Positions 1 to 64,000 of a stretch of DNA of 64,000 bases are shown here, piece after piece. Positions within the stretch are counted from its first letter, which is position 1. The number at the start of each line of letters is the position of its first letter. The stretch is from Pseudovibrio exalbescens. GTDB taxonomy: Bacteria > Pseudomonadota > Alphaproteobacteria > Rhizobiales > Stappiaceae. Under the pieces are notes generated by a model. That model was not told the DNA's origin, did no database searches, and was given only the letters and a program-made list of their open reading frames with translations. Both the position numbers and the translations under genes were made by a program. Where the stretch lies: assembly GCF_028737195.1 (NCBI RefSeq), contig NZ_JAQZAJ010000001.1, positions 248,001 to 312,000 of the forward strand, read 5' to 3'.

Positions 1-1
1 G

Positions 2-976
2 GGCGTTGGTGCGTACAGCATCGGTGTGTTCCACCTGTTCACGCACGCCTTCTTCAAGGCGCTGTTGTTCCTTTGCGCCGGTTCCGTGATCCACGCGGTG
101 TCCGACGAGCAGGACATGCGGAAGATGGGTGGCCTGCGCAAGCACATTCCGGTGACCTACTGGACCATGATGATCGGCACGCTGGCACTTACCGGTTTCG
201 GTATTCCGCTGACCTACATCGGGACTGCTGGGTTCATCTCCAAGGATGCGATCATTGAAGCGGCTTATGTGGGGCACAATGCCTTTGCAAGCTACGCGTT
301 CTGGATGACTGTTGCTGCTGCGTTCCTGACCAGCTTCTACTCCTGGCGTCTGACGTTCATGACTTTCCACGGCAAGCCTCGGGCTTCTGCCGATGTGATG
401 AGCCATGTGCATGAAAGCCCATGGGTGATGACTGTGCCGCTGCTGCTGCTTTCTGTCGGTGCGCTGTTTGCCGGTATGGCTTTCAAGGCCAACTTCTTTG
501 GTGAAGCCTATGATGCCTTCTGGAAGGGATCGTTGTTCGTCTCAAGCGAAAACCACATCCTTCATGAGATGCACCATGTGCCGGTATGGGTTCGCCTGTC
601 TCCATTCGTGATGATGGCCTCTGGCTTCCTGCTGGCCTGGCAGTTCTACCTGCGCAAGCCGGAAATGCCAAAGGCACTGGCTGCTCGCCACGACGCGCTC
701 TACCGCTTCTTGTTGAACAAGTGGTACTTCGATGAGCTCTACGACATTCTGTTCGTTCGCTCATCCATGTGGCTGGGCCGCTTCCTGTGGAAGCGTGGTG
801 ATGGAACCGTGATTGATGGCATGGGCCCAGACGGGGTTGCTGCCCGCGTTCAAGATGTGACCGCTCGCGTGATCCGTCTCCAGTCTGGCTACATCTATCA
901 TTACGCATTTGCGATGCTGATCGGGGTTGCCTTCTTCGTTACCCTCTCAATGTTCTCGGGCGGGGGAGCCCAATAA
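2..976 (+). CDS. nuoL: NADH-quinone oxidoreductase subunit L, C-terminal part (5' end outside window)
   Basis: This is a membrane subunit of respiratory complex I, an antiporter-like proton-pumping channel in the inner membrane. The frame is open from base 2 and begins GVGAYSIG, then [14 protein letters not shown], the conserved NuoL segment with the essential lysine in a mid-membrane helix. About 325 C-terminal residues are present, with several hydrophobic helices and the lateral amphipathic helix region near the end. The start codon lies outside the window. The stop overlaps the nuoM start (TAATG), which indicates translational coupling in the nuo operon. Family identity is clear; only the N-terminal part is missing. 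Confidence 0.96.
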
Positions 977-2499
977 TGAGCGATTGGTCCATTCTCTCCA
1001 TTACCACCTTCCTTCCGTTGGTTGGTGTGCTCTTCATCCTGCTGGTTCGCGGTGACGATGAAGAGGCCAAGAAAAACATTCGCCGGGTGGCGTTGATCAC
1101 CACCTGCTTCACCTTTGTCATTTCCCTGTTCATCTGGGGTGGGTTCACCTATGAGAACCCTGGTTTCCAGATGGTCGAGAAGTATGAGTGGCTAGGCGGT
1201 GCTTTCTCCTACCACATGGGTGTGGACGGCATTTCGATGCTGTTTGTCATTCTGACCACGTTCCTGATGCCATTTTGTATTCTGGCAAGCTGGAACAGCA
1301 TTCAGAACCGTGTGAAGGAATACATGATTGCGTTCCTGGTGCTGGAAACACTGATGATCGGTGTGTTCTGTGCGCTGGATCTGGTCCTGTTCTACATCTT
1401 CTTCGAGGCTGGCCTCATCCCGATGTTCCTTATCATCGGTGTGTGGGGTGGTGCCCGCCGCGTGTATGCAAGTTACAAGTTCTTCCTGTACACGCTGCTT
1501 GGCTCCGTCTTGATGCTGATTGCGATCATGTCCATGTACTGGCAGGCCGGTACGCTGGATATTCCGCAGTTGATGCAGCACGATTTCCCGGCGAGCATGC
1601 AGACGTGGCTGTGGCTGGCGTTCTTCGCAAGCTTTGCGGTGAAGATGCCGATGTGGCCGGTGCATACCTGGTTGCCAGACGCCCACGTTGAAGCGCCAAC
1701 AGCCGGTTCGGTCATTCTTGCGGGTATTCTTCTGAAGATGGGTGGTTACGGCTTCCTGCGTTTCTCTTTGCCAATGTTCCCGTTGGCGAGCGAGATGTTC
1801 GCGCCGTTCGTGTTCACCTTGTCTGTGGTGGCCATCGTCTACACCTCTTTGGTGGCGCTTGCTCAGGAAGACATCAAGAAGCTGATCGCTTACTCATCCG
1901 TTGCGCACATGGGCTATGTGACCATGGGTATCTTCGCGATGAACGAGCAGGGCATTCAGGGCGCGCTGTTTCAGATGCTGTCACACGGTATCGTTTCTGC
2001 CGCACTCTTCCTGTGCGTTGGTGTGATCTACGACCGCATGCATACGCGTCAGATTTCGGCTTATGGCGGTCTCGTCAACATCATGCCGAAATACGCCGTC
2101 GCCTTCATGATCTTCACCATGGCCAATGTGGGTCTGCCTGGAACATCCGGCTTTGTGGGTGAGTTCCTGACGCTGGTTGGTGCTTTCCGCGCCAATACCT
2201 GGGTTGCTCTGTTTGCCACCTTGGGTGTGATCTTGTCTGCCGCCTATGCGCTTTATCTTTACCGCCGCGTTGTGTTTGGCGCGCTGGAGAAGGAAAGCCT
2301 GAAGGCCATGCTGGACTTGAACGCGCGTGAGAAGGTGATCCTGATCCCACTGATCATTCTGACCATCTTCTTTGGGGTGTATCCGGCACCGGTGTTCGAC
2401 GTGACACAGGCTTCCGTTGACGCGCTTATTACGAACTACCAGACAGCGATTGAACTCGGCACCAAGGCCGTGGTTGATACCGCTGGTCTGAGCCATTAA
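976..2499 (+). CDS. nuoM: NADH-quinone oxidoreductase subunit M
   Basis: Inner-membrane proton-pumping subunit of complex I, 507 residues, the usual NuoM length. It is hydrophobic throughout with about 14 predicted helices. The hallmark segment [18 protein letters not shown] near residue 218 and the following [17 protein letters not shown] are those of the NuoM/ND4 antiporter family, with conserved Lys and Glu residues in the channel. It sits between nuoL (TAATG overlap) and nuoN (20-bp gap), as in most bacterial nuo operons, so it is co-transcribed with them. Confidence 0.98.
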
Positions 2500-2519
2500 T
2501 TCGACAGGACACTGACACC

Positions 2520-3962
2520 ATGCAAGCTGAGATTTTACAATTTAGCGATCTCGCCCCGGTCTTTCCGGAGCTGCTTCTGGCGGTGGGTGCGCTGGTTTTG
2601 TTGATGGTTGGCGCCTTCGGGGGCAATCGCTCCACCTCCGTGGTGACGGGGATGTGTGTTGCCCTGTTGGCCATTGCCGGTTTGATGCTGGTCGTCTCGC
2701 CGAACTACGGCGAGGTGTTCAACGGTTCCTTCGTACAGGATGCTTTTTCCCGTTACATGAAGGTTCTGGTTCTGATCGGTTCGGGCTTTGCCATTGCCAT
2801 GTCCGTGGCATATGCCCGCTCTCAGAACTTTGACCGCTTTGAGTACCCAATCCTCATTCTGCTGGCGACGCTCGGCATGATGATGATGCTTTCTGCGGGC
2901 GACCTGATTTCCATGTATCTGGGTCTGGAGCTTCAGTCTCTGGCGCTTTATGTGGTTGCGGCAATCAACCGGGACTCCGTGCGGTCCACGGAAGCGGGCC
3001 TGAAGTACTTTGTGCTCGGTGCGCTTTCTTCCGGTATGCTGCTTTACGGCATGTCCTTCATCTATGGCTTTACCGGCCAGATCGAGTTCTCTGCGATTGC
3101 TGAAACTTTGACCACTGAGCGTGCGTCTCTGGGGCTGGTGTTCGGTATCGTGTTCATGCTGGCGGGCCTTGCATTCAAGATCTCTGCCGTGCCGTTCCAC
3201 ATGTGGACCCCTGATGTTTACGAGGGCGCGCCAACCCCTGTGACCGCGTTCTTCGCGGCTGCGCCAAAGATTGCGGCGTTTGGCATGATGGTGCGTGTGC
3301 TGGTGGAAGCGCTTGGCGGTGTTCTGCTGGATTGGCAGCAGATCATCGTGTTCATGGCGATCATGTCCATGGCTCTGGGTTCCTTCGCTGCAATTGGCCA
3401 GAAGAACATCAAGCGACTGATGGCGTATTCCTCCATCGGTCATATGGGCTATGCCATGGTTGGTCTGGCCGCTGGCACGGCTGTTGGCGTTGAGGGCGTG
3501 ATTGTTTACATGACCGCCTATCTGGCAATGACCCTTGGCGCGTTCGCCTGCATCCTTTCCATGCGCCGCAAGGGCGGCATGGTGGAGGAGATTGCGGACC
3601 TTTCCGGTTTGTCGCGCACCAACCTGCCAATGGCCATTCTGCTGGCGTTCATCATGTTCTCCCTGGCTGGTATCCCGCCATTCATCGGGTTCTTTGCCAA
3701 GTTTTACGTGTTCATCGCAGCGGTTGAAGCAGGGCTCTACCCCCTTGCAATCATCGGTATCCTGACCAGTGTTGTCGGCTGTTACTACTATCTGCGTGTC
3801 ATCAAGGTGATGTTCTTTGATGAGCCTTCAGATGAGTTCCTGCCAATGTCCGGTGAAATGAAGATTGTTTTGGGTATCTCCAGCGCCGTTATTTGTCTAT
3901 TTATTCTGGTACCCGGACCAATTGTTGAGGCAGCAAGCGCTGCTGCAAATACGCTGTTCTAA
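2520..3962 (+). CDS. nuoN: NADH-quinone oxidoreductase subunit N
   Basis: Last antiporter-like membrane subunit of complex I, 480 residues and hydrophobic. The conserved stretch [19 protein letters not shown] near residue 229, and the [12 protein letters not shown] motif near residue 301, identify NuoN (ND2). The gene follows nuoM by 20 bp, and its TAA is directly followed by the ATG of birA, so nuo and birA appear to be one transcript. This nuoN-birA junction is common in Alphaproteobacteria. Confidence 0.98.
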
Positions 3963-4742
3963 ATGAGCCAGACTAAATTGCATTTACGAGACAAGGGCCC
4001 GGTGTCATCTGCACCGGGCTTTACTTTTGAACATTACGATAGCATTGGGTCCACCAATAGCTATGGCATCGATCTTGCCAGGCAGGGGCACCCCGGCCAC
4101 CTTTGGCTGCGAGCTGAAGAGCAGACCGAGGGACGTGGCCGAAGGGGCCGTGCGTGGACCTCTGACCGAGGCAACCTGTTTGCTTCCGTACTGCTGCGCT
4201 TTGACAAGCTGGATGAGACGGCGGTGCAATTTCCATTCGTTGCTGCGCTTTCTCTGGCGGATGCGGTGGAAAAAGCCTGCGGCGTGACCCATCTGGTAGA
4301 GCTGAAATGGCCCAATGATCTTCTCATCAATGGGGCTAAGATTTCAGGAATTTTGCTTGAGAGTGAAAGCCATTCCTCCTATGGGTTCTATCTGGTCTGC
4401 GGTTTTGGCGTGAATGTTGTTCACCACCCGGACCTTGGCCTTTATAAAACAACGGACTTGCGCAGCTTGGGCTTCCAGTGCAATGCAGACTTGTTGTTTT
4501 TGAAACTGGCAGAAAGTTTCGAGCATTGGCTGGGCACTTGGTCCAAGCCAAATGGCTTTGATGTGGTGCGAAAGGCTTGGCTGGAACGCGCCATTGGGGT
4601 TGGGGAGCAGATACGTGTGCGCCTGACCCGGGAAGAATTCAGCGGACGCTTTGTCGATATCGATCATTTCGGCCGGTTGATCCTGAAGATGGACAGCGGC
4701 GAAACGCGGCTGGTTTCCGCAGGAGACGTGTTTTTTTCCTGA
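3963..4742 (+). CDS. birA: Biotin-[acetyl-CoA-carboxylase] ligase
   Basis: Adds biotin to the carboxyl-carrier domain of acetyl-CoA carboxylase and other biotin enzymes, through biotinyl-AMP. The 259-residue protein has the biotin/adenylate-binding motif GRGRRGR at residues 57-63 and KWPNDLL at 115-121, the two signatures of the ligase fold. A short C-terminal SH3-like domain follows. There is no N-terminal helix-turn-helix domain, so unlike E. coli BirA it should not act as a repressor. The ATG comes directly after the nuoN stop codon. Confidence 0.95.
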   Translation: MSQTKLHLRDKGPVSSAPGFTFEHYDSIGSTNSYGIDLARQGHPGHLWLRAEEQTEGRGRRGRAWTSDRGNLFASVLLRFDKLDETAVQFPFVAALSLADAVEKACGVTHLVELKWPNDLLINGAKISGILLESESHSSYGFYLVCGFGVNVVHHPDLGLYKTTDLRSLGFQCNADLLFLKLAESFEHWLGTWSKPNGFDVVRKAWLERAIGVGEQIRVRLTREEFSGRFVDIDHFGRLILKMDSGETRLVSAGDVFFS

Positions 4743-4835
4743 AGCATGGCTGCATCAAGCATGTGGCTGTCTCGTCCGGCGCCGTTATTCGGGCTGCCCG
4801 AGACCGTTTCAGGACGTTTGGAAAGGTAATTCAAT

Positions 4836-6503
4836 ATGTCGAGCGAAAATCAGCTCGTGTTTTTGCCCCTCGGGGGCGTTGGCGAAATCGGGATGAACCT
4901 TGGCCTTTATGGTATGGGCCCCGAAGATGACCGCACTTGGCTGGTCGTTGACTTTGGCGTTTCTTTTGCCGGGCCCGAGCTGCCGGGCGTTGATCTTGTG
5001 CTGCCGGATATTCGTTTCTTGCAGGAAGAACGCAGCCGTATTGCCGGTATCGTGATTACGCACGCCCATGAAGACCACTATGGTGCGCTGCCGTACATCT
5101 GGAACCTTGTTGAGGCGCCCGTATATGCCACGCCATTTGCCGCCGGTTTGCTGGAGGCAAAATATGGCGTTGACGGCGAGCAGGTGGACATTCCGGTCAC
5201 CATTGTCAATCAAGGCGAGCGTCTCAACATCGGGCCGTTCGACGTTGAGCTTTTGACCATGACCCACTCGATCCCCGAGCCGTGTGGCCTTGCCATTCGC
5301 GCCAATGGGCAGATGGTGGTGCACTCTGGCGACTGGAAGATTGACCCCACACCGGGTGTCGGCAAATCCATGGATATGGACCGGCTGCGGGAGCTGGGAG
5401 AGGAGGGTGTTGACGCCCTGATTTGCGACAGCACCAATGCCGTGCGCGATGGCGTGAGCCCCAGTGAAGCGGAAGTACAGGCGGAACTGACACGGATTAT
5501 CAAGGAAGCGACCGGCCGTGTGGCGGTGACCACCTTTGCCTCCAACGTGGCGCGCATCCGCGCCGTGGCCGAAGCGGCTGCAGCAGCGGAACGTGAGATC
5601 GTGGTGGTGGGGCGCTCCATGCTGCGGGTGATCGAGGTTGCCAAGGAACTGGGCTATCTGGATGGCTTGCCGCCGTTTCGTGATGAAGAGGCCTATGGCC
5701 ACTTTCCTCGGGACAAGGTGGTGATGATTTGCACCGGGTCGCAAGGGGAAAACCGGGCGGCGATGGCACGCATTGCGGCGGACAATCACCGCCAGATCGC
5801 GCTGACTTCCGGGGACACCGTGATTTTCTCGTCTCGAACCATTCCGGGCAATGAGAAGGCCGTAAACACGGTGATCAACTCTTTGGTGTCACAAGGCTTG
5901 AAGGTGATTACCGACCGGGATGCGCTTGTGCATGTTTCCGGTCACCCACGCCGCGGTGAGCTGGATCAGCTTTACAACCTTTTGAAGCCGAGGAAGGTGA
6001 TCCCCGTCCACGGGGAGGCGCTGCATTTGGCCTGTCACAAGGACTTTGCGCTTTCCAAGGGCGTGAAGGATGTGAAGATCATCAAGGACGGCGACATGGT
6101 GCGCCTTGCTCCGGGGCCGTTGCAGGTGATCGACGAAGCGCCCGTCGGCATCATGGTGCGTGATGGTGATCTGTTGATGCTGCCGGAAGAGGCTGGCGTT
6201 CAGGAACGTCGCAAGCTTTCGTTTGCGGGCACTGTTGTGGTGTCGTTGGCAGTTAGCTCCAAGGGGGAGCTGCATGGCGACATCGATGTGGTGCTCTTCG
6301 GCATTCCGGAGTTCAACCGGGATGGAGATCCTTTTGAGGATCTGGTGCATGAAGCCGTTTATGGGGCCGTGATCAGCATTCCCAAACCACGGCGCAAGGA
6401 TGTTGATCTTGTAACCGAGGCGGCACGCCGGGCCGCGCGCTATGCCGTTGTCGAACATTGGGGCAAGAAGCCGTTGTGCCGCGCCCTGGTGCGCAAGGTG
6501 TAA
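4836..6503 (+). CDS. rnj: Ribonuclease J (metallo-beta-lactamase fold)
   Basis: RNase J family nuclease with 5'-3' exonuclease and endonuclease activity in RNA decay and rRNA maturation. The 555 residues begin with the beta-lactamase fold. The zinc motif HAHEDH lies at residues 76-81. The later segments MTHSIPEPCG, HSGDWKID and CTGSQGE belong to the beta-CASP nuclease family, and a C-terminal domain follows. The length equals that of other alphaproteobacterial RNase J proteins, and the gene commonly follows birA in this group. A 93-bp spacer separates it from birA. The symbol rnj is used in some relatives, where older records say 'hydrolase'. Confidence 0.93.
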   Translation: MSSENQLVFLPLGGVGEIGMNLGLYGMGPEDDRTWLVVDFGVSFAGPELPGVDLVLPDIRFLQEERSRIAGIVITHAHEDHYGALPYIWNLVEAPVYATPFAAGLLEAKYGVDGEQVDIPVTIVNQGERLNIGPFDVELLTMTHSIPEPCGLAIRANGQMVVHSGDWKIDPTPGVGKSMDMDRLRELGEEGVDALICDSTNAVRDGVSPSEAEVQAELTRIIKEATGRVAVTTFASNVARIRAVAEAAAAAEREIVVVGRSMLRVIEVAKELGYLDGLPPFRDEEAYGHFPRDKVVMICTGSQGENRAAMARIAADNHRQIALTSGDTVIFSSRTIPGNEKAVNTVINSLVSQGLKVITDRDALVHVSGHPRRGELDQLYNLLKPRKVIPVHGEALHLACHKDFALSKGVKDVKIIKDGDMVRLAPGPLQVIDEAPVGIMVRDGDLLMLPEEAGVQERRKLSFAGTVVVSLAVSSKGELHGDIDVVLFGIPEFNRDGDPFEDLVHEAVYGAVISIPKPRRKDVDLVTEAARRAARYAVVEHWGKKPLCRALVRKV

Positions 6504-6600
6504 GCTTCTATCCGCGACATATACGCACTAGAACGTATGGGGCGCTGGACATTTCTCCCGAAATCTGGTCCATCTAACACTGGTTTTCGGGAGGAGAACG

Positions 6601-7005
6601 ATGATAGGGCGGCTGAATCATGTGGCCATTGCCGTTGCCAATATGGACGACGGCCTGAAGGTTTATCGCGATGGGCTGGGGGGCGTTGCTTCTGAGAAGG
6701 TGGCGCAGCCGGAGCATGGCGTGTCCACGGTGTTCATTGAATTACCCAATACCAAGATTGAGCTTCTGGAGCCGCTTGGCGAGAACTCTCCCATCACTTC
6801 CTTTGTGGAGCGCAATCCCGCCGGTGGTATCCACCACGTGTGCTATGAGGTGGAGGACATTGTGGCGGCACGCGACAAGCTGGTGGCGCAGGGCTATCGC
6901 ATTCTGGGGGATGGGAACCCCAAGATCGGCGCCCACGGCAAGCCGGTTTTGTTTCTGCACCCGAAAGATTTCCTCGGCACCTTGACCGAGCTGGAAGAAG
7001 CTTGA
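6601..7005 (+). CDS. mce: Methylmalonyl-CoA epimerase
   Basis: Interconverts (R)- and (S)-methylmalonyl-CoA in propionyl-CoA breakdown. The protein has 134 residues in the vicinal-oxygen-chelate fold, as two beta-alpha-beta-beta-beta halves. The likely metal ligands are visible: His7, Glu54 (IELLEPLGE), His78 or His79 (GGIHHVCYEVED) and Glu130 (LTELEEA). A good ribosome site, GGGAGGAGA, precedes the ATG. It lies between RNase J and a DUF1467 gene, a conserved order in Hyphomicrobiales. Confidence 0.94.
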   Translation: MIGRLNHVAIAVANMDDGLKVYRDGLGGVASEKVAQPEHGVSTVFIELPNTKIELLEPLGENSPITSFVERNPAGGIHHVCYEVEDIVAARDKLVAQGYRILGDGNPKIGAHGKPVLFLHPKDFLGTLTELEEA

Positions 7006-7033
7006 AGCCAACAGTTAGGAAGAGGGGATAAGC

Positions 7034-7303
7034 GTGTCACTGGCGTTGGGCCTTGCGATCTATTTCATGATGTGGTGGATCCTGTTTCTGGCGATCCTGC
7101 CCTTTGGTGTGCGAACAGCAGATGAGCTGGGCGAGGATGTGGTGCCGGGAAGTGCGGAAAGTGCGCCGGCGCACCCGTTGATGCTGCGCAAGGTGATCGC
7201 TAACACAATTGTGACCACGGCATTGTTCGTGGCGGTTTATTACGTTTTGGAATCAGGAATGGGAACGCAAATTCTTGATTTCGCCGGTCGCTACATGAAC
7301 TAG
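7034..7303 (+). CDS. DUF1467 family small membrane protein
   Basis: An 89-residue inner-membrane protein of unknown function. Two hydrophobic helices (about residues 4-24 and 58-77) flank a short acidic loop. The motif ILPFGVRTADE after the first helix is typical of the alphaproteobacterial DUF1467 family. It starts at a GTG preceded by AGAGGGG, 28 bp after mce, and probably shares its transcript. The family is almost always found beside mce and proS, but no biochemical role is established. Confidence 0.87.
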   Translation: MSLALGLAIYFMMWWILFLAILPFGVRTADELGEDVVPGSAESAPAHPLMLRKVIANTIVTTALFVAVYYVLESGMGTQILDFAGRYMN

Positions 7304-7314
7304 CTTCATCAGGA

Positions 7315-7493
7315 CAAAAAAAAGCAAGGCTTAAAAAGCCTTGCTCATCAAAAAGTTCCGCGTCTACTTGCCTTCGTTTGCGCCGTTTGTTGACGCCGGC
7401 TGCAACCGCTTCAAGCGTGCGCCAGAAGGCCTTCCTCCCAAGACTCAGACCGCGATGCTATCCGGGTGTTTTTCAACCCCAGATCTTTTTATT
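7315..7493 (-). ncRNA. Candidate small RNA (about 180 nt) with own promoter and terminator
   Basis: On the minus strand a promoter-like pair, TGACAA (7527-7522) and TATATT (7505-7500) with a 16-bp spacer, points into a 180-nt stretch without a convincing gene. The stretch ends in a perfect 10-bp hairpin (AGCAAGGCTT at 7323-7332 with AAGCCTTGCT at 7336-7345), followed on the minus strand by about seven T residues. This is a complete intrinsic terminator facing the DUF1467 gene. The RNA would contain the purine-rich stretch GGGAGGAAGG. I do not recognise the family; it lacks the SRP and tmRNA signatures. It could instead encode a very short peptide. Confidence 0.4.
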
Positions 7494-7753
7494 GACAGGA
7501 ATATAACAAGGTGACACGAGTTTGTCATTATTTAGTAGCTGGTGGCCTAATCTTTAATCCTGCCCAAATTTTAAGCAAAAAAAGTGACTGTTGACCAAGC
7601 TCAACGCGCGGGGAAAGGGGCTGTGCCCAGACGTTTTCAGCTGGTAAAACGCCGCTAACACCGCCCATTTCAACATCAGGGCTTGTCTTTTCTCAGCGGG
7701 TTTGCTTTGAGTGCCTATCGTTCAAGGCTAACCAAACTTCAAGAGTTCAACCG
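7494..7753. other. Intergenic region upstream of proS
   Basis: Together with the candidate RNA this makes a 450-bp gap between DUF1467 and proS. It holds the promoter for the minus-strand RNA (7500-7527). A weak hairpin, CGTTTT...AAAACG, lies around 7632-7655. The proS promoter is presumably here, but no clear -35/-10 pair can be singled out, and I see no coding sequence. Confidence 0.5.
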
Positions 7754-9085
7754 ATGCGTTTGTCCCGATATTTCCTGCCGATCCTGAAGGAAACTCCGAA
7801 AGAAGCGGAGATTGTATCCCACCGTCTCATGTTGCGCGCTGGTATGCTGCGTCAGCAGTCCGCCGGGATCTATGCTTGGTTGCCTCTGGGCTATCGGGTT
7901 TTGATGAAGATCCAGCGCATTGTGGAAGAAGAGCAGAACCGTGCGGGCGCTGTGGAGCTATTGATGCCGACCATTCAGTCTGCAGATTTGTGGCGCGAAA
8001 GTGGGCGCTATGAAGCTTATGGCAAGGAAATGCTTCGCATTACGGACCGCCATGAGCGTGACATGCTGTTTGGGCCGACCAATGAAGAGATGATTACGGA
8101 CATTTTCCGCAGCTACGTCCGGTCCTACAAGGATCTGCCGCTGAACCTCTACCACATCCAGTGGAAATTCCGCGACGAGGTACGTCCTCGTTTTGGTGTA
8201 ATGCGCGGCCGCGAGTTCCTGATGAAGGATGCATATTCGTTTGATCTTGATCAGGAATCTGCACGCCATGCCTACAACCGCATGTTTGTTGCCTACCTGC
8301 GCACCTTTGACCGAATGGGCTTGAAGGCCATTCCAATGAAGGCGGATACCGGCCCGATTGGGGGGGATCTGTCACACGAGTTCATCATTCTTGCCTCAAC
8401 CGGTGAGAGCGAGGTGTTCCTGAACAAGGACATCCTTGATCTGCCTATCCCAGCTGAAGACACAGACTTTGACTCTGATCTCAGCCCAATCATCACGGAT
8501 TGGACCACCCCTTATGCTGCAACCGATGAGATGCATGACGAAGAGGCATTTGCAGCCGTCGGCGACGACAAGCAAGTATCTGCTCGCGGTATCGAAGTGG
8601 GGCACATCTTCTACTTCGGCACCAAGTATTCAGAGCCAATGGGTGCCAAGGTGACCAACTCCGAGGGCGTTGAGGTGCCTGTTCACATGGGGTCCTACGG
8701 TGTAGGCGTGTCCCGTTTGATGGCTGCGTTGATTGAGGCCAATCATGATGATGATGGCATCATCTGGCCGATGTCTGTGGCACCTTTCCATGTTGGTCTC
8801 ATCAACATGAAGCCGGGCAGCGAAGCTGATGAAGCCTGCGAAAGCCTTTACAAGCAGCTTGAGGCTGCCGGCGTTGAAGTGCTTTATGATGATCGTGACA
8901 CCCGTGCAGGTGCCAAATTTGCTGGGATGGATCTCATTGGTCTGCCGTATCAGGTGATCGTTGGACCGCGCGGACTGAAGACTGGCGAAGTCGAAGTGAA
9001 AAACCGCGCAACTGGAGAACGTGAGATGTTGTCCCCAGAAGCGGCAGCAGAAAAGTTGATTGCTGCGGTTCGGACACAAAGCTGA
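7754..9085 (+). CDS. proS: Proline-tRNA ligase, short alphaproteobacterial type
   Basis: Charges tRNA-Pro with proline through a class II synthetase core. At 443 residues it matches the short form of prokaryotic ProRS that lacks the insertion editing domain. Motif 2 is seen as [21 protein letters not shown] near residue 138, and motif 3 as [14 protein letters not shown] near residue 313. The C-terminal anticodon-binding domain covers roughly residues 350-443 ([18 protein letters not shown]). It is followed by lolC and lolD, a conserved neighbourhood. A weak hairpin terminator follows at 9105-9130. Confidence 0.97.
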
Positions 9086-9104
9086 TTAAACTTCAGGTTA
9101 AAGG

Positions 9105-9136
9105 AATCGCGCCATGTGATTGGCGCGATTTCTGTT
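9105..9136 (+). terminator. Hairpin after proS
   Basis: A 10-bp perfect stem, AATCGCGCCA (9105-9114) with TGGCGCGATT (9121-9130) and a 6-nt loop, is followed by a poor T tract (TCTGTT). It probably gives partial termination between proS and lolC. Confidence 0.5.
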
Positions 9137-9200
9137 CGTATGCGTTCATATCCTGCTCTGCCGCGTGCAGAGCGCCTGATCAGGGGAGTGCGGAAGCAAG

Positions 9201-10490
9201 ATGACGGCTCAAACACAAACGGAGCAGCTCACCCGTGCAACACGCCCATTTGCGGCGTTCGAGTGGATGCTGGCGGGCCGATATCTGCGATCCCGGCGCA
9301 AGGAGACCTTTATCTCCGTGATTGCGGGCTTTTCCTTTTTGGGCATCACCTTGGGCGTTGCAACGCTGATCATTGTGATGGCGGTCATGAATGGCTTCCG
9401 GGCTGAGCTTCTCACTAAGATCCTTGGGATCAATGGCCATGTGCTGCTCCAGCCAATCGACTCGCGACTGGATGACTTTGATGCTGTGACAGGCCGCCTT
9501 GAAGGGCTGGATGGCGTGCGCTTTGCCATGCCGTTTGTGGAAGGTCAGGCAATGGTATCAGGGCCTGCCGCAGACCTCGGTGCTCTGTTTCGCGGCGTGC
9601 GCAAAAGTGATCTCGACAAACTGCCACTTGTTTCTCAAAACATAAAGGTGGGCACCCTTGAAGGGTTTGATGAGGGCCAGGGCATTGCCATCGGCACGCG
9701 TCTGGCGCGTTCCCTTGGCGTTTCGGTGGGAGATCCGATCCGTGTGATCACACCGCGCGGGGCCATAACGCCGATGGGTATGACGCCCCGTGTAAAGGCC
9801 TATCCGGTTGTCGCGCTCTTCGAAATTGGCATGAGCGAATATGATGGCACCATTGCCTTCATGCCTTTTGAAGAAGCCCAGCTTTATTTCAACCTTGAAG
9901 GTGTCGCGACCGGTGTAGAAGTCTATGCCGATGATCCTGACAATGTGGGCGCGGTGCGCAAGGCGGTGGAAGAAGGCGCTGGACGGCCGTCTTTTGTTAC
10001 TGATTGGCGGCAGCGCAACATGACATTCTTTTCAGCGCTGGAGGTCGAGCGGAACGTGATGTTCCTTATCCTGACGCTGATCGTGTTGGTCGCCGCTTTG
10101 AACATCATCTCCGGAATGACTATGCTGGTGAAAGACAAGGGGCGGGACATTGCGGTCCTGCGCACGATGGGCGCCACCCGAGGCGCCGTGATGCGTGTCT
10201 TTGTGATCACGGGGGCCAGTATCGGCACCTTTGGAACCATTGCCGGTGTTGCGTTGGGTACTGTTGTTTGTTGGAACATCGAAAGCATCCGGCAAGGCAT
10301 ATCCTGGCTGACCCGTACTGAGCTGTTTTCACCAGAGCTTTACTTTCTATCCAAGTTGCCAGCAGAAATGGACTCCACAGAGACATTGGCAGTTGTGGCA
10401 ATGGCGCTTGGCTTGAGCTTTCTTGCTACAATCTACCCGGCGTGGCGCGCAGCGCGCCTCGATCCTGTTGAAGCGCTGAGGTACGAATAA
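9201..10490 (+). CDS. lolC: Lipoprotein-releasing ABC transporter permease (LolC/LolE type)
   Basis: Inner-membrane permease that extracts mature lipoproteins from the inner membrane and hands them to the periplasmic carrier LolA. The 429 residues show the family layout: a cytoplasmic N-terminus ([27 protein letters not shown]), one helix near 45-70, a large periplasmic domain (about 70-290) and three C-terminal helices of the MacB/FtsX type ending [23 protein letters not shown] ribosome site precedes the ATG. Its TAA overlaps the ATG of lolD. Only one permease gene is present, so it probably works as a homodimer (often called LolF in such systems). Confidence 0.93.
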
Positions 10491-11233
10491 TGAATGCGCC
10501 GATGAAGAAAAGCTTTTCCTCGGAACAGCAAGACCGCCGCGTTGCTTTGAGCTTGAGGAGTGTCTATCGCAGCTTCTCGGAGGCGCATGGCATTTTAGAG
10601 ATCCTCAAAGGGGCCGATCTTGATCTTTATGAAGGTGACCTTGTTGCGCTTGTGGCGCCTTCTGGCTCAGGCAAATCGACCTTGATGCATATTGCCGGGC
10701 TGTTGGAGAAGCCAGATTCAGGCGAAGTCTATGTTGGTGGGCGGGCTTGTGGATCACTCGGCGATGATGACCGAACGGCCATACGCCGTACGGAAGTCGG
10801 TTTCGTCTATCAGTTTCACCAGTTGCTTCCCGAGTTCACGGCGCTTGAAAACATTGCCATGCCGCAGATGATAAATGGCTTGGCGCGCAAGGATGCCGAA
10901 GAGCGATCCAGACAATTGTTGAAGTACATGCGCCTGCAAGATCGGGAAACCCATCGCCCATCAGAATTGTCGGGCGGTGAGCAGCAGCGGGTTGCCATTG
11001 CGCGTGCCGTGGCCAACGCGCCGCGCATCCTTTTGGCAGATGAGCCAACTGGAAATCTGGATCCCAAGACATCCGCGTATGTTTTTGACGCTTTGCGCGC
11101 ATTGGTAAAAGCCTCAGGCGTGGCCGCCTTGCTTGCGACCCACAACATGGACCTTGCAGCGAAGATGGACCGTTGCATTACTCTTCAGGACGGGAAGGTT
11201 GTGGAGCTCAAGCGGGTTCCAAAGGCGAGATAA
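10490..11233 (+). CDS. lolD: Lipoprotein-releasing ABC transporter ATPase
   Basis: ATP-binding subunit that powers LolC. All ABC motifs are present in 247 residues: Walker A PSGSGKST at 57-64, signature [14 protein letters not shown] from 160, and Walker B LLADEP with Asp184-Glu185, followed by the H-loop in ATHNMD. It is translationally coupled to lolC and followed by a strong terminator at 11317-11352. In related genomes dnaE usually follows directly; here the prophage separates the two. Confidence 0.96.
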
Positions 11234-11316
11234 CTGCCAACCGAGCCCGGTCCCAGCTACGACCCGTTGTGCAACGGACGACCAAGCTCCCTAGTTTTAT
11301 TAGATTGTCAAAGAAC

Positions 11317-11352
11317 ACACCTGTTCCTGCGAGTGCGGGAGCAGGTGTTTTG
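11317..11352 (+). terminator. Intrinsic terminator of the proS-lolCD unit
   Basis: A 14-bp stem with two G-T pairs (11317-11330 with 11335-11348) closes on a GAGT loop and is followed by TTTTGTT. It lies 84 bp after lolD and only 9 bp before the prophage end, so the phage landed just outside the host transcript. Confidence 0.88.
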
Positions 11353-11356
11353 TTGC

Positions 11357-11361
11357 ATGCG
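11357..11361 (+). repeat. Left copy of 5-bp target-site duplication (ATGCG)
   Basis: ATGCG lies directly before the TG end of the prophage and is repeated directly after its CA end at 46023-46027. Mu-family transposition produces 5-bp duplications, so this marks the insertion site. Confidence 0.93.
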
Positions 11362-11387
11362 TGTAGGGAGACACTTGAACTTGGAGT
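11362..11387 (+). repeat. Left terminal inverted repeat with transposase site L1
   Basis: Begins TG. The 19-bp core at 11369-11387 (AGACACTTGAACTTGGAGT) starts 7 bp from the end, exactly mirroring R1. It is probably bound by the MuA-like transposase. Confidence 0.88.
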
Positions 11388-11485
11388 AGACGGGAATATC
11401 CGGGATTAGGCGGTCTTTGGCGGTTATATCTCTGATTTCGTGAAAGAAATTGACATTAAAAGATGTCTATTCCGAGTGCTCCAAT

Positions 11486-11504
11486 GGACACTTGTTTTTA
11501 GAGT
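11486..11504 (+). repeat. Transposase binding site L2
   Basis: GGACACTTGTTTTTAGAGT, same orientation as L1, 117 bp further in. It matches the consensus GGACACTTGGATTTGGAGT at 15 of 19 positions. Confidence 0.8.
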
Positions 11505-11516
11505 AAACTGGCAGTT

Positions 11517-11535
11517 GGACACTTGGATTTGGAGT
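11517..11535 (+). repeat. Transposase binding site L3
   Basis: GGACACTTGGATTTGGAGT, same orientation as L1 and L2, 31 bp after L2. It is identical to the reverse complement of R2 at 18 of 19 positions. Confidence 0.85.
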
Positions 11536-11585
11536 TCGAAGGTTGCTGTTGAGTGTCACGTTCGAGGCTTCGAAGGCCGTTCGAA
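11535..11585. repeat. Left TTCGAA cluster
   Basis: TTCGAA occurs at 11535, 11569 and 11580, with the variant TTCGAG at 11561. The last three sites start 8 and 11 bp apart. The cluster is 173-223 bp from the left prophage end and resembles clusters in the middle and at the right end. The binding protein is unknown. Confidence 0.6.
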
Positions 11586-11989
11586 ACCGCAGATTACCGC
11601 CATTTTTCCAAGTGTTCAAACCTTCTGCAGCTGCTCTCTCCAGCCCCGCAAACAATCAGAGAAGTCTAACATTTTGTTAGACTTCCATTAGCGGCAGAGT
11701 TCTGCCGTTTTTGAAGGATTTGGCTTTTGAGAAGATTAATCAAATTCTGAAGGATTTTGCCGAATTCACGGGTTTTGGTGCGCTGGCTCCCATTTTGCCT
11801 GGCTGGGGACGCTCTGGCTTCGAACGCTCTGTCAGAGGGCCTTCGAAAGACCTTCGAGAAACCTCAGGAACGCAGCCCAGATTATGCTTGAAACGGGTGT
11901 GCGGAAGGCTTTTGCAGCTTTTGGATGTGCGTAGTTGCTTGTTGCAAACCCTGACGGAAGATATGGGAACTTCGCCGTGAGGAGTAACC
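11586..11989. other. Non-coding stretch between left end and repressor
   Basis: About 400 bp without a supported gene. It holds a perfect 10-bp inverted repeat with a 5-nt loop (GAAGTCTAAC at 11661-11670 with GTTAGACTTC at 11676-11685), then a hairpin with a T run (CGGCAG at 11692-11697, CTGCCG at 11702-11707, TTTTT), which looks like a rightward terminator. A second pair of sites, TTCGAA at 11842 and TTCGAG at 11853, is 11 bp apart, with a single TTCGAA at 11819. In Mu the comparable region carries end-related control sites. Confidence 0.5.
11692..11712 (+). terminator. Rightward intrinsic terminator near left prophage end
   Basis: CGGCAG and CTGCCG form a 6-bp stem around AGTT and are followed by five T residues. 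It would stop transcription entering the prophage from the host side. Confidence 0.55.
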
Positions 11990-12520
11990 TCAAGCCTGGC
12001 GTTTGCTGGATGTGTCTTCAGCAGGTGCGGTGGTGAGTTGTTTCTTGAGGCGCTTGTGAAGCAGGCTCATGAGCGCTTGGCGCTCTTCGTCGTCTTGGGG
12101 ATCTTCCGCCATGGCAATGTATTCTTCGTATTTATCCATGGACAGGCGTGCCAGGTCGCGCTCTGTGATGCGGGCCCCCACTTCCTTATAGGTGCGGCCA
12201 ACGACCTCCAGCACGCGGGCAAAGAACTCTTTGTCCATACTGGTTGGCCGCGCTGTTTCTTGCTCATCCAGGCGCATGGGGCCTTCACCGAGAATAAGCC
12301 AGTTCAATGATAGGTCGTGTGCTTTGGCGATTGCTTTAAGAACGTCTGCATTCGGGAGGCTCTTTCCCGTTTCATAATCACGATATGTGTGGGGCGATAA
12401 CCCCAAACGCTTGCAATAGTCCACACGTTTTTCGTCGCCGCGTACGTCGATAAGCCTTTGACCTAATTGGGTTTTCGATTGTGCAATACGCGCCATAGAT
12501 AGATAAGCACAGAAATCCAT
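11990..12520 (-). CDS. Phage repressor, XRE-type helix-turn-helix
   Basis: Probable lysogeny repressor of the prophage. The 176-residue protein has an XRE/Cro-CI helix-turn-helix domain at about residues 17-75 (LGQRLIDVRGDEKRVDYCKR, then LGLSPHTYRDYETGKSLPN). An acidic C-terminal half without the S24 peptidase signature follows, so RecA-driven self-cleavage is not expected. It is transcribed leftward, divergent from the ner gene, at the position of the c repressor in Mu. The start is uncertain: ATG at 12520 lies inside an operator-like dyad, and an in-frame ATG at 12496 also exists. Neither has a strong ribosome site. Confidence 0.8.
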   Translation of the reverse strand: MDFCAYLSMARIAQSKTQLGQRLIDVRGDEKRVDYCKRLGLSPHTYRDYETGKSLPNADVLKAIAKAHDLSLNWLILGEGPMRLDEQETARPTSMDKEFFARVLEVVGRTYKEVGARITERDLARLSMDKYEEYIAMAEDPQDDEERQALMSLLHKRLKKQLTTAPAEDTSSKRQA

Positions 12521-12590
12521 CTTTTGCCGTTTACTTAAAGATGGAAATCTATCAATATCCTTTTGTATTTAAATAGAAGCAGTTGCTTCA
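12496..12590. promoter_or_regulatory. Early operator/promoter region with nested dyads
   Basis: Between repressor and ner there are three inverted repeats: CCATCTTT (12517-12524) with AAAGATGG (12537-12544); GATAGAT (12498-12504) with ATCTATC (12547-12553); and GAAGCA-GT-TGCTTC (12576-12589). They overlap the repressor start and precede ner, as expected for repressor and Ner binding sites controlling divergent promoters. The exact -35/-10 boxes cannot be fixed by eye. The region is about 1.15 kb from the left end, similar to the operator/enhancer of Mu. Confidence 0.6.
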
Positions 12591-12645
12591 AAAAAGACAA
12601 TCGCAAGGCTGCACCCTTTTGATTGTCGTTGATTTAGAGGCACTT

Positions 12646-12969
12646 ATGACGCACAAGCAAGACGACATGGACTCTGCGGAGATCCTGTTTCTCTTACGAA
12701 AGGCGGGACGGTCTTATCGCTATGTTGATGAGACCTATGGCCTTCCCAAGGGAACTGCCGTTAACACTGCACGCCAACCTCACCCCGGTGGTGAAAAGGC
12801 TTTGTCTGAAGTTCTCGGTCTTCCTCCTCAAAACATTTGGCCTAGCCGTTATGACGGTTCTACAGGTGAGCGGCTGAGCCCTCAACCCTTGGAGAACTAT
12901 CGCACACAGCCAATTCTCAGTCCACGTCCAAACGGCGGCTCTGAACTGACATGCGGGGTGGCGGCATGA
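12646..12969 (+). CDS. Ner-like early transcriptional regulator
   Basis: DNA-binding protein of the Ner/Nlp (SfsB) family, which in Mu lowers early and repressor transcription. The start chosen at 12646 gives 107 residues. The winged-helix region spans about residues 8-70 and has family-typical words: AEILFLLRKAGRSYRYVDE, YGLPKGTAVN, ALSEVLGLPPQNIWPSRY. A longer reading to 12583 exists but adds an unlike N-terminus over the dyad. The gene is first in the rightward early operon, and its stop overlaps the next start (ATGA). Confidence 0.83.
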   Translation: MTHKQDDMDSAEILFLLRKAGRSYRYVDETYGLPKGTAVNTARQPHPGGEKALSEVLGLPPQNIWPSRYDGSTGERLSPQPLENYRTQPILSPRPNGGSELTCGVAA

Positions 12970-13247
12970 TGACGATTGGCTTTGTCGTGCGCCAGTACAG
13001 CCTGGCCCCCGGCTTTGTGTATCTGGTTGATGCCCCGAGCCTGGGGCAGCCAGTCCAGATGCCGAAGACCAGCGCCAATGCTGGTGAGGCGAAAGTGTTT
13101 GAGCGCCGGGAAGCGGCCAGCTTCTGGGCAGAAGAACTGACCAAAGATCAACCCGCCTACGTGCCAGCCTGGCAAGTGAGCAAGGTGAGCATGCTGCCTG
13201 GTGCTGATGATCGGATGACGCTGCACGAAGCCCACGGGGGAGCTTAA
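12966..13247 (+). CDS. Early phage protein of unknown function
   Basis: A 93-residue soluble protein that I do not recognise. The start is taken at 12966, where ATGATG overlaps the ner stop codon and indicates coupled translation. The sequence has a beta-rich start (MTIGFVVRQYSLAPGFVYLVDAP) and ends GADDRMTLHEAHGGA. The last part is encoded by DNA nearly identical to a stretch inside the next gene (18 identical bases at 13208-13225 and 13446-13463), so the 3' end may have come from a local duplication. Confidence 0.55.
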   Translation: MMTIGFVVRQYSLAPGFVYLVDAPSLGQPVQMPKTSANAGEAKVFERREAASFWAEELTKDQPAYVPAWQVSKVSMLPGADDRMTLHEAHGGA

Positions 13248-13248
13248 T

Positions 13249-13560
13249 ATGAGTGACCTCACCATTACCATCATTGATGATGCACAGTCGCGAAAGCCGT
13301 CGTTGTTTCGGCAGTTCGCCGTGATTGCTTTCTTTGTCGCAATCCTCTTTGGGCCCGGATTACTGGCGAACAGCGCCGCCATGCAATGGGCGGGCTTCAT
13401 TGTGTGTCTGATTTTGGTTTCGGCAGCAATGAAAATAAGAGCCGGTGATCGGATGACGCTGCATGAGGCCCGCAGGAAACTGGAAGAGCTGGAAGCTAAG
13501 GGTAGAGCTGAAGCTGCTTTTAATCCCCCAAAGCCGACGCGACAGGAGGGAATGAGATGA
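13249..13560 (+). CDS. Small phage membrane protein
   Basis: A 103-residue protein with two hydrophobic segments at about residues 22-42 and 46-63 and a charged, probably helical tail (LHEARRKLEELEAKGRAEAAF). It directly follows the previous early gene, with GGGGGAGC as a ribosome site. The DRMTLHEA word is shared with the end of the upstream gene. Function is unknown. Small early membrane proteins in phages may alter the host envelope or exclude other phages, but nothing in the sequence shows this. Confidence 0.55.
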   Translation: MSDLTITIIDDAQSRKPSLFRQFAVIAFFVAILFGPGLLANSAAMQWAGFIVCLILVSAAMKIRAGDRMTLHEARRKLEELEAKGRAEAAFNPPKPTRQEGMR

Positions 13561-13569
13561 TCGTACTGT

Positions 13570-13866
13570 CTAAAGTTCGCCATCATCAGGGACTGGTTCA
13601 AGATCCTCAGGTCGCAACCGTAAAAAATCATGAACAGCAGACGGTCCAGCATCCAGACTTTGGAGGATGTTCTGGTAAGAGGAAAGAGTTTTTAAGGCTG
13701 TTTCGTGAGGCGGCTCGTTCAGAGCTGCAGATAAGTCTCGATGAAACTGTTTCATCGTCTCACACATATCGCTGATTTCGTTTGGCGTGATAACGCCTTT
13801 ATCGACAAGCGCATGTGTGAGCGCGAGCAAGGGCCAATAACTTGGGTCCTTTATAGAGATTTTCAT
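13570..13866 (-). CDS. Unknown 98-residue protein on the minus strand
   Basis: This gene runs against the early operon. The ATG at 13866 has an excellent ribosome site (AGGAGAACG, 5 bases away), which is why I prefer it to the plus-strand reading over the same bases. The protein is soluble and acidic (MKISIKDPSYWPLLALTHAL ... PEDLEPVPDDGEL), with no signal peptide or familiar motif. It is the second of two small leftward genes and could be an accessory ('moron') cargo gene expressed in the lysogen. I do not recognise the family. Confidence 0.55.
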   Translation of the reverse strand: MKISIKDPSYWPLLALTHALVDKGVITPNEISDMCETMKQFHRDLSAALNEPPHETALKTLSSYQNILQSLDAGPSAVHDFLRLRPEDLEPVPDDGEL

Positions 13867-13996
13867 TTCAACGTTCTCCTGTGACTCGTTTGGTTTGCAT
13901 CTTTGAGTTTAGGAGACTTCGGCTTCGCTGTCCTGCTTCCTCCCGTGTGGGGCAGCGGAGCCGTCAGATCACAGGAGCTTAAAGGCTTGCTATGTC
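13867..13996. other. Spacer with long hairpin between the two leftward genes
   Basis: GGCTTCGCTG (13929 on) and CAGCGGAGCC form a 10-bp stem with one mismatch around a loop of about 22 nt. In the leftward RNA the loop carries GGGAGGAAGC, which resembles a ribosome site. It may be a control element for the gene at 13570-13866. Confidence 0.35.
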
Positions 13997-14176
13997 CTAC
14001 GCTTTTCCAGTTCTGAAGGCTAACTGTTTGGCTGCTTCGGCATACATGCTTTTCATAAGCATGTCTGTTTCTTCTGCTGCAAGGTCTTCCAGCTTTGCCT
14101 TCACCTCTTCACGAGAAATCGATGGTTGTTCTTTGAACATCTCCAGAATGATGTCTCCAAATGCGAGATACCACAT
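13997..14176 (-). CDS. Unknown small protein on the minus strand
   Basis: A 59-residue helical, acidic protein (MWYLAFGDIILEMFKEQPSI ...). The start at 14176 is chosen because it has a near-perfect ribosome site, AAGGAGGTGAGACA, directly upstream. An in-frame ATG at 14242 with GGAG would give 81 residues, and the frame stays open to 14377. It is upstream of the other leftward small gene and may share its transcript. No known family is recognised; a role as accessory cargo or antitoxin-like partner cannot be judged. Confidence 0.5.
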   Translation of the reverse strand: MWYLAFGDIILEMFKEQPSISREEVKAKLEDLAAEETDMLMKSMYAEAAKQLAFRTGKA

Positions 14177-14368
14177 TGTCTCACCTCCTTTTGAACTAAC
14201 AGCGTTCATCCGTTCGCTGAGGCTAATCAGCTTGGATTTCATGAGATTTATCTCCGTGTGTTGTTGCCACATGGCGGTAAAGGTTGCGGCGCTGCCCATC
14301 AGCGTCGCAGCCACTCTACCAAAAGATTTTGCCTCCCAAAAAACAATCAGAAATTGATGTGATTTGAT

Positions 14369-15199
14369 ATGTCTCACTTGCCCTTGAAAGACATTGTTGT
14401 TCCTGAGCGTTTACGCCCGGTCCACGGGGACTGGATCGAGGTTCTTGCCGCCTCGATGGACGAGATCGGCCTTAAGGAGCCCATTGTGGTTCGTGAGGTC
14501 AAGCGAGGACGCAGCAAGCAGACAGAGCTTGTGGCGGGCGCACACCGCCTGGCGGCGGCCGAGCGGCTTGGCTGGGAAGAGATTTCGGTCAGCCTTGTGG
14601 AGGCCTCGGATCTTGAAGCCCGGTTGATTGAGATTGATGAGAACCTGATGCGGCGCGAGTTGTCGCCGCTTGATCGCGCCATCTTTTTGAATGAGCGCAA
14701 GAAGGTTCATGAGGAACTGTATCCGGACACCAAGCATGGTGGGGACGTCAAGAGCGCTGATTTCAAAGAGAAAAATCAAGTGGCCAACTTGGCCACTCGA
14801 TTTTCGAAGGCGGCGGCGGAGAAAACCGGGCTCTCGGAGCGCTCTATTCGCAGAGCTGTCGCAATCATCTCCAGGCTGTCGCCTGATGTGATTGATCTAG
14901 TGCGCCAGACCGGCCTTGCCGAAAGCGGGAAGGAACTTGAGGCGCTGGCCAAGAAGGAGCCTGCGGCGCAAAAAGCGGTGCTGCAAGCCATTGCTGATGG
15001 GCAGGCCAAGAAGGTTTCCGAGGCTGAGGTGCTGCTGTCCATGAAGCAGAGCGCTGCGCCGACAAGCGAGGATGAGAAGCACTATCGCGCCTTGCTGGCC
15101 AGTTGGAACCGGCTGGGGCGCAAGCCGCGCCGCCGTTTTCTGGAGGCGCTTGGGCTTGAGGCCTCTGAGGCTGTTCTTGATGCCAAGGTGAAGGACTAG
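14369..15199 (+). CDS. ParB/RepB/Spo0J-family partition-like protein
   Basis: The 276 residues begin with a ParB N-terminal (ParB/sulfiredoxin) domain at about residues 4-95: LKDIVVPERLRPVHGDWIEV, LKEPIVVRE, ELVAGAHRLAAAERLGW and IEIDENLMRRELSPLDRAIF. A helix-turn-helix with KTGLSERSIRRAV follows near residue 155. Such proteins bind centromere-like DNA in plasmids. In Mu-like phages of Alphaproteobacteria a ParB-like gene is often found before the transposase, with unknown role. No ParA partner is visible. It starts a rightward block after the two leftward genes and may have its own promoter. Confidence 0.8.
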   Translation: MSHLPLKDIVVPERLRPVHGDWIEVLAASMDEIGLKEPIVVREVKRGRSKQTELVAGAHRLAAAERLGWEEISVSLVEASDLEARLIEIDENLMRRELSPLDRAIFLNERKKVHEELYPDTKHGGDVKSADFKEKNQVANLATRFSKAAAEKTGLSERSIRRAVAIISRLSPDVIDLVRQTGLAESGKELEALAKKEPAAQKAVLQAIADGQAKKVSEAEVLLSMKQSAAPTSEDEKHYRALLASWNRLGRKPRRRFLEALGLEASEAVLDAKVKD

Positions 15200-15203
15200 T
15201 GCC

Positions 15204-15710
15204 ATGGCCCGCTCAAGATCCAGATCAAGACGGCCTGCGGATGAGCGCCAATTTGAAATGTTTGGCGGGGATGGCCAGCCCGTGCAGCAGCTCTTTCCGG
15301 TGCGCACGCCCAAGGCTGACATTGAGTGCATGGACTTTTCTTCCAGGCTGAAGCGGGACATGAGCCTTGCCTTGAAGGAGTGCAGCAAGAGCCGTGAGGA
15401 AGTGGCGGCGCGGATGAGTGCCATTCTGGGCTTGCCCAAGTTCTCCAAGGCGATGCTGGACAAGTACACCTCTGAGAGTTCGGAGGCGCACCAGATCAGC
15501 CTGCTGCGGTTCAAGGCATTTGTGAAGGCGACGGGGTGCAACTGGCTGTGGCAGCGGGTGGTTGAGGATGATGGCCTGACCCTTATGGAGGGGGAAGAGG
15601 CGCGGCTTGCCCAGATTGGGGTGCTTGAACAGCAGATCCGGGAGAGCCAGCAGCTTTTGAAGGATTTGAAGAATGACCCGGTGGACCTGCGCAGAAGGCG
15701 GAGACGGTGA
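15204..15710 (+). CDS. Phage early protein of unknown function, upstream of transposase
   Basis: A 168-residue basic-ended protein (MARSRSRSRR ... RRRRRR). The centre resembles proteins found directly before transposase A in transposable phages (MSLALKECSKSREEVAARMS, FSKAMLDKYTSESSEAHQISLLRFKAFVKATG) and looks like a compact helical, helix-turn-helix-like domain. A C-terminal coiled coil follows (ARLAQIGVLEQQIRESQQLL). The arginine-rich tails suggest nucleic-acid binding. It overlaps the transposase start by 4 bp. Function unknown. Confidence 0.7.
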   Translation: MARSRSRSRRPADERQFEMFGGDGQPVQQLFPVRTPKADIECMDFSSRLKRDMSLALKECSKSREEVAARMSAILGLPKFSKAMLDKYTSESSEAHQISLLRFKAFVKATGCNWLWQRVVEDDGLTLMEGEEARLAQIGVLEQQIRESQQLLKDLKNDPVDLRRRRRR

Positions 15711-17650
15711 TGCTGAAAGAATGGTTTGATGTCTCTGAGATGATCGGTGTCCGTGTTTCAGGGTGGCCTGAGACTGAAATGGGAATGAGCCGTTTGATTG
15801 AACGCGAAGGCTGGCGGAACCATGGTGACCGTTGCCGGGAACGTGAGGGCCAGGGTGGTGGCTATGAGTACCATGTGAGCCTGTTGCCTGCGTGCGTGCA
15901 GGCCAAGCTTCTGGCGCAGGCCGGTACGATCAAGATCAAGGAAAAGGGCGCGGCAACCAGCGAGGCATGGGCCAACTATGAGCGCCTTTCTGCCAAGAAG
16001 AAGCAGGAGGCCAAGGACCGGTTGAGCGTGGTTGCTCGCATAGACACCATGTATCGGGGCGGCATGAACAAGACGCACGCGGTGGCGTTCGTGTCCCAGG
16101 AGACGGGCATCAGCTCTTCCACCTTGTGGAACTGGGAGAAGCTGACGCATGGCTATGCCAGGGAAGACTGGTTGGCTGTGCTTGCGCCCAAGCACCCTGG
16201 CAGGACTGTGACGGCGGACTGTCATCCTGCGGCCTATGAGATGCTGAAGGCGGATTATCTTCGCCCTGAGAAGCCGGGGTTTGCGGCGTGCTACCGGCGC
16301 ATGAGTGAAGCGGCTGTTGAGCATGGCTGGGCTCCTATCCCCAGTGCGAAGACCTTGAAGCGACGCATTGAGCGGGAAGTGCCTGCGGGGGCGATTGTGC
16401 TTTCGCGGGAAGGTAAGGACGCGGCAAAGCAGCTTTATCCGGCGCAAACCCGTGATCGGTCTGTGTTCCATGCCATGGAGGCGGTGAACGCGGATGGACA
16501 CAAGTTCGATGTGTTTGTTCGCTTTGAGGATGGCAGCATTGGCCGCCCTTTGATGCTGGCCCTGCAGGATCTTTATTCGGGCAAGATGCTCTCTCACCGC
16601 ATCCAGAAGTCGGAAAACAAGGACGCGGTGCGCCTTGCGATTGGGGACATGGTGGAGAGCTTTGGCATCCCCGATACGATCTATCTGGACAATGGTCGCG
16701 GCTTTGCCTCCAAGTGGATTACTGGCCGGATGAAGAACCGTTTCCGGTTCAAGGTGAAGGATGAAGACCCGGCGGGCATTTTGACCACTCTTGGTGTGAC
16801 AGTGCACTGGACCACGCCGTATTCAGGCCAATCCAAGCCGATTGAACGGGCGTTCCGTGATCTGTGTGAGGAGATTGCCAAACACCCGAAATGCGCCGGG
16901 GCCTATACGGGTAACAACCCGATGGCGAAGCCTGAGAACTATGGCTCGAAGGCCATTCCCATTGCTGAGTTCGAGCAGCATGTTGCTGAACAGATTGTGC
17001 GCCATAACACCCGTGAGGGGCGTCGTGCGGCCGTGTGTGCGGGGCGCTCGTTCGAGCAGGCCTTCCGGCAGTCTCTGGAAGACCCATCGACAATCATTCG
17101 AACGGCTTCTGAAGCGCAGCGCCGGTTGTGGTTGATGGCGGCTGAGGGTGTGAAATCCCGCAGGCCTTCTGGTGAAATCCACCTCAATGGCAACCGTTAT
17201 TGGGCTCCTGTGATGGTTGAGCATGCGGGGTCAAAGATGATCGTGCGCTTTGACCCTGACAACTTGCATGACGGGATCTTCGTTTATCGGCTGGATGGGT
17301 CGTTTGTGTGCGCGGCTGAGTGCATTGAAGCGGTTGGCTTTAACGACACCAATGCGGCGCGTGAGCATGCCCGCAAGCGCCGTGCGTACCTTAAAGCGCT
17401 GCGTGAAGCTGAGAGCATTGAGAAGAGCCTCGACATTCAGGAGGTGGCGGATCTCCTGCCCAAGATTGAGATGGAAAGTGAAGCCTTGCCTGAACAGCGG
17501 GTTGTTCGTCTGGCTGTTGGGCAGGATCGCCCGGTGCCTGATGGTCCTGCGTGGAATGATGAGGCTTCGGATAGTTTTGGCCGTGCTGTGGCGGCCATGA
17601 GTAACGCTAGTAACCGCGTTGTGCCCTTCCAGAGCGGGGCAGATAGCTGA
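15707..17650 (+). CDS. Transposase A (MuA family DDE integrase)
   Basis: Catalyses strand transfer of the phage ends into target DNA, for both integration and replicative transposition. The 647 residues match MuA (663) in length and order. An N-terminal winged-helix DNA-binding domain comes first, then end-binding helices, then the catalytic core with the triad Asp263 (VNADGHKF), Asp328 (IYLDNGRG) and Glu380 (SKPIERAF). These lie close to Asp269, Asp336 and Glu392 of MuA. The segments NRFRFKVKDEDPAGI and KHPKCAGAYTGNNPMAKPEN are diagnostic. A C-terminal domain probably contacts the ATPase MuB. The binding sites are the L1-L3 and R1-R2 repeats. Confidence 0.96.
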   Translation: MMLKEWFDVSEMIGVRVSGWPETEMGMSRLIEREGWRNHGDRCREREGQGGGYEYHVSLLPACVQAKLLAQAGTIKIKEKGAATSEAWANYERLSAKKKQEAKDRLSVVARIDTMYRGGMNKTHAVAFVSQETGISSSTLWNWEKLTHGYAREDWLAVLAPKHPGRTVTADCHPAAYEMLKADYLRPEKPGFAACYRRMSEAAVEHGWAPIPSAKTLKRRIEREVPAGAIVLSREGKDAAKQLYPAQTRDRSVFHAMEAVNADGHKFDVFVRFEDGSIGRPLMLALQDLYSGKMLSHRIQKSENKDAVRLAIGDMVESFGIPDTIYLDNGRGFASKWITGRMKNRFRFKVKDEDPAGILTTLGVTVHWTTPYSGQSKPIERAFRDLCEEIAKHPKCAGAYTGNNPMAKPENYGSKAIPIAEFEQHVAEQIVRHNTREGRRAAVCAGRSFEQAFRQSLEDPSTIIRTASEAQRRLWLMAAEGVKSRRPSGEIHLNGNRYWAPVMVEHAGSKMIVRFDPDNLHDGIFVYRLDGSFVCAAECIEAVGFNDTNAAREHARKRRAYLKALREAESIEKSLDIQEVADLLPKIEMESEALPEQRVVRLAVGQDRPVPDGPAWNDEASDSFGRAVAAMSNASNRVVPFQSGADS

Positions 17651-17718
17651 GGAGATGCCTTGCACGCATCCCCCCAACAACAGTGTCCTAAACGGACCAC
17701 AAGCAAGTGGAATAGAAC

Positions 17719-18717
17719 ATGTCTGATCGAATTAAACAAGCCTGGGATTTGGTTGAGCCGGTAGCCGAGATACCGGAAAAGCAGAAGTGGGCGTGGCTGG
17801 ATGCCCGGACTGCTGCGAAGAAGTATGCGGAAAACAAGGGGTTTTCAAAGGCAGCCTTTGCCCGGGAGGTGGGTATTCCTGCTGCGACGTTTTCGGAGTG
17901 GTGGTCTGGCAAGTATCGTGGTGACTACGGCAAGACCACAGAGGCTGTCAGTCAGTTTGTCGAGAACCAGCGTGCATTTGAACAAACGGAAATGCGCATT
18001 CCTGACGATCTCGATTACGTTGAGACGCCGACTTCTCAGAAGGTAATGAGCGCGCTTCAGTTTGCCCAGGCGATGCCTGAGATGGTCGTGATTGTGCTGG
18101 GCGCTGGGATGGGTAAATCCATCACGGTGCGCAAGTACCAGGAGAACCATTCGCACACGTATCTTGCAACGATGCGGCCAACAACGGCAACGCCGGGAAC
18201 CATGCTCAATGAGATCGGCTTGAGCATGGGGATTTTTGAGCGCAGCGTTTCCTTGCGAGAGCGCGCCATTGGAGAGCGGGTTCAACGCAATGGGCGAAAG
18301 CCGCTGCTGATTATTGATGAGGCGCAGAACCTTAATGACAACGCGGTCAATCAGTTGCGCCACTTCCTTGACATTTACCAGTGCGGCATTGCGCTGATCG
18401 GCAATGAAGAGCTCTACACTCGTTTTGGTGGGACCAAGCCCAAGGCAGCTTATGCGCAGATCAATCGGCGGATCGGCATGCGGGTGCGTCAGATGCGGCC
18501 GAGCAAAAAGGATATCGACGTGATTGTCGATGCATGGGGCATTGAAGACGAGGATGCTTGCAAGATGCTGCGTCTGATCGGAAGCAAGCCTGGAGCTCTT
18601 TCTCAGATTTCGAAGACCGTTCGGCTGGCTCACATGCTGGCCATGGGAAGCGGCGGGCTTGTCAACGCAGAACTGATCCGGGCGGCCTGGTCGAACCGTG
18701 GGGGGGAAGAGCTATGA
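17719..18717 (+). CDS. Transposition target-selection ATPase (MuB family)
   Basis: AAA+ ATPase that coats target DNA, activates transposase A and gives target immunity. The 332 residues start with a helix-turn-helix region (about 25-60, GFSKAAFAREVGIPAATFSE) as in MuB. Then come a P-loop GAGMGKS at 128-134, Walker B LLIIDEAQN with Asp200 and Glu201, and a C-terminal helical domain. It lies 68 bp after the transposase, as in Mu. Its stop overlaps the next start (ATGA). Confidence 0.93.
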   Translation: MSDRIKQAWDLVEPVAEIPEKQKWAWLDARTAAKKYAENKGFSKAAFAREVGIPAATFSEWWSGKYRGDYGKTTEAVSQFVENQRAFEQTEMRIPDDLDYVETPTSQKVMSALQFAQAMPEMVVIVLGAGMGKSITVRKYQENHSHTYLATMRPTTATPGTMLNEIGLSMGIFERSVSLRERAIGERVQRNGRKPLLIIDEAQNLNDNAVNQLRHFLDIYQCGIALIGNEELYTRFGGTKPKAAYAQINRRIGMRVRQMRPSKKDIDVIVDAWGIEDEDACKMLRLIGSKPGALSQISKTVRLAHMLAMGSGGLVNAELIRAAWSNRGGEEL

Positions 18718-18962
18718 ACGTTGCATTGAACAGGCAGCTCAGAGCGCTTGAAGTTTGGTTTCGTGAGTACACCAAACATGGTGAGCCGTTTTCGCAGGAA
18801 AGCGCAGATGCGTTCTTGAGCGCTCTTGGGCACGCCATTGACCTGGCTAATGCGCAGGTGCCCAGGCTCAATGAAGACCACCTCAAATCACCGGCAGTGG
18901 TGTTGTTTCCCGTTGTGGCGCGACCTCATCCCCAGTCCATTCAACCCGACCTTACAGCCTAA
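18714..18962 (+). CDS. Small early phage protein, unknown
   Basis: An 82-residue soluble protein, starting at ATG 18714 within the stop of the B gene. An N-terminal helical half (MNVALNRQLRALEVWFREYT) is followed by a proline-rich tail. No family is recognised. Its position in the B-to-GemA block, where Mu carries semi-essential early genes, suggests an accessory role in replication or host takeover. Confidence 0.55.
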   Translation: MNVALNRQLRALEVWFREYTKHGEPFSQESADAFLSALGHAIDLANAQVPRLNEDHLKSPAVVLFPVVARPHPQSIQPDLTA

Positions 18963-18980
18963 AGCGACAGGACTTTCCCA

Positions 18981-19601
18981 ATGACCAGCGAAATGCTTGA
19001 TCCGGACAAATACTGGAAGAATGCCAAGGGTGCACTTGTGCCCTTGGAGACCATCAAGATGGAGCATCAGGAAGAGGATGCTCTTGTGAAGGAGATTGTG
19101 GCTTCGGCCCGGTTCCTGAACACCGCGCTGTCAAAGTTCAAAGCGGATGCTCTTGGCAATGTTCAGGCGTTTCGGGACCTTGTTGCGGAGAAATACGGCG
19201 CAAAGAAAGGCGGCAAGAAGGGCAACATGACCTTGATGTCGTACGATGGCACGTTGTGTGTTCAGGTTGCGATTGCCGAGCATATCAGCTTTGGGCCGGA
19301 GCTGGAGGCCGCAAAGGCCTTGATTGATGAGTGCATCAACAAGTGGAGCAAAGGGGCTAACCAAAACCTACAAGTGTTGGTTGATGATGCCTTCCAGGTG
19401 GATAAGGAGGGCAAGATCTCGACAACCCGCGTTCTCGGATTGCGACGTTCCAACATTGAGGACGACGATTGGCAACGTGCGATGGATGCGATCTCCGATG
19501 CAGTGCGTGTCACAGGTTCAAAGACTTATCTTCGGGTTTATGAGCGTGATCCAATGACCGGCTTGCAAAAGCCAATCTCGTTGGATCTGGCAAGTGTTTA
19601 G
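18981..19601 (+). CDS. DUF3164 family early phage protein
   Basis: A 206-residue protein of a family found in most Mu-like phages between the B gene and GemA. Typical words are YWKNAKGALVPLETIK near the start, the KGNMTLMSYDGTLCVQVAIAE strand and the C-terminal LGLRRSNIEDDDWQRAMDAI. It is mixed alpha/beta, with no signal peptide or membrane segment. The biochemical role is not established. It follows the small gene at 18714 with an 18-bp gap and is presumably on the early transcript. Confidence 0.83.
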   Translation: MTSEMLDPDKYWKNAKGALVPLETIKMEHQEEDALVKEIVASARFLNTALSKFKADALGNVQAFRDLVAEKYGAKKGGKKGNMTLMSYDGTLCVQVAIAEHISFGPELEAAKALIDECINKWSKGANQNLQVLVDDAFQVDKEGKISTTRVLGLRRSNIEDDDWQRAMDAISDAVRVTGSKTYLRVYERDPMTGLQKPISLDLASV

Positions 19602-19613
19602 AGAGGTCTTGAG

Positions 19614-19826
19614 ATGAGCAGAATACCCGTTGAAAAGACCTTCTACGATGACTTTGATGGTGAAGCCCGGCTTGAAGTGAAGACGACTGTTGAAGGTCAT
19701 TTTCAGATGAATGTGACCAGCCAGCAGTACATGAGCGGTGAGTATCGAGAGGCTGGTGTCACCTTTTCCGATACTGAGCTGAGGCGTCTTTGCGAGACTA
19801 TCAGCGAACATCTTGGAGGCGCGTGA
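19614..19826 (+). CDS. Small early phage protein, unknown
   Basis: A 70-residue acidic protein (MSRIPVEKTFYDDFDGEARL ...) with a probable small beta-sheet followed by a helix. It begins 12 bp after DUF3164 and shares one base (TGATG) with the next gene. No family or motif is recognised. Confidence 0.5.
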   Translation: MSRIPVEKTFYDDFDGEARLEVKTTVEGHFQMNVTSQQYMSGEYREAGVTFSDTELRRLCETISEHLGGA

Positions 19827-20065
19827 TGGGAGCGAGTCACGATTTCATGCGCACCTGTGCGCAAGACGAACTTGAGGCTATCCAGGCTTATTGGGCAGAT
19901 CAAGGATATGTAGTTGAGGGGCGTGTTGTTTACTGCCGCGAGGCGGAAGGTATCGGACACTATAAGGTCGAGACCAATTTGATTGACGGCTTGCCTCGTG
20001 GTTTCCGTGCTCATCATGCCCAACGGCTTGTTGGTGGGATGCTTCTGAAGGATGTGATGCAATGA
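19826..20065 (+). CDS. Small early phage protein, unknown
   Basis: A 79-residue protein, start at ATG 19826 overlapping the previous TGA, with GGAGG upstream. It contains the words YWADQGYVVEGRVVYCREAE and HHAQRLVGGMLLKDVM. It overlaps the start of the DUF2786 gene by 4 bp, so the whole block is translationally linked. Function unknown. Confidence 0.5.
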   Translation: MGASHDFMRTCAQDELEAIQAYWADQGYVVEGRVVYCREAEGIGHYKVETNLIDGLPRGFRAHHAQRLVGGMLLKDVMQ

Positions 20066-20748
20066 CACAAGCCAACAACATCCGCGATAAAATCGCAAAG
20101 CTGAAACAAAAGACTAAGGCCAATGGCTGTTCAGAGGCTGAAGCCCTTGCTGCAGCCGAGAAAGTTGCATCCCTAATGCGGGAGCACGGTATATCTGAAA
20201 GTGAGATCGGGATCGATCAGAAGTCAGCCAATATCGGCACCAAAGGAAATGGTAGCGCAGATCGGCTATGGAACGTGATAGCCCATTGCACGAACACCGT
20301 ATGCATTTACCACAGCGATATGGACGAAAGTAAAGTCATTTATGTTGGTATGGACCCGTATCCGGATATTGCGGAGTATCTACATGTTGTGTGTGCCAGA
20401 GCACTGAAACGTGGGGTTAGAGAATTTAAAAAAAGCCGTGATTATCGTCGTCTGCGCTTGTTGAAGTCTAAGCGTCAAGCCTGCCGTGATTATGTATGGG
20501 GGTTCACTTTTCGGCTCTCCAACCGCTTACGTTCGATCTTTGAAGATCAAGCAAGTAAAGATGCAAGAGGCAGAGCCAAGGCTGCATTACCACATTTGTT
20601 TCCAAGTTTGTCTGAGTTCAAACGCCGCCCACTTGAGCCCACAAACCAAAGGGCAATTGCCGCGGGAATGGCAGCCGGGAACACCGTCAGTCTATCGTCA
20701 GCCGTAAACCAAGGCAGACCAAGTCCAACTCTGGAGGCTTCCTCATGA
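20062..20748 (+). CDS. DUF2786 domain phage protein
   Basis: 228 residues. The N-terminal 45 match the DUF2786 domain (IRDKIAKLKQKTKANGCSEA, ALAAAEKVASLMREHGI), a short helical repeat seen in many Mu-like phage early regions. The rest, including a basic stretch (KKSRDYRRLRLLKSKRQACR), looks like the DUF7168-type C-terminal part usual for these proteins and may bind DNA or RNA. The role is unknown. It overlaps both neighbours by 4 bp. Confidence 0.78.
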   Translation: MTQANNIRDKIAKLKQKTKANGCSEAEALAAAEKVASLMREHGISESEIGIDQKSANIGTKGNGSADRLWNVIAHCTNTVCIYHSDMDESKVIYVGMDPYPDIAEYLHVVCARALKRGVREFKKSRDYRRLRLLKSKRQACRDYVWGFTFRLSNRLRSIFEDQASKDARGRAKAALPHLFPSLSEFKRRPLEPTNQRAIAAGMAAGNTVSLSSAVNQGRPSPTLEASS

Positions 20749-21383
20749 GTACCCCTCACAAACGCCTGTATGCGGCGAAGAAGGCTGCCAACCTTGATGA
20801 TGATACCCTTCGGGATTGTTTGCAGGCGTCCATTGGTCGCCGTTCTGCCAAGGGGTTGACGATGGTCGAATGCGACAAGGTTTTGGACCACATAAAAGTC
20901 AAGGGACATAACGCTGAAACACGAGGTGTCACACAGATCAGCGGTGTGTTTGGCAAGAAGGCAGTCGCGCTGTGGCTGTCAGCCTGGAACCTTGGCATTG
21001 TGCAGGATAGATCTGATAGGGCTTTGCTTGCCTGGGTAAAGCGCCAAACGAAGATCGACCACATCAATTGGGTGGATGGAGAAGACGGTTCTAAGGTGAT
21101 TGATGCATTGAAGGGCTGGATCTCCCGCTCTGCAGGCGTGGATTGGAGAACCGATCAAAGCCTGCCTTCTGTTTATAACCGTCCAGAGTTCAAGGTTTTC
21201 TGCGCTCAGGTGGCTTTGCTCAAGAGCCGTGAAGTGATGGCGTCTCATGAGAGCCTTGCCAACATTACATTGACCATCGTTGGCGAAGACAACCTGCATA
21301 CACTAAAGGGTAAGGACTGGATTGTCATAATGAATACGCTGGGCAGGAAGGTACGCGCCTGTTTGGTGCGGGAGGCCCACTGA
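20745..21383 (+). CDS. gemA: GemA-type early regulatory protein (Mu gp16)
   Basis: 212 residues of the GemA (DUF1018) family. In Mu, GemA is an early protein linked to changes in host gene expression and DNA supercoiling. The core LYAAKKAANLDDDTLRDCLQ, GRRSAKGLTMVECDKVLDHI and the second half, with RPEFKVFCAQVALL, fit the family. It overlaps the DUF2786 gene by 4 bp, and its stop shares one base with the Mor-like gene, so both are co-expressed. Confidence 0.85.
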   Translation: MSTPHKRLYAAKKAANLDDDTLRDCLQASIGRRSAKGLTMVECDKVLDHIKVKGHNAETRGVTQISGVFGKKAVALWLSAWNLGIVQDRSDRALLAWVKRQTKIDHINWVDGEDGSKVIDALKGWISRSAGVDWRTDQSLPSVYNRPEFKVFCAQVALLKSREVMASHESLANITLTIVGEDNLHTLKGKDWIVIMNTLGRKVRACLVREAH

Positions 21384-21784
21384 TGAACACTCTCCCACAA
21401 GTGCTTCAGGAGATCTGTGAAGTGGCTGGACTGGAGGCGGCTATAAGAATTGCACGTCGTTATGGCGGTAGCCGCATGTCTATTCCGGCGTACCCGAAAG
21501 GGGATCACTGGCTGGTGGAGACTGTGGGGGAGAACGCTGCAAGGAAGATCTGTGATCACTACAGGATCATAAATGGTAGTGACAGGGCCGCAGGGATTTA
21601 CCTTGACATTCCCCTTGGTCCAGCGGGCATGCGTGCTTTAAGTCATCAGCGAATAAGAGCTTATCTTGCAGACGGGCTCTCAGCTGATGAGGTTGCACGG
21701 CGGGTTGGCGTGCACAGGCAAACTGTGCTAAGGCAGGCACAGAAGTTACGAGATCCCCGACAAGCGGATCTGTTTGAAGATTAG
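21383..21784 (+). CDS. Mor/C-family transcription activator
   Basis: Probable activator that switches on middle or late phage genes. The 133 residues have the Mor layout: an N-terminal dimerization part (VLQEICEVAGLEAAIRIARR, YGGSRMSIP) and a C-terminal helix-turn-helix (GLSADEVARRVGVHRQTVLR). Only one Mor/C-type gene is present, whereas Mu has two in series, so middle and late control may be merged. The gene ends the early block; its stop codon is inside the stem of a terminator. Confidence 0.87.
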   Translation: MNTLPQVLQEICEVAGLEAAIRIARRYGGSRMSIPAYPKGDHWLVETVGENAARKICDHYRIINGSDRAAGIYLDIPLGPAGMRALSHQRIRAYLADGLSADEVARRVGVHRQTVLRQAQKLRDPRQADLFED

Positions 21785-21814
21785 AGCCGGTAACAACTGT
21801 TACCGGCTCTTTTT
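21783..21814 (+). terminator. Strong hairpin at the end of the early block
   Basis: A perfect 12-bp stem (AGAGCCGGTAAC, loop AACT, GTTACCGGCTCT) is followed by TTTT and overlaps the Mor stop codon. A nearly identical hairpin occurs at 29624-29652. Either both are terminators or the GGTAAC/GTTACC dyad is also an activator site. Confidence 0.8.
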
Positions 21815-21829
21815 CTATCTGTTGATGCA

Positions 21830-21862
21830 CTTTGCAAACACTAGGTTCCCCCGTTTGCAAAG
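21830..21862. promoter_or_regulatory. Perfect 10-bp inverted repeat before the endolysin gene
   Basis: CTTTGCAAAC (21830-21839) and GTTTGCAAAG (21853-21862) are perfect inverted repeats around 13 bp. The right arm covers AAAGG, the only ribosome-site candidate for the ATG at 21871. It could be an operator for the late promoter or an RNA hairpin that limits endolysin translation. Confidence 0.6.
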
Positions 21863-21870
21863 GCTTTTTC

Positions 21871-23079
21871 ATGACCAGCTTTGTTGACCATCTACGCGAG
21901 ACTTTGGTCACGCCCTCAGAAAATGGCATTTCCGCGTTTGCTCGGGAACATGGCTTTAATGAGTTCTTCTTGCTTGCGATCCTTAATGTTGAAAGCCGAG
22001 GGGCTGCGTCTGACAGTTTGGGTCGGATGCTCATATTGCCGGAAAAGCATGTTTTCTGGCGGGAACTGCCTGAACACCTTCGCACCCAAGCCAAACGAGC
22101 CGGTCTTGCACGGCCTAAATGGTCCAGATCAAATTACAAAGGTCTTGGTGGGAATGGATCTGACCTTCGCTGGGATCGCCTCAAAGAGATGGCTGCGCTG
22201 CACGAGGACGCGGCTTTAAAGGCGTGTTCTTACGGCAAAGCCCAGATCATGGGCTTCAATCATAAGATGTGCGGCTATGACCGGGTGCAAGACTTTGTAC
22301 GCGCCATGGCTTCTTCTGAAGAGGCGCAGGATCATGCTTTCTTCAGTTTCCTGATCAACTCTGGTCTTTCTGATGATATCCGCCGACTTGATGTTGAGGC
22401 TGTGGTAAGGGTTTACAACGGCCCTGGGCAGGTTGAACGCTATTCCAGCTTGATCCGCGCAGAGTATCACATGCTGACGGGCGATGATTTGTTCGAGTTC
22501 AGGGCCAGTCGGTATTTTGATCTGCTGCGGTTGGGGTCACAAGGCTACCAAGTCCGGGCACTTCAGGAGCGTTTGTGTGAGCTTGGTTATCATTGTCGTA
22601 TCGACGGCGATTTTGGAACGGGAACGCGCCGTGCTGTTCTGGCATTTCAAGCTGACAATGGACTGGATGTTGATGGACGCGTCGGCCGTGAAACCCATCA
22701 GGCCTTGCTGGCTGCCAATCCTGACAGCATGCCTGTCAAGGTTGCTCGGGAAAGCCTGACAATAGGAGATCTGCGCAAGAAAGGGTCTCAAACCATTAAA
22801 CAGGCTGATCGGATGACGGTCCTGGGCGGCAGCGCCGTTGGAGTTGGCGTACTGTCGCAAGCCGGTGACTTGTTCTCAAACCTTCCGTTGATTGAACGAC
22901 TTTCCCTGTTCAAGAACCTGATGGCTCAGGTTCAGGAAGCAGTGGAACCATTCTTGTCGCTTGTGGGCACGAATAAGTGGCTGGCGCTAGCTGCGGTAGG
23001 TGGGGTTGTTGTCTACCTGGCCTGGAAGATCAAGCAACGGCGTCTGTGGGATGCAAAGACTTGGAGGCATGTCGCATGA
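21871..23079 (+). CDS. Endolysin: N-acetylmuramidase with peptidoglycan-binding domain and membrane anchor
   Basis: Cell-wall hydrolase for lysis, 402 residues from ATG 21871. The N-terminal muramidase domain (about 25-185) has the catalytic-type Glu41 in LNVESRGAASDSLGR and the family words ILPEKHVFW and ASYGKAQIMG-like ACSYGKAQIMGFN. A PG_binding_1 domain follows (about 217-275, SQGYQVRALQERLCELGYHC). Near the C-terminus there is a hydrophobic segment (KWLALAAVGGVVVYLAW), so the enzyme may be membrane-held. An earlier ATG at 21832 lies in an inverted repeat and is less likely. The gene overlaps the holin by 4 bp. Confidence 0.85.
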   Translation: MTSFVDHLRETLVTPSENGISAFAREHGFNEFFLLAILNVESRGAASDSLGRMLILPEKHVFWRELPEHLRTQAKRAGLARPKWSRSNYKGLGGNGSDLRWDRLKEMAALHEDAALKACSYGKAQIMGFNHKMCGYDRVQDFVRAMASSEEAQDHAFFSFLINSGLSDDIRRLDVEAVVRVYNGPGQVERYSSLIRAEYHMLTGDDLFEFRASRYFDLLRLGSQGYQVRALQERLCELGYHCRIDGDFGTGTRRAVLAFQADNGLDVDGRVGRETHQALLAANPDSMPVKVARESLTIGDLRKKGSQTIKQADRMTVLGGSAVGVGVLSQAGDLFSNLPLIERLSLFKNLMAQVQEAVEPFLSLVGTNKWLALAAVGGVVVYLAWKIKQRRLWDAKTWRHVA

Positions 23080-23507
23080 GCGTTCTTGTCTCCATTGCAA
23101 TCAAGGTTTTGAGCTCACTGGGTGGTAAGACGGTTGATACTGTTCTGGCCCATTTGGAGCGCAAAGCGGATACCCAAACAGATCGTCAGCGGATCAAGGC
23201 TCAAATTACGATTGAACAAATCCGAGCTGAGATTGCCGCTCAGCAGTCAGCACGAGATATTGTGCTTGCCGAGCAAGGCTGGTGGCTTACAGCGATGATA
23301 CGCCCGGCATTTGCATGGCCTTTGATTGCGTGGTGGTTCGCGGTCATTCTGGATTCCATTTTTAAGTTCAGTTGGAGTGTCGCAGCACTACCCTCTCCTT
23401 TGGATGAGTGGGCGGGATGGATTATTGCGGCCTACTTCATGGCGCGGCCGTTGGAAAAGTTGGGCCGAGGCTACCTCCATTCAAGATTTGGCAGGAATGG
23501 TCGATGA
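23076..23507 (+). CDS. Holin, 3-TM (gene-transfer-agent type) family
   Basis: A 143-residue membrane protein of the 3TM holin family common in alphaproteobacterial phages and gene transfer agents. An amphipathic, charged N-terminal half (IKAQITIEQIRAEIAAQQSA) is followed by helices at about 72-95 (AMIRPAFAWPLIAWWFAVIL) and 110-130 (WAGWIIAAYFMARPL). It probably opens the inner membrane to time lysis together with the upstream endolysin, whose stop it overlaps. Confidence 0.83.
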   Translation: MSVLVSIAIKVLSSLGGKTVDTVLAHLERKADTQTDRQRIKAQITIEQIRAEIAAQQSARDIVLAEQGWWLTAMIRPAFAWPLIAWWFAVILDSIFKFSWSVAALPSPLDEWAGWIIAAYFMARPLEKLGRGYLHSRFGRNGR

Positions 23508-23710
23508 GTTTCGATGACGTTGACCGTGCCAATATGCTGGCGGAGCGAGAACGGGATGCAGGCGTTGCTGCGATCCAAAGCAAACACAGTTTAGAAGGAC
23601 GCGAGATCTGCATCGACTGCGATGAGCCAATAGGCCTCTCCAGGCGTGTTGCAAATCCCCATGCAACGCGTTGCATTGACTGCCAGAGGGAACTGGAGGC
23701 CGCACGATGA
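23504..23710 (+). CDS. TraR/DksA-type C4 zinc-finger protein
   Basis: A 68-residue protein with an N-terminal helix pair and a four-cysteine zinc finger: ICIDCDEP and RCIDCQRE, spaced C-X2-C-17-C-X2-C, followed by a short helix. It belongs to the TraR/DksA family, whose small members bind the RNA polymerase secondary channel; such genes are frequent beside lysis genes of Mu- and P2-like phages. It starts inside the holin stop and ends over the next start. Confidence 0.85.
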   Translation: MSFDDVDRANMLAERERDAGVAAIQSKHSLEGREICIDCDEPIGLSRRVANPHATRCIDCQRELEAAR

Positions 23711-24036
23711 GCGCCGAAGAGCTGAAGATCTGGATCGGCATTGTGTTGGGCGTGGTCTCTCTTACTGGTACCGCCTGGAGCCTGTTGTCCCATCGCTCCA
23801 AGGACAATTCGACAAAACTGGAAGAGTTGCAGGATCGTGTTTCGGAGACAGAGGCCAGTGTTAAGTCTTTGGCCCGTGAACTGGAGCACCTTCCCAGCAA
23901 GGAGCAAGTCCATCAGTTGGAACTCAACATGATGGAAATGGGTGGATCGGTGAAGGCGATGAATGAGAGCATTCGCTCACTTCGTCACCTTACCGAAGGC
24001 ATTGATGATTACCTCAGACAGAATAAGAGCGCATGA
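23707..24036 (+). CDS. DUF2730 family phage protein
   Basis: A 109-residue protein with one N-terminal membrane helix (about 8-26, IWIGIVLGVVSLTGTAWSLL) and a long coiled coil (TKLEELQDRVSETEASVKSL). This layout is that of DUF2730 proteins in Mu-like phages, where they sit between lysis and terminase genes. It may be a spanin-like or lysis accessory membrane protein, but no function is shown. Overlaps both neighbours by 4 bp. Confidence 0.72.
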   Translation: MSAEELKIWIGIVLGVVSLTGTAWSLLSHRSKDNSTKLEELQDRVSETEASVKSLARELEHLPSKEQVHQLELNMMEMGGSVKAMNESIRSLRHLTEGIDDYLRQNKSA

Positions 24037-24335
24037 TGGAGTACCAGGAACACGTCAACCAAGATGTCCGTCTGATCATCTTGAAAGCACTGCATGAGCA
24101 AGACGATTACGCCTTGAACTCTTCCATTCTTCAAGCGTTGTTGGAGAGTTACGGTCATACCGAGAGCCGTTCTTACATTCACAATCAACTGCGCTGGATG
24201 GAGCGCAATGTTCAGGCGGTGAAGCTCACGGAGGCAGGCAGCATTCTGGTGGCAACGCTGACCAGTGCAGGCCGGGACCATGTGGAGCGTAGAGCGCGAC
24301 TTGAAGGGATCAAACGCCCGAGCCCTGAGGTATGA
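24033..24335 (+). CDS. VpaChn25_0724-type phage protein, winged-helix-like
   Basis: A 100-residue protein matching a family found before the small terminase gene in Mu-like phages (VRLIILKALHEQDDYALNSS, LRWMERNVQAVKL, VATLTSAGRDHVERR). The predicted fold is a winged helix, so DNA binding is likely. Its exact role, possibly in packaging control, is unknown. It overlaps the DUF2730 gene by 4 bp. Confidence 0.72.
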   Translation: MMEYQEHVNQDVRLIILKALHEQDDYALNSSILQALLESYGHTESRSYIHNQLRWMERNVQAVKLTEAGSILVATLTSAGRDHVERRARLEGIKRPSPEV

Positions 24336-24338
24336 GCC

Positions 24339-24914
24339 ATGGGAAAGCGCAAAGGACGTGGGCGGCTTTCCTCTTTGGACCTGTTGCCGCCAGAAGCCTC
24401 TAGCCTGGTGGATTGGGCGGCGGCGGAGCTAGCGAACAGGGACCGCACTCAGCAGGAAATTCTTGAAGAGTTCAATGGAAAGCTGATTGCGATTGATCCC
24501 ACCATTCAACCTATCAGCAAAAGCGCATTTAATCGCCATGCAGTGAAGCTTGCCACCATGCAGCGGCGAATGAAAGAAAGCCAGTCCATTGCCAAATCCT
24601 TGGCAGGCCAGATGAAAGCAGATGCCGTGGATGATCTGACCATCATGGCAAGTCAGGCGGTCAAGACGCTGGTGTTTGAGATTCTGACCAGCGCTGGGGA
24701 AGCGGGGATTTCACCCAAGGCGGCCATGGAATTGGCAAGCGCGTTGCGTTCCGCCGTCCAGGCGCAAGCCGTATCAACCCGGCGCCGGAAAGAGATCGAA
24801 AAAGAGTTTGAGAAGAAGACCGATCAGGCTCTGGAGCAAACAGCCAAGGTGGCTGGTTTGACCTCTGACCAGGTGAAGAAGCTGCGTGGCGAGTTCTTGG
24901 GGTTACGCACATGA
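24339..24914 (+). CDS. Terminase small subunit, DUF3486 family (Mu gp27-like)
   Basis: DNA-recognition subunit of the packaging motor. The 191-residue protein has the DUF3486 start (RGRLSSLDLLPPEASSLVDW) and the segment TQQEILEEFNGKLIAIDPTI, SKSAFNRHAVKL, a helix-turn-helix-like part, followed by a helical C-terminal half. It sits directly before the large subunit, which it overlaps by 4 bp. Mu packages headful from one end and adjacent host DNA, which this subunit would direct. Confidence 0.85.
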   Translation: MGKRKGRGRLSSLDLLPPEASSLVDWAAAELANRDRTQQEILEEFNGKLIAIDPTIQPISKSAFNRHAVKLATMQRRMKESQSIAKSLAGQMKADAVDDLTIMASQAVKTLVFEILTSAGEAGISPKAAMELASALRSAVQAQAVSTRRRKEIEKEFEKKTDQALEQTAKVAGLTSDQVKKLRGEFLGLRT

Positions 24915-26605
24915 TCAGTCCGCAGCAAAACCCGGAACAGGTGGCTGGGTCCCCAATCCTGTCCAGAGATCCATCCAAGCCAGGGCCAGAGTTCACACGC
25001 GGGGCTGAGATCCCTCAGGATCTGGACCCGTTTGCCGATGGCATCCTCATGGACCATCAGAAAGAGTGGCTTGAAGATGACAGTGATCTGAAGATTGCAG
25101 AAAAAGGGCGCCGGACAGGCATAACCTTTGCAGAAGCGCTGGACGATGCACTGATTGCTGCCAGCGCCCGTGAGGCTGGTGGCGATAATGTTTTTTACAT
25201 TGGTGACACCAAAGACAAGGGCCGCGAGTTCATTGGCTATGTGGCGCATTTTGCCAAGACGGTTTCCAAGGAAATGGTGGGCATAGAAGAAAGCTTCTTT
25301 GAGGATATTGATGAAGACGGCAACACCCGCAAGATTTCCTCTTATGTGGCTCGATTTTCCTCTGGCTACCGCGTAGAGGCACTCTCCTCACGTCCTGAGA
25401 ACATCCGTGGTCTGCAGGGCATCGTGGTCATTGACGAGGCGGCCTTCCACAAGGACGTGCGCGAGGTCATTGATGCGGTGAATGCGCTCCTGATCTGGGG
25501 CGGCAAGATCCGGATCATATCCACCCACAACGGCGTTCTTAATGCCTTCAACGAACTTATCCGGGAAGCGCAGACTGACAAAGCCAAGGGCATTGATACC
25601 TGGTCCATTCATCGCATTCCGTTTTCGAAGGCCGTTGATAATGGTCTGTTTAAACGGGTCTGCCTGATCAAGGGTGAAGTCTGGTCTGAAGAGGCGCAGG
25701 CCAAATGGGAGGACAAGATCCGCTCTGCCTATGGGTCTCGCAAGGCGGCCATGCGTCAGGAGCTGGATGCCATCCCGGCTGAAAGTGAAGGTCAGGCACT
25801 AAGCCGCGTCCAGATCGAAGCCTGCATGGAAAAAGGTATTCCCTATATTCGCTGGCAGGTGGAGGATGATTTTCGGGATCTGCCTCACGCCAAGCGCAGC
25901 GAGATCTTGCAGAAGTTCTTGCAGGATAAGTTGCTGCCGGTTCTGGAGAGACTGCCAAAGGAATTGCAGCATGTCTATGCGCAGGATTTTGCCCGTAAAG
26001 GGGATGCATCTGCCATTGATGTGAAGTCCATTGAACGCACCCTTGAACGACGAACCCGACTAGTCGTTGAACTGCGCAATGTGCCGTTTGATGAGCAACG
26101 CGAAGTGATGGAGTTCATTATCAATCATCTGCCACGGTTCTCAGGTGGAGCGTTTGATGCCACCGGCAACGGGGCCTATCTGGCAGAAAAAGCGGTTCAG
26201 AGGTTTGGATCTTCCATTCGTGAAGTACACTTTTCGCAGAGTTGGTATCAGGAAAATATGCCACCTTACATAGAGGCATTTGGCTCCAACAGATCGCTGA
26301 TCCTGCCTGCTCACCCTGACATCGTGAAGGATCATCAGGCTCTGGCCTATGTGAATGGCATCATCAAGGTGCCAGATGGTTTTCGTTTCAAGGGAACAGA
26401 TGGCAACACGCGCCATGGTGACTATGCCATTGCTTCCGTGCTTGGCTACTGGATCAGCAGGCAGGATATTGCCGAGTATGACTATGTGAGCGCCGGCACA
26501 CTTGCCCGTGACACCATGAAACCTCCCAAGGATGAGGAGGGCGTTGGCGGTGCCAACATCTTCTCTCGTGGAAGCGTTTTCGGAAAGCTGAAGGGGCTGT
26601 GGTAG
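24911..26605 (+). CDS. Terminase large subunit (Mu gp28-like)
   Basis: Packaging ATPase and nuclease, 564 residues. The N-terminal ATPase domain has the adenine/Walker A region around residues 63-72 (EKGRRTGIT, an atypical P-loop as in Mu gp28) and Walker B GIVVIDEAAF with Asp175-Glu176. The C-terminal nuclease domain starts at about 355 (VYAQDFARKGDASAI, Asp359) and continues with FDATGNGAYLAEKA. It is preceded by the small subunit and overlaps the portal gene. Confidence 0.92.
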   Translation: MISPQQNPEQVAGSPILSRDPSKPGPEFTRGAEIPQDLDPFADGILMDHQKEWLEDDSDLKIAEKGRRTGITFAEALDDALIAASAREAGGDNVFYIGDTKDKGREFIGYVAHFAKTVSKEMVGIEESFFEDIDEDGNTRKISSYVARFSSGYRVEALSSRPENIRGLQGIVVIDEAAFHKDVREVIDAVNALLIWGGKIRIISTHNGVLNAFNELIREAQTDKAKGIDTWSIHRIPFSKAVDNGLFKRVCLIKGEVWSEEAQAKWEDKIRSAYGSRKAAMRQELDAIPAESEGQALSRVQIEACMEKGIPYIRWQVEDDFRDLPHAKRSEILQKFLQDKLLPVLERLPKELQHVYAQDFARKGDASAIDVKSIERTLERRTRLVVELRNVPFDEQREVMEFIINHLPRFSGGAFDATGNGAYLAEKAVQRFGSSIREVHFSQSWYQENMPPYIEAFGSNRSLILPAHPDIVKDHQALAYVNGIIKVPDGFRFKGTDGNTRHGDYAIASVLGYWISRQDIAEYDYVSAGTLARDTMKPPKDEEGVGGANIFSRGSVFGKLKGLW

Positions 26606-28146
26606 TGGAAAGATCTGTTATTTTGGACCGATATGGCAACCCGATCAAAGTTGCAAAAAAGGACCTGAGCGACGAAAGCTCTGCTACTGTGCGCAAGATC
26701 AGCAACAAGTTTGGCGATGCCTTTACAACCGAGCTGACACCCTTGCGGCTAAAGCGCATCCTTGAGGCAGCTGATGCGAGCCAGCCGGATGAGTTTTACA
26801 AACTGGCTGAAGTGATGGAGGAGCACGATGCTCATTACTCGGCGGTTTTGTCCAGTCGCAAGCGTGCCGTATCCAGTTTGGCCTTGACGGTGAAAGCGGG
26901 AAGCGACACGGCAAGGGATCTTGAGATTGCCGATGCCGTGCGCCGAATGGTTGAACAGCCCGATTTCATCGACATGCTGGATGATGCTCTTGATGCGCTC
27001 GGAAAAGGCAGTGCGGCTATCGAGATGATCTGGGACACAACCTCCGAGGAATGGATGCCACGGGAGTTCATCTGGCGAGATCCCCGACTATTCAGGTTTC
27101 ATCCAACGCGGCGCAGAACCTTGCAGCTCAAACTTGACAGCTCAATGGAAGGTGAGGATCTGGCGTTTGGCAAGTTCATCACTCACATGCCCAAGCTCAA
27201 GAGCGGCATGCAGATCCGTACTGGACTGGCGCGGGTCGCAAGCTGGTCCTATTTGCTGAAAGGCTACACGCTACGTGGCTGGGCTGCTTACAATGAAGTG
27301 TTTGGAATGCCGCTTCGAGTGGGGAAGTTCGACAAGAGCGCCTCAGATGAGGACAAGGCCAAGCTTTTAAGGGCAGTCATCGGCATAGCCAATGATGCAG
27401 CCGGGATCATCCCGAAGGAGATGGATATCGAGTTCATCACCAACACCAGCCGTGGTGGTGACAGTCTGTTTGAACGGTTCTCGGAGTATCTGGACAAACA
27501 GGTTTCAAAGGGTGTGCTTGGTCAGACCATGACCACAGATGATGGGTCCAGCCAGGCGCAGGCGATGGTCCACAATGATGTTCGCGAAGATATCCAGAAA
27601 TCTGATGCCCGCCAACTTGCCAACACCTTGAACCGGGATGTGGTGAGACCGTTCGTGGACTTGAACTTTGGCCGTCAACTTGCCTATCCAAGCGTGCGCA
27701 TAGACGTGCAAGAAGCCGAAGACCTTGAACGCATGGCCAGCGTTCTGGGCACGCTTGTTCCACTTGGTCTCAAGGTACAGATGTCAGACGTTCGCTCTCG
27801 TTTTGGATTTTCCGATCCAGAGGACGGCGCTGAGGTGCTTGGAGATCCAGATCCTTCAGCGAAGTCAAAGACGGCGAACAAGAGAGTGGCGCTGGCTCGC
27901 AATGAAAAGGAAGAGGATAACGAAGATCCATTTGATGAAGTAGGACAGGACGAACTCAGTGAGTGGCGACCGCAAATGAATGGCTTGCTGAAGCCGGTTC
28001 GCGAGCTAGCAAAGCAGGCCAGTTCCTATGAAGAGTTCCTGGATGGCTTGAGTGATTTGGCCGTGGATATGGATGATCGGGTTTTGGCTCAGAAAGTGAC
28101 TGATGCCATGTCAAAAGGGATCTCCTGGGGAGATGATCGGGGTTAG
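26599..28146 (+). CDS. Portal protein, DUF935 family (Mu gp29-like)
   Basis: Forms the ring through which DNA enters the head. The 515 residues match DUF935: LRLKRILEAADASQPDEFYK, EHDAHYSAVLSSRKRAVSSL and WAAYNEVFGMPLRVGKFDKS. The C-terminal third is acidic and variable. The start is a GTG inside the terminase stop region (26599, or the second GTG at 26605). Context, terminase before and F-like protein after, is as in Mu. Confidence 0.92.
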   Translation: MVVERSVILDRYGNPIKVAKKDLSDESSATVRKISNKFGDAFTTELTPLRLKRILEAADASQPDEFYKLAEVMEEHDAHYSAVLSSRKRAVSSLALTVKAGSDTARDLEIADAVRRMVEQPDFIDMLDDALDALGKGSAAIEMIWDTTSEEWMPREFIWRDPRLFRFHPTRRRTLQLKLDSSMEGEDLAFGKFITHMPKLKSGMQIRTGLARVASWSYLLKGYTLRGWAAYNEVFGMPLRVGKFDKSASDEDKAKLLRAVIGIANDAAGIIPKEMDIEFITNTSRGGDSLFERFSEYLDKQVSKGVLGQTMTTDDGSSQAQAMVHNDVREDIQKSDARQLANTLNRDVVRPFVDLNFGRQLAYPSVRIDVQEAEDLERMASVLGTLVPLGLKVQMSDVRSRFGFSDPEDGAEVLGDPDPSAKSKTANKRVALARNEKEEDNEDPFDEVGQDELSEWRPQMNGLLKPVRELAKQASSYEEFLDGLSDLAVDMDDRVLAQKVTDAMSKGISWGDDRG

Positions 28147-28148
28147 TT

Positions 28149-29333
28149 TTGAGCGATTTTCAGTTTGACACCAAACCCTCTCCAGAAGTTTTGGCCTTTC
28201 TGGGTGCAAAAGGTTTGACGCCATCGTTTCACTGGGCTGAGGTCTCGCCAAGAGAGCACGCTTTTGGCTTTACGGTAGCCAAGGCCACCAAGCTGGACGT
28301 GCTTTCAACGCTCTTTGCAGAGGTTAAACAGGCGCAGCGTGAAGGTGTTCCGTTCGATGCCTGGGCAAAGGATCTGGAGCCACGCCTGCAAAAACTGGGA
28401 TGGTGGGGCAAGCAGAGAGTTCTTGATCCCAAAACAGGCAAGATGATCAAGGCCCAGCTCGGAAGTCCGCGCAGGCTCAAGACAATCTACTGGGCAAATA
28501 CCAGATCGGCGAGAGCTGCAGGGCTCTGGGAGCGGGCGCAGCGCACCAAGGCAGCGCTGCCTTACTTCATCTATTCACTGGGACCAGCAAAACGTCACAG
28601 GCCGCATCATGCGGATAAAGCGGGCGTTATACTGCCAGTTGATGACCCGTTTTGGGATGTGTGGTTTCCGCCCAATGGATGGCGGTGTGTGTGTTGGCTG
28701 CGGCAGATTTCCCATACTGAGGCAGATCGCAATGGCGGGGTTTCTGATCCACCAGAGATCGAGATGAAAGAATGGGCTAACCCGCGCACGGGCGAGAGTG
28801 TCTGGATACCTGAAGGTATTGACCCTGGATGGCATGGCAATCCAGGAAAGAACCGGGCACGGACCCAGATAGACAATCTGTCCTTGAAGATGGAAAATGC
28901 AGGGACACACAGTGCTGCTCTGCCGAAGCAGGTGATTGACGAGTTCTGGCGCTCCAAAACACCACAGAGCTATTCAAAGATGAATGAGCGTGTGCATTTG
29001 CCTGTGGCCTACGTTCCAGGCCTTGCTGAAAAGCTGAAGGCCAAAACACCGCTGGTCGCGGTTTCCAGTGACACCATCGCTGTAAAGGTGGGGAAGCATC
29101 GCAATATAGAGACTGAGAAGTTTGCCCTGGTTCAAAGGGTCCTGGAAGAAGGAACACCAATTGATCGCGGCGGATCGCAGGGTCTGACGTTCTGGATGGA
29201 GAATGAAGGTCGATACTGGGTTGTAGCTGTAAAAAAATCCAACGGAGGTTTTCTCTACATCTCGACATTCTTTAGAAGTGGAGAGCAGCGATATCGGTCA
29301 ATTTTGGAAAGACACGGCAGGTGGGAGGGGTAA
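28149..29333 (+). CDS. F-like minor head protein fused to a PBECR-type nuclease domain
   Basis: A head morphogenesis protein of the Mu F / SPP1 gp7 family (394 residues, TTG start directly after the portal stop). The Mu F part covers roughly residues 50-250, with KTIYWANTRSARAAGLWERA and the conserved WFPPNGWRCVCWLRQI. The last ~100 residues (from LVAVSSDTIAVKVGKHRNIE through ESFALVQ-like EKFALVQRVLEEG to YISTFFRSGE) resemble the PBECR2 domain, an RNase-like fold (Barnase-EndoU-ColicinE5/D-RelE group) fused to phage head proteins. It may be ejected with the DNA and act in the host. The F assignment is firm, the nuclease assignment probable. Confidence 0.85.
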   Translation: MSDFQFDTKPSPEVLAFLGAKGLTPSFHWAEVSPREHAFGFTVAKATKLDVLSTLFAEVKQAQREGVPFDAWAKDLEPRLQKLGWWGKQRVLDPKTGKMIKAQLGSPRRLKTIYWANTRSARAAGLWERAQRTKAALPYFIYSLGPAKRHRPHHADKAGVILPVDDPFWDVWFPPNGWRCVCWLRQISHTEADRNGGVSDPPEIEMKEWANPRTGESVWIPEGIDPGWHGNPGKNRARTQIDNLSLKMENAGTHSAALPKQVIDEFWRSKTPQSYSKMNERVHLPVAYVPGLAEKLKAKTPLVAVSSDTIAVKVGKHRNIETEKFALVQRVLEEGTPIDRGGSQGLTFWMENEGRYWVVAVKKSNGGFLYISTFFRSGEQRYRSILERHGRWEG

Positions 29334-29623
29334 CTGGCTGCGGGAGGGCGGGTCTATTCTCCATACCATTCGAGGGTACCGATCCATTTGCACAGCCAGC
29401 AGATTTAGTATAGGCGCAGCACCTCTTTATGACAAGCCACGGCCTTGAGAAGGATAAAAACGCCTCAGAAGCTCGTAGAGAGCATTGCAGGGGGTTTGGG
29501 TAACAGGATGCATGAGCGCTTTTCGAGTGCGTTCGACGGCGTTCGAAGACCATTCGAAATTGATTTTGACCCGCGCTTTCGGGTGATGTAAGACAAAAGG
29601 GTGCGATTTAGTGGATTTTGTGG
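29334..29623. other. Central non-coding gap of the prophage (possible SGS-like region)
   Basis: About 290 bp without a supported gene, in an element that is otherwise tightly packed. It lies at 0.52-0.53 of the prophage length, between the F-like and protease genes. Mu carries its strong gyrase site at the genome midpoint, just before gene I. The gap also contains the central TTCGAA array and ends in a hairpin with a T run. Confidence 0.55.
29522..29558. repeat. Central TTCGAA array
   Basis: TTCGAG (29522), TTCGAC (29532), TTCGAA (29542) and TTCGAA (29553) start 10, 10 and 11 bp apart, i.e. one helical turn each. The last two with their spacer closely match the left-end pair at 11569-11585. 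Confidence 0.62.
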
Positions 29624-29652
29624 GCTGGTAACATCTGTTACCGGCTTTTTTT
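29624..29652 (+). terminator. Hairpin before the protease gene
   Basis: GCTGGTAAC and GTTACCGGC form a 9-bp stem (one G-T pair) with loop ATCT and seven T residues. It is nearly identical to the hairpin at 21783-21814. It would close the lysis-to-F transcript, but it lies only 27 bp before the protease ATG, so it may instead be a control site for the next unit. Confidence 0.72.
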
Positions 29653-29679
29653 GTGCCTGCATGGCCCACAGTGGTGCCC

Positions 29680-30696
29680 ATGAACAGACATGCACACCTC
29701 GCCCTCACCATCAATGAAATTCAGTTGGACGGCAACAATGTTGTACCGGCATGGATCGAACTTGTTCCTGCTGGTCGCTTTGAAGGCCGGGATGGACGGT
29801 GGTTCGTCAATGACCGTCCTGAGGATGTGGTTGCCTTCTTTCTTGAAGATGAACTTGATCTGGTTGTTGACTACGAGCACGCAACGGAGTGGGGAAATGT
29901 AAGCGGAGCACCTGCCGCTGGCTGGATCAAGGAACTGGAGATCCGCGACGGGGCACTTTGGGGCCGTGTGGAATGGGTAACTCGTGCCTCTGAAATGATT
30001 GCCAACAAGGAGTTCCGGTTCATTTCTCCTGTTTTTTGGGAAGACTTGCAGACGCACCGCGTTCTCAAGTTGGTTTCGGCGGCCCTGACGCACCAGCCCA
30101 ATCTTAAGATGACGGCGCTCAACAGTTCTCGTCTCACGCCTCCTCAAGATTTTGTTTCACCTGACCAACACAAAGGAACCGTTGCCATGAAAGATGAGCA
30201 GCGCAAGGCGCTATGCAAGACGCTTGGCCTTGCTGATGAAGCCTCTGACAGCTCCATTCTGGAAGCCGTTGCCACATTGAAGAACGATTTTTCCAAGGCC
30301 CAAAACTCTCTGCAGACACCAGATCCCAAGAAGTTTGTTCCGGTTGCTGATTTCAATCTGATGAAGGAACGCGCGGAGAAGGCTGAGAACGCATCCAAGG
30401 AAGTGTTCAAGGCAGAGGTTGAAAAGGCGATCAATTCGGCGGTCGAGGCAGGCAAGATCGCACCTGGTTCAAAAGAGTTTTACGTCAAGAGTTGCAACAC
30501 TCAAGACGACCTCGACAGCTTCAATAAACTGGTTGCAGGCGGGGCATCTGCCGCCGTCACCAAACCATCTGGGCTGGATCAGGCTGATCCATCAAAAGGC
30601 AAGGCAGCTTTGTCCGCTGATGAACGCCTGATTGTCAAGCAGCTCGGTCTTTCCGAGGAGGACTACCTGAAACAGCGAGAGAGCGCATCAAGCTAA
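29680..30696 (+). CDS. Head maturation protease (Mu gpI-like) with C-terminal scaffold region
   Basis: Capsid protease of the Mu I family, 338 residues from ATG 29680 (GTG codons at 29671 and 29674 are alternatives; none has a good ribosome site). The protease domain is about residues 1-150: PAWIELVPAGRFEGRDGRWF, LDLVVDYEHATEWG and EFRFISPVFWEDLQTHRVLK, with DYEH in the expected catalytic region. The C-terminal half is helical and charged and also occurs as a separate scaffold from an internal start. It is followed by the coat genes. Confidence 0.86.
   Translation: MNRHAHLALTINEIQLDGNNVVPAWIELVPAGRFEGRDGRWFVNDRPEDVVAFFLEDELDLVVDYEHATEWGNVSGAPAAGWIKELEIRDGALWGRVEWVTRASEMIANKEFRFISPVFWEDLQTHRVLKLVSAALTHQPNLKMTALNSSRLTPPQDFVSPDQHKGTVAMKDEQRKALCKTLGLADEASDSSILEAVATLKNDFSKAQNSLQTPDPKKFVPVADFNLMKERAEKAENASKEVFKAEVEKAINSAVEAGKIAPGSKEFYVKSCNTQDDLDSFNKLVAGGASAAVTKPSGLDQADPSKGKAALSADERLIVKQLGLSEEDYLKQRESASS
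30187..30696 (+). CDS. Nested scaffold protein (Mu gpZ-like), internal start in the protease gene
   Basis: An in-frame ATG at 30187 inside the protease gene has a clear ribosome site (AAAGGAACC, about 9 bases upstream), better than that of the full gene. It would give a 169-residue protein (MKDEQRKALCKTLGLADEAS ...), helical with a coiled-coil-like middle, matching the scaffold made within gene I of Mu and the nested protease/scaffold pairs of other phages. The function, guiding head assembly and then being removed by the protease, follows from the family. Confidence 0.75.
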   Translation: MKDEQRKALCKTLGLADEASDSSILEAVATLKNDFSKAQNSLQTPDPKKFVPVADFNLMKERAEKAENASKEVFKAEVEKAINSAVEAGKIAPGSKEFYVKSCNTQDDLDSFNKLVAGGASAAVTKPSGLDQADPSKGKAALSADERLIVKQLGLSEEDYLKQRESASS

Positions 30697-30725
30697 GCAG
30701 CGCTTCAAGCTGAAGGAGCAGATCA

Positions 30726-31133
30726 ATGGTACAGCAGTCTCGAAAAGCAAGTCGTCGATCAGGTGATGAGGTTGTTCATCCTGTCAAGGGCGGCGAATAC
30801 ATCCGCCGTGGTGCGTTGTGCCTCCTTGATGGGGATGGAAACGCGGTGGCGGGAAAGGAAGTGGCAGACCTAACGGTTGCGGGTATTTGCCAGGAGACCA
30901 TCGATAACAGAACCGGTTCAGATGGTATGCATCGGGGAGTGTTTTCGCGGGGCCGCGACCTTCACTTCTTGTCCAATGACAATGCAAACCCTGTGTTGCG
31001 CCAGCACCTCAATAAGCCTTGCTACGTGGTGAATGATGAGACCGTCTCGTCTTCGCACAACAATAATGCGCGTTCAGAAGCTGGCATTGCTCGTGATGTG
31101 ACAAGTTCCGGCGTTTTCGTCGAGTTCGTTTAA
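30726..31133 (+). CDS. Putative capsid-associated (decoration-like) protein
   Basis: A 135-residue protein between scaffold and major head gene (MVQQSRKASRRSGDEVVHPV, GGEYIRRGALCLLDGDGNAV). It looks beta-rich, with a turn pattern like small head decoration or cement proteins that often sit here. I do not recognise a precise family. GGAG lies close before the ATG. Decoration is inferred from place and size only. Confidence 0.5.
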   Translation: MVQQSRKASRRSGDEVVHPVKGGEYIRRGALCLLDGDGNAVAGKEVADLTVAGICQETIDNRTGSDGMHRGVFSRGRDLHFLSNDNANPVLRQHLNKPCYVVNDETVSSSHNNNARSEAGIARDVTSSGVFVEFV

Positions 31134-31194
31134 CAGGCAGCTGATCAGCAGCGGTGTTTGGCTCGACATGGGCGAGCCTGAGGAGATTGGTAAA

Positions 31195-32094
31195 ATGGAA
31201 GTAACGGGTTCAACGCTTGCCACACTAGGTGTTGGCTTTAGTGCGGCGTTCCAATCCGGTCTGGCCGAAGCGCCGATGGATTGGAAGAAAGTCGCTACTG
31301 AGGTGCCAAGCACCACCTCAGAGCAGGAGTATGGTTGGCTTAAAGACTGGCCTGCAATGCGGGAATGGGTCGGAGACCGGTTGATTAAGGAACTTTCCGG
31401 TGATAGCTACAAGATCAAGAACAAAGCCTATGAAAGTACTGTAGCCGTCAAGAAGCCCGACATCGAAGATGACAAGGTAGGCATGTATGCGGCGCGTTTT
31501 AAGGCGCAAGGCAAAGCGGCAGGTCAGTGGCAAAACAATCTTGTTTGGGCAGCTCTGAAGCTCGGCCTGAGCGAGAAATGTTATGATGGCCAAAACTTCT
31601 TTGACACTGACCATCCGGTTGGCTCCAAAGAGAACGGCAATCTGCGCACCCTATCCAACCTTCAAGATGGTTCCAAGGCCCCGTGGTTCTTGTTGGATGT
31701 GTCTCAGGCCATCATGCCTATCATCTTTCAACTCCGCAAAAAGCCCGAGATGGTTGCACAGACCGATCCCAATAACTCCGATCACGTCTTCAAAAGAAAC
31801 GAGTTTCTTTATGGCGTGGATGCACGCGGCAATGTGGGCTTTTCTTTCTGGCAGTTGGCTTATTGCTCGAAGCAAGACCTCACAGCGGAGAACTATTCCC
31901 TGGCTCGCCAGTCCATGAGTGGTCTTAAGAACGATGAGGATCAGCCTCTTGGCATCATGCCGCGTTTGTTGGTCGTAGGACCTGGCAACGAGGCGAAGGC
32001 TCGCAAGCTGCTGAAAGCCGAAAAGCTTGCGAACGGTGAAGACAACATCTGGCAGGGAACTGCCGAGCTGTTTGTCTCTCCCTGGCTCGACTGA
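31195..32094 (+). CDS. Major head subunit (Mu gpT-like)
   Basis: Main capsid protein, 299 residues. The start at 31195 is chosen for the GAGGAG ribosome site 9 bases upstream. The family words are STLATLGVGFSAAFQSGL at the N-terminus, YGWLKDWPAMREWVGDRLIK, the cluster NNLVWAALKLGLSEKCYDGQ, FFDTDHPVG, and RLLVVGPGNEAKARKLL near the end, all typical of Mu gpT. It should be among the most highly expressed late proteins. Confidence 0.92.
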   Translation: MEVTGSTLATLGVGFSAAFQSGLAEAPMDWKKVATEVPSTTSEQEYGWLKDWPAMREWVGDRLIKELSGDSYKIKNKAYESTVAVKKPDIEDDKVGMYAARFKAQGKAAGQWQNNLVWAALKLGLSEKCYDGQNFFDTDHPVGSKENGNLRTLSNLQDGSKAPWFLLDVSQAIMPIIFQLRKKPEMVAQTDPNNSDHVFKRNEFLYGVDARGNVGFSFWQLAYCSKQDLTAENYSLARQSMSGLKNDEDQPLGIMPRLLVVGPGNEAKARKLLKAEKLANGEDNIWQGTAELFVSPWLD

Positions 32095-32120
32095 GCACAT
32101 ACGATCCAAGGGGTACGTGG

Positions 32121-32522
32121 ATGACTACTAGCGTTTATTCGATTGCGACCAGCCGCACACACTGGCGCGGGGGGCAGTTCTTCGTCCAGGGCAAGAAGAA
32201 GGAGTTGACCGTTCCTGACCAGATCAGCGATGAGCAACTTCGTCAGATCAAAGCTGATCCGGAGCTTCTCGTTGAGTTGGTGGGTGAGCTGTCTCATGAT
32301 GCCCTGAAGCCGTCTGACCTTGAGACGCGCCTCTTGACTATTCAGAAAGCTGTTTTCGCTTTGCCTGGCGGCAAGGATGCGTTCACCAAAGCGGGCACCC
32401 CGCGGGTTTCCGTTCTTGAAGATGCCATCGGTTGGAAGCCTGAGGCTGATGAAATCGAACAGGCCATTGAGGCACTGAGCGATCAGGAAAAGGCGGACCT
32501 GAAAGCGGTCCTGGAAGGCTAG
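32121..32522 (+). CDS. HI1506/FluMu-type phage protein
   Basis: 133 residues. The first ~60 match the Mu/FluMu N-terminal domain (TSRTHWRGGQFFVQGKKKEL ... ISDEQLRQIKADPEL), found in HI1506-like proteins just after the head subunit. The middle (ALPGGKDAFTKAGTPRVSVL) and C-terminus resemble the fused FluMu second domain. The role is probably structural in the head or neck. Two strong hairpins follow its stop. Confidence 0.75.
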   Translation: MTTSVYSIATSRTHWRGGQFFVQGKKKELTVPDQISDEQLRQIKADPELLVELVGELSHDALKPSDLETRLLTIQKAVFALPGGKDAFTKAGTPRVSVLEDAIGWKPEADEIEQAIEALSDQEKADLKAVLEG

Positions 32523-32541
32523 CGACAGCCTTCGTTGATGT

Positions 32542-32601
32542 CAGACCTTTCGGGGCAAAAGGTCTGCATCCTCCCTGGGAGCTGCTGGCAAGGCAGCTCC
32601 C
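32542..32601 (+). other. Two hairpins after the capsid genes
   Basis: CAGACCTTT/AAAGGTCTG (32542-32566) and GGGAGCTGC/GCAGCTCCC (32577-32601) stand one after the other. No long T run follows either stem, so they more likely protect the 3' end of abundant capsid mRNA or reduce read-through than stop it fully. Confidence 0.55.
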
Positions 32602-32616
32602 TCCTTTCCAAACAAA

Positions 32617-33036
32617 ATGAGTTTTCAGATGGCATATGCAACGGTTCAGGACTGGCTTGATCGCAATGGGAACCACTCATTTGTTGCTGACTTCAATGAA
32701 GATGGCGAGGCTGATACTGCTGCAATTGCACGCACCCTTGAAGATGCATCAGCAGAGATCGATGGCTGGTTGGCGCGGCGTTACGGGACACCTGTCAAAG
32801 ATCCACTGGCCGCCCCAATACTGCGCCAGCACTGTCTGGTGATCGCCACTCACTTGATGGCCGACACCAGGTACACCCGAGATGATGAAATCGATGCGCG
32901 CTACAGGGCGTCGGTTGATTTTCTGAAAGCCATCTCAAAGGGCATGGCTGATCTGCCCATTCAACAAGCCAGTACTGATACCGGAAGAGCCTCCAATGTC
33001 GGCGTGACTTTTGTCATGCCTGAAAGGGTGTTCTGA
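32617..33036 (+). CDS. Head-tail connector protein, DUF1320 family (Mu gp36-like)
   Basis: A 139-residue mostly helical protein of the DUF1320 family (YATVQDWLDRNG, ARTLEDASAEIDGWLARRYG and PILRQHCLVIATHLMADTRY). These proteins occupy the gp36 place and are thought to act at the head-tail junction. The ATG at 32617 lacks a good ribosome site; ATG 32629 is an alternative. It shares a base with the next gene start. Confidence 0.83.
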   Translation: MSFQMAYATVQDWLDRNGNHSFVADFNEDGEADTAAIARTLEDASAEIDGWLARRYGTPVKDPLAAPILRQHCLVIATHLMADTRYTRDDEIDARYRASVDFLKAISKGMADLPIQQASTDTGRASNVGVTFVMPERVF

Positions 33037-33539
33037 TGGCTGGTGTCGGCTTTGTTTATGACGAGCAGGGCGTCAAGCGCCTGGAGCTGATCGCAGAGCG
33101 GCTGAGCTCTCCTGATGTTCCGTTTGTTCTGGATACACTCGGGGCACTGGCTGTGGGCCAGACCCAGCGACGGATCACACAAGATCAACAAGCACCGGAC
33201 GGGTCGTCCTGGCCTGAGCATTCGAAAGGTTATGCCGATAGCCTGAGCGGCTCCCAGGGAATGCTGCACAATGAAGGTGATCTGGTCACCAGTCTCGACC
33301 ACGTTGTCAGTTCAGATGAGGTGAGCTGGGGATCTTCCCTTGTTTACGCGGCTATTCATCAGTTCGGCGGCACCATCAAGCCTAAAGATGGCGGCTCTCT
33401 CTTCTTCATGATTGGCACAGAAGCGATTGTTGCGTCCGAGGTGACCATTCCAGCAAGGCCTTATCTGGGCACGTCCGACCAGGACAGCCGGGAGTTTGAA
33501 AGCTCTGTCATTCACTACATGGAAGGTCTTTTGTCATGA
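33036..33539 (+). CDS. Virion morphogenesis protein (Mu gpG / P2 gpS type)
   Basis: A 167-residue protein of the phage virion morphogenesis (tail completion) family. The segments TLGALAVGQTQRRITQDQQA, PDGSSWPEHSKGYA and FIRARPYLG-like VTIPARPYLGTSDQD are family hallmarks. In Mu the G protein links tail assembly to the head. Here it comes after gp36 rather than before gene I, a rearranged order. Overlaps the next gene by 4 bp. Confidence 0.82.
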   Translation: MAGVGFVYDEQGVKRLELIAERLSSPDVPFVLDTLGALAVGQTQRRITQDQQAPDGSSWPEHSKGYADSLSGSQGMLHNEGDLVTSLDHVVSSDEVSWGSSLVYAAIHQFGGTIKPKDGGSLFFMIGTEAIVASEVTIPARPYLGTSDQDSREFESSVIHYMEGLLS

Positions 33540-34060
33540 GCAGCTGGACAAAACCTTGCTCCTACAGCGCCATCCTGGAGGCAATCGTTGCGCAGATCGG
33601 TGCAAGTGACGTGCTTTCTAGAAACGGCCTTGTGAAGTCGGCCCCTGGCATTGTCAGTGACGCTTGGTTGAAGAAAGAAAAGGTACCAAATTCGGGAGGT
33701 GCGTTTGTTGGTCTTGGCCGGGTTTCATCCGTAAAGCAACTTGCCGATGGGACCAGCGTTCATGAACTTGGACTTGGTGTGTTTTTGGTCCCGCCTTACC
33801 GGCGTCGTGATGGGCAGGCGGCCTCCATCGCGGACACAGCGCACAGACTTATCGAGTTGATTGATGACAACCGCTTTGAACTTGCAAAGGCCCAACGGCC
33901 GGTAGGTATTTCAGCACGCAATCTTTATTCACCTTCCGTGGATCTCCTGGGGTCAGCGCTCTGGCTCATTGAGTGGCGGCAGAGCTTTATCCTGTTCGAT
34001 GCAGAGGGCAATGACATTGGTAACGCGGCGAGTAGATCTGCGGCTCTTGGGAGGGGATAG
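33536..34060 (+). CDS. gp37-like (DUF1834-type) tail terminator candidate
   Basis: 174 residues; the pattern ILEAIVAQIGASDVLSR, VSSVKQLADGTSVHELGLGV and RLIELIDDNRFELAKAQRPV resembles Mu gp37/DUF1834 proteins that sit after gpG and are thought to finish the tail at the head end. The match is by motif style and position only. It begins inside the gpG stop. Confidence 0.55.
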   Translation: MSSWTKPCSYSAILEAIVAQIGASDVLSRNGLVKSAPGIVSDAWLKKEKVPNSGGAFVGLGRVSSVKQLADGTSVHELGLGVFLVPPYRRRDGQAASIADTAHRLIELIDDNRFELAKAQRPVGISARNLYSPSVDLLGSALWLIEWRQSFILFDAEGNDIGNAASRSAALGRG

Positions 34061-34062
34061 AT

Positions 34063-34593
34063 ATGAATGACCTTCTTGTAGAGCTGCAAACTCGTATCGC
34101 TGAGTTGGAGCGTCGCTCAGGCAATTTTGTGCGCAAGGTTAAAGTCGCGTCCTATGAAAACGGCAAGGTGGTTGTTGAGGACGGTAGCGGATTTAGATCC
34201 GCACGGGTTACGCAAGCTTCCATCACTTCCGGCGAATGGCAGATTGACGCGCCTGCCAATGTGGGTGCGCAAGGATTCCTGTTTTGTCAGGACGGTGAAA
34301 CCGAGAACGGCATCTTCTTTCCCTGCATTCCATCCAGTGCACATCCGCATGCCAGCAATACGGGCGGCACGCTGTGCCTGAAGGGGCCAAGTGGCGTCCA
34401 GATTGAGATCTCCTCAGGCACGCTCACCATCACCTGCACTGAGGCTACGGTAAATGCCGACACGATCAACCTTGGTGCAACGGGTGGCAAGAAAGTTGCC
34501 CGTATTGGCGACATGGTCGCCGTCGGTGGGGGCTCCTCGAAAGGCAACTGGCCCATCGTCGAAGGATCTTCGACGGTTTTCGCAATCGATTGA
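34063..34593 (+). CDS. Baseplate spike protein V (P2 gpV-like)
   Basis: A 176-residue membrane-piercing spike protein. The N-terminal OB-fold (VRKVKVASYENGKVVVEDGS) and the beta-helix-like C-terminus (SSGTLTITCTEATVNADTIN ... ARIGDMVAVGGG) are typical of gpV/gp45 proteins. It opens the P2-like tail module V-W-J-I and is followed by a small helper gene. Confidence 0.85.
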   Translation: MNDLLVELQTRIAELERRSGNFVRKVKVASYENGKVVVEDGSGFRSARVTQASITSGEWQIDAPANVGAQGFLFCQDGETENGIFFPCIPSSAHPHASNTGGTLCLKGPSGVQIEISSGTLTITCTEATVNADTINLGATGGKKVARIGDMVAVGGGSSKGNWPIVEGSSTVFAID

Positions 34594-34606
34594 GTGAGGA
34601 ATGACA

Positions 34607-34810
34607 ATGAGCATGAAGAAAGAAGCATTTGCAGTCCAAAAGGAAGCTCCGATTTTCGGTCAATGGCACAAAGCTGGTGACACCGTCGAAATGTCGGAAG
34701 CGCAAGCCCGGTTTCTTTGTCTGAACGGGACTTTGAAGGCCACGAAGCCTGCCCGCAAGACTGGTAGTAGCAAAACGACTGCCAAGCCTGACGAAGCAAA
34801 CAAGGCTTGA
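34607..34810 (+). CDS. Small phage protein between V and W, unknown
   Basis: 67 residues from ATG 34607 (preceded by GAGGAATGAC). The first half looks like a small folded domain (FGQWHKAGDTVEMSEAQARF), the second is a lysine-, threonine- and alanine-rich flexible tail. Similar 'FluMu N-like' small proteins occur in Mu-like phages. Its structural role is unknown. Confidence 0.6.
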   Translation: MSMKKEAFAVQKEAPIFGQWHKAGDTVEMSEAQARFLCLNGTLKATKPARKTGSSKTTAKPDEANKA

Positions 34811-34814
34811 TCTC

Positions 34815-35183
34815 ATGGCAGGATACGACGCTGAAACAGGAAAACCGATTTATGGCGATGCGCGCATTGCGCAGGCCATGCGTCGTCTCGTGCAGACGCG
34901 CGGCGATCTTGTGATGCGTCGACATCTGCGCTGTGAGCTGCCGGACCTGATTGATACCCCGCACAACGCAGCTCAGCGGGTTTTGTTTCAGGCGGCTGTG
35001 GCAACGGCCATCCATGAGTATGAGCAACGTGTGGAACTGGAAGAGGTTCGCCTTGTTGCTCCTGCTTCACCTTCAGAACCGGAGGCCGCCAAACGCGTGG
35101 CAGATGGTGAAAATCGGTTGGAGGTCCTGGCGGTAAGCCGTGAGACGGGCAGGCCGATTTCTTTGATTGAGGTGGTCAAATGA
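34815..35183 (+). CDS. Baseplate wedge protein W (P2 gpW / T4 gp25 family)
   Basis: 122 residues with the gp25-like core: IAQAMRRLVQTRGDLVMRRH, CELPDLIDTPHNAAQRVLFQ and VATAIHEYEQRVELEEV. This family builds the baseplate wedge and is related to the type VI secretion baseplate. It lies between V and J, as in P2, and overlaps J by 4 bp. Confidence 0.87.
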   Translation: MAGYDAETGKPIYGDARIAQAMRRLVQTRGDLVMRRHLRCELPDLIDTPHNAAQRVLFQAAVATAIHEYEQRVELEEVRLVAPASPSEPEAAKRVADGENRLEVLAVSRETGRPISLIEVVK

Positions 35184-36061
35184 GCCGGTATGACGACATC
35201 ATAGATCTGTCCAAGGTCGCTCCCCCAAAGCTCATCGAGGAAAAAGAGCACGCTCAGCTATTTGATGAACTCAAGGCTACCTATGAGCATTATTGGCCTG
35301 AGTTCGAAGATGAAACCGAATTTGAGCCCGTACGCGCCCATCTGCATGTAGATGCGCATCTAGCGTATCAAGTCTATGCACGTATCAACACAGCTGGAGC
35401 TGCTGCCCTTTTGGCAAGCGCTTCCGGTACAGATCTGGACGCCAAGGGGGACGGCCGCTCTGTTGTGCGAAAGGTGGTTCAGGAAGCCACACAGGACATG
35501 CCAGTTGTCATGGAAACGGATGATGACTTCCGAGATCGCATCCGTCTGGCTCCAGAAAGTTGGTCAGTGGCCGGGCCCGAAGGTGCCTATGAGTTTTGGG
35601 CAAAAAGTGTGCCTGGGGTCCGCGATGCGCGTGCTTATTCACCCGCTCCTTGCGAGGTCGAAATCTATGTCGCCCCTGATGACTTGAGTGAACCGGCGCA
35701 TCAGGATCTGCTGGACCGTGTATCTGCGGCCGTATCTGGTCATGATCGACGCCCAGTTGCTGACAGGGTGGAGGTCAAGGCTGCTGAGATCCTGAAGACA
35801 CCCGTTGTTGCAACACTGTATGTCCTGCCCGGTCCCAGTCTTGATCTTGTGAAAGACCAGGCGGAGAGACAAGGCAAGGCCTATCTGGAGACCCGTCAAA
35901 AAATCTGGAAGTCCCTCTATCGCTCTAAGCTCGATGCCGCGCTTGTTGTCCCAGGCGTTGAGTACATGGATGCAAATCCGGTTGGCAATGTTCTGGTAGG
36001 CAAACACCAGATCATCTGGGCATCCTCTCTTACAGTGAATGTGGAGGTCATCGATGCGTGA
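35180..36061 (+). CDS. Baseplate assembly protein J (P2 gpJ-like)
   Basis: 293 residues, baseplate wedge component. Words found in gpJ: FEPVRAHLHVDAHLAYQVYA, ATGTDLD-like ASASGTDLDAKGDG, PESWSVAGPEGAYEFWAKSV, PGVRDARAYSPAPCEVEIYV and TVEVKAAEIL-like DRVEVKAAEIL. It joins W and I to form the baseplate around the V spike. Overlaps both neighbours. Confidence 0.88.
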   Translation: MSRYDDIIDLSKVAPPKLIEEKEHAQLFDELKATYEHYWPEFEDETEFEPVRAHLHVDAHLAYQVYARINTAGAAALLASASGTDLDAKGDGRSVVRKVVQEATQDMPVVMETDDDFRDRIRLAPESWSVAGPEGAYEFWAKSVPGVRDARAYSPAPCEVEIYVAPDDLSEPAHQDLLDRVSAAVSGHDRRPVADRVEVKAAEILKTPVVATLYVLPGPSLDLVKDQAERQGKAYLETRQKIWKSLYRSKLDAALVVPGVEYMDANPVGNVLVGKHQIIWASSLTVNVEVIDA

Positions 36062-36794
36062 CGTCTCTTCGCTCTTGCCTGGCTATGCCACAGATCATGA
36101 TCGCCGGTTGGCGTCAGTCTCGTTCTGGTCTTATGAGATCGATCAGGCCATCGCGGATTTGCGTGATCTGACCAATCCGGACCTTACGCCTGCGCGCTTC
36201 CTGCCATTTCTTGCCTATGAGGCCTCTGTGGACTTTTGGGATGAAGAGTGGCTGGAAGAGGTGAAACGCAAGGCGATCAAGCTGAGCTACACCATCCATC
36301 GTTTTAAAGGCACGGTACATGCGATTGAGACGGCTCTTTCAGTTATCTCGGTTGAAGCAAGTCTGGTGGAATGGTGGCAGCCAGGTGGCTCCGGTGTTCC
36401 TGGTACGTTTGAACTGACAGCCTATCCTGCCGGTAATGTTTACAGCTCCCATGACTACCTTTCAGCTCGGCTGCAGCGGCGGATCTGGGATGCGGTCAAT
36501 CTTGCGAAGCCGTTGTCGCGCCACTTTACATTCCGGCTTGGGATCAGAGCTGCAACCAAGCTCACAGTTGGAATGGCTGTTTCTGATCTTAGCCGTACAC
36601 GCATCGTGCCTGCCGCGCTGCGCCAGCTGAATAACAACATGAAAGTCGGCATTGGAGCTGCAATCTCGTCCGGCGAAAGAGTTCAGCTTCGGCCTCCACT
36701 GGTTCATGAACTTATCAGTTCAGGGCCTTACATGGCTGCAGTCATGATCCGGCCGGTACGTTCATCCATTCATATATATCCGAGGCAACAATGA
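36054..36794 (+). CDS. Tail protein I (P2 gpI-like)
   Basis: 246 residues from ATG 36054, inside the last codons of J. The N-terminal family segment is LPGYATDHDRRLASVSFW ... NPDLTPARFLPFLAYEASVD, followed by WDEEWLEEVKRKAIKLSYTI and FKGTVHAIETALS. gpI proteins complete the baseplate and link it to the fibres; the fibre gene follows with a 4-bp overlap. Confidence 0.87.
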   Translation: MRDVSSLLPGYATDHDRRLASVSFWSYEIDQAIADLRDLTNPDLTPARFLPFLAYEASVDFWDEEWLEEVKRKAIKLSYTIHRFKGTVHAIETALSVISVEASLVEWWQPGGSGVPGTFELTAYPAGNVYSSHDYLSARLQRRIWDAVNLAKPLSRHFTFRLGIRAATKLTVGMAVSDLSRTRIVPAALRQLNNNMKVGIGAAISSGERVQLRPPLVHELISSGPYMAAVMIRPVRSSIHIYPRQQ

Positions 36795-38281
36795 GCGAAC
36801 CTCTCTTTTACACGCGTCTGACCGATGAGGGATCTGCTGCTCTTAATGCGGCAATAACAGGTGGTCAGGGAATCACCCTGAGTGAGCTGGCTTTGGGCGA
36901 TGCTGGCGGAGCCGTGTATGATCCGGACGGGTCCGAAACTGCTCTGAGAAACGAGATCTACAGGACGCCAATCACCTCCATCACGCAGGATCCGCAAAAT
37001 CCGGCATGGCTTGTGATTGAAGCCATCGTGCCGCCCAATGCCGGTGGGTGGTGGGTGCGTGAAGCGGGTGTGTTTTCTGATGATGGGAAGCTGTTCGCCA
37101 TTGCAAAGTATCCTGAAGCCTACAAAGCCAAGCTGGAAGATGGCTCCGCTGCCACGCTCACCATTCAGATTGTTTTGCAGATCACGAACACGGACGCCAT
37201 CCAGCTCGTGGTCAATCCGCTTGATGGCTATGCCACCCAAGGCTGGGTGGTCTCGACCTATCCGTGGGCAACCAAAGCGGAAGCTGCTGATGAGACGGTT
37301 GAGCGCAAGGTGATCGACCCGAAACGGCTGCATGAAACACTGGCAGAGGTGATGCCGCCACGCGATCACACACATCAGATGGACCAGATCGTTGGGTTGA
37401 TTGCGGCGTTGAACGCAAAATCTGGTGGGGACCATACTCACCGCTATGCCCAGTTGGAAGACAAGCCGACCACACTTGATGAGCTTGGTGTGCTTGATGT
37501 TTACACCAAGGCGCAGGTGGATCAGTTGATCGCTGATCTGATCAGCGCCGCTCCGGGGGCTTTGAATACGCTTGATGAGCTGGCCAACGCGTTGGGAGAC
37601 AATCCCAACTTTGCAACGGATATCCTGAATGCTGTGGGCGCGAAACTCGATGCCAACAAGGTCAGTGCGTTCTCACTCACCGTGCTGGCCTTAACAAGCT
37701 CCAGCGCATGGCGAGAAAAGCTTGGTCTGGGGTCTTTGGCCACCAAATCGATTTCCTATGTGGAGGGGCTTGTCGGCTCTGCCGTGCCTCCCGGCACTGT
37801 CGCGCACTATGATGGCACGTCCGCGCCTAATGGGTGGCTCATCCGAAACGGTGCTGCGGTTTCCAGAGCAACTTACTCTGACCTTTTCAACGTCCTCGGC
37901 ACGAGACACGGTAGCGGCAACGGCTCAACTACGTTCAACCTGCCGGATGATCGAGGCCGGGTAGATCGCGGGCTTGATCTTGGTAAAGGGCTGGACCCAG
38001 GGCGTGTGATCGGCAGCCAGCAAGGGGATGCGATCAGGAACATTACGGGTGAACTGTGGGGGTATCATATCGATAGCTATGTCGGACTAAACGCCTATGG
38101 CGGCGAAGGAATAGAAAATGGTGCTCTGACATTCACCAACAGAAGCACTTCCCGAATAGCTCAAAGTGCAAGCCACAACAACCAAAGTCGTGGAATCAAA
38201 CTGGACGCCTCACGACAAGTCCCCACGGCGCATGAAAACCGCATGGTGAACACCGCCTATCTTCCGATCATCAAGTACTGA
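36791..38281 (+). CDS. Tail fibre protein with N-terminal attachment and C-terminal collar domains
   Basis: Receptor-binding fibre, 496 residues. The N-terminal ~155 residues are the phage tail-collar fibre attachment domain (YTRLTDEGSAALNAAITGG, LSELALGDAGGAVYDPDGSE, PPNAGGWWVREAGVF). The shaft part contains GDHTHRYAQLEDKPTTLDEL and LNTLDELANALGDNPNFAT. From about 335 a tail-collar domain follows (VPPGTVAHYDGTSAPNGWLI). The end (HENRMVNTAYLPIIKY) is typical of P2/Mu fibres. No second fibre gene or invertase lies nearby, so the host range is not switched by inversion. Confidence 0.88.
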   Translation: MSEPLFYTRLTDEGSAALNAAITGGQGITLSELALGDAGGAVYDPDGSETALRNEIYRTPITSITQDPQNPAWLVIEAIVPPNAGGWWVREAGVFSDDGKLFAIAKYPEAYKAKLEDGSAATLTIQIVLQITNTDAIQLVVNPLDGYATQGWVVSTYPWATKAEAADETVERKVIDPKRLHETLAEVMPPRDHTHQMDQIVGLIAALNAKSGGDHTHRYAQLEDKPTTLDELGVLDVYTKAQVDQLIADLISAAPGALNTLDELANALGDNPNFATDILNAVGAKLDANKVSAFSLTVLALTSSSAWREKLGLGSLATKSISYVEGLVGSAVPPGTVAHYDGTSAPNGWLIRNGAAVSRATYSDLFNVLGTRHGSGNGSTTFNLPDDRGRVDRGLDLGKGLDPGRVIGSQQGDAIRNITGELWGYHIDSYVGLNAYGGEGIENGALTFTNRSTSRIAQSASHNNQSRGIKLDASRQVPTAHENRMVNTAYLPIIKY

Positions 38282-38289
38282 GGCGAATT

Positions 38290-38970
38290 ATGAGCACGAA
38301 AGTTGTCTATCAGCTCGACGAAAGGGGCTATCTTGTTCGAGAAGCCCTGGCCCATGAAAGCCCATTGGAGGCTGGGGTATATCATCTGCCAGCGGGAACC
38401 GTGGAAACGCCGCCGCCCGCTCTTTCCTCCGGTCAGGCTGCTCGGTGGGATGGGGCTTCATGGCACATGGTGCCCGATCATCGCGGCGAAGCGTGGTTCG
38501 ATGAAAGAGGCGAACCCGTTGAAATTCTGGATTATGGCGATCCGGAGGAATTGGGCTTAACACGCAGTTTTACACCGCCGCCGCCCACAACAGACCAGCT
38601 TCTGCAAGAACTGGGCACCATACGCAAGCTCGTGGAAGCGCAAGGGGTCCCAATTACGCTTGCATCAGGTGAACAGGATGAAGTGGACAGCGATGACAAG
38701 GCTCAGGCAAAGCTGCTCTCAATTCTGACACAGATCGACAAGGGGCTTCGTCCCGATCCCAGCACATTCAAGTTCAAGAGCAACGTTTCCCGGAAAATCA
38801 CCAATGCCGACATGCTCAGGATCGTTCAAGCGGTTCTGGCACACGTTCAGGCCTGCTTTGAAGCGGAAGGTAGCCTGCAGGGCAAAATCCGTGCGGGAAC
38901 CATAGACACAAAAGAAGCCTTAAAGCCCGCCTTTGACTTCGCGCTAAAGCAAGAGATGAAAGCGCTTTGA
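38290..38970 (+). CDS. Tail fibre assembly / DUF4376 protein
   Basis: 226 residues directly after the fibre gene. The N-terminal half resembles fibre assembly chaperones (YHLPAGTVETPPPAL ... ARWDGASWHMVPDHRGEAWF). The C-terminal half (FKFKSNVSRKITNADMLRIV ... RAGTIDTKEALKPAF) is an unassigned extension. It probably helps fold or attach the fibre above. Confidence 0.68.
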   Translation: MSTKVVYQLDERGYLVREALAHESPLEAGVYHLPAGTVETPPPALSSGQAARWDGASWHMVPDHRGEAWFDERGEPVEILDYGDPEELGLTRSFTPPPPTTDQLLQELGTIRKLVEAQGVPITLASGEQDEVDSDDKAQAKLLSILTQIDKGLRPDPSTFKFKSNVSRKITNADMLRIVQAVLAHVQACFEAEGSLQGKIRAGTIDTKEALKPAFDFALKQEMKAL

Positions 38971-39013
38971 AAATGCCCCAGAGAACTGCTTCTTCCCAAC
39001 CTGAGAGGACATC

Positions 39014-40231
39014 ATGACAACTAACTATCATCACGGGGTTCGCGCCTTCGACAAGACAACGGCTGTTCCTGTCATCAGGGTTGGCGAGTCCGGGGAAATT
39101 GGCATTATCGGAACGGCGCCAGAGGCGGATAATGATAAATGGCCGCTCAACGTTCCCGTCGCGATTGTTGGTGACATAACGAAAGCGGAGAGCTTGGGCG
39201 GTGCGGGCACTTTGCCGATTGCGCTTAAGACAATCTGGAAACAGTACAGTCAGACATCCGGCAAAATCGTGGTGGTGCGTGTTGAGGAGATTGCCGATCC
39301 CGATCAGCAAAAAAGCGCAGTGATCGGTGATGTGACCCAGAAAACTGGCGTCCATGCATTCCGGTCCGCCAACACGTTGGTCGGCATTGAGCCTGATCTC
39401 TTGATTGCTCCAGGGTTTGCAAATGCGACTGCTGACGGGGTTGCCAATGCGGTGGTCAATGAACTGGTGAGCGTTGCAAATCGGCTGCGTTCATTCGTCT
39501 TCTTTGACGGACCGAATACCTCCGCTGCGGATGCTGTTCTCGCACGTGAGAACTATGGCTCGGATCGTGCCATGATGGTTGATAACTACATTTCCGAGTG
39601 GGATACCGCATCCGATGGAGAAGTGCAGCTTCCCGGATCAATTCTAGCTGCAGCCATGCAGTCGAAGATGGATCTGGAACGCGGTTTCTGGTGGCCTGCC
39701 TCTAACAAGCCAGCGCTTGTTAACGGGACAGCTCGTGTCGTGGACTTCCGCTCCAATGACAGTGGATGTGAAGCCAACTTCCTCAACTCACATGACATCA
39801 CAACGATCATTCGGGACGATGGCTTCCGGCTGTGGGGTACCCACACGCTTGATAGCGAAAAGCTTCTTGGCGGTACCATTGTTGGTCGCCGGGTAGCCGA
39901 CAAGACTTATGATGCTCTGGAACGTGGTCTGATGGCTTACATCGATGTGCCGACCAGCATTCAGGCGCTCAAGGATATCGCGGCGACCGCTGAAGAGTTC
40001 TTGAGATCCATGGTGCGTCAAGGTGCCTTGATCAGTTTTCAGTTCGAGCTTCCGCTGGAACTGAACTCCGCACGGCAAATGGCTGACGGGAAACTGGTGT
40101 ATCGCCTCAAGTTTGTGGAAGCGGCCTCCATCCGGGAAATCCAGCTTTGGGGCTATCGCACGCCCGATCTTTACGAAGAGTTTCTTACCCGCGCTGCTGC
40201 TGTAAGCAGCTCTTCAGCGGTCGCGGCCTAA
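39014..40231 (+). CDS. Contractile tail sheath protein (P2 gpFI-like)
   Basis: 405 residues. The segments YHHGVRAFDKTTAVPVIRVG, VVRVEEIADPDQQ, PDLLIAPGFAN and FFDGPNTSAADAVLARENYG belong to the P2 FI sheath family. The C-terminal domain contains WPASNKPALVNGTARVVDFR and IDVPTSIQALKDIA. This protein makes the phage a myovirus with a contractile tail. GAGAGGAC precedes the ATG. Confidence 0.93.
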   Translation: MTTNYHHGVRAFDKTTAVPVIRVGESGEIGIIGTAPEADNDKWPLNVPVAIVGDITKAESLGGAGTLPIALKTIWKQYSQTSGKIVVVRVEEIADPDQQKSAVIGDVTQKTGVHAFRSANTLVGIEPDLLIAPGFANATADGVANAVVNELVSVANRLRSFVFFDGPNTSAADAVLARENYGSDRAMMVDNYISEWDTASDGEVQLPGSILAAAMQSKMDLERGFWWPASNKPALVNGTARVVDFRSNDSGCEANFLNSHDITTIIRDDGFRLWGTHTLDSEKLLGGTIVGRRVADKTYDALERGLMAYIDVPTSIQALKDIAATAEEFLRSMVRQGALISFQFELPLELNSARQMADGKLVYRLKFVEAASIREIQLWGYRTPDLYEEFLTRAAAVSSSSAVAA

Positions 40232-40247
40232 CTGGGAGGGAAAAAAC

Positions 40248-40760
40248 ATGGAACAGGGACACAAGCTTGATGGCTTCACACTTTGGATGGGACCGGATGA
40301 CTATGGCGGGATTGTCACAGGCATCACACGCCCGGAAGTCTCACGCAACATTCAGGAACGCAAGGCGGGAGGGAGACGGTTCCCAATCGGTACGGCCCAT
40401 GGCTACGAAACCCTGAAGATGACAATCAAAACCAAGGGTCTGTCCATGAAGATGTTCCGGGCGTTGTTGCCCGGAACCATAGATGGGGTGAAACTTTTCG
40501 TTCGAGGCCATTTTGATGACGAGCTTGGCGGGACGCTTACTTCGGTTGAAGAGGTCGTTGGTCGTGTCAAATCTCCAAAAGTCATCGACGAAATGAAACA
40601 GGACGATGACGTGGAAGGCGAAATCGAGATCTGGCCCGTCTATTACAAATGGGAGATTGGCGGGAAAAAAGAGCTGGAGATCGATGTCCTGAACGACATC
40701 ATCTATCCCGATGAAATCGATGGCTCTGAAGCGCGCCGCACCTCCCTAGGCCGCACGTAG
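40248..40760 (+). CDS. Major tail tube protein (P2 gpFII-like)
   Basis: 170 residues, building the inner tube of the contractile tail. HKLDGFTLWMGPDDYGGIVT, RRFPIGTAHGYETLKMTIKT and DDDVEGEIEIWPVYYKWEIG are typical of gpFII. It starts 16 bp after the sheath gene, with GGGAGGG as ribosome site. A GC-rich hairpin follows, as after other abundant structural genes. Confidence 0.92.
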   Translation: MEQGHKLDGFTLWMGPDDYGGIVTGITRPEVSRNIQERKAGGRRFPIGTAHGYETLKMTIKTKGLSMKMFRALLPGTIDGVKLFVRGHFDDELGGTLTSVEEVVGRVKSPKVIDEMKQDDDVEGEIEIWPVYYKWEIGGKKELEIDVLNDIIYPDEIDGSEARRTSLGRT

Positions 40761-40778
40761 ACTGCCCTCTTTTTGACC

Positions 40779-40795
40779 GGCGGCCGTGGGCCGCC
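40779..40795 (+). other. Hairpin after the tail tube gene
   Basis: GGCGGCC and GGCCGCC form a 7-bp GC stem with a GTG loop, followed by CGTCGCTCCTTTC. It is comparable to the hairpins after the capsid genes and may stabilise or partly end the tube mRNA. Confidence 0.5.
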
Positions 40796-40835
40796 CGTCG
40801 CTCCTTTCTATCTCCTAAACTGAAAGAGTTTGAAC

Positions 40836-41183
40836 ATGACAAAGCAAGTTGTGACGCTGGCCAGCCCAATCACAATCAACGGCAACAAGGTGAGCGAAAT
40901 CACATTGGTGCGCGAACCGGTGGGCCGTGAACTTGGTAACTTCACGCCATTTGACGTGGCCGAAGGCAACATTAAAGCCCTTGCATACGTGCTGCCCAAG
41001 ATCTGTTCTCCGCACCTGCCCAGTTCGGTGATCAAGGATATGGCAACCGGAAACATCATGGCACTGACAGCGGGCTTCAACCGTTTTTTCGATGGACTGG
41101 AACCGGATGGACTGGTGAAGACGGTGGAGACGACATCGGACAAGACGACGAACTCTCCCGACCAGAGCGGCCAGAAAGCCTAG
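40836..41183 (+). CDS. Tail assembly chaperone E (P2 gpE-like), unshifted product
   Basis: 115 residues (MTKQVVTLASPITINGNKVS ...). Position between the tube and tape-measure genes, and the core TLVREPVGRELGNFTPFDVA, mark it as the tail assembly chaperone that coats the tape-measure protein. The start is ATG 40836. A slippery heptamer at 41084-41090 would send some ribosomes into the -1 frame to make a longer E+E' form. Confidence 0.85.
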   Translation: MTKQVVTLASPITINGNKVSEITLVREPVGRELGNFTPFDVAEGNIKALAYVLPKICSPHLPSSVIKDMATGNIMALTAGFNRFFDGLEPDGLVKTVETTSDKTTNSPDQSGQKA

Positions 41184-41332
41184 ACCAGATTTTCTATGAG
41201 ATCACAGCCGCCTTTCAGTGGGGGCTGCGAGATCTGGAAGATTTGTATTGGGCTGACCTATACAGGCACTGGATCAATGCCCGCGAGATTTTGAAAGAGC
41301 GAAAGGCGGCCATGGATGAGCAACAATCTTAA
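40836..41332 (+). CDS. Frameshifted tail chaperone E+E' (-1 shift at 41084-41090)
   Basis: The heptamer T-TTT-TTC lies at codons 83-85 of E. A -1 slip there enters a frame open to TAA 41330-41332 and gives a 165-residue fusion whose second part contains LDQIFYEITAAFQWGLRDLE and LYWADLYRHWINAREILKER. The E' frame has no start codon of its own of useful size, as in P2 E/E'. P2 products are 91 and 142 residues, so the proportions agree. The fusion overlaps the tape-measure start by 17 bp. Confidence 0.8.
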
Positions 41333-44237
41333 AGCCCAGATGACCATGACCTTGCGCGATAAGTTTTCGCGCAATGGTCGCCGCCTTCGCGACCAAATGA
41401 GAGGCATGCGAAAAGATAGTCGCGATTTGGGACAAGGCTTTAAAAGCGCAGCTCGTGAGGCTGCGGACATGGCTCGCAAGGACGTGCAGGCTGCGCGCTC
41501 AAAGCAGGAGCTCATCGAAAAATTCAAGAAAGGCCGAAATGCGGTCAAGCAATCCCGGCTTGAGTACGTATCTGCCAAGGCAAAGTTGCAGGCTTTCAGC
41601 AACGAACTCAAGGCTTCTGAGAAGCCTTCGAAGAAGCTTCAAACTGCTTTCAAAAAGGCGAAGTCTGATACAGAACGCCTTGGGAAAGCTTTCAAACAAA
41701 CTACACGAACAGCCCAGAGGAATAAGCAGGCGCTAGAGGCGGCTGGTATTAAGGCTAACCGGTTGTCCATGGAAGAGAAGAAGCTGGTAACAACGGTTGA
41801 CCGCGCAACAAAAGAACTGGATGAACAAACAAGAGCGCTTCGAAGACAGCAAGTCGAGTACCAGCGTTTGGAACGCCGAAAGCAAGCAATCCTCAGGTTG
41901 ACTAACCGGGAGCGCCAGCGCCGGGACAGCCGCCTGATGCACGGCGCTGCAGTGGGGGCGGCCGGTGTCGGGGCTATGTTAGCGGGCAGACAAGTAGTTC
42001 GGCCCGTTGCGGGTTCCGTCATGCAGTTTGCCTCGTTTGAAGAGCAGATGGACGCGGTGGCCGCTGTGGCGCGGGTTCGCAAAGGGAGTAATGATTACCG
42101 CAGCTTGAATGAGCTGGCTCGGGAGTTGGGTGCTACAACCAGTTACAGTGCTTTGGAAGCCGGGCAAGGTATGGGCTTTCTTGCCATGGCTGGTATGGAT
42201 GTCAATGCAATCAAAACGTCGATGTCTGATGTACTTGACCTGGCAAAGGCCACCAAGACCGACCTCGCTGGCACGGCAGATATCAGCTCCAATATCCTTT
42301 CTGGTTTTGGCCTGGAGCCGGAACAGATGACCCGCGTGGCTGATGTGCTGACAGCTACAACCACACGAGCAAACGTGGATTTGGTCATGCTTGGGGAAAG
42401 CATGAAGTATGCTGCGCCTGTCGCCAAACAGTTGGGTGTGTCTTTGGAAGAAACAGCTGCCATGGCTGGCTTGCTGGGGAACGTTGGTATTCAGGGCTCA
42501 ATGGCTGGTACGTCGCTGCGTACCATTTACACCCGGTTGGCAGTACCCAATAAGCGGGCGGCAGATGCTCTGCGCACTCTGAAGGTTGAAACAAAAGATG
42601 CAGCGGGCAACCTGCGATCGGTACCTGATGTTCTTCTGGAAATTGCACGGGCAACTGAGCACATGGGCTCAGGACAAAGGGCAGAGATCTTCAAGAGTAT
42701 TGCTGGAGCTGAGGCCGGATCGGCTTTTGCGGCTTTATTGGACAATAAGGGATACGCAGTTTTTGAAACGCTGTTGTCTGATCTTGAAAACGTGAATGGC
42801 GAAGCCAAGCGCGTTGCGACACAGATGGGCGACAACCTGATGGGTGACTGGCGTGGTTTCATGTCTTCTGTTTCAGAACTCGCTCTCATATTCGGCGGCT
42901 CTCTCAGCCCGTCAATAAGAGAAGCCGTTCAATCCATGACTGCATTCACCAGGTCCGTTGGGGTATGGCTTAAAGATCACCCTAATGTGACCAAGGCCAT
43001 TGGCTTTACCATTGCGGCGTTGGCAGGATTGCTGATCGTTGGCGGAGGCCTACTGACCTTTATGGGCTCAGCGATGGCTCTGAGCGCCGGTCTTCGCTTT
43101 GGCTTGTTCATGATGGGAATGCGTGCCAGAACCAGTGCGCGGGGGATTGGACTGATGTCCCGTGCTTTGCGTCTGGTCAATCCAATCCGTTGGGCGCTGT
43201 TAATCCCCAAACTGAGCTGGAAACTGTTCGTTCCCGCTTTGAGATGGCTTTCCTTCGTGCCCAAAATTGGGTGGCAGAGCCTGGTTACAGGCTTCCGATG
43301 GCTGTCGTTCGTTCCCAAACTGTCCTGGCGGTTATTGATCCCTGCGTTGCGATGGGGCTCTCGCCTCATCCCAGGTATTGGATGGGCCGTTCTGGCAGGA
43401 GAATTGGCGTGGCATCTTCTCATAAAACCATTGGGGTGGGACAAGTATCTGCCCAGCATTGACTGGCAGCAGATTGTTGGCGCTGTGTCATGGGAAGGCT
43501 GGATCCCGCGCATCGACTGGAAGAAGGTTATTGGATCAATCTCTTGGCCGTCAGAACTGACATCCTTTGACTGGAGAAAGTTCATTTCTGAAGTCGATTG
43601 GAAGAACCTTGTGCTTCTTAGTGTGCCGGGCACAATCAACTCGGTCATCGAAGCCTTTACCGGGATCAACCTGTTTGAGGCAGGTGTGAACGCCATCAAG
43701 TCACTTTGGAACGGCATGAAGTCCATGGTTGGTCAAATGGCGGCTGATATCAAGGCGCGGATGGTAGGAATGCTGCCGGACTGGGCAACCAAATACCTTG
43801 GAATTGGTAGCGCTTCCGATGGCGCTGAAGGAAAGCTACAAGCTAGAGCGACGGGTGGCTCATATCGGTCCGGGCCTCTTCTGGTCGGAGAGCAAGGCCC
43901 AGAGCTGCGCTATGCAACTCAGGGCGGATATATCGCCCACAATGACAATTTGAAGCGCATGGTGCGGATGTCTGATCGTATTCGCCGAGCGGCTCGAATT
44001 GGAATGGTTGCCGGTGCGATGGCCGCGCCAGTTTCAGCAGTTGCTGCAGCACCTATTCTTCCCACTATGCCAGCTCAAACCGCTCCTGCTGCAACTGCCG
44101 GGCCGAAGTTTGAGATCTCAATTCAGATTGGCGATATCACGGCTACGGATGCGAACATTGGTAATGTTGTCGAAGAGGCGGTTGCAAACGCTCTGGAACG
44201 CGCCATGGCTGACGCGCAGAGGCGTTTGTCTGATTGA
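41316..44237 (+). CDS. Tail tape-measure protein
   Basis: 973 residues, setting tail length. An N-terminal coiled coil (about 25-205) is followed by the conserved tape-measure domain from about 240 (FEEQMDAVAAVARV, LARELGATTSYSALEAGQGM, GNVGIQGSMAGTSLRTIYTR). Membrane-like helices lie near 560-610, and a Trp-rich repeat region at 622-765 has 17 Trp in about 140 residues. The C-terminus has GPLLVGEQGPELRYA. It follows the E/E' chaperone, its usual partner. The repeat region may reflect recent tail-length change. Confidence 0.93.
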   Translation: MSNNLKAQMTMTLRDKFSRNGRRLRDQMRGMRKDSRDLGQGFKSAAREAADMARKDVQAARSKQELIEKFKKGRNAVKQSRLEYVSAKAKLQAFSNELKASEKPSKKLQTAFKKAKSDTERLGKAFKQTTRTAQRNKQALEAAGIKANRLSMEEKKLVTTVDRATKELDEQTRALRRQQVEYQRLERRKQAILRLTNRERQRRDSRLMHGAAVGAAGVGAMLAGRQVVRPVAGSVMQFASFEEQMDAVAAVARVRKGSNDYRSLNELARELGATTSYSALEAGQGMGFLAMAGMDVNAIKTSMSDVLDLAKATKTDLAGTADISSNILSGFGLEPEQMTRVADVLTATTTRANVDLVMLGESMKYAAPVAKQLGVSLEETAAMAGLLGNVGIQGSMAGTSLRTIYTRLAVPNKRAADALRTLKVETKDAAGNLRSVPDVLLEIARATEHMGSGQRAEIFKSIAGAEAGSAFAALLDNKGYAVFETLLSDLENVNGEAKRVATQMGDNLMGDWRGFMSSVSELALIFGGSLSPSIREAVQSMTAFTRSVGVWLKDHPNVTKAIGFTIAALAGLLIVGGGLLTFMGSAMALSAGLRFGLFMMGMRARTSARGIGLMSRALRLVNPIRWALLIPKLSWKLFVPALRWLSFVPKIGWQSLVTGFRWLSFVPKLSWRLLIPALRWGSRLIPGIGWAVLAGELAWHLLIKPLGWDKYLPSIDWQQIVGAVSWEGWIPRIDWKKVIGSISWPSELTSFDWRKFISEVDWKNLVLLSVPGTINSVIEAFTGINLFEAGVNAIKSLWNGMKSMVGQMAADIKARMVGMLPDWATKYLGIGSASDGAEGKLQARATGGSYRSGPLLVGEQGPELRYATQGGYIAHNDNLKRMVRMSDRIRRAARIGMVAGAMAAPVSAVAAAPILPTMPAQTAPAATAGPKFEISIQIGDITATDANIGNVVEEAVANALERAMADAQRRLSD

Positions 44238-44248
44238 GGAGAACCATC

Positions 44249-44659
44249 ATGTCCAGACCCCTGGCTGCTTTGGGGAGGTTTATATTCTCACCTGATGCTG
44301 GATCTTTTGAGGAGCTGGAACGGCGCTGGAAGTTCATCTGGGCAAAGCCAGATCCGATTGGCGGTGCTCCCAGAAAGCAATGGACTGGCCCGGGTGATCA
44401 AACATTGATGATCAAGGGCGGGATTTGGCCGGAGATCCAACCTGCGGGCGCGTGGAAGCTGGAAGCCATTGCTGCCCGTGCTGGCACGGGTCAGCCGGTT
44501 AGTCTCACTTTAGGTTCTGGCCGCGTTCTGGGGCGCTGGTGTGTGGAAGAGATCTCAAAGAAAGAAACTGAGTTTGTCCGGCCTGGACCCGGAACGGTAA
44601 TGGAGTTTTCCATCCAACTCAGCCGGTATACTGGAGGAAGTTCACTATGGCCGTTCTAA
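44249..44659 (+). CDS. Tail protein U (P2 gpU-like)
   Basis: 136 residues from ATG 44249 (GAGGAGAA upstream). LGRFIFSPDAGSFEELERRW, RPQWTGPGD-like RKQWTGPGDQTLMIKGGIWP and LGSGRVLGRWCVEEIS are hallmarks of P2 U proteins, which cap the tail end. It overlaps gene X by 13 bp. Confidence 0.87.
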   Translation: MSRPLAALGRFIFSPDAGSFEELERRWKFIWAKPDPIGGAPRKQWTGPGDQTLMIKGGIWPEIQPAGAWKLEAIAARAGTGQPVSLTLGSGRVLGRWCVEEISKKETEFVRPGPGTVMEFSIQLSRYTGGSSLWPF

Positions 44660-44883
44660 AACGTGCTCAGAAGGGTGATACCGTTGAACTGATGATCATG
44701 AAGCACTATGGCCGCCAGAGCGATGAACTGCTGCGTTTGGTGATGACACATGAGCGCAACAAGCACCTTTGCGCCCCCGATGCGCCCTTCGTTCTGGACA
44801 GTTCAGTTCTGGTGTACTTCCCAGATGCACCAAATCAGGAAGCGCCTCGTTTTGTTACCCCTGCCATCAGTCTTTGGAGCTGA
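44647..44883 (+). CDS. Tail protein X (P2 gpX-like, LysM-type)
   Basis: 78 residues of the gpX family. AQKGDTVELMIMKHYGRQSD is a LysM-like start, then VLVYFPDAPNQ near the end. Such proteins are baseplate hub components between U and D in P2. It overlaps U and ends 1 bp before D. Confidence 0.85.
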   Translation: MAVLKRAQKGDTVELMIMKHYGRQSDELLRLVMTHERNKHLCAPDAPFVLDSSVLVYFPDAPNQEAPRFVTPAISLWS

Positions 44884-44884
44884 T

Positions 44885-45886
44885 ATGAATCTGTTTGTTT
44901 CTATTAACGGTATCGATGTTTCCGGTTTTGTTATTGGTCAGCTCTTGGGAAATGAATCAAACTCTAATCTGATCGATATCAGCGTGACAGATGAAGCTGG
45001 CAGCAAGTCCGACAAGGTTGAACTGACATTGGTGCGTGATGGAAATATTCCACCACCACCAAAAGGAGCCGAGATCCTCGTAATGCTTCCCAATGCTCAG
45101 GGCATGCTGATGCCAGTCGGGACGTTCTATTCCGACGCTCCAACGACGAGGGGAAACAAAAAGGACGGCCACCAGATGCGGATTAGTGGAACGTCCGCCA
45201 ATATGGGTGGTTCTTTAAAGGAGAAGAGAACCCAAAGCTACAGCAACACAACTGTCAAAAAGGTAGTCGAGATCATTGCGGGCCGTCATTCTCTGGAACC
45301 GGTAGTAGGCGATAGCCTTGCCTCAATCGCGGTCCTACACAAGGATCAGACGAATGTGAGTGATATGCACTTCCTTACCGAGTGGGCAAAGGATCTGGGA
45401 GCCATATTCAAACCAACTCAAAGGAAGCTGCTTTTTGTTGAAAAGGGAACCACCAAATCAGCAACCGGAATTCCGCTTCCGGCTGTGATGCCACTAGCAA
45501 CTCAGATAATTGACTATGAATGGGAAGGGAGCCAACGTGATGAGTACAAGATGATTAAGGCTGCCTATCACGATCAGGACGGGGCAACTCGCTTGTATGA
45601 GGTGGCTGGAGAGGGAGAGCCTTCCTACACTCTATCCAAGAGCTATCCTGGAAAGGACGAAGCCAAAAGAGCTGCAGACGCCGCATTGAAAGAAGGCGTG
45701 GCTGGTGCCGAGAAGGCGAAGATCACGATTATAGGGGACGCCAGTGCCCTGGCTGAAGGCGCAATTACCCTGCCGCCACTCCAACCTGAGTTGGCTGGTT
45801 CGTGGAGCATTCGAAAGGTGGTTCACAATGTTCGAAAGGCTGTCGGATACACTTCGAAGCTGGATCTGGAAAGGGTGCGAAGCTAG
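44885..45886 (+). CDS. Late gene D tail protein (P2 gpD-like)
   Basis: 333 residues from ATG 44885, the baseplate hub protein related to T4 gp27 and type VI VgrG. LFVSINGIDVSGFVIGQLLG, SKSDKVELTLVRDG and SDMHFLTEWAKDLGAIFKPT are family features. It is the last gene of the prophage. Its 3' end contains three TTCGAA sites 21-22 bp apart that may also serve as DNA signals. Confidence 0.9.
   Translation: MNLFVSINGIDVSGFVIGQLLGNESNSNLIDISVTDEAGSKSDKVELTLVRDGNIPPPPKGAEILVMLPNAQGMLMPVGTFYSDAPTTRGNKKDGHQMRISGTSANMGGSLKEKRTQSYSNTTVKKVVEIIAGRHSLEPVVGDSLASIAVLHKDQTNVSDMHFLTEWAKDLGAIFKPTQRKLLFVEKGTTKSATGIPLPAVMPLATQIIDYEWEGSQRDEYKMIKAAYHDQDGATRLYEVAGEGEPSYTLSKSYPGKDEAKRAADAALKEGVAGAEKAKITIIGDASALAEGAITLPPLQPELAGSWSIRKVVHNVRKAVGYTSKLDLERVRS
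45810..45858. repeat. Right TTCGAA cluster
   Basis: TTCGAA at 45810, 45831 and 45853, spaced 21 and 22 bp (two helical turns), inside the end of gene D. It is 164-212 bp from the right prophage end, mirroring the left cluster at 173-223 bp. Confidence 0.6.
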
Positions 45887-45937
45887 CTCTTGAAATGCGA
45901 CAGTGAGAACATACCGCCTACTGAAAATTGCGCTTCA

Positions 45938-45952
45938 CGCCCCAAAGGGGCG
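45938..45952. other. Short GC hairpin after gene D
   Basis: CGCCCC-AAA-GGGGCG, a 6-bp perfect stem after the last phage gene. It lacks a T run on the plus strand and is at best a weak late terminator. Confidence 0.4.
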
Positions 45953-45974
45953 AAAACACCCCCCAAACCGAAGT

Positions 45975-45993
45975 GCTCCAAATCCAAGTGTCC
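45975..45993 (-). repeat. Transposase binding site R2
   Basis: The minus strand reads GGACACTTGGATTTGGAGC, 18 of 19 identical to L3, in inverted orientation relative to the left sites. Confidence 0.85.
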
Positions 45994-45996
45994 CAT

Positions 45997-46022
45997 ACTC
46001 TAAATCCAAGTGTCCCGCTTCA
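45997..46022 (-). repeat. Right terminal inverted repeat with transposase site R1
   Basis: The minus strand starts TGAAGCG, then GGACACTTGGATTTAGAGT (46015-45997). The core is 7 bp from the end, as in L1. The plus strand ends CTTCA. Confidence 0.9.
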
Positions 46023-46027
46023 ATGCG
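46023..46027 (+). repeat. Right copy of 5-bp target-site duplication (ATGCG)
   Basis: ATGCG directly after the CA end, identical to 11357-11361. Confidence 0.93.
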
Positions 46028-46136
46028 TTAGTTCCCTTTTTGTTTACCTTCAATTTACCATGCCTTCCATTCTGAAAAATCAGGAGTTGCATAAAAAGAA
46101 CAAATAAAGAACTATAGTGGAACAGAAAGGGTTCTG

Positions 46137-46247
46137 ATGGAGTTTGACATGATGTATTTCATTCGTGATGTTGCTGCTTTCGCTTCTATGGTCGCTCTTG
46201 GTTCCAGTTTTTGGTTATGGGGGCAGGCATTGGCATCAGGCTTGTGA
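46137..46247 (+). CDS. 36-residue small membrane protein upstream of dnaE
   Basis: MEFDMMYFIRDVAAFASMVA ... ends GQALASGL. One hydrophobic helix spans about residues 8-28, with charged residues before it. AGAAAGGG lies 5-6 bases before the ATG, a good ribosome site. The codon use is protein-like, and the position just before dnaE outside the prophage suggests a host gene. I do not recognise a named family. It fills most of the space between the prophage end and dnaE. Confidence 0.5.
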   Translation: MEFDMMYFIRDVAAFASMVALGSSFWLWGQALASGL

Positions 46248-46351
46248 TGGTGATTGGTGTGAATAGCTTCCCCATACAGTCGACATTCGCAGGCGGTTAC
46301 CGCATTCTGCGCAGCCAACAGGGTTGGTAAACAAATAAAGAGGTGTGTGTG

Positions 46352-49300
46352 ATGTCTGGACCGGGTTTTGTGCATTTGAGAACCCATTCGGCTTACTCAC
46401 TTCTTGAGGGTGCCTTGCCATTGGCCAAGCTTCTTGATTTGGCCGCCAAGGACGACCAGCCCGCGCTTGCCATGACCGACACGGGCAATCTGTTCGGTGC
46501 GCTGGAGTTCTCAGAAAAAGCTTTTGGTGCTGGTATCCAGCCAATTGTCGGCTCCCAGGTTGCGATCAATTTCAAAGACACGGATGCCAAGGGGGATGAG
46601 GCGCTCACGGATATGGTTTTTCTGGCCGCGAGTGAGCAAGGCTACGAAAACCTCATGGACATTGTCTCCCGCGCTTTCTTGGATACGGAGCCTGGGTATC
46701 GGGCCAATATCGATCTCGAGCGGCTGAGGCTAAAGAATTCTGGCCTGATCGCTCTGACAGGTGCTCTTAATGGTCCAATCAACACCGCTCTCTTCAATGG
46801 CTTTCCAGAGCTCGCTTGTTCACGTTTGAAAACGCTCAAGGAGATTTTTGGTGATCGCCTCTACGTTGAGGTGCAACGGCATGGATTGCCGGCTGAGGAT
46901 CAGGTGGAGCCGGAGCTTTTGGAGCTGGCGTATGCGGAAGATGTGCCGCTGGTAGCCACGAATGAGCCGTTTTTTCCATCTGCGGATGATTATGAAGCCC
47001 ATGATGCGCTGCTGGCCATTTCTGAGGGGCGTGTCCTTATTGAAACAGACCGTCGTCAGTTGACGGAAGAGTTTAGGTTCAAGACTCGCGCCGAGATGCT
47101 GGAGGTTTTTTCGGACCTGCCGGAGGCGTTGGACAACACCGTCAAAATTGCACAGCGCTGCCACTATCGCCCTTTGAAGCGCGCGCCGATCCTGCCGCGG
47201 TTTGCAGGCGCGGATTCCGATCCGGAAGAGGCTGAAAAGGCGGAGGCAGACGAGCTTGCCCGTCAGTCAAGAGAGGGATTGCAGGCCCGCCTGGATGTGC
47301 ATGGGCTTGCTCCCGGTCTTGAAGAAAAGGATTACTGGGAGCGGCTCGACTACGAGCTCGGCATCATTACTCGCATGAAGTTCCCAGGGTACTTCCTGAT
47401 CGTTGCGGACTTCATCAAGTGGGCCAAGGAGCAAGACATCCCTGTTGGGCCTGGTCGTGGTTCTGGTGCGGGTTCATTGGTGGCGTGGTCCTTGACGATC
47501 ACTGACCTTGATCCCATGCGGTTCTCTCTGCTTTTCGAGCGGTTCTTGAACCCGGAACGCGTTTCCATGCCTGACTTTGACATCGACTTTTGCCAGAACC
47601 GGCGAGAAGAAGTCATTCGGTATGTGCAGCGCAAATATGGCCGGGAACAGGTGGCTCAAATCATCACCTTTGGTACGCTACAAGCCAAGGCTGTGCTGCG
47701 TGACGTGGGGCGTGTGTTGCAGATGCCCTACGGCCAGGTGGACCGTCTTTCCAAGCTGGTTCCTGGGAACCCGGCAAACCCGGTCACGCTTGCACAGGCG
47801 ATCGAAGAAGAGCCAAGGCTGCGTGAAGCTGCGCGGCAGGAGGAGGTCGTAGACCGCCTGTTGATCATGGCACAGAAGCTGGAAGGTCTTTATCGGCACG
47901 CGTCAACCCATGCCGCTGGCGTCGTGATCGGGGACCGACCGCTTGAACAGTTGGTTCCGCTTTACCGAGACCCGCGTTCCGATATGCCGGTTGCTCAGTT
48001 CAACATGAAGTGGGTGGAGCAGGCAGGGCTGGTCAAGTTTGACTTTCTTGGCCTTAAAACCCTGACGGTGATCGATACGGCGATCAGTTTGCTTCGGCGC
48101 AGGGGCGTTGAGGTGGATATTGCCTCAATCCCGATTGATGATCCGGCGACCTACAAGCTGCTGGCTGCTGGCGATACGGTTGGCGTGTTTCAGTTGGAAA
48201 GTCAGGGCATGCGCCGGGCGATCGCCGGGATGCGGCCTGACCGGTTTGAGGACATTGTTGCGCTTGTGGCGCTTTATCGCCCGGGTCCAATGGACAATAT
48301 TCCGGTCTACAACGCAGTAAAGCACGGGGAGCAGGAACCGGATTATCTTCACCCGCTTCTGGAGCCGATCCTAAAGGAGACGAACGGCATTATCGTCTAT
48401 CAGGAGCAGGTTATGCAGATCGCGCAGGTGCTCTCTGGGTACTCACTGGGTGAGGCGGACTTGTTGCGCCGCGCGATGGGTAAGAAAATTGCCGCTGAAA
48501 TGGAGATCCAACGGGCCCGATTTACGGAAGGGGCCGTTGAGCGCGGGATCGACAAAAACCAGGCCGGAATGATCTACGATCTGGTGGCCAAGTTTGCAAA
48601 TTACGGCTTCAACAAATCTCACGCGGCAGCTTATGCGCTGGTGGCTTATCAGACAGCATGGCTCAAGGCGAACTATCCGGTTGAGTTTCTTGCAGGCATC
48701 ATGACGCTGGATCTTGGCAATACGGACAAGCTCAGCGATTTTCGCCAGGAAGCGGTTCGCATGGGCATTGAAGTGGTGCCGCCGTCGGTTAATCGCTCAG
48801 GGCCGCACTTCGATGTGGAAGACGGGAAAATTCTTTACGCGCTTGGTGCCATCAAGGGCGTCGGCGAACACGCCATCGAACACATTGTAGAGGTGCGCGG
48901 TGACAAACCTTTCAAGGATATGGCGGATTTCGCGCAGCGGGTGAGCACGCGCATCGTTAACAAACGCACACTGGAAAGCCTGATTGCAGCCGGTGCGTTT
49001 GATGAACTCAACAAGAACCGGGCACAGTTGCTTCAGGGACTGGACCGGATCGTTGCCACCTCTCACCGCGCCGAAGACAACGCCACGTCGGGTCAAAATG
49101 AGCTCTTCGGCGGCGCTGATGCGCCGGAGCCGCTGATCATGCCAGATGTGGACCCGTGGACGCCGTCAGAACGGTTGCAGCGTGAACACAGCGCTGTCGG
49201 CTTTTACATTTCCGCCCATCCGCTGGATGAGTATCAGGAGCTCTTCAAGAAACTGCGCGTGCAGCTCTGGAAGGATTTCGAACAGTCTGTGAAAGCAGGG

Positions 49301-49783
49301 GCGTCCGCAGGCCGCCTTGTGGGTACGATCACGTCTCGTCAGGAGCGCAAGACCCGCAAGGGCACGCAAATGGGCATCGTGCGGATTTCTGATCCCACCG
49401 GCCAATACGAAGCCATTCTGTTTTCGGAGGGGTTGAACCAGTTCCGCGATCTGTTGGAGCCGGGCAATTCGGTGGTGCTTCTGGTGCAGGCGGATATGCG
49501 CGAGGAAGAGGTCAGCGTGCGCATTACCCAAGTCGATCCGTTGGAGCGGATTGCTTCTCGCGTGCACAAAACCCTGCGCGTGTTTATGAACACGTCCCAG
49601 CCTGTGACAAGCCTTCAAAGGCAGCTGAAGCCGGGTGGGGACGGTGAAGTGAGTTGCATCATGCTGTTGGATCAGGGACAGCGGGAGGTAGAGGTCAAGC
49701 TTCCCGGCGGGTATCAGCTGTCGCCGCAATTGGCAGGTGCGCTCAAGTCCATGCCCGGCGTTTTGGATGTTCAGATGAACTAG
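46352..49783 (+). CDS. dnaE: DNA polymerase III alpha subunit
   Basis: Replicative polymerase, 1143 residues. The PHP domain begins FVHLRTHSAYSLLEGA. The polymerase core has GPGRGSGAGSLVAW and the catalytic PDFDIDF with Asp408 and Asp410 (401 and 403 in E. coli). The tau/beta-binding C-terminal region includes an OB domain (GRLVGTITSRQERKTRKGTQ). ATG 46352 is chosen because AAAGAGG lies 8 bases before it. A GTG at 46343 is in the same frame but overlaps that site. Normally it directly follows lolD in this group. Confidence 0.97.
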   Translation: MSGPGFVHLRTHSAYSLLEGALPLAKLLDLAAKDDQPALAMTDTGNLFGALEFSEKAFGAGIQPIVGSQVAINFKDTDAKGDEALTDMVFLAASEQGYENLMDIVSRAFLDTEPGYRANIDLERLRLKNSGLIALTGALNGPINTALFNGFPELACSRLKTLKEIFGDRLYVEVQRHGLPAEDQVEPELLELAYAEDVPLVATNEPFFPSADDYEAHDALLAISEGRVLIETDRRQLTEEFRFKTRAEMLEVFSDLPEALDNTVKIAQRCHYRPLKRAPILPRFAGADSDPEEAEKAEADELARQSREGLQARLDVHGLAPGLEEKDYWERLDYELGIITRMKFPGYFLIVADFIKWAKEQDIPVGPGRGSGAGSLVAWSLTITDLDPMRFSLLFERFLNPERVSMPDFDIDFCQNRREEVIRYVQRKYGREQVAQIITFGTLQAKAVLRDVGRVLQMPYGQVDRLSKLVPGNPANPVTLAQAIEEEPRLREAARQEEVVDRLLIMAQKLEGLYRHASTHAAGVVIGDRPLEQLVPLYRDPRSDMPVAQFNMKWVEQAGLVKFDFLGLKTLTVIDTAISLLRRRGVEVDIASIPIDDPATYKLLAAGDTVGVFQLESQGMRRAIAGMRPDRFEDIVALVALYRPGPMDNIPVYNAVKHGEQEPDYLHPLLEPILKETNGIIVYQEQVMQIAQVLSGYSLGEADLLRRAMGKKIAAEMEIQRARFTEGAVERGIDKNQAGMIYDLVAKFANYGFNKSHAAAYALVAYQTAWLKANYPVEFLAGIMTLDLGNTDKLSDFRQEAVRMGIEVVPPSVNRSGPHFDVEDGKILYALGAIKGVGEHAIEHIVEVRGDKPFKDMADFAQRVSTRIVNKRTLESLIAAGAFDELNKNRAQLLQGLDRIVATSHRAEDNATSGQNELFGGADAPEPLIMPDVDPWTPSERLQREHSAVGFYISAHPLDEYQELFKKLRVQLWKDFEQSVKAGASAGRLVGTITSRQERKTRKGTQMGIVRISDPTGQYEAILFSEGLNQFRDLLEPGNSVVLLVQADMREEEVSVRITQVDPLERIASRVHKTLRVFMNTSQPVTSLQRQLKPGGDGEVSCIMLLDQGQREVEVKLPGGYQLSPQLAGALKSMPGVLDVQMN

Positions 49784-50209
49784 TTGATCCATCGCAGGAA
49801 CGGCCCATGCCGTGCCTTGTGGGCGGCTGAGTGGGGCTTGAACAGGGCGGGGGGAGCTCGTTCAGGCATCAAGGAGCCGAGTTGGCGTTAGAGGACAAGT
49901 TGGCGAGGGGCGTGCGCGCGGTCTTTGTTTTGACCGGTCCTGGTTTTGGCCGATCCGGCGCATGTGGCGCGGTTTCCAATGGTTGCCGGCTATACTTTGA
50001 GGCCCAAGGTTTGTTCGCTGGGCCAAAAACCGCCAAGTTTGCCATTAGGCTGTGGATCTTGGCTTGATCTTGGGCTTTAGGCTCTCTATAAGGCGCTCAT
50101 CCCACACGCAGGGCTGTGGCTTGCCGTCTCGGCAAAGTCCATCCGGTGCACAACAGTTCCGACTGGCACCCTGCGGAGGAATAAACCGGAAAACAGGAGT
50201 TATAGGGCC
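49784..50209. other. dnaE-rpsB intergenic region
   Basis: 426 bp without a supported gene. It contains the probable rpsB promoter and a 110-nt leader with small hairpins, TTGCCG-TCT-CGGCAA near 50122 and GGTGC...GGCACC near 50143-50172. The leader could bind S2 for autoregulation, as for other ribosomal protein operons, but this is inference. Confidence 0.45.
50064..50092 (+). promoter_or_regulatory. Probable rpsB promoter
   Basis: TTGATC (50064-50069) and TATAAG (50087-50092), separated by 17 bp, about 118 bp before the rpsB start. A housekeeping-type promoter is expected here since dnaE and rpsB are far apart. Confidence 0.55.
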
Positions 50210-51016
50210 ATGGCATTGCCCGATTTTTCAATGCGCCAGCTTCTTGAAGCAGGTGTTCATTTTGGTCACCAGAAGCACCGTTGGAACCCAAAGATGGGTA
50301 ACTACATCTTCGGCGTTCGCAACAACGTTCACATTCTGGACCTCGGCCAGACCGTTCCACTTCTTCACCAGGCACTCAAGGCTGTTTCTGACACAGTAGC
50401 AGCTGGTGGTCGTGTTCTTCTCGTTGGTACAAAGCGTCAGGCTCAAGAGCCAGTTGCTGAAGCCGCTCGTCGTTCCGCTCAGTATTACGTGAACGCACGC
50501 TGGCTCGGCGGTATGCTGACCAACTGGAAGACCATTTCCCAGTCCATCGCGCGTCTGCGTAAGGTTGAAGAACTGCTGGCAGGTGATGCGAACCGCATGA
50601 CCAAGAAGGAACGTCTGTTCCTCGACCGTGAGCGTGAAAAGCTTGAGCGTAACCTTGGTGGTATCAAGGACATGGGCGGTATTCCGGACATGATCTTTGT
50701 AATCGACACCAACCGTGAAGCGATTGCAATTCAGGAAGCACGCCGCCTTGGTATTCCTGTTGCTGCTATCCTGGACTCCAACTGTGACCCAGACGGCATC
50801 AACTACCCAGTTCCGGGTAACGATGACGCTGGCCGTGCAATCACTCTGTACTGCGACCTGATCGCTCGTGCAGCGATTGATGGTATTGCACGTGCACAGG
50901 GTTCCATGGGCGTTGATCTCGGCGAAGCCGAAGAAGTTCTGGAAGAGCCAGCACTGGCAGAAGAAGGTTCTGAAGAAGCTGCTGCTGTTGAAGGCGGCGA
51001 AGCTGCTCAGGCCTAA
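50210..51016 (+). CDS. rpsB: 30S ribosomal protein S2
   Basis: 268 residues of the small ribosomal subunit. The conserved start [20 protein letters not shown] and [20 protein letters not shown] are unmistakable, as is [20 protein letters not shown]-like [16 protein letters not shown]. The C-terminus carries an alanine- and glutamate-rich extension typical of Alphaproteobacteria. CAGGAG precedes the ATG. It is followed by tsf after two hairpins. Confidence 0.98.
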
Positions 51017-51022
51017 GCCATT

Positions 51023-51092
51023 AAAGGTGCCGGCTTCGCCGGCATTCCTTTGATCTCTTTGGACGACCACCGCAAAAACTGCGGCGGTCGTC
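51023..51092 (+). terminator. Two hairpins between rpsB and tsf
   Basis: AAAGG-t-GCCGGC-TTC-GCCGGC-a-TT-CCTTT (51023-51051) and a 12-bp stem with one mismatch, GACGACCACCGC/GCGGCGGTCGTC (51062-51092). Neither ends in a long T run. They probably adjust how much rpsB transcript continues into tsf. Confidence 0.55.
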
Positions 51093-51181
51093 ACATTGCA
51101 GACAAAACAAATCGGTTAGACCGCTAGGGAAGTCGGATTTCCGATTTTTTGGTTTTTAACTCCCGTCCAAGAGGCGATCTC

Positions 51182-52105
51182 ATGAGCATTACCGCAGCAA
51201 TGGTAAAAGAGCTCCGCGAAACAAGCGGCGCTGGTATGATGGACTGTAAAGCAGCCCTGAAAGAAACTGATGGTGACATGGAAGCCGCTATCGATTGGCT
51301 GCGCACCAAGGGCCTCTCCAAGGCTGCAAAGAAGGCTGGCCGTGTTGCTGCTGACGGTCTTGTGAGCGTTGCTGCCGCTGGTAAGAAGGCTGCTGTAGTC
51401 GAAGTCAACTCTGAAACTGACTTTGTGGCACGCAACGAAGGCTTCCAGAAGCTGGTTCGCGACATTGCTTCTGTAGCACTGGAAGTTGAAGGTGACGTTG
51501 AAGCGCTTGCTGCTGCTGGTTACCCAGGTTCCTCCAAGTCCGTTGACGAGGAAATCAAGGAAGCTGTTGCAACCATCGGCGAAAACATGACGCTCCGTCG
51601 TTTCGCTAAGCTGGAAGTTTCTGAAGGTGTTGTTTCTTCCTACGTGCACAACGCAACCGTTGAAGGCATGGGCAAGATCGGCGTTCTCGTTGCACTGGAA
51701 TCTGCAGGCGACGCTGAAAAGCTGAACGCACTGGGCCGTCAGATTGCAATGCACGTTGCAGCAACCAACCCAATGTCCCTGAACGTTGAAGAGCTGGATC
51801 CTGCAGCTATTGAACGTGAGCGTGCAGTATTCGTTGAACAGGCTCGTGAATCCGGCAAGCCAGACAACATCATCGAAAAGATGGTTGAAGGCCGCCTGCG
51901 CAAGTTCTACGAAGAAGTAACGCTTGTTAAGCAGAGCTTCGTCATCAACCCAGACCTGACTGTTGAAGGTGCTGTTGAAGAAGCTGCCAAGGAAATCGGT
52001 TCTCCGATCAAGCTGGTTGGCTTTACTCGCTTCGCACTGGGTGAAGGCATCGAAAAAGAAGAAACCGACTTTGCTGCAGAAGTTGCAGCAGCAGCCGGTA
52101 ACTAA
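51182..52105 (+). CDS. tsf: Elongation factor Ts
   Basis: Nucleotide exchange factor for EF-Tu, 307 residues. The N-terminal [20 protein letters not shown] and the TDFVARN motif ([12 protein letters not shown]) are conserved. The start is placed at 51182, with GAGGCG just upstream; an earlier in-frame GTG at 51149 adds residues not typical of the family. The C-terminal dimerization region is complete. A terminator follows at 52115. Confidence 0.97.
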
Positions 52106-52114
52106 TAATTCTGG

Positions 52115-52144
52115 GGGCGTCGATTCCGATCGGCGCCCTTATTG
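52115..52144 (+). terminator. Hairpin between tsf and pyrH
   Basis: GGGCGTCGAT and ATCGGCGCCC form a 10-bp stem with one G-T pair and loop TCCG, then TTATTG. A moderate intrinsic terminator or attenuator. Confidence 0.6.
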
Positions 52145-52172
52145 TATCCAGACCTAGGTGAAGGGTTTCAAT

Positions 52173-52892
52173 ATGTCTGAGAAACTGCGTTGGAAACGAG
52201 TTCTTCTGAAGCTGTCCGGTGAAGCGCTGATGGGTGATCAGAACTTTGGTATTGACCCTGCCGTGGTTGAACGGGTGGCGCGGGAAATCGCCGAAGCGGT
52301 GGCGCTTGGCGCGCAGTTCGGCATTGTTGTTGGCGGTGGTAACATCTTCCGCGGTGTTGCTGTTGCAGCCAAGGGCGGCAATCGCGTAACCGGTGACCAC
52401 ATGGGTATGCTGGCAACCGTGATGAATTCGCTTTCGCTCGCAGATGCTCTGAACCGTCTTGGTGTTCAGGCCCGCGTGCTGTCGGCCGTACCGGTTCCTT
52501 CCATTTGCGAAACGTTTACGCAGCGCGGCGCCGAGCGTTATATGGAAGACGGCGACGTGATCGTTTTTGCTGGTGGTACTGGCAACCCGTTCTTCTCGAC
52601 TGATTCTGGTGCCGCACTTCGCGCCGCCGAAATGCAGTGCAACGCGTTCCTGAAGGGTACGCAGGTAGATGGTGTTTACGATTCAGATCCCAAGTTGAAC
52701 CCGGATGCGCAGCGCTACGAGACGCTCACGCCCGGCGAAGTTCTTGAAAAGGACCTGAAAGTCATGGATGCGACGGCAATTGCACTTGCCCGCGACAACT
52801 CTATTCCTGTAGTGGTGTTCTCCATCCACACTTCAGGCGCACTGGTGAATGTGCTGCGAGGGCAGGGCTTGTTTACAGTCGTAGCCGACTAA
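52173..52892 (+). CDS. pyrH: UMP kinase
   Basis: Converts UMP to UDP in pyrimidine synthesis; a hexameric amino-acid-kinase fold. 239 residues from ATG 52173 (GAAGGG 8 bases upstream). VLLKLSGEALMG, VVGGGNIFRGV and the UMP region GTGNPFFSTDSGAALRAAEM are diagnostic. It lies between tsf and frr in the common rpsB-tsf-pyrH-frr order. Confidence 0.97.
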   Translation: MSEKLRWKRVLLKLSGEALMGDQNFGIDPAVVERVAREIAEAVALGAQFGIVVGGGNIFRGVAVAAKGGNRVTGDHMGMLATVMNSLSLADALNRLGVQARVLSAVPVPSICETFTQRGAERYMEDGDVIVFAGGTGNPFFSTDSGAALRAAEMQCNAFLKGTQVDGVYDSDPKLNPDAQRYETLTPGEVLEKDLKVMDATAIALARDNSIPVVVFSIHTSGALVNVLRGQGLFTVVAD

Positions 52893-52939
52893 CAAAGCGC
52901 AATCGCCAAGAGTCAGTGTAGCAGATGAACCTCCAGCGA

Positions 52940-52964
52940 CCCGGACACTTGAGATCCGGGTTTT
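52940..52964 (+). terminator. Hairpin between pyrH and frr
   Basis: CCCGGA and TCCGGG with a 9-nt loop, followed by TTTT. It may attenuate read-through into frr. Confidence 0.55.
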
Positions 52965-52993
52965 GCTGACTGAGTATTTTGAGAGAGGATAGT

Positions 52994-53551
52994 ATGTCGG
53001 AGCTCGACTATAACGACCTACGTCGCCGAATGACTGGTGCCATCACAGCTTTGAAACATGAGTTTTCCGGGCTTCGGACCGGTCGTGCCTCCGCGAGCAT
53101 GCTCGACACAATCACGGTTGAGGCGTACGGCTCTCCAATGCCAATCAACCAGGTGGCCACCGTCAGCATTCCAGAGCCGCGCATGATTTCCGTGCAGGTT
53201 TGGGATCGTTCCATGGTTGCCGCAACCGAAAAGGCAATCCGTGAGTCCAGCCTGGGTCTGAACCCTGTTGTTGACGGTCAGGTGCTGCGTCTGCCTATTC
53301 CAGAGCTCAACGAAGAGCGCCGTGTGGAACTGGCCAAGGTTGCGCACAAGTACGCCGAATCTGCCAAGGTTGCCGTTCGTCACGTTCGCCGCGATGGAAT
53401 GGACATCATCAAGAAGGCTGAAAAGGCCGGCGAGATGGGCGAAGACGAGAGCCATGTGGCTCAGGAAAAGGTCCAGAAGATGACCGACGAGTTCATTGCT
53501 GAAGTTGATGATGTTCTTGCCAAGAAAGAGCAGGAAATCAAGCAGGTCTAA
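52994..53551 (+). CDS. frr: Ribosome recycling factor
   Basis: Splits the post-termination ribosome with EF-G. 185 residues from ATG 52994, with GAGAGGAT upstream. The family segments are [35 protein letters not shown] and [20 protein letters not shown]. Its TAA overlaps the possible first start of uppS (TAATG). Confidence 0.97.
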
Positions 53552-53577
53552 TGGATCTCGAACGGGGTGGATATCGA

Positions 53578-54348
53578 ATGACGGCTACGGTTGATGATGT
53601 GCCGGATGAACAGCTAGACGTGTCTGCTGATCGAGGCATGCCGCAACACGTAGCCATCATTATGGATGGAAATGGCCGGTGGGCCGCATCCCGTGGAATG
53701 CCGCGCACGGAAGGGCATCGCAACGGCGTTAAGACCGTGCGCGACATCGTGCGTCAGGCGGGTGAGCTCGGCATTGGCTATCTCACCCTTTTTGCCTTCT
53801 CATCCGAAAACTGGTCCCGTCCTCCGTCTGAGGTGAAGTTCCTCATGGGTTTGCTGCGCGCTTACGTGCGTTCAGACCTGAAGGAGCTGAAGAAGAACAA
53901 TGTCCGCATTCGTGTCATTGGCTCTCGGGAAGACCTGGATCCGGGCGTGAGACGGCTTCTTGAAGATGCAGAGCACGCCACAGCAGAGTGCTCCGGGTTG
54001 GAGCTGGTGCTGGCGTTCAATTATGGCGCGCGCGATGAGTTGACACGCGCGGTGCGAAAGTTAAGTGCTCAGGTTGCTTCGGGGGGCAAACAACCTGATG
54101 CCATTACGGGTGAGGACATTGAGGCGTGTCTGGACACAGCCGGAATGCCCGACCCTGATCTCATCATCCGAACCAGTGGAGAGCAGCGGCTCTCAAACTT
54201 TCTTCTCTGGCAGGCGGCCTATGCGGAGTTCTACTTCGCGCCGATGCACTGGCCAGATTTTGACAGGAATGCGTTCGACCAGGCCCTGAGCTGTTATAAG
54301 AACCGGGAGCGCCGTTTTGGCGGCCTCGGGACAGCCGTCTCCACGTGA
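53578..54348 (+). CDS. uppS: Undecaprenyl diphosphate synthase (isoprenyl transferase)
   Basis: Makes the C55 lipid carrier for cell wall synthesis. PQHVAIIMDGNGRWA has the catalytic Asp30 (numbered from 53578), followed by LFAFSSENWSRPPSEV and the C-terminal ISGEQRLSNFLLWQ-like RTSGEQRLSNFLLWQAAYAE. ATG 53578 has GGGGTGG 7 bases upstream; ATG 53551, overlapping the frr stop, is an alternative adding nine residues. 256 residues, complete. Confidence 0.95.
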   Translation: MTATVDDVPDEQLDVSADRGMPQHVAIIMDGNGRWAASRGMPRTEGHRNGVKTVRDIVRQAGELGIGYLTLFAFSSENWSRPPSEVKFLMGLLRAYVRSDLKELKKNNVRIRVIGSREDLDPGVRRLLEDAEHATAECSGLELVLAFNYGARDELTRAVRKLSAQVASGGKQPDAITGEDIEACLDTAGMPDPDLIIRTSGEQRLSNFLLWQAAYAEFYFAPMHWPDFDRNAFDQALSCYKNRERRFGGLGTAVST

Positions 54349-54379
54349 CGGCTGAAGAGACGTTGGAAAGCACTGGGCC

Positions 54380-55213
54380 TTGTTTGAGAAACTGACGCAG
54401 AAAAATCCTGATTTGCTGGTGCGCTTACTGTCCGCATTGGCCCTTGGTCCGTTTGCGCTTTTTGTCTGCTGGTATGGCGGCATCTATTTCTCGATTTTCA
54501 TGCTTGTTGCCACGGTTCTGGTGTTCTGGGAATGGAACCTGATCGTGAATGGTGGCAATCGAAGCCTGCCGTTCTTTTTTGGCGTGACGGCGCTGCTTCT
54601 TATCGCTGGTCTGGCAGAGTTTCACAGTGTTGGCGCGGCGCTGCTGATCGGCTGTGCCAGCGTTCCTGCGCTGTGGGCCTTTGAGGCCAAGGGGAATGGC
54701 GGCTGGCTGGCCAAGGGGTTTGCCTATTCCGCAGCTTCGCTGATTTCTTTGATTGCCATTCGCCACGGATCTGTCGGCTTTGAGTTGGTGCTCTATCTCT
54801 ATTTTGTGGTTTGGGGCACGGATATTGCCGCTTACTTCTGCGGCCGCGCCATAGGTGGCCCAAAGCTCTGGAAGCGGGTTTCTCCGAACAAGACATGGAG
54901 CGGGGCAATTGGTGGTTTTCTGTTTGCGGCCCTCATGGGTGCAGCGATTGCCTACTTTACCGGGTTCATGAGTGTGATTGCAGCGGTGCTGCTTGCCGCC
55001 GTATTGTCAATTGCTTCTCAACTGGGTGACCTGTACGAGTCGGCGTTGAAGCGCCGGTTTGGTGTGAAGGATTCCAGCCAGCTCATTCCTGGGCATGGCG
55101 GCTTGATGGATCGCGTGGACGGCCTTGTGTTCGCAGCGATTGCCGCCTATGTGTTTGGCGTGCTGCTAAGCGGTCAGGTTGCAGACCCCGGTCTGGGCCT
55201 CCTTGCCCTGTAA
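54380..55213 (+). CDS. cdsA: Phosphatidate cytidylyltransferase
   Basis: Inner-membrane enzyme making CDP-diacylglycerol for phospholipids. 277 residues with about eight helices. The signature region SPNKTWSGAIGG and GDLYESALKRRFGVKDSSQL, GHGGLMDRVDGL is complete. The start is a TTG at 54380 with GGAAAG nine bases upstream. It sits between uppS and dxr in the usual order. Confidence 0.95.
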   Translation: MFEKLTQKNPDLLVRLLSALALGPFALFVCWYGGIYFSIFMLVATVLVFWEWNLIVNGGNRSLPFFFGVTALLLIAGLAEFHSVGAALLIGCASVPALWAFEAKGNGGWLAKGFAYSAASLISLIAIRHGSVGFELVLYLYFVVWGTDIAAYFCGRAIGGPKLWKRVSPNKTWSGAIGGFLFAALMGAAIAYFTGFMSVIAAVLLAAVLSIASQLGDLYESALKRRFGVKDSSQLIPGHGGLMDRVDGLVFAAIAAYVFGVLLSGQVADPGLGLLAL

Positions 55214-55247
55214 GGCCACAATTGACAGTTCTAACAGTAGGTCAGTG

Positions 55248-56417
55248 ATGAGCCGCCAAAAAATTGCTGTTCTTGGTGCAACAGGTTCCATTGGTCAGAG
55301 CACGCTTGATCTGATTTCGCGCAATCCTGAAAGCTATGAGGTTGGGCTGCTCGTTGCAAACAGCAATGCGCAGGCGTTGGCCGATGCAGCACTGGCGGTA
55401 AACGCGCAGCATGTTGTCATCAATGACGAGAGCAAGTTTGCCGAGCTGAAGGCGCGGCTTGATGGTTCAGGCATTGGCGTTGCGGCTGGACGGCAAGCGG
55501 TGTTGGACTGGTGCCGTGAACCTTTCGATATGCTGGTTTCTGCCATGGTTGGCGCTGCCGGTCTGGAACCCACTTACTCTGCCATAAATGCGGGCAGCAA
55601 TGTGGCTCTTGCAAACAAGGAGTCTCTTGTGTGCGCGGGGCGGTTGGTGCGAGGCGCTGTACAGAAGGCGGGAACGGCGCTGCTGCCGGTGGACTCCGAG
55701 CACAATGCCATTTTTCAGGTTTTCGAACACGACAACGCGGATCAGATTGAGAAAATCATCGTTACCGCGTCAGGCGGGCCCTTTAGAACCGCATCCTTTG
55801 AAACCATGAAGAAGGCCGGTCCGGCGGAGGCATTGCGCCATCCCAATTGGGAGATGGGGTCGCGTATCACCATCGACAGCGCGACCATGATGAACAAAGC
55901 CTTCGAAGTGATTGAGAGCTTGCATCTCTTTCCGGTTGAAACCCGTCAAATAGAAGTACTGGTGCACCCTCAAAGTCTCGTCCACGGTATGGTACAATAC
56001 TCGGACGGGTCATTGCTGGCACAGATGGGGCCAGCTGACATGCGGGTGCCTATTGCCCATTGTCTTGCTTATCCGAAGCGGATGCCTGTTGAGGGGCAGA
56101 GGCTGGATCTTGCAACAATCGGGCAGCTTACTTTTGAACGCCCTGATTCGGAGCGGTTCCCGTCCATGCGATTGGTATGGGATGTTATAGAACAGGGCGA
56201 TGGTGCAGGCACAGCGTTTAATGGTGCGGATGAAGTGGCAGTGGCCGCGTTCTTGAAAGAAGAAATTGGCTTCCTTGATATTGTGGGTGTGGTTGAAGAC
56301 ACATTGGTCCGGCTGAACGGGCAGGGCTTGCTGGCGCAACCTTCCACACTTGCAGATGTTCTGCATATTGATGGCGAGGCCCGACGGGTCGCTAGAGAGT
56401 TTATTGAGGCACTTTGA
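55248..56417 (+). CDS. dxr: 1-deoxy-D-xylulose 5-phosphate reductoisomerase
   Basis: Second step of the MEP isoprenoid pathway, giving 2-C-methylerythritol 4-phosphate with NADPH. 389 residues from ATG 55248. The NADPH motif LGATGSIGQST is at 9-19, the metal/substrate region is LLPVDSEHNAIFQ, and the flexible loop region MGSRITIDSATMMNKAFEVI follows. A longer reading back to 55179 overlaps cdsA and is unlikely. Confidence 0.96.
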   Translation: MSRQKIAVLGATGSIGQSTLDLISRNPESYEVGLLVANSNAQALADAALAVNAQHVVINDESKFAELKARLDGSGIGVAAGRQAVLDWCREPFDMLVSAMVGAAGLEPTYSAINAGSNVALANKESLVCAGRLVRGAVQKAGTALLPVDSEHNAIFQVFEHDNADQIEKIIVTASGGPFRTASFETMKKAGPAEALRHPNWEMGSRITIDSATMMNKAFEVIESLHLFPVETRQIEVLVHPQSLVHGMVQYSDGSLLAQMGPADMRVPIAHCLAYPKRMPVEGQRLDLATIGQLTFERPDSERFPSMRLVWDVIEQGDGAGTAFNGADEVAVAAFLKEEIGFLDIVGVVEDTLVRLNGQGLLAQPSTLADVLHIDGEARRVAREFIEAL

Positions 56418-56476
56418 GCGCAGGTTCGCATGGACGGACAGAACTTGCGCTGAATGCCGATTGGAAAGGGTGAAGA

Positions 56477-57613
56477 ATGGAACTCTTGAGTTCAGTATTG
56501 GGAGGGTCGTTGGGATACATAATCCCTTTCCTGTTCGTGTTGACGATTGTGGTCTTCTTCCATGAACTCGGGCACTTTCTCGTTGCGCGGTGGTGCAGCG
56601 TAAAGGTTGAGGCGTTCTCAATCGGATTCGGTCCGGAGCTGTTCGGCAGAAACGACAAGAAGGGAACGCGCTGGAAACTGAGCGCTATTCCTCTTGGTGG
56701 CTATGTCCGCTTTTCCGGCGATGAGAATGAGGCAAGCGTTCCGGACCAGGATGCGCTTTCCAAGATGAGTGACGAGGACCGCAAAGGCGCGTTTCAAACG
56801 AAGCCGGTTTGGCAGCGCGCAGCCGTGGTGGCAGCGGGGCCTATTGCCAATTTCATTCTGGCGATTCTCATTTTTGCCGGTCTGTTCTTCTTTTATGGCA
56901 AGGCCGAAACACTCCCGCGGGTGGATGTGGTGCGCGAGGGAAGCGCTGCGGAAATTGCCGGTATTCAGCCCGGTGACATCGTGGTGTCGATCAATGGCAA
57001 CGAGATTTCCAGCTTTACGGATCTACAAAGGGTTGTGTCGGCCAGCGCGGATTTGCCCGTGCAGATTGGACTTGATCGCAGTGGCGAACTTGTTGAAGTG
57101 ACCGCTGTACCAGAACGTCAGGAAGTGACGGACCGATTTGGAAATAAACAGAAAATCGGCATTCTTGGCATTCAGCGCAACGCTACGCAGGATGATGTCA
57201 CGGTTGTCCGTTATGGCCCAATAGAGGCGCTCGCCGAGGGCGTGAATGAGACCTGGTTCATTGTGGAGCGTACGGGTGGCTACATCGCAGGGTTGTTTGC
57301 AGGCCGTGAAGATCCTGATCAACTGGGCGGGCCAATTCGGGTGGCGCAGATCTCTGGGCAGGTGGCGAGCTTCGGCATTTTACCCCTAATTAACCTAACT
57401 GCAGTTTTGTCAGTGAGTATTGGTCTTTTGAACTTGCTGCCAGTGCCCATGCTCGATGGGGGGCATTTGATGTTTTATGCTGCCGAGGCGGCACGTGGAA
57501 AACCTTTGGCACCTAAGGTTCAGGAGTATGGCTTCCGGATTGGAATCACCTTGGTGCTGATGCTTATGGTTTTCGCAACATGGAACGACCTGCGTTTATT
57601 AATAAGTCCATAG
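56477..57613 (+). CDS. rseP: Site-2 intramembrane protease RseP
   Basis: Cuts membrane-bound anti-sigma factors and remnant signal peptides. 378 residues. The zinc motif HELGH is at 29-33 in the first helix, a PDZ domain lies at about 125-215 (SAAEIAGIQPGDIVVSINGN), and the third zinc-ligand motif LLPVPMLDGGHL precedes the last helix. It is followed by bamA, a frequent pairing in envelope stress and outer-membrane assembly. Confidence 0.95.
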   Translation: MELLSSVLGGSLGYIIPFLFVLTIVVFFHELGHFLVARWCSVKVEAFSIGFGPELFGRNDKKGTRWKLSAIPLGGYVRFSGDENEASVPDQDALSKMSDEDRKGAFQTKPVWQRAAVVAAGPIANFILAILIFAGLFFFYGKAETLPRVDVVREGSAAEIAGIQPGDIVVSINGNEISSFTDLQRVVSASADLPVQIGLDRSGELVEVTAVPERQEVTDRFGNKQKIGILGIQRNATQDDVTVVRYGPIEALAEGVNETWFIVERTGGYIAGLFAGREDPDQLGGPIRVAQISGQVASFGILPLINLTAVLSVSIGLLNLLPVPMLDGGHLMFYAAEAARGKPLAPKVQEYGFRIGITLVLMLMVFATWNDLRLLISP

Positions 57614-57781
57614 CGTTAACCCTTGGCGGTTATTGGGTAAAATTACATGGAATACGCCGCGCAGCGGTTGCTTTAGGCTGAAAACCTTGTACAAAGTTCC
57701 GAGGTGTTTCAGATTCTATCCATTTCCTCAGGGAGCGGGGGGTACCGCGAGCTGGGGCAGACTATAAAGGCATAGCTTTCT

Positions 57782-60148
57782 ATGCAGCGTTTAAAGAGCC
57801 TGTCACGAATTTCACTGCTGGCGTTGACCGTTACTGGGGCAGGGGTCGCGCTTCCAGCCGACGTTTCACCTTTTGGTGCAACTGTTGCTGAAGCCGCCGT
57901 TGTGAGCCGTATCGACGTTCAAGGTGCAACACGCATCGAGAGCGATACCGTGCGGAACTACCTGACGATCCGTCCAGGTCAGCCATTTACTGCGATCGAC
58001 ATTGATGAGAGTCTGACAACCCTTTTTGCTACGGGCCTGTTTGCTGACGTCTCCATTTCACAGCGGGGAAGTACCCTTGTTGTGGAAGTCGTCGAGAACC
58101 CAGTCATTGGCCGCGTTTCTTTTGAGGGGAACAAACGGATCAACAACGATGCCCTTAAGGGTGTGGTTCGCTCTACCGAGCGCTCCATGCTGACCAAGGC
58201 ACGTGTTCAGTCCGATGTTCAGAACATTCTCGAAGCTTATCGTCGCTCAGGTCGCTTCCGCGCCTCTGTCGAGCCGAAGATCATTGAACGTGGTAACAAC
58301 CGCGTGGATCTGGTGTTCGAGATTGACGAAGGCGACAAGACCGGTGTGTCTCGCATCAGCTTTATCGGTAACCAGGCATTCAGCGATGGACGTCTGCGCG
58401 ATCAGATCCAGACCCGCGAGAGCGGTCTGCTGAGCTGGCTGCGTACAACCGATACTTATGATCCAGATCGTCTTGATGCCGACCAGGAGCTTCTGCGTCA
58501 GTTCTACTATCAGCAGGGTTATGCGGACTTCCGCATTGTTTCTGCGGTAGCTGATCTGGACCGTGAGCAGAACATCTTCTATGTCACGTTCACCGTTGAT
58601 GAGGGTGACAAGTACACCTTCGGCGACGTTGAGATCGAAACCTCCCTGTCACAGGTTGATCCAGAAGCGCTTCGCAGCCATCTGCGCACGCGTCCAGGCA
58701 ATACCTACAACTCTCTTGAAGTTGAAAAGACACTTGAAGATCTGACGATCGAAGTGTCCAAGGGTGGTTACGCTTTTGCTCAGGTTCGCCCACGTGGTGT
58801 CCGTGATTACGAAAACAAGACCATCTCTCTGACCTATCTCATCGAAGAAGGTCCTCGCGTTTATGTTGAGCGCATCAATGTTCGCGGCAATGACCGTACA
58901 CGTGAGTACGTGATCCGCCGTGAGTTTGATATCGCTGAAGGCGATGCTTACAACCGCGTCCTACTCGACAAGGCAGAGCGTCGTCTGAACAATACACGCT
59001 ACTTCAAGTCCGTTCGGATTTCCCGTCAGCAGGGCAGCGCTCCTGACAAGGTGATCATCAACGTGGATGTTGAAGAGCAGCCAACTGGTGAAGTTTCCTT
59101 CGGTGTGGGTTACTCCACTTCCGACGGCGTGATCGGCGATCTGTCCATCACGGAAAAGAACTTCCTCGGCCGTGGTCAGTTCGTACGTGCAGCCGTTGGT
59201 GGTGGTAGTGAAACTCAGAGCTACGAGTTCAAGTTCGTTGAGCCATTCTTCCTCGGTCGTCGTATCTCCGCAGGTGTTGACGTTTACCGCAAGGTTTTCG
59301 AAGAAAACGACACCCGTGCCTACGAAGAAAAGACCACTGGTGGCGGTTTCAACTTCGGTCTTCCGCTTCGCGAAGATGAGCTGACGCTGAACCTGTTCTA
59401 CAAGATCTATGAGACCGATCTGACACGTGATGACAGCACCGGTATCAATGACTGTAACACGGCTGACGTTTCTCTCGCGGTGTGTGACTCCCTTGGTAAC
59501 TACCTGACCTCTTTGGGTGGGTACTCTCTGGTTTGGAACAACCTCGACAACAACCTCAACCCACGTGACGGTGTTTACGCCAAGTTCCAGCAGGACTTTG
59601 CGGGTATCGGCGGTGACTCCCAGTACATCGAGACCACTGTTGAAGGTCGTGTGTTCAAGGAGCTGGTTCCGGCTTGGGGCCTCGTAGGTTTTGTTAAGGG
59701 GTCCGCGGGCCAGATTGAATCAATCGGTAACCGCCTGCGTGTTTCCGATCAGTTCCAGGGCAGCTCTGACCTGATCCGTGGTTTCGAAAGCAACGGTTAC
59801 GGTCCGCGTGATGCCAATGGTGACGCGATCGGCGGTAAATACTACGTCGCTGCGACTGTTGAAGGTCAGATGCCGCTGCCATTCATTCCGGATGAGCTTG
59901 GTCTTTCCATGGCAGCCTTTGCGGATGCTGGCTCCCTTTGGGGCGTGGACAGCGAGCTGAAGGATGCAGTTGAGAACGGCGGTAGCCGGATCGACTCCGA
60001 AGACTTTGATCTTCGTGCTTCCGTCGGTGTGGGTGTCCTTTGGCAGTCTCCGTTTGGACCACTGCGTGCAGATTTTGCATGGCCAGTTGCCAAGGACGAT
60101 GTGGACGAAACTCAGGTCTTCAAGCTGAGTGGCGGTACCCGCTTCTGA
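57782..60148 (+). CDS. bamA: Outer membrane protein assembly factor BamA
   Basis: Omp85 core of the machine that inserts beta-barrel proteins. 788 residues. A signal peptide ends near residue 38 (VAEA|AVVSRIDV). Five POTRA domains run to about 375 (IDVQGATRIESDTVRNYLTI through VYVERINVRGNDRTREYVIR), then the barrel with the L6 motif LIRGFESNGYG and a C-terminal FKLSGGTRF ending in Phe. The last 168 bp upstream contain no gene. Confidence 0.96.
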   Translation: MQRLKSLSRISLLALTVTGAGVALPADVSPFGATVAEAAVVSRIDVQGATRIESDTVRNYLTIRPGQPFTAIDIDESLTTLFATGLFADVSISQRGSTLVVEVVENPVIGRVSFEGNKRINNDALKGVVRSTERSMLTKARVQSDVQNILEAYRRSGRFRASVEPKIIERGNNRVDLVFEIDEGDKTGVSRISFIGNQAFSDGRLRDQIQTRESGLLSWLRTTDTYDPDRLDADQELLRQFYYQQGYADFRIVSAVADLDREQNIFYVTFTVDEGDKYTFGDVEIETSLSQVDPEALRSHLRTRPGNTYNSLEVEKTLEDLTIEVSKGGYAFAQVRPRGVRDYENKTISLTYLIEEGPRVYVERINVRGNDRTREYVIRREFDIAEGDAYNRVLLDKAERRLNNTRYFKSVRISRQQGSAPDKVIINVDVEEQPTGEVSFGVGYSTSDGVIGDLSITEKNFLGRGQFVRAAVGGGSETQSYEFKFVEPFFLGRRISAGVDVYRKVFEENDTRAYEEKTTGGGFNFGLPLREDELTLNLFYKIYETDLTRDDSTGINDCNTADVSLAVCDSLGNYLTSLGGYSLVWNNLDNNLNPRDGVYAKFQQDFAGIGGDSQYIETTVEGRVFKELVPAWGLVGFVKGSAGQIESIGNRLRVSDQFQGSSDLIRGFESNGYGPRDANGDAIGGKYYVAATVEGQMPLPFIPDELGLSMAAFADAGSLWGVDSELKDAVENGGSRIDSEDFDLRASVGVGVLWQSPFGPLRADFAWPVAKDDVDETQVFKLSGGTRF

Positions 60149-60171
60149 TCTTGACGAAAGTGATTATAATT

Positions 60172-60199
60172 GGCCGCCGAAACACTCGGCGGCCTTTTT
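60172..60199 (+). terminator. Strong terminator after bamA
   Basis: GGCCGCCGA and TCGGCGGCC form a perfect 9-bp stem with loop AACAC and five T residues. It separates bamA from the lpx genes. Confidence 0.88.
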
Positions 60200-60214
60200 C
60201 GTTTGTAGGACACT

Positions 60215-61255
60215 ATGACTGATCCAAAATTCTTCTCCGACAGCACCCCGGTCTCTCTGAAACAGATTGCTGAATGGGCTGATGCTGAACTCGTGCGTGG
60301 TGATCCTGAGGCAACTGTTTCTGGTGTTGCCCCACTGGATGAAGGTGGGGAGGGCATGTTGGTTTTTATCGATAACCCTAAGTATGCCCCTCAGTTGCAG
60401 GATGTTGTTGCCACCGCGTGTTTGACGCCGAAAAAGTATCTCGACCGGGTGCCGGAAGGCGTTGCAGCGCTTTTGTCCAAAGATCCTTATCGCAGCTTGG
60501 CGAAAGTTCTGGCCAAGATGTACCCCGAGGCGATGACCCCGCTACGGGTGTTGGGTGGCGCTGAAATTCATCCAAAGGCGGTTATCAGTGACAGTGCCGT
60601 TCTTGAAGGCGATGTGGTTGTTGAAGCCGGTGCCGTGATTGGGGATGGCGTTCATGTTGGCGCTGGCAGCGTAATTGGCCCCAATGTGGTAATTGGCGCG
60701 CAGTGTCAGGTTGGCCGCGAAACACGCATCTGTGCAAACGCGACCCTGCAACATGCGCTTATTGGTGACCGGGTGATCCTACATCCGGGTGTTGCTATTG
60801 GTCAGGATGGTTTCGGCTTTGCCATGGGGCCAGGTGGTCACTTGAAGGTGCCTCAGCTTGGACGCGTCATCATTCAAAACGATGTGGAAGTGGGTGCCAA
60901 CACCACGATTGACCGCGGCGCGAACCGCGACACGGTGATCGGTGAGGGCACGAAAATCGACAATCAGGTTCAGATTGGCCACAACGTGAATGTGGGCCGG
61001 CACTGTGTGATCGTCTCTCAGGTTGGCATCTCCGGGAGTGCGACGCTGGAGGACTATGTGGCCATTGGCGGCCAGACCGGCGTTGCAGGCCACATTCGCA
61101 TTGGCATGGCGGCGCAGGTTGCTGCGGTTTCTGTGGTTAATGATGACCTGCCGGGCGGTGGGCGTTATGGCGGTACGCCGGCTAAGCCAGTGCGGCAATG
61201 GTTCCGGGAAATGGCGGCCTTGAGCCGCCTTGCTGAAAAAGACGGTAAAAACTGA
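60215..61255 (+). CDS. lpxD: UDP-3-O-acyl-glucosamine N-acyltransferase
   Basis: Third step of lipid A synthesis, adding the N-linked acyl chain. 346 residues: an N-terminal uridine-binding domain, then a left-handed beta-helix of hexapeptide repeats ([20 protein letters not shown] ... IGPNVVIG), and the catalytic His region [17 protein letters not shown]. The gene starts 15 bp after the bamA terminator. Skp, normally between bamA and lpxD in enterobacteria, is absent. Confidence 0.95.
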
Positions 61256-61379
61256 CGGGTTTTTGGCATTTTTGGAGGTGGTTGTGGCTGTTTGGAGCTG
61301 GTGTTTCCACGTGGCCTTTGCTAACAACCCTCTCGAATAATCCCGAAAAATTGTCGATTTGAGTTCTGAGGCTTTTTGT

Positions 61380-61850
61380 ATGAGCGACGCTGAGAATAAG
61401 ACGCTGGATAGCGCAGATATCATGAAGGTGCTGGAGCTGCTGCCACACCGTTATCCGTTCCTGATGATTGACAAGATCATCGAAATTGATGGCGACAACT
61501 CCGGTATTGGCATCAAGAATGTGACAATCAACGAACCTCACTTCCAAGGTCACTTTCCAAAGCAGCCAGTCATGCCTGGTGTGCTCTTGATTGAGGCCAT
61601 GGCGCAGACCGCGGGCGCAATGTGCATCAACGCACGTGAGAACACGGATGCTCCATCACTGGTCTATTTTATGACCATCGATAAGTGTAAGTTTCGCAAG
61701 CCTGTTGTTCCTGGGGACCAGGTACACTTCCATGTGAAGAAAATCCGCAACCGCGCCACAATCTGGAAGTTTGATTGTACAGCTATGGTGGATGGGCAGA
61801 AGGTCGCTGAAGCTGAAGTCAGCGCCATGCTTGTAGACTCCGAAGCTTGA
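61380..61850 (+). CDS. fabZ: 3-hydroxyacyl-[acyl-carrier-protein] dehydratase FabZ
   Basis: Dehydrates hydroxyacyl-ACP in fatty acid synthesis, drawing on the same hydroxyacyl pool as lipid A. 156 residues from ATG 61380 (TGAGG 8 bases upstream). [14 protein letters not shown], the catalytic His in [15 protein letters not shown] and Glu in [11 protein letters not shown] are present. It overlaps no gene; lpxA follows 7 bp later. Confidence 0.96.
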
Positions 61851-61857
61851 GGTTTTG

Positions 61858-62661
61858 ATGCAACAGATACATCCCACTGCGATCATTGAAGCTGGGGCTG
61901 TCCTTGGTGACAACGTAAAAATCGGCCCGTACTGCATGGTGGGACCCAATGTGACCCTTGGCGATGACGTGGAGCTGATTTCCCACGTGGTGGTTGCGGG
62001 TCACACATCTGTTGGTGCTCGCACGCGCATCTTTCCTTTCGCAAGCATTGGACACCAGCCGCAGGATCTGAAGTACGCCGGAGAGGAAACACGCCTCGAA
62101 ATCGGAACGGACAATCAGATCCGCGAACACGCGACCATGAATCCCGGTACTGCTGGCGGTGGTGGCTTGACCAAGATCGGTGACCACTGTTTGTTCATGG
62201 CGAGCACGCATGTGGGGCATGATTGCATGGTGGGTAACAGTGTTATCCTTGCCAACAACGCGACACTCGCAGGGCACGTTGAAGTAGAAGATTTCGTGAT
62301 TTTTGGCGGGCTCTCTGCGGTGCGGCAGTGGTGCCGCATTGGGTCCCACGCCATTGTGGGCGGTCTGACTGGTGTTGAATTCGACGTTATTCCTTTCGGC
62401 TCCGTGATTGGTGACCGTGCTCGTCTTCACGGGCTGAACCTGATTGGTCTGAAGCGCCGCAATTTCAGCCGGGATGAAATCCATGCGCTGCGTCATGCCT
62501 ACAAGGAAGTCTTTGAAGGTAGTGAAGGCACGCTTCGAGAGCGGGCACAAAAGGCCCGTGATGCCTATGCGGACCGCGAAGGTGTCCAGCAAATGACCGA
62601 GTTCCTGTTGGTGGAAGGCGAACGCCGTTTCTGCACGCCGAGAAAGGGTGCTGAGGGGTAA
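61858..62661 (+). CDS. lpxA: UDP-N-acetylglucosamine acyltransferase
   Basis: First step of lipid A synthesis. 267 residues from ATG 61858. Hexapeptide-repeat beta-helix from the start (IHPTAIIEAGAVLGDNVKIG), the catalytic His in MASTHVGHDCMVG and the C-terminal helical domain (LNLIGLKRRNFSRDEIHALR). Position between fabZ and lpxI is standard for this group. Confidence 0.96.
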   Translation: MQQIHPTAIIEAGAVLGDNVKIGPYCMVGPNVTLGDDVELISHVVVAGHTSVGARTRIFPFASIGHQPQDLKYAGEETRLEIGTDNQIREHATMNPGTAGGGGLTKIGDHCLFMASTHVGHDCMVGNSVILANNATLAGHVEVEDFVIFGGLSAVRQWCRIGSHAIVGGLTGVEFDVIPFGSVIGDRARLHGLNLIGLKRRNFSRDEIHALRHAYKEVFEGSEGTLRERAQKARDAYADREGVQQMTEFLLVEGERRFCTPRKGAEG

Positions 62662-62670
62662 CTTGGTGCC

Positions 62671-63531
62671 ATGACAGCACAAAGGCCTATTGCTGTTGTT
62701 GCAGGTGGCGGGCGTCTGCCTGAGCAGGTTATTCGCTCTGCAAAAAACAGCGGACGGGAAGTGGTTACAATTGCCATCAAAGGGGAGGCGGATGCCTCCC
62801 TTTCTGCGTTCCAACCGGTGGAGCTGGGGTGGGGGCAGATTGGCAAGCTGTTCGACACGATCAAACGCGCTGGTGCGGAAGAAGTGATTTTGATTGGATC
62901 AGTCACACGCCGGCCGGACTTTACTTCTATCATTGGTGATCTTGGAACCATGCGGCGGTTGCCGCGCATCCTTGCCGCTCTTGTGGGCGGTGATGACAGC
63001 CTTCTGGTGAAGGTGATGGGTATCTTTGAAGGGGAGGGTCTGAAAGTGGTTGGAGCCCATGAGTTGGCGCCTGAGCTGCTGGCAAAGCCCGGCCTCATGG
63101 CTGGCCCGACGCCGGACGACGGCGACCTTTCTTCCATATCTCTTTGTCTGGAAGCGGTAAACGCACTTGGCGGGTTGGATATCGGCCAGGGGGCCGTTGC
63201 CGTTGGCAGCCGGGTCGTGGCCCTTGAGGGGGCTGAGGGAACAGATGCCATGCTTTTCCGATGCGCAGAGCTTCGGGAAAATGGACGCGTGCGGGCCAAA
63301 GGCGCTGCGGGTGTACTGGTCAAGTGCTCCAAGCCGCAGCAGGATTTACGGGTCGACCTTCCAACCGTGGGACCACAGACAATTCGCGGCGCGCACAAGG
63401 CGCAGCTCAAGGGCGTGGCGGTGGAGGCCGAGCATGTGCTGATTGCCGACCTTGAGGAAACGCTGGCGCTTTGCAAGGAACTTGGCATCTTTCTTTTCGG
63501 TATTGACCGGGGCCGGGAGGCATCCAGATGA
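62671..63531 (+). CDS. lpxI: UDP-2,3-diacylglucosamine pyrophosphatase LpxI (DUF1009)
   Basis: Cleaves UDP-2,3-diacylglucosamine to lipid X, the job of LpxH in enterobacteria. 286 residues of the DUF1009 family: PIAVVAGGGRLPEQVIRSAK, the ILIGSVTRRPDF part, and the C-terminal domain with DIGQGAVAVGSRVVALEGAE, GTDAMLFRCAEL and VDLPTVGPQTI. It overlaps lpxB by 4 bp. Confidence 0.94.
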   Translation: MTAQRPIAVVAGGGRLPEQVIRSAKNSGREVVTIAIKGEADASLSAFQPVELGWGQIGKLFDTIKRAGAEEVILIGSVTRRPDFTSIIGDLGTMRRLPRILAALVGGDDSLLVKVMGIFEGEGLKVVGAHELAPELLAKPGLMAGPTPDDGDLSSISLCLEAVNALGGLDIGQGAVAVGSRVVALEGAEGTDAMLFRCAELRENGRVRAKGAAGVLVKCSKPQQDLRVDLPTVGPQTIRGAHKAQLKGVAVEAEHVLIADLEETLALCKELGIFLFGIDRGREASR

Positions 63532-64000
63532 AGCAGGAAAAACCGCTCTCGCTTTATGTCGTGGTTGGTGAAGAGTCGGGCGATCAATTGGGCGCTGAGC
63601 TGGTGAAGGCACTTCGCGGGCTGTCAAGCGTTCCCGTCGTGCTACACGGTGTGGGCGGCGAACGGCTTGAGCGCGAAGGTTTGACCTCACTGTTTCCGCT
63701 TCACGAGATTGCCGTGATGGGTCTGTCGGCCGTTCTGGCTCGGCTTCCCAGCATCGTACGCCGGGTCTACCAGACGGTGGATGATGTGGTTGCCAAGAAC
63801 CCGGACATTCTCCTGATCATCGACAGTCCGGACTTCACGCACAACGTTGCAAAGCGGGTGCGGAAAAAGGCGCCCCACATTCCGGTGGTGGACTATGTTT
63901 CTCCGTCTGTGTGGGCGTGGCGGCCTGGCCGGGCGAAGAAGATGGCAGCCTATGTGGACCACCTTCTTGCGCTGTTGCCATTTGAGCCTGATGCTCACAA
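63528..64000 (+). CDS. lpxB: Lipid-A-disaccharide synthase, N-terminal part (3' end outside window)
   Basis: Joins UDP-diacylglucosamine and lipid X to the lipid A disaccharide. 157 residues are in the window. VVVGEESGDQLGAELVKAL at the N-terminus, IAVMGLSAVLARLP and VDYVSPSVWAWRPGRAKKMA are LpxB hallmarks. It begins in the lpxI stop (ATGA) and runs off the end. Confidence 0.95.
   Translation, partial: MKQEKPLSLYVVVGEESGDQLGAELVKALRGLSSVPVVLHGVGGERLEREGLTSLFPLHEIAVMGLSAVLARLPSIVRRVYQTVDDVVAKNPDILLIIDSPDFTHNVAKRVRKKAPHIPVVDYVSPSVWAWRPGRAKKMAAYVDHLLALLPFEPDAH

Follow-up and report, generated by a model that had tools for sequence, protein, structure and literature searches.

One of the closest described systems to the arrays reported here is the strong gyrase site (SGS) of phage Mu, which is known from gyrase cleavage; the Mu record marks the cut at 17879-17880, near the middle of the phage (the centre lies at 49% of length), and also places a late promoter in the gap ahead of gene I, where the cut lies. 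Phased bending signals lie in the first 40 nt of its right arm, a segment that is essential (PMC6463007). The Mu domain has been reported to depend on MuB, the SGS and the L end, whereas neither MuA nor the R end is needed (PMC3820752); the attL deletion in that study may or may not include nt 205-221. Joint action of several places in end pairing is also known from the Mu enhancer and the L-E-R three-site synapse, where MuA bridges L, E and R in the reviewed model (PMC3562280), and palindromic sites and an encoded ParB-family protein are what the present phage shares with the CTPase systems ParB/parS, Noc and KorB. How ends 37 kb apart meet in Mu, and why the Mu domain needs the L end without MuA, are standing questions, on which the arrays may bear.

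The window, that is, the whole 64,000-nucleotide stretch of DNA that was analysed from the marine bacterium Pseudovibrio exalbescens, contains a 34.7-kb Mu-like prophage on the forward strand (11362..46022), whose termini were set by comparison with two related Pseudovibrio prophages, G025 and G023, and not from a target duplication. Its left end reads TGTAGGGAGACACTTG and its right end GTGTCCCGCTTCA; the Mu record also ends in CGCTTCA. The prophage has the MuA, MuB, GemA and Mu-type head gene families, and transposase-site-like repeats could be read at both ends, as in Mu-like transposable phages. At the left end, L1 (GACACTTGAACTTGGAG, 11370..11386, forward) is followed by helically spaced CGGGA words, a layout shared by 23/80 related loci, and by a third repeat (GGACACTTGGATTTGGAG, 11517..11534, forward); at the right end, two adjacent inverted repeats, R2 and R1, occupy 45976..46015 (reverse).

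A CI-like repressor gene (11990..12520, reverse) was assigned by a gene family match (HTH_3). The ParB-like gene (14369..15199, forward; PF02195, phrog_3264) matched Noc, Spo0J and KorB chains in a profile comparison, and in its predicted product the N-terminal domain of ParB precedes a helical region resembling the ParB helix-turn-helix (mean pLDDT 86.1). The next gene (15204..15710, forward; phrog_2345) encodes a small, predicted helical protein ending in a long helix (mean pLDDT 85.9), a candidate DNA binder; its model had no structural match at E ≤0.001 (best E 0.28), and the XRE-type chain 3f6w was matched with a probability of 0.99 but an E of 0.32. The MuA-like transposase (15707..17650, forward; PF02914, PF09039, PF02316) and the MuB-like ATPase (17719..18717, forward; PF09077) follow.

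TTCGAA clusters had been noted beforehand at the left, centre and right of this prophage, and every one of them was present. Left array 1 (11535..11585) consists of TTCGAA at 11535, TTCGAG at 11561 and TTCGAA at 11569 and 11580; its first site directly adjoins the third transposase-site-like repeat, and the array lies inward of that repeat with site starts 173-218 bp from the terminus at 11362. Left array 2 (11819..11858) had been noticed as a pair at 11842 (TTCGAA) and 11853 (TTCGAG), and a third site, TTCGAA at 11819, had been missed. The central array (29522..29558; TTCGAG 29522, TTCGAC 29532, TTCGAA 29542 and 29553; spacing 10/10/11) is located at 52% of the prophage length, in the gap between a gpF-like gene (28149-29333) and a protease I-like gene (29653-30696). 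The right array (45810..45858) has TTCGAA at 45810, 45831 and 45853 (spacing 21/22), 169-212 bp from the terminus at 46022 and within the 3' end of a tail-protein gene. Directly right of the central array, a predicted sigma70-like promoter (TTGACC-17-TAAGAC, 29566..29594, forward) was recognised by eye, and its sequence is kept in G025 and G023; no promoter was recognised by eye at the end arrays.

The same three-place pattern was found by a motif-blind scan in all three complete Pseudovibrio prophages examined: in this prophage, G025 and G023 alike, TTCGAA and no other hexamer showed helical pairs at the two ends and the centre. Overall, the left array is some 175-230 bp in from the terminus. 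The left pair lies 207/218 bp from the terminus here and 218/229 bp in both relatives, the counterparts of left array 2 lie at 490/501/513 bp in G025 and 489/500/511 bp in G023, and the central array of G025 is at 54% of length, all as measured with right termini of G025 and G023 taken 3 bp short. Central sites and spacers are identical in the three prophages except for one spacer base in G025, and the right array has four sites in G025 and five in G023. The array words in these prophages are TTCGAA or one base off. Array site columns were identical in 29/35, 30/30 and 28/30 cases versus 221/508, 174/276 and 219/344 for other columns, a comparison biased by picking columns for presence in two rows; in a fairer control, TTCGAA hexamers common to two rows were kept in the third in 8/11 cases versus 157/470 for other hexamers (p 0.01). 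A near-site cluster was also seen within the muA gene of G023.

The number of TTCGAA words alone is not extreme, since the 18 copies in the prophage compare with 10.2 on average (s.d. 2.9; highest value 19) over 300 dinucleotide shuffles; the window's 29.3 kb of host DNA has six. Of clusters, defined as three or more near-sites with gaps of ≤24, the prophage has five, whereas any cluster at all appeared in 14/300 shuffles, and none was found in the host flanks of the window. One of the five, at 34536-34574, is imperfect and not kept in the relatives. When random triplets of equal windows were scanned, any three-place hexamer was obtained in 6, 7 and 6 of 3000 for the three prophages, and shuffles gave 0/60 for each. 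The blind scan, random triplets, shuffles and cluster counts reject a chance origin of the arrays. Pure AT/GC periodicity does not single out the central array, which was equalled by 6% of prophage windows; the Mu SGS was equalled by 0.6% of Mu windows.

In more distant Mu-like prophages, the array places are kept in some and the word is altered. In Pannonibacter p1, TTCAAA alone formed helical pairs in two places (left pair 208/219 bp from the terminus; centre at 48% of length); no hexamer passed the blind scan in all three places, and at the right end a TTCAAA and a TTTAAA are spaced by 22 bp. Devosia L123 has strict pairs at the left (TTTAAA-11-TTCAAA) and right (TTTAAA-23-TTTAAA), and looser TTTAAA/TTCAAA rows were seen by eye at the left, centre and right, the centre by eye only. 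The near mirror image of the two ends that had been noted beforehand holds in Pseudovibrio but not in Devosia and Pannonibacter, where the right arrays are about 65-120 bp from the end, nor in Mu, where no right array was seen. In Oricola, TTCAAA and TTCGAA occur together at a left end (L065) and a centre (L155), whose coordinates are compatible with a single prophage but do not prove it. Asticcacaulis uses a CTTAAG-like word (42 sites in 53.9 kb); with the left end placed at L114:1645, its four helical chains lie 218 bp, 19.7 kb, 28.9 kb and 41.3 kb in, and its middle array is within a portal-protein match, not in the gap before gene I. The right terminus was not located in Asticcacaulis, Shinella SUS2 or the Agrobacterium prophage, and the right-end stretches examined in the latter two contained no chain of three. 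When the left word changes, the centre word tends to change with it (12/5040 permutations as good), in a test on arrays of seven lineages that were partly chosen by eye. The exact central pattern matched only the window itself in 397 genomes drawn from the order, a draw without G025 and G023, and had one match in viral contigs; a blastn comparison of the central gap with phages gave no match.

In a survey of 80 MuA loci, 23 left ends were placeable. YTYRAR chains of at least two at 10-12 bp were present in 10/23 left ends versus 95/8526 background windows, and chains of at least three in 4/23 versus 9/8526; without L049, L055 and L056, which had prompted the idea, the fractions are 7/20 and 3/20. 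None of four other spacings tested at left ends gave a chain of three. Such chains were also found in 11/27 gaps before gene I versus 66/1620 windows on the gene side, the 27 being those of the 30 loci L134-L163 that remained after leaving out L136 and L157, whose frame is interrupted by a stop, and L163, a second piece of the L143 place, with several coming from one genome. No strict chain was found in 13/23 left ends and 16/27 centres.

The original prediction knew of no such system in Mu. Two of the three places do have a match there, at the left end and in the SGS right arm, and these correspond in position and approximately in spacing. Repeats resembling L1 and L3 are common to the Mu left end (attL, L1-L3) and the prophage left end, and so is a pair of phased palindromes 204-218 bp in, spelled TTCAAA in Mu (nt 205/216, 204/215 bp from the terminus) and TTCGAA in Pseudovibrio; D108 keeps the Mu pair although the spacer bases differ. 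The SGS, like the central array, lies in the gap before gene I, near the middle, with phased words right of the annotated cut: TTTAAA/TTTAAA/TTTAAC at offsets 0/21/33, compared with four sites at 0/10/20/31 in Pseudovibrio. Mu has 61 TTYRAA and five helical pairs in 36.7 kb, one of which is 205/216 and another 17894/17915 in the SGS. The Mu left word differs from its centre word (TTTAAA), and no hexamer passed in two or more places when Mu and D3112 were scanned blind; in D3112, a different palindrome pair was seen at the centre, with unconvincing ends. Unlike the SGS, the Pseudovibrio central array is known from its sequence, and its word recurs at both ends; for Mu, the available portions of the literature yielded no account of such a recurrence and no function for nt 205-221. 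A three-place recurrence of one word was not found in the portions available of the literature searched (including PMC10052514, PMC3820752, PMC3564109, PMC5488378, PMC5977238, PMC4378225, PMC3562280 and PMC6463007), and a description in the original Mu SGS papers is possible. In other phages, the blind scan found no hexamer in two places in ThpS-P1 and Aussie, one unconvincing hexamer each in RcapMu and RR1-B, and none in two places in RhkS-P1, whose record starts away from the terminus and voids the test. ThpS-P1 has a TTCAAC row and Aussie, by eye, a TTCGAA-11-TTTAAA pair near the right end, both without a three-place word.

Given the places, phasing, conservation, lineage-dependent word and Mu matches observed here, it appears moderately probable that the arrays belong, as a conserved cis-acting element, to the end-pairing system of Mu-like phages, in a prophage domain or in transpososome assembly. 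That distant relatives keep the array places with a different spelling points to a conserved system that brings the phage ends together, and the recurring three-place pattern, with the joint change of left and centre words, fits sites for one factor at the ends and centre. Array binding, looping, a role in transposition and a single reader for all places are what we infer. Each array is a row of short YTYRAR palindromes set one or two helical turns apart, an arrangement that turns them to one side of the DNA. Within one phage, one factor would read a near-identical word at the left, the middle and, where present, the right end, and the word would differ between phage lineages. The central array, at the position of the SGS right arm, probably forms the wrapping arm of such a site; a wrapped centre would place the prophage middle at the tip of a supercoiled loop, and the end arrays, just inward of the transposase sites, may mark or hold the loop base so that the ends meet. 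More tentatively, the arrays may constitute a lineage-specific three-point address code, in which one dedicated factor reads the same phased palindrome at the left, the middle and, in several lineages, the right, folding the prophage into a transposition-ready loop, with the Mu SGS and the conserved nt 205-221 pair as a reduced form. A Mu domain that requires the L end but not MuA is expected if the Mu L end has a site read by a factor other than MuA. Gyrase is not an obvious reader of the end arrays, because its cleavage of Mu is described as a single strong site (PMC10052514).

It is possible, if somewhat doubtful, that no dedicated protein is involved and that the arrays act through anisotropic bending (TT-YR-AA phasing, as in nucleosome DNA): gyrase of the host would use the central one, and the end arrays would be wrapped by gyrase, HU or IHF. 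The essential phased bending signals of the SGS right arm (PMC6463007) and the mixing of TTCAAA and TTTAAA in Mu, and likewise of words in Pannonibacter and Devosia, are consistent with this, but the Pseudovibrio arrays never use TTTAAA or TTCAAA, which should bend too, the periodicity of the central array is unexceptional, and the right-end spacing equals two turns. The arrays had been predicted to bind a protein that brings the ends together through the centre; the recurring pattern and the co-changing words fit such a protein, and two of the candidates named for it, ParB and the repressor, fared less well. It is unlikely that TTCGAA is a parS-like site at which the phage's ParB-like CTPase binds to bridge the left end, centre and right end. 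The gene is upstream of muA in 74/80 related loci (two of the six loci without a ParB hit have <1.7 kb upstream of muA), and the profile matches, the helical region after the N-terminal domain and the palindromic sites recall ParB/parS, Noc and KorB. Unlike in those systems, the sites are short hexamers phased by one or two turns, and rows occur without a detectable ParB: Devosia L123 has rows and no ParB hit, and Mu, described as a phage without ParB (PMC5488378) and with none annotated in its record, has left and central elements. These two cases rule out ParB as a required reader in general and leave it as a possible one.

A split transpositional enhancer read by the MuA N-terminal domain, the enhancer binder in Mu, seems improbable. 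The domain is present (PF02316), the third transposase-site-like repeat adjoins the left array, and MuA bridging of L, E and R would suit it, but the Mu enhancer lies right of the repressor gene and before the early genes (PMC5977238), and 12520-13992, beyond the start of the repressor gene, contains no TTCGAN; nor does the Mu domain require MuA (PMC3820752). The same lack of TTCGAN makes repressor operators, and control by the repressor, unlikely. Equally improbable as a reader is the small 15204-type protein: it is present in 38/80 loci, among them Devosia L123, and its model folds into helices, the C-terminal one long, with weak matches to XRE-type chains, but it was not seen in the Mu annotation and lacks a significant structural match. 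Transcriptional control, with a late activator acting on a promoter ahead of gene I and the end arrays serving other regulators, is highly improbable. The promoter-like sequence in three Pseudovibrio prophages and the late promoter of the Mu record would fit the centre at most; the end arrays have no such sequence by eye, the right array is in coding sequence, and the Asticcacaulis middle array is inside a portal-protein match.

From Mu to phages of alphaproteobacteria, the motif is a mark of the left end and the centre, and in several of them of the right end too. For an end-pairing system of the kind proposed above, Mu nt 193-221 would be a precise target of about 30 bp, the sequence rule may help to find candidate strong gyrase sites, and matching word changes to protein changes offers a route to the binding factor. 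Relatives whose ParB is 35-43% identical are mostly without TTCGAA rows; near-site clusters of three were seen in L030 (10741-10777) and L038 (11356-11380, spacing 11/13), and L169 has a TTCGAA pair 11 bp apart.

On re-reading the sequence of the Mu-like prophage (34.7 kb, window positions 11362..46022), we found the helically spaced rows of TTCGAA-type words, hereafter arrays, where the original prediction had put them, with an extra site at 11819. The closest relatives of the prophage are in Pseudovibrio; besides Mu-type head genes, it encodes MuA, MuB, GemA, a ParB-like protein and a CI-like repressor. The first left array (11535..11585) lies directly 3' of the third transposase-site-like repeat, the second left array is at 11819..11858, the central array (29522..29558) is flanked by the gpF-like gene and the I-like gene, and the right array (45810..45858) falls within the final codons of a gene for a tail protein. 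Compared with shuffled sequences, the TTCGAA count of the prophage was raised but short of extreme (18; shuffle mean 10.2, maximum 19), whereas the clustering was extreme. A motif-blind scan covering 800 bp at the left end, the central gap and 400 bp at the right end, looking for hexamers with pairs at helical spacing (10-12, 20-23 or 31-33 bp), returned TTCGAA as the only hexamer with such pairs at all three places; any three-place hexamer was found in 6/3000 random window triplets and 0/60 shuffles. The three-place arrays are real in this prophage. A TTTGATCCTGA-like sequence was seen by eye 3' of the central array (29559-29575), also in several relatives.

The arrays are conserved among Pseudovibrio prophages, and the three-place pattern predicted for relatives was kept with all its arrays in the two complete ones (genomes G025 and G023). 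In both, the left pair lies 218/229 bp from the terminus, the second left array lies at ~490-513 bp and the central spacing is 10/10/11; the central row is identical in all three prophages save one spacer base. The right array has four sites in G025 and five in G023, mostly 21-23 bp apart. When a TTCGAA hexamer was common to two prophages, the third kept it in 8/11 cases, the value for other shared hexamers being 157/470. The prophage of genome G022 is a decayed remnant, which keeps the left pair but has lost the repressor region; sequence similarity to the window's prophage breaks off in the central gap, short of the central array.

The end and central positions of the arrays recur, wholly or in part, in Mu and in distant Mu-like phages. 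TTCGAA rows are mostly missing from prophages whose ParB is 35-43% identical, with two exceptions (loci L030 and L038), and in several distant relatives the same places are filled by other words. In the Pannonibacter prophage p1 (locus L055), TTCAAA lies 208/219 bp in from the left terminus, in a stretch that can be aligned visually with that of the window (TTCAAACAGTGTTCAAAACCGCAGA in L055, TTCGAAGGCCGTTCGAAACCGCAGA in the window). Its centre shares the window's offsets of 0/10/20/31, with the words TTTAAA/CCCAAG/TTCAAA/TTCAAA, and at its right end TTCAAA (119 bp from the end) and TTTAAA (97 bp) are spaced by 22 bp. Oricola has TTCAAA-11-TTCGAA both at the centre and on the left, the second prophage of R. 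paknamense has TTCAAA pairs (spacing 11 at the centre, 12 on the left), and Rhizobium chutanense has TTCGAA-11-CTCGAA about 60-70 bp from the right end. Devosia has strict pairs on the left and right, and the same words in looser rows at all three places. In Asticcacaulis, counting from the left end, CTTAAG-like rows at 218 bp and 19.7, 28.9 and 41.3 kb are the only helical chains of this word in 53.9 kb; the 41.3-kb row is only possibly a right array, because the right terminus was looked for and not found. Across the relatives, some 175-230 bp separate the left rows from the terminus.

For even counting we took the best 80 of 120 MuA loci; among them, 23 left ends were marked by a helically spaced CGGGA cluster, mostly adjacent to TGT and to a transposase-site-like repeat. 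The window's own cluster (11387-11450, CGGGA every 10-12 bp) follows the first such repeat, and nowhere else in the prophage is AT/GC helical periodicity as high; here and in the 23 related ends, the cluster is a good marker of left termini. Of the 23 left ends, 5 had strict TTYRAA pairs (spacing 10-12 bp) downstream of the cluster, versus 13/8000 random windows. YTYRAR chains of at least two were seen in 10/23 (background 95/8526) and of at least three in 4/23 (9/8526), and no chain of three occurred at spacings of 4-6, 7-9, 13-15 or 16-18. When the three loci that had given the idea were dropped, 7/20 and 3/20 remained. Many of the other left ends in this set show a looser row by eye, excluded from the counts. 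In the gap before gene I, a chain of at least two was found in 11/27, versus 66/1620 in background windows on the gene side.

The expectation of no such system in Mu proved wrong in part: phased words are present there at L and at the centre, and none were visible at R. TTCAAA occurs at 205 and 216 on the left, and the strong gyrase site (SGS), with its annotated cut at 17879-17880, has TTTAAA at 17894 and 17915 and TTTAAC at 17927. Mu has five helical TTYRAA pairs in all, and these words account for two; phage D108 keeps the left pair with different spacer bases. One report on gyrase describes the opening 40 nt of the right arm of the SGS as essential and as containing phased bending signals (PMC6463007). 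In another, the Mu prophage forms a looped domain that depends on MuB, on host nucleoid proteins, on the SGS and on the L end, whereas the R end and MuA are dispensable (PMC3820752).

The best reading of the arrays, we infer, is that they help bring the prophage ends together. The original prediction was right in outline, mistaken in part about Mu and, as regards ParB, unproven. A ParB-family gene, whose profile match groups with Noc, Spo0J and KorB, lies upstream of muA in 74/80 loci (best 80 of 120), mostly alphaproteobacterial, but ParB was not found in two row-bearing phages, Devosia and (by annotation) Mu. The small helical protein of gene 15204..15710 (phrog_2345) occurs in 38/80 loci of the same best 80 of 120, Devosia among them, and is absent from the Mu annotation. 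MuA is a further candidate, being present in every locus, although all 80 were selected on it, and the Mu domain forms without MuA (PMC3820752). Gyrase or a host nucleoid protein could be shared by all these phages; as a reader of the sites it would suit the central array, but suits the strict single word of Pseudovibrio less well.

Similar words were also seen elsewhere. Imperfect near-sites (CTCGAA/GTCGAA/TTCGAC, spaced 22 and 11 bp) lie at window 34536-34574, with no matching cluster among those listed for G025 or G023; in Asticcacaulis, the ~28.9-kb row is a fourth one. Within the tail-tip gene (41627-41654), TTCGAA, TTCAAA and TTTCAA-type words recur at a spacing of 11 bp; the corresponding gene of G025 contains two TTCGAA words at that spacing. 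More distant relatives have TTCGAA-type clusters or pairs (L030:10741-10777, L038:11356-11380, L169:13615), and Rhizobium prophages (L164, L165, L185) have further 11-bp rows of TTCAAA/TTTGAA type at a distance from the located ends. Phages Ab30 and D3112 (L172 and L174) have in their central gap two GGCACA[AT]TGTGCC-type palindromes, spaced by ~25 bp, which coincide with or adjoin the 37-bp insertion-free segment that PMC5977238 reports for Ab30.
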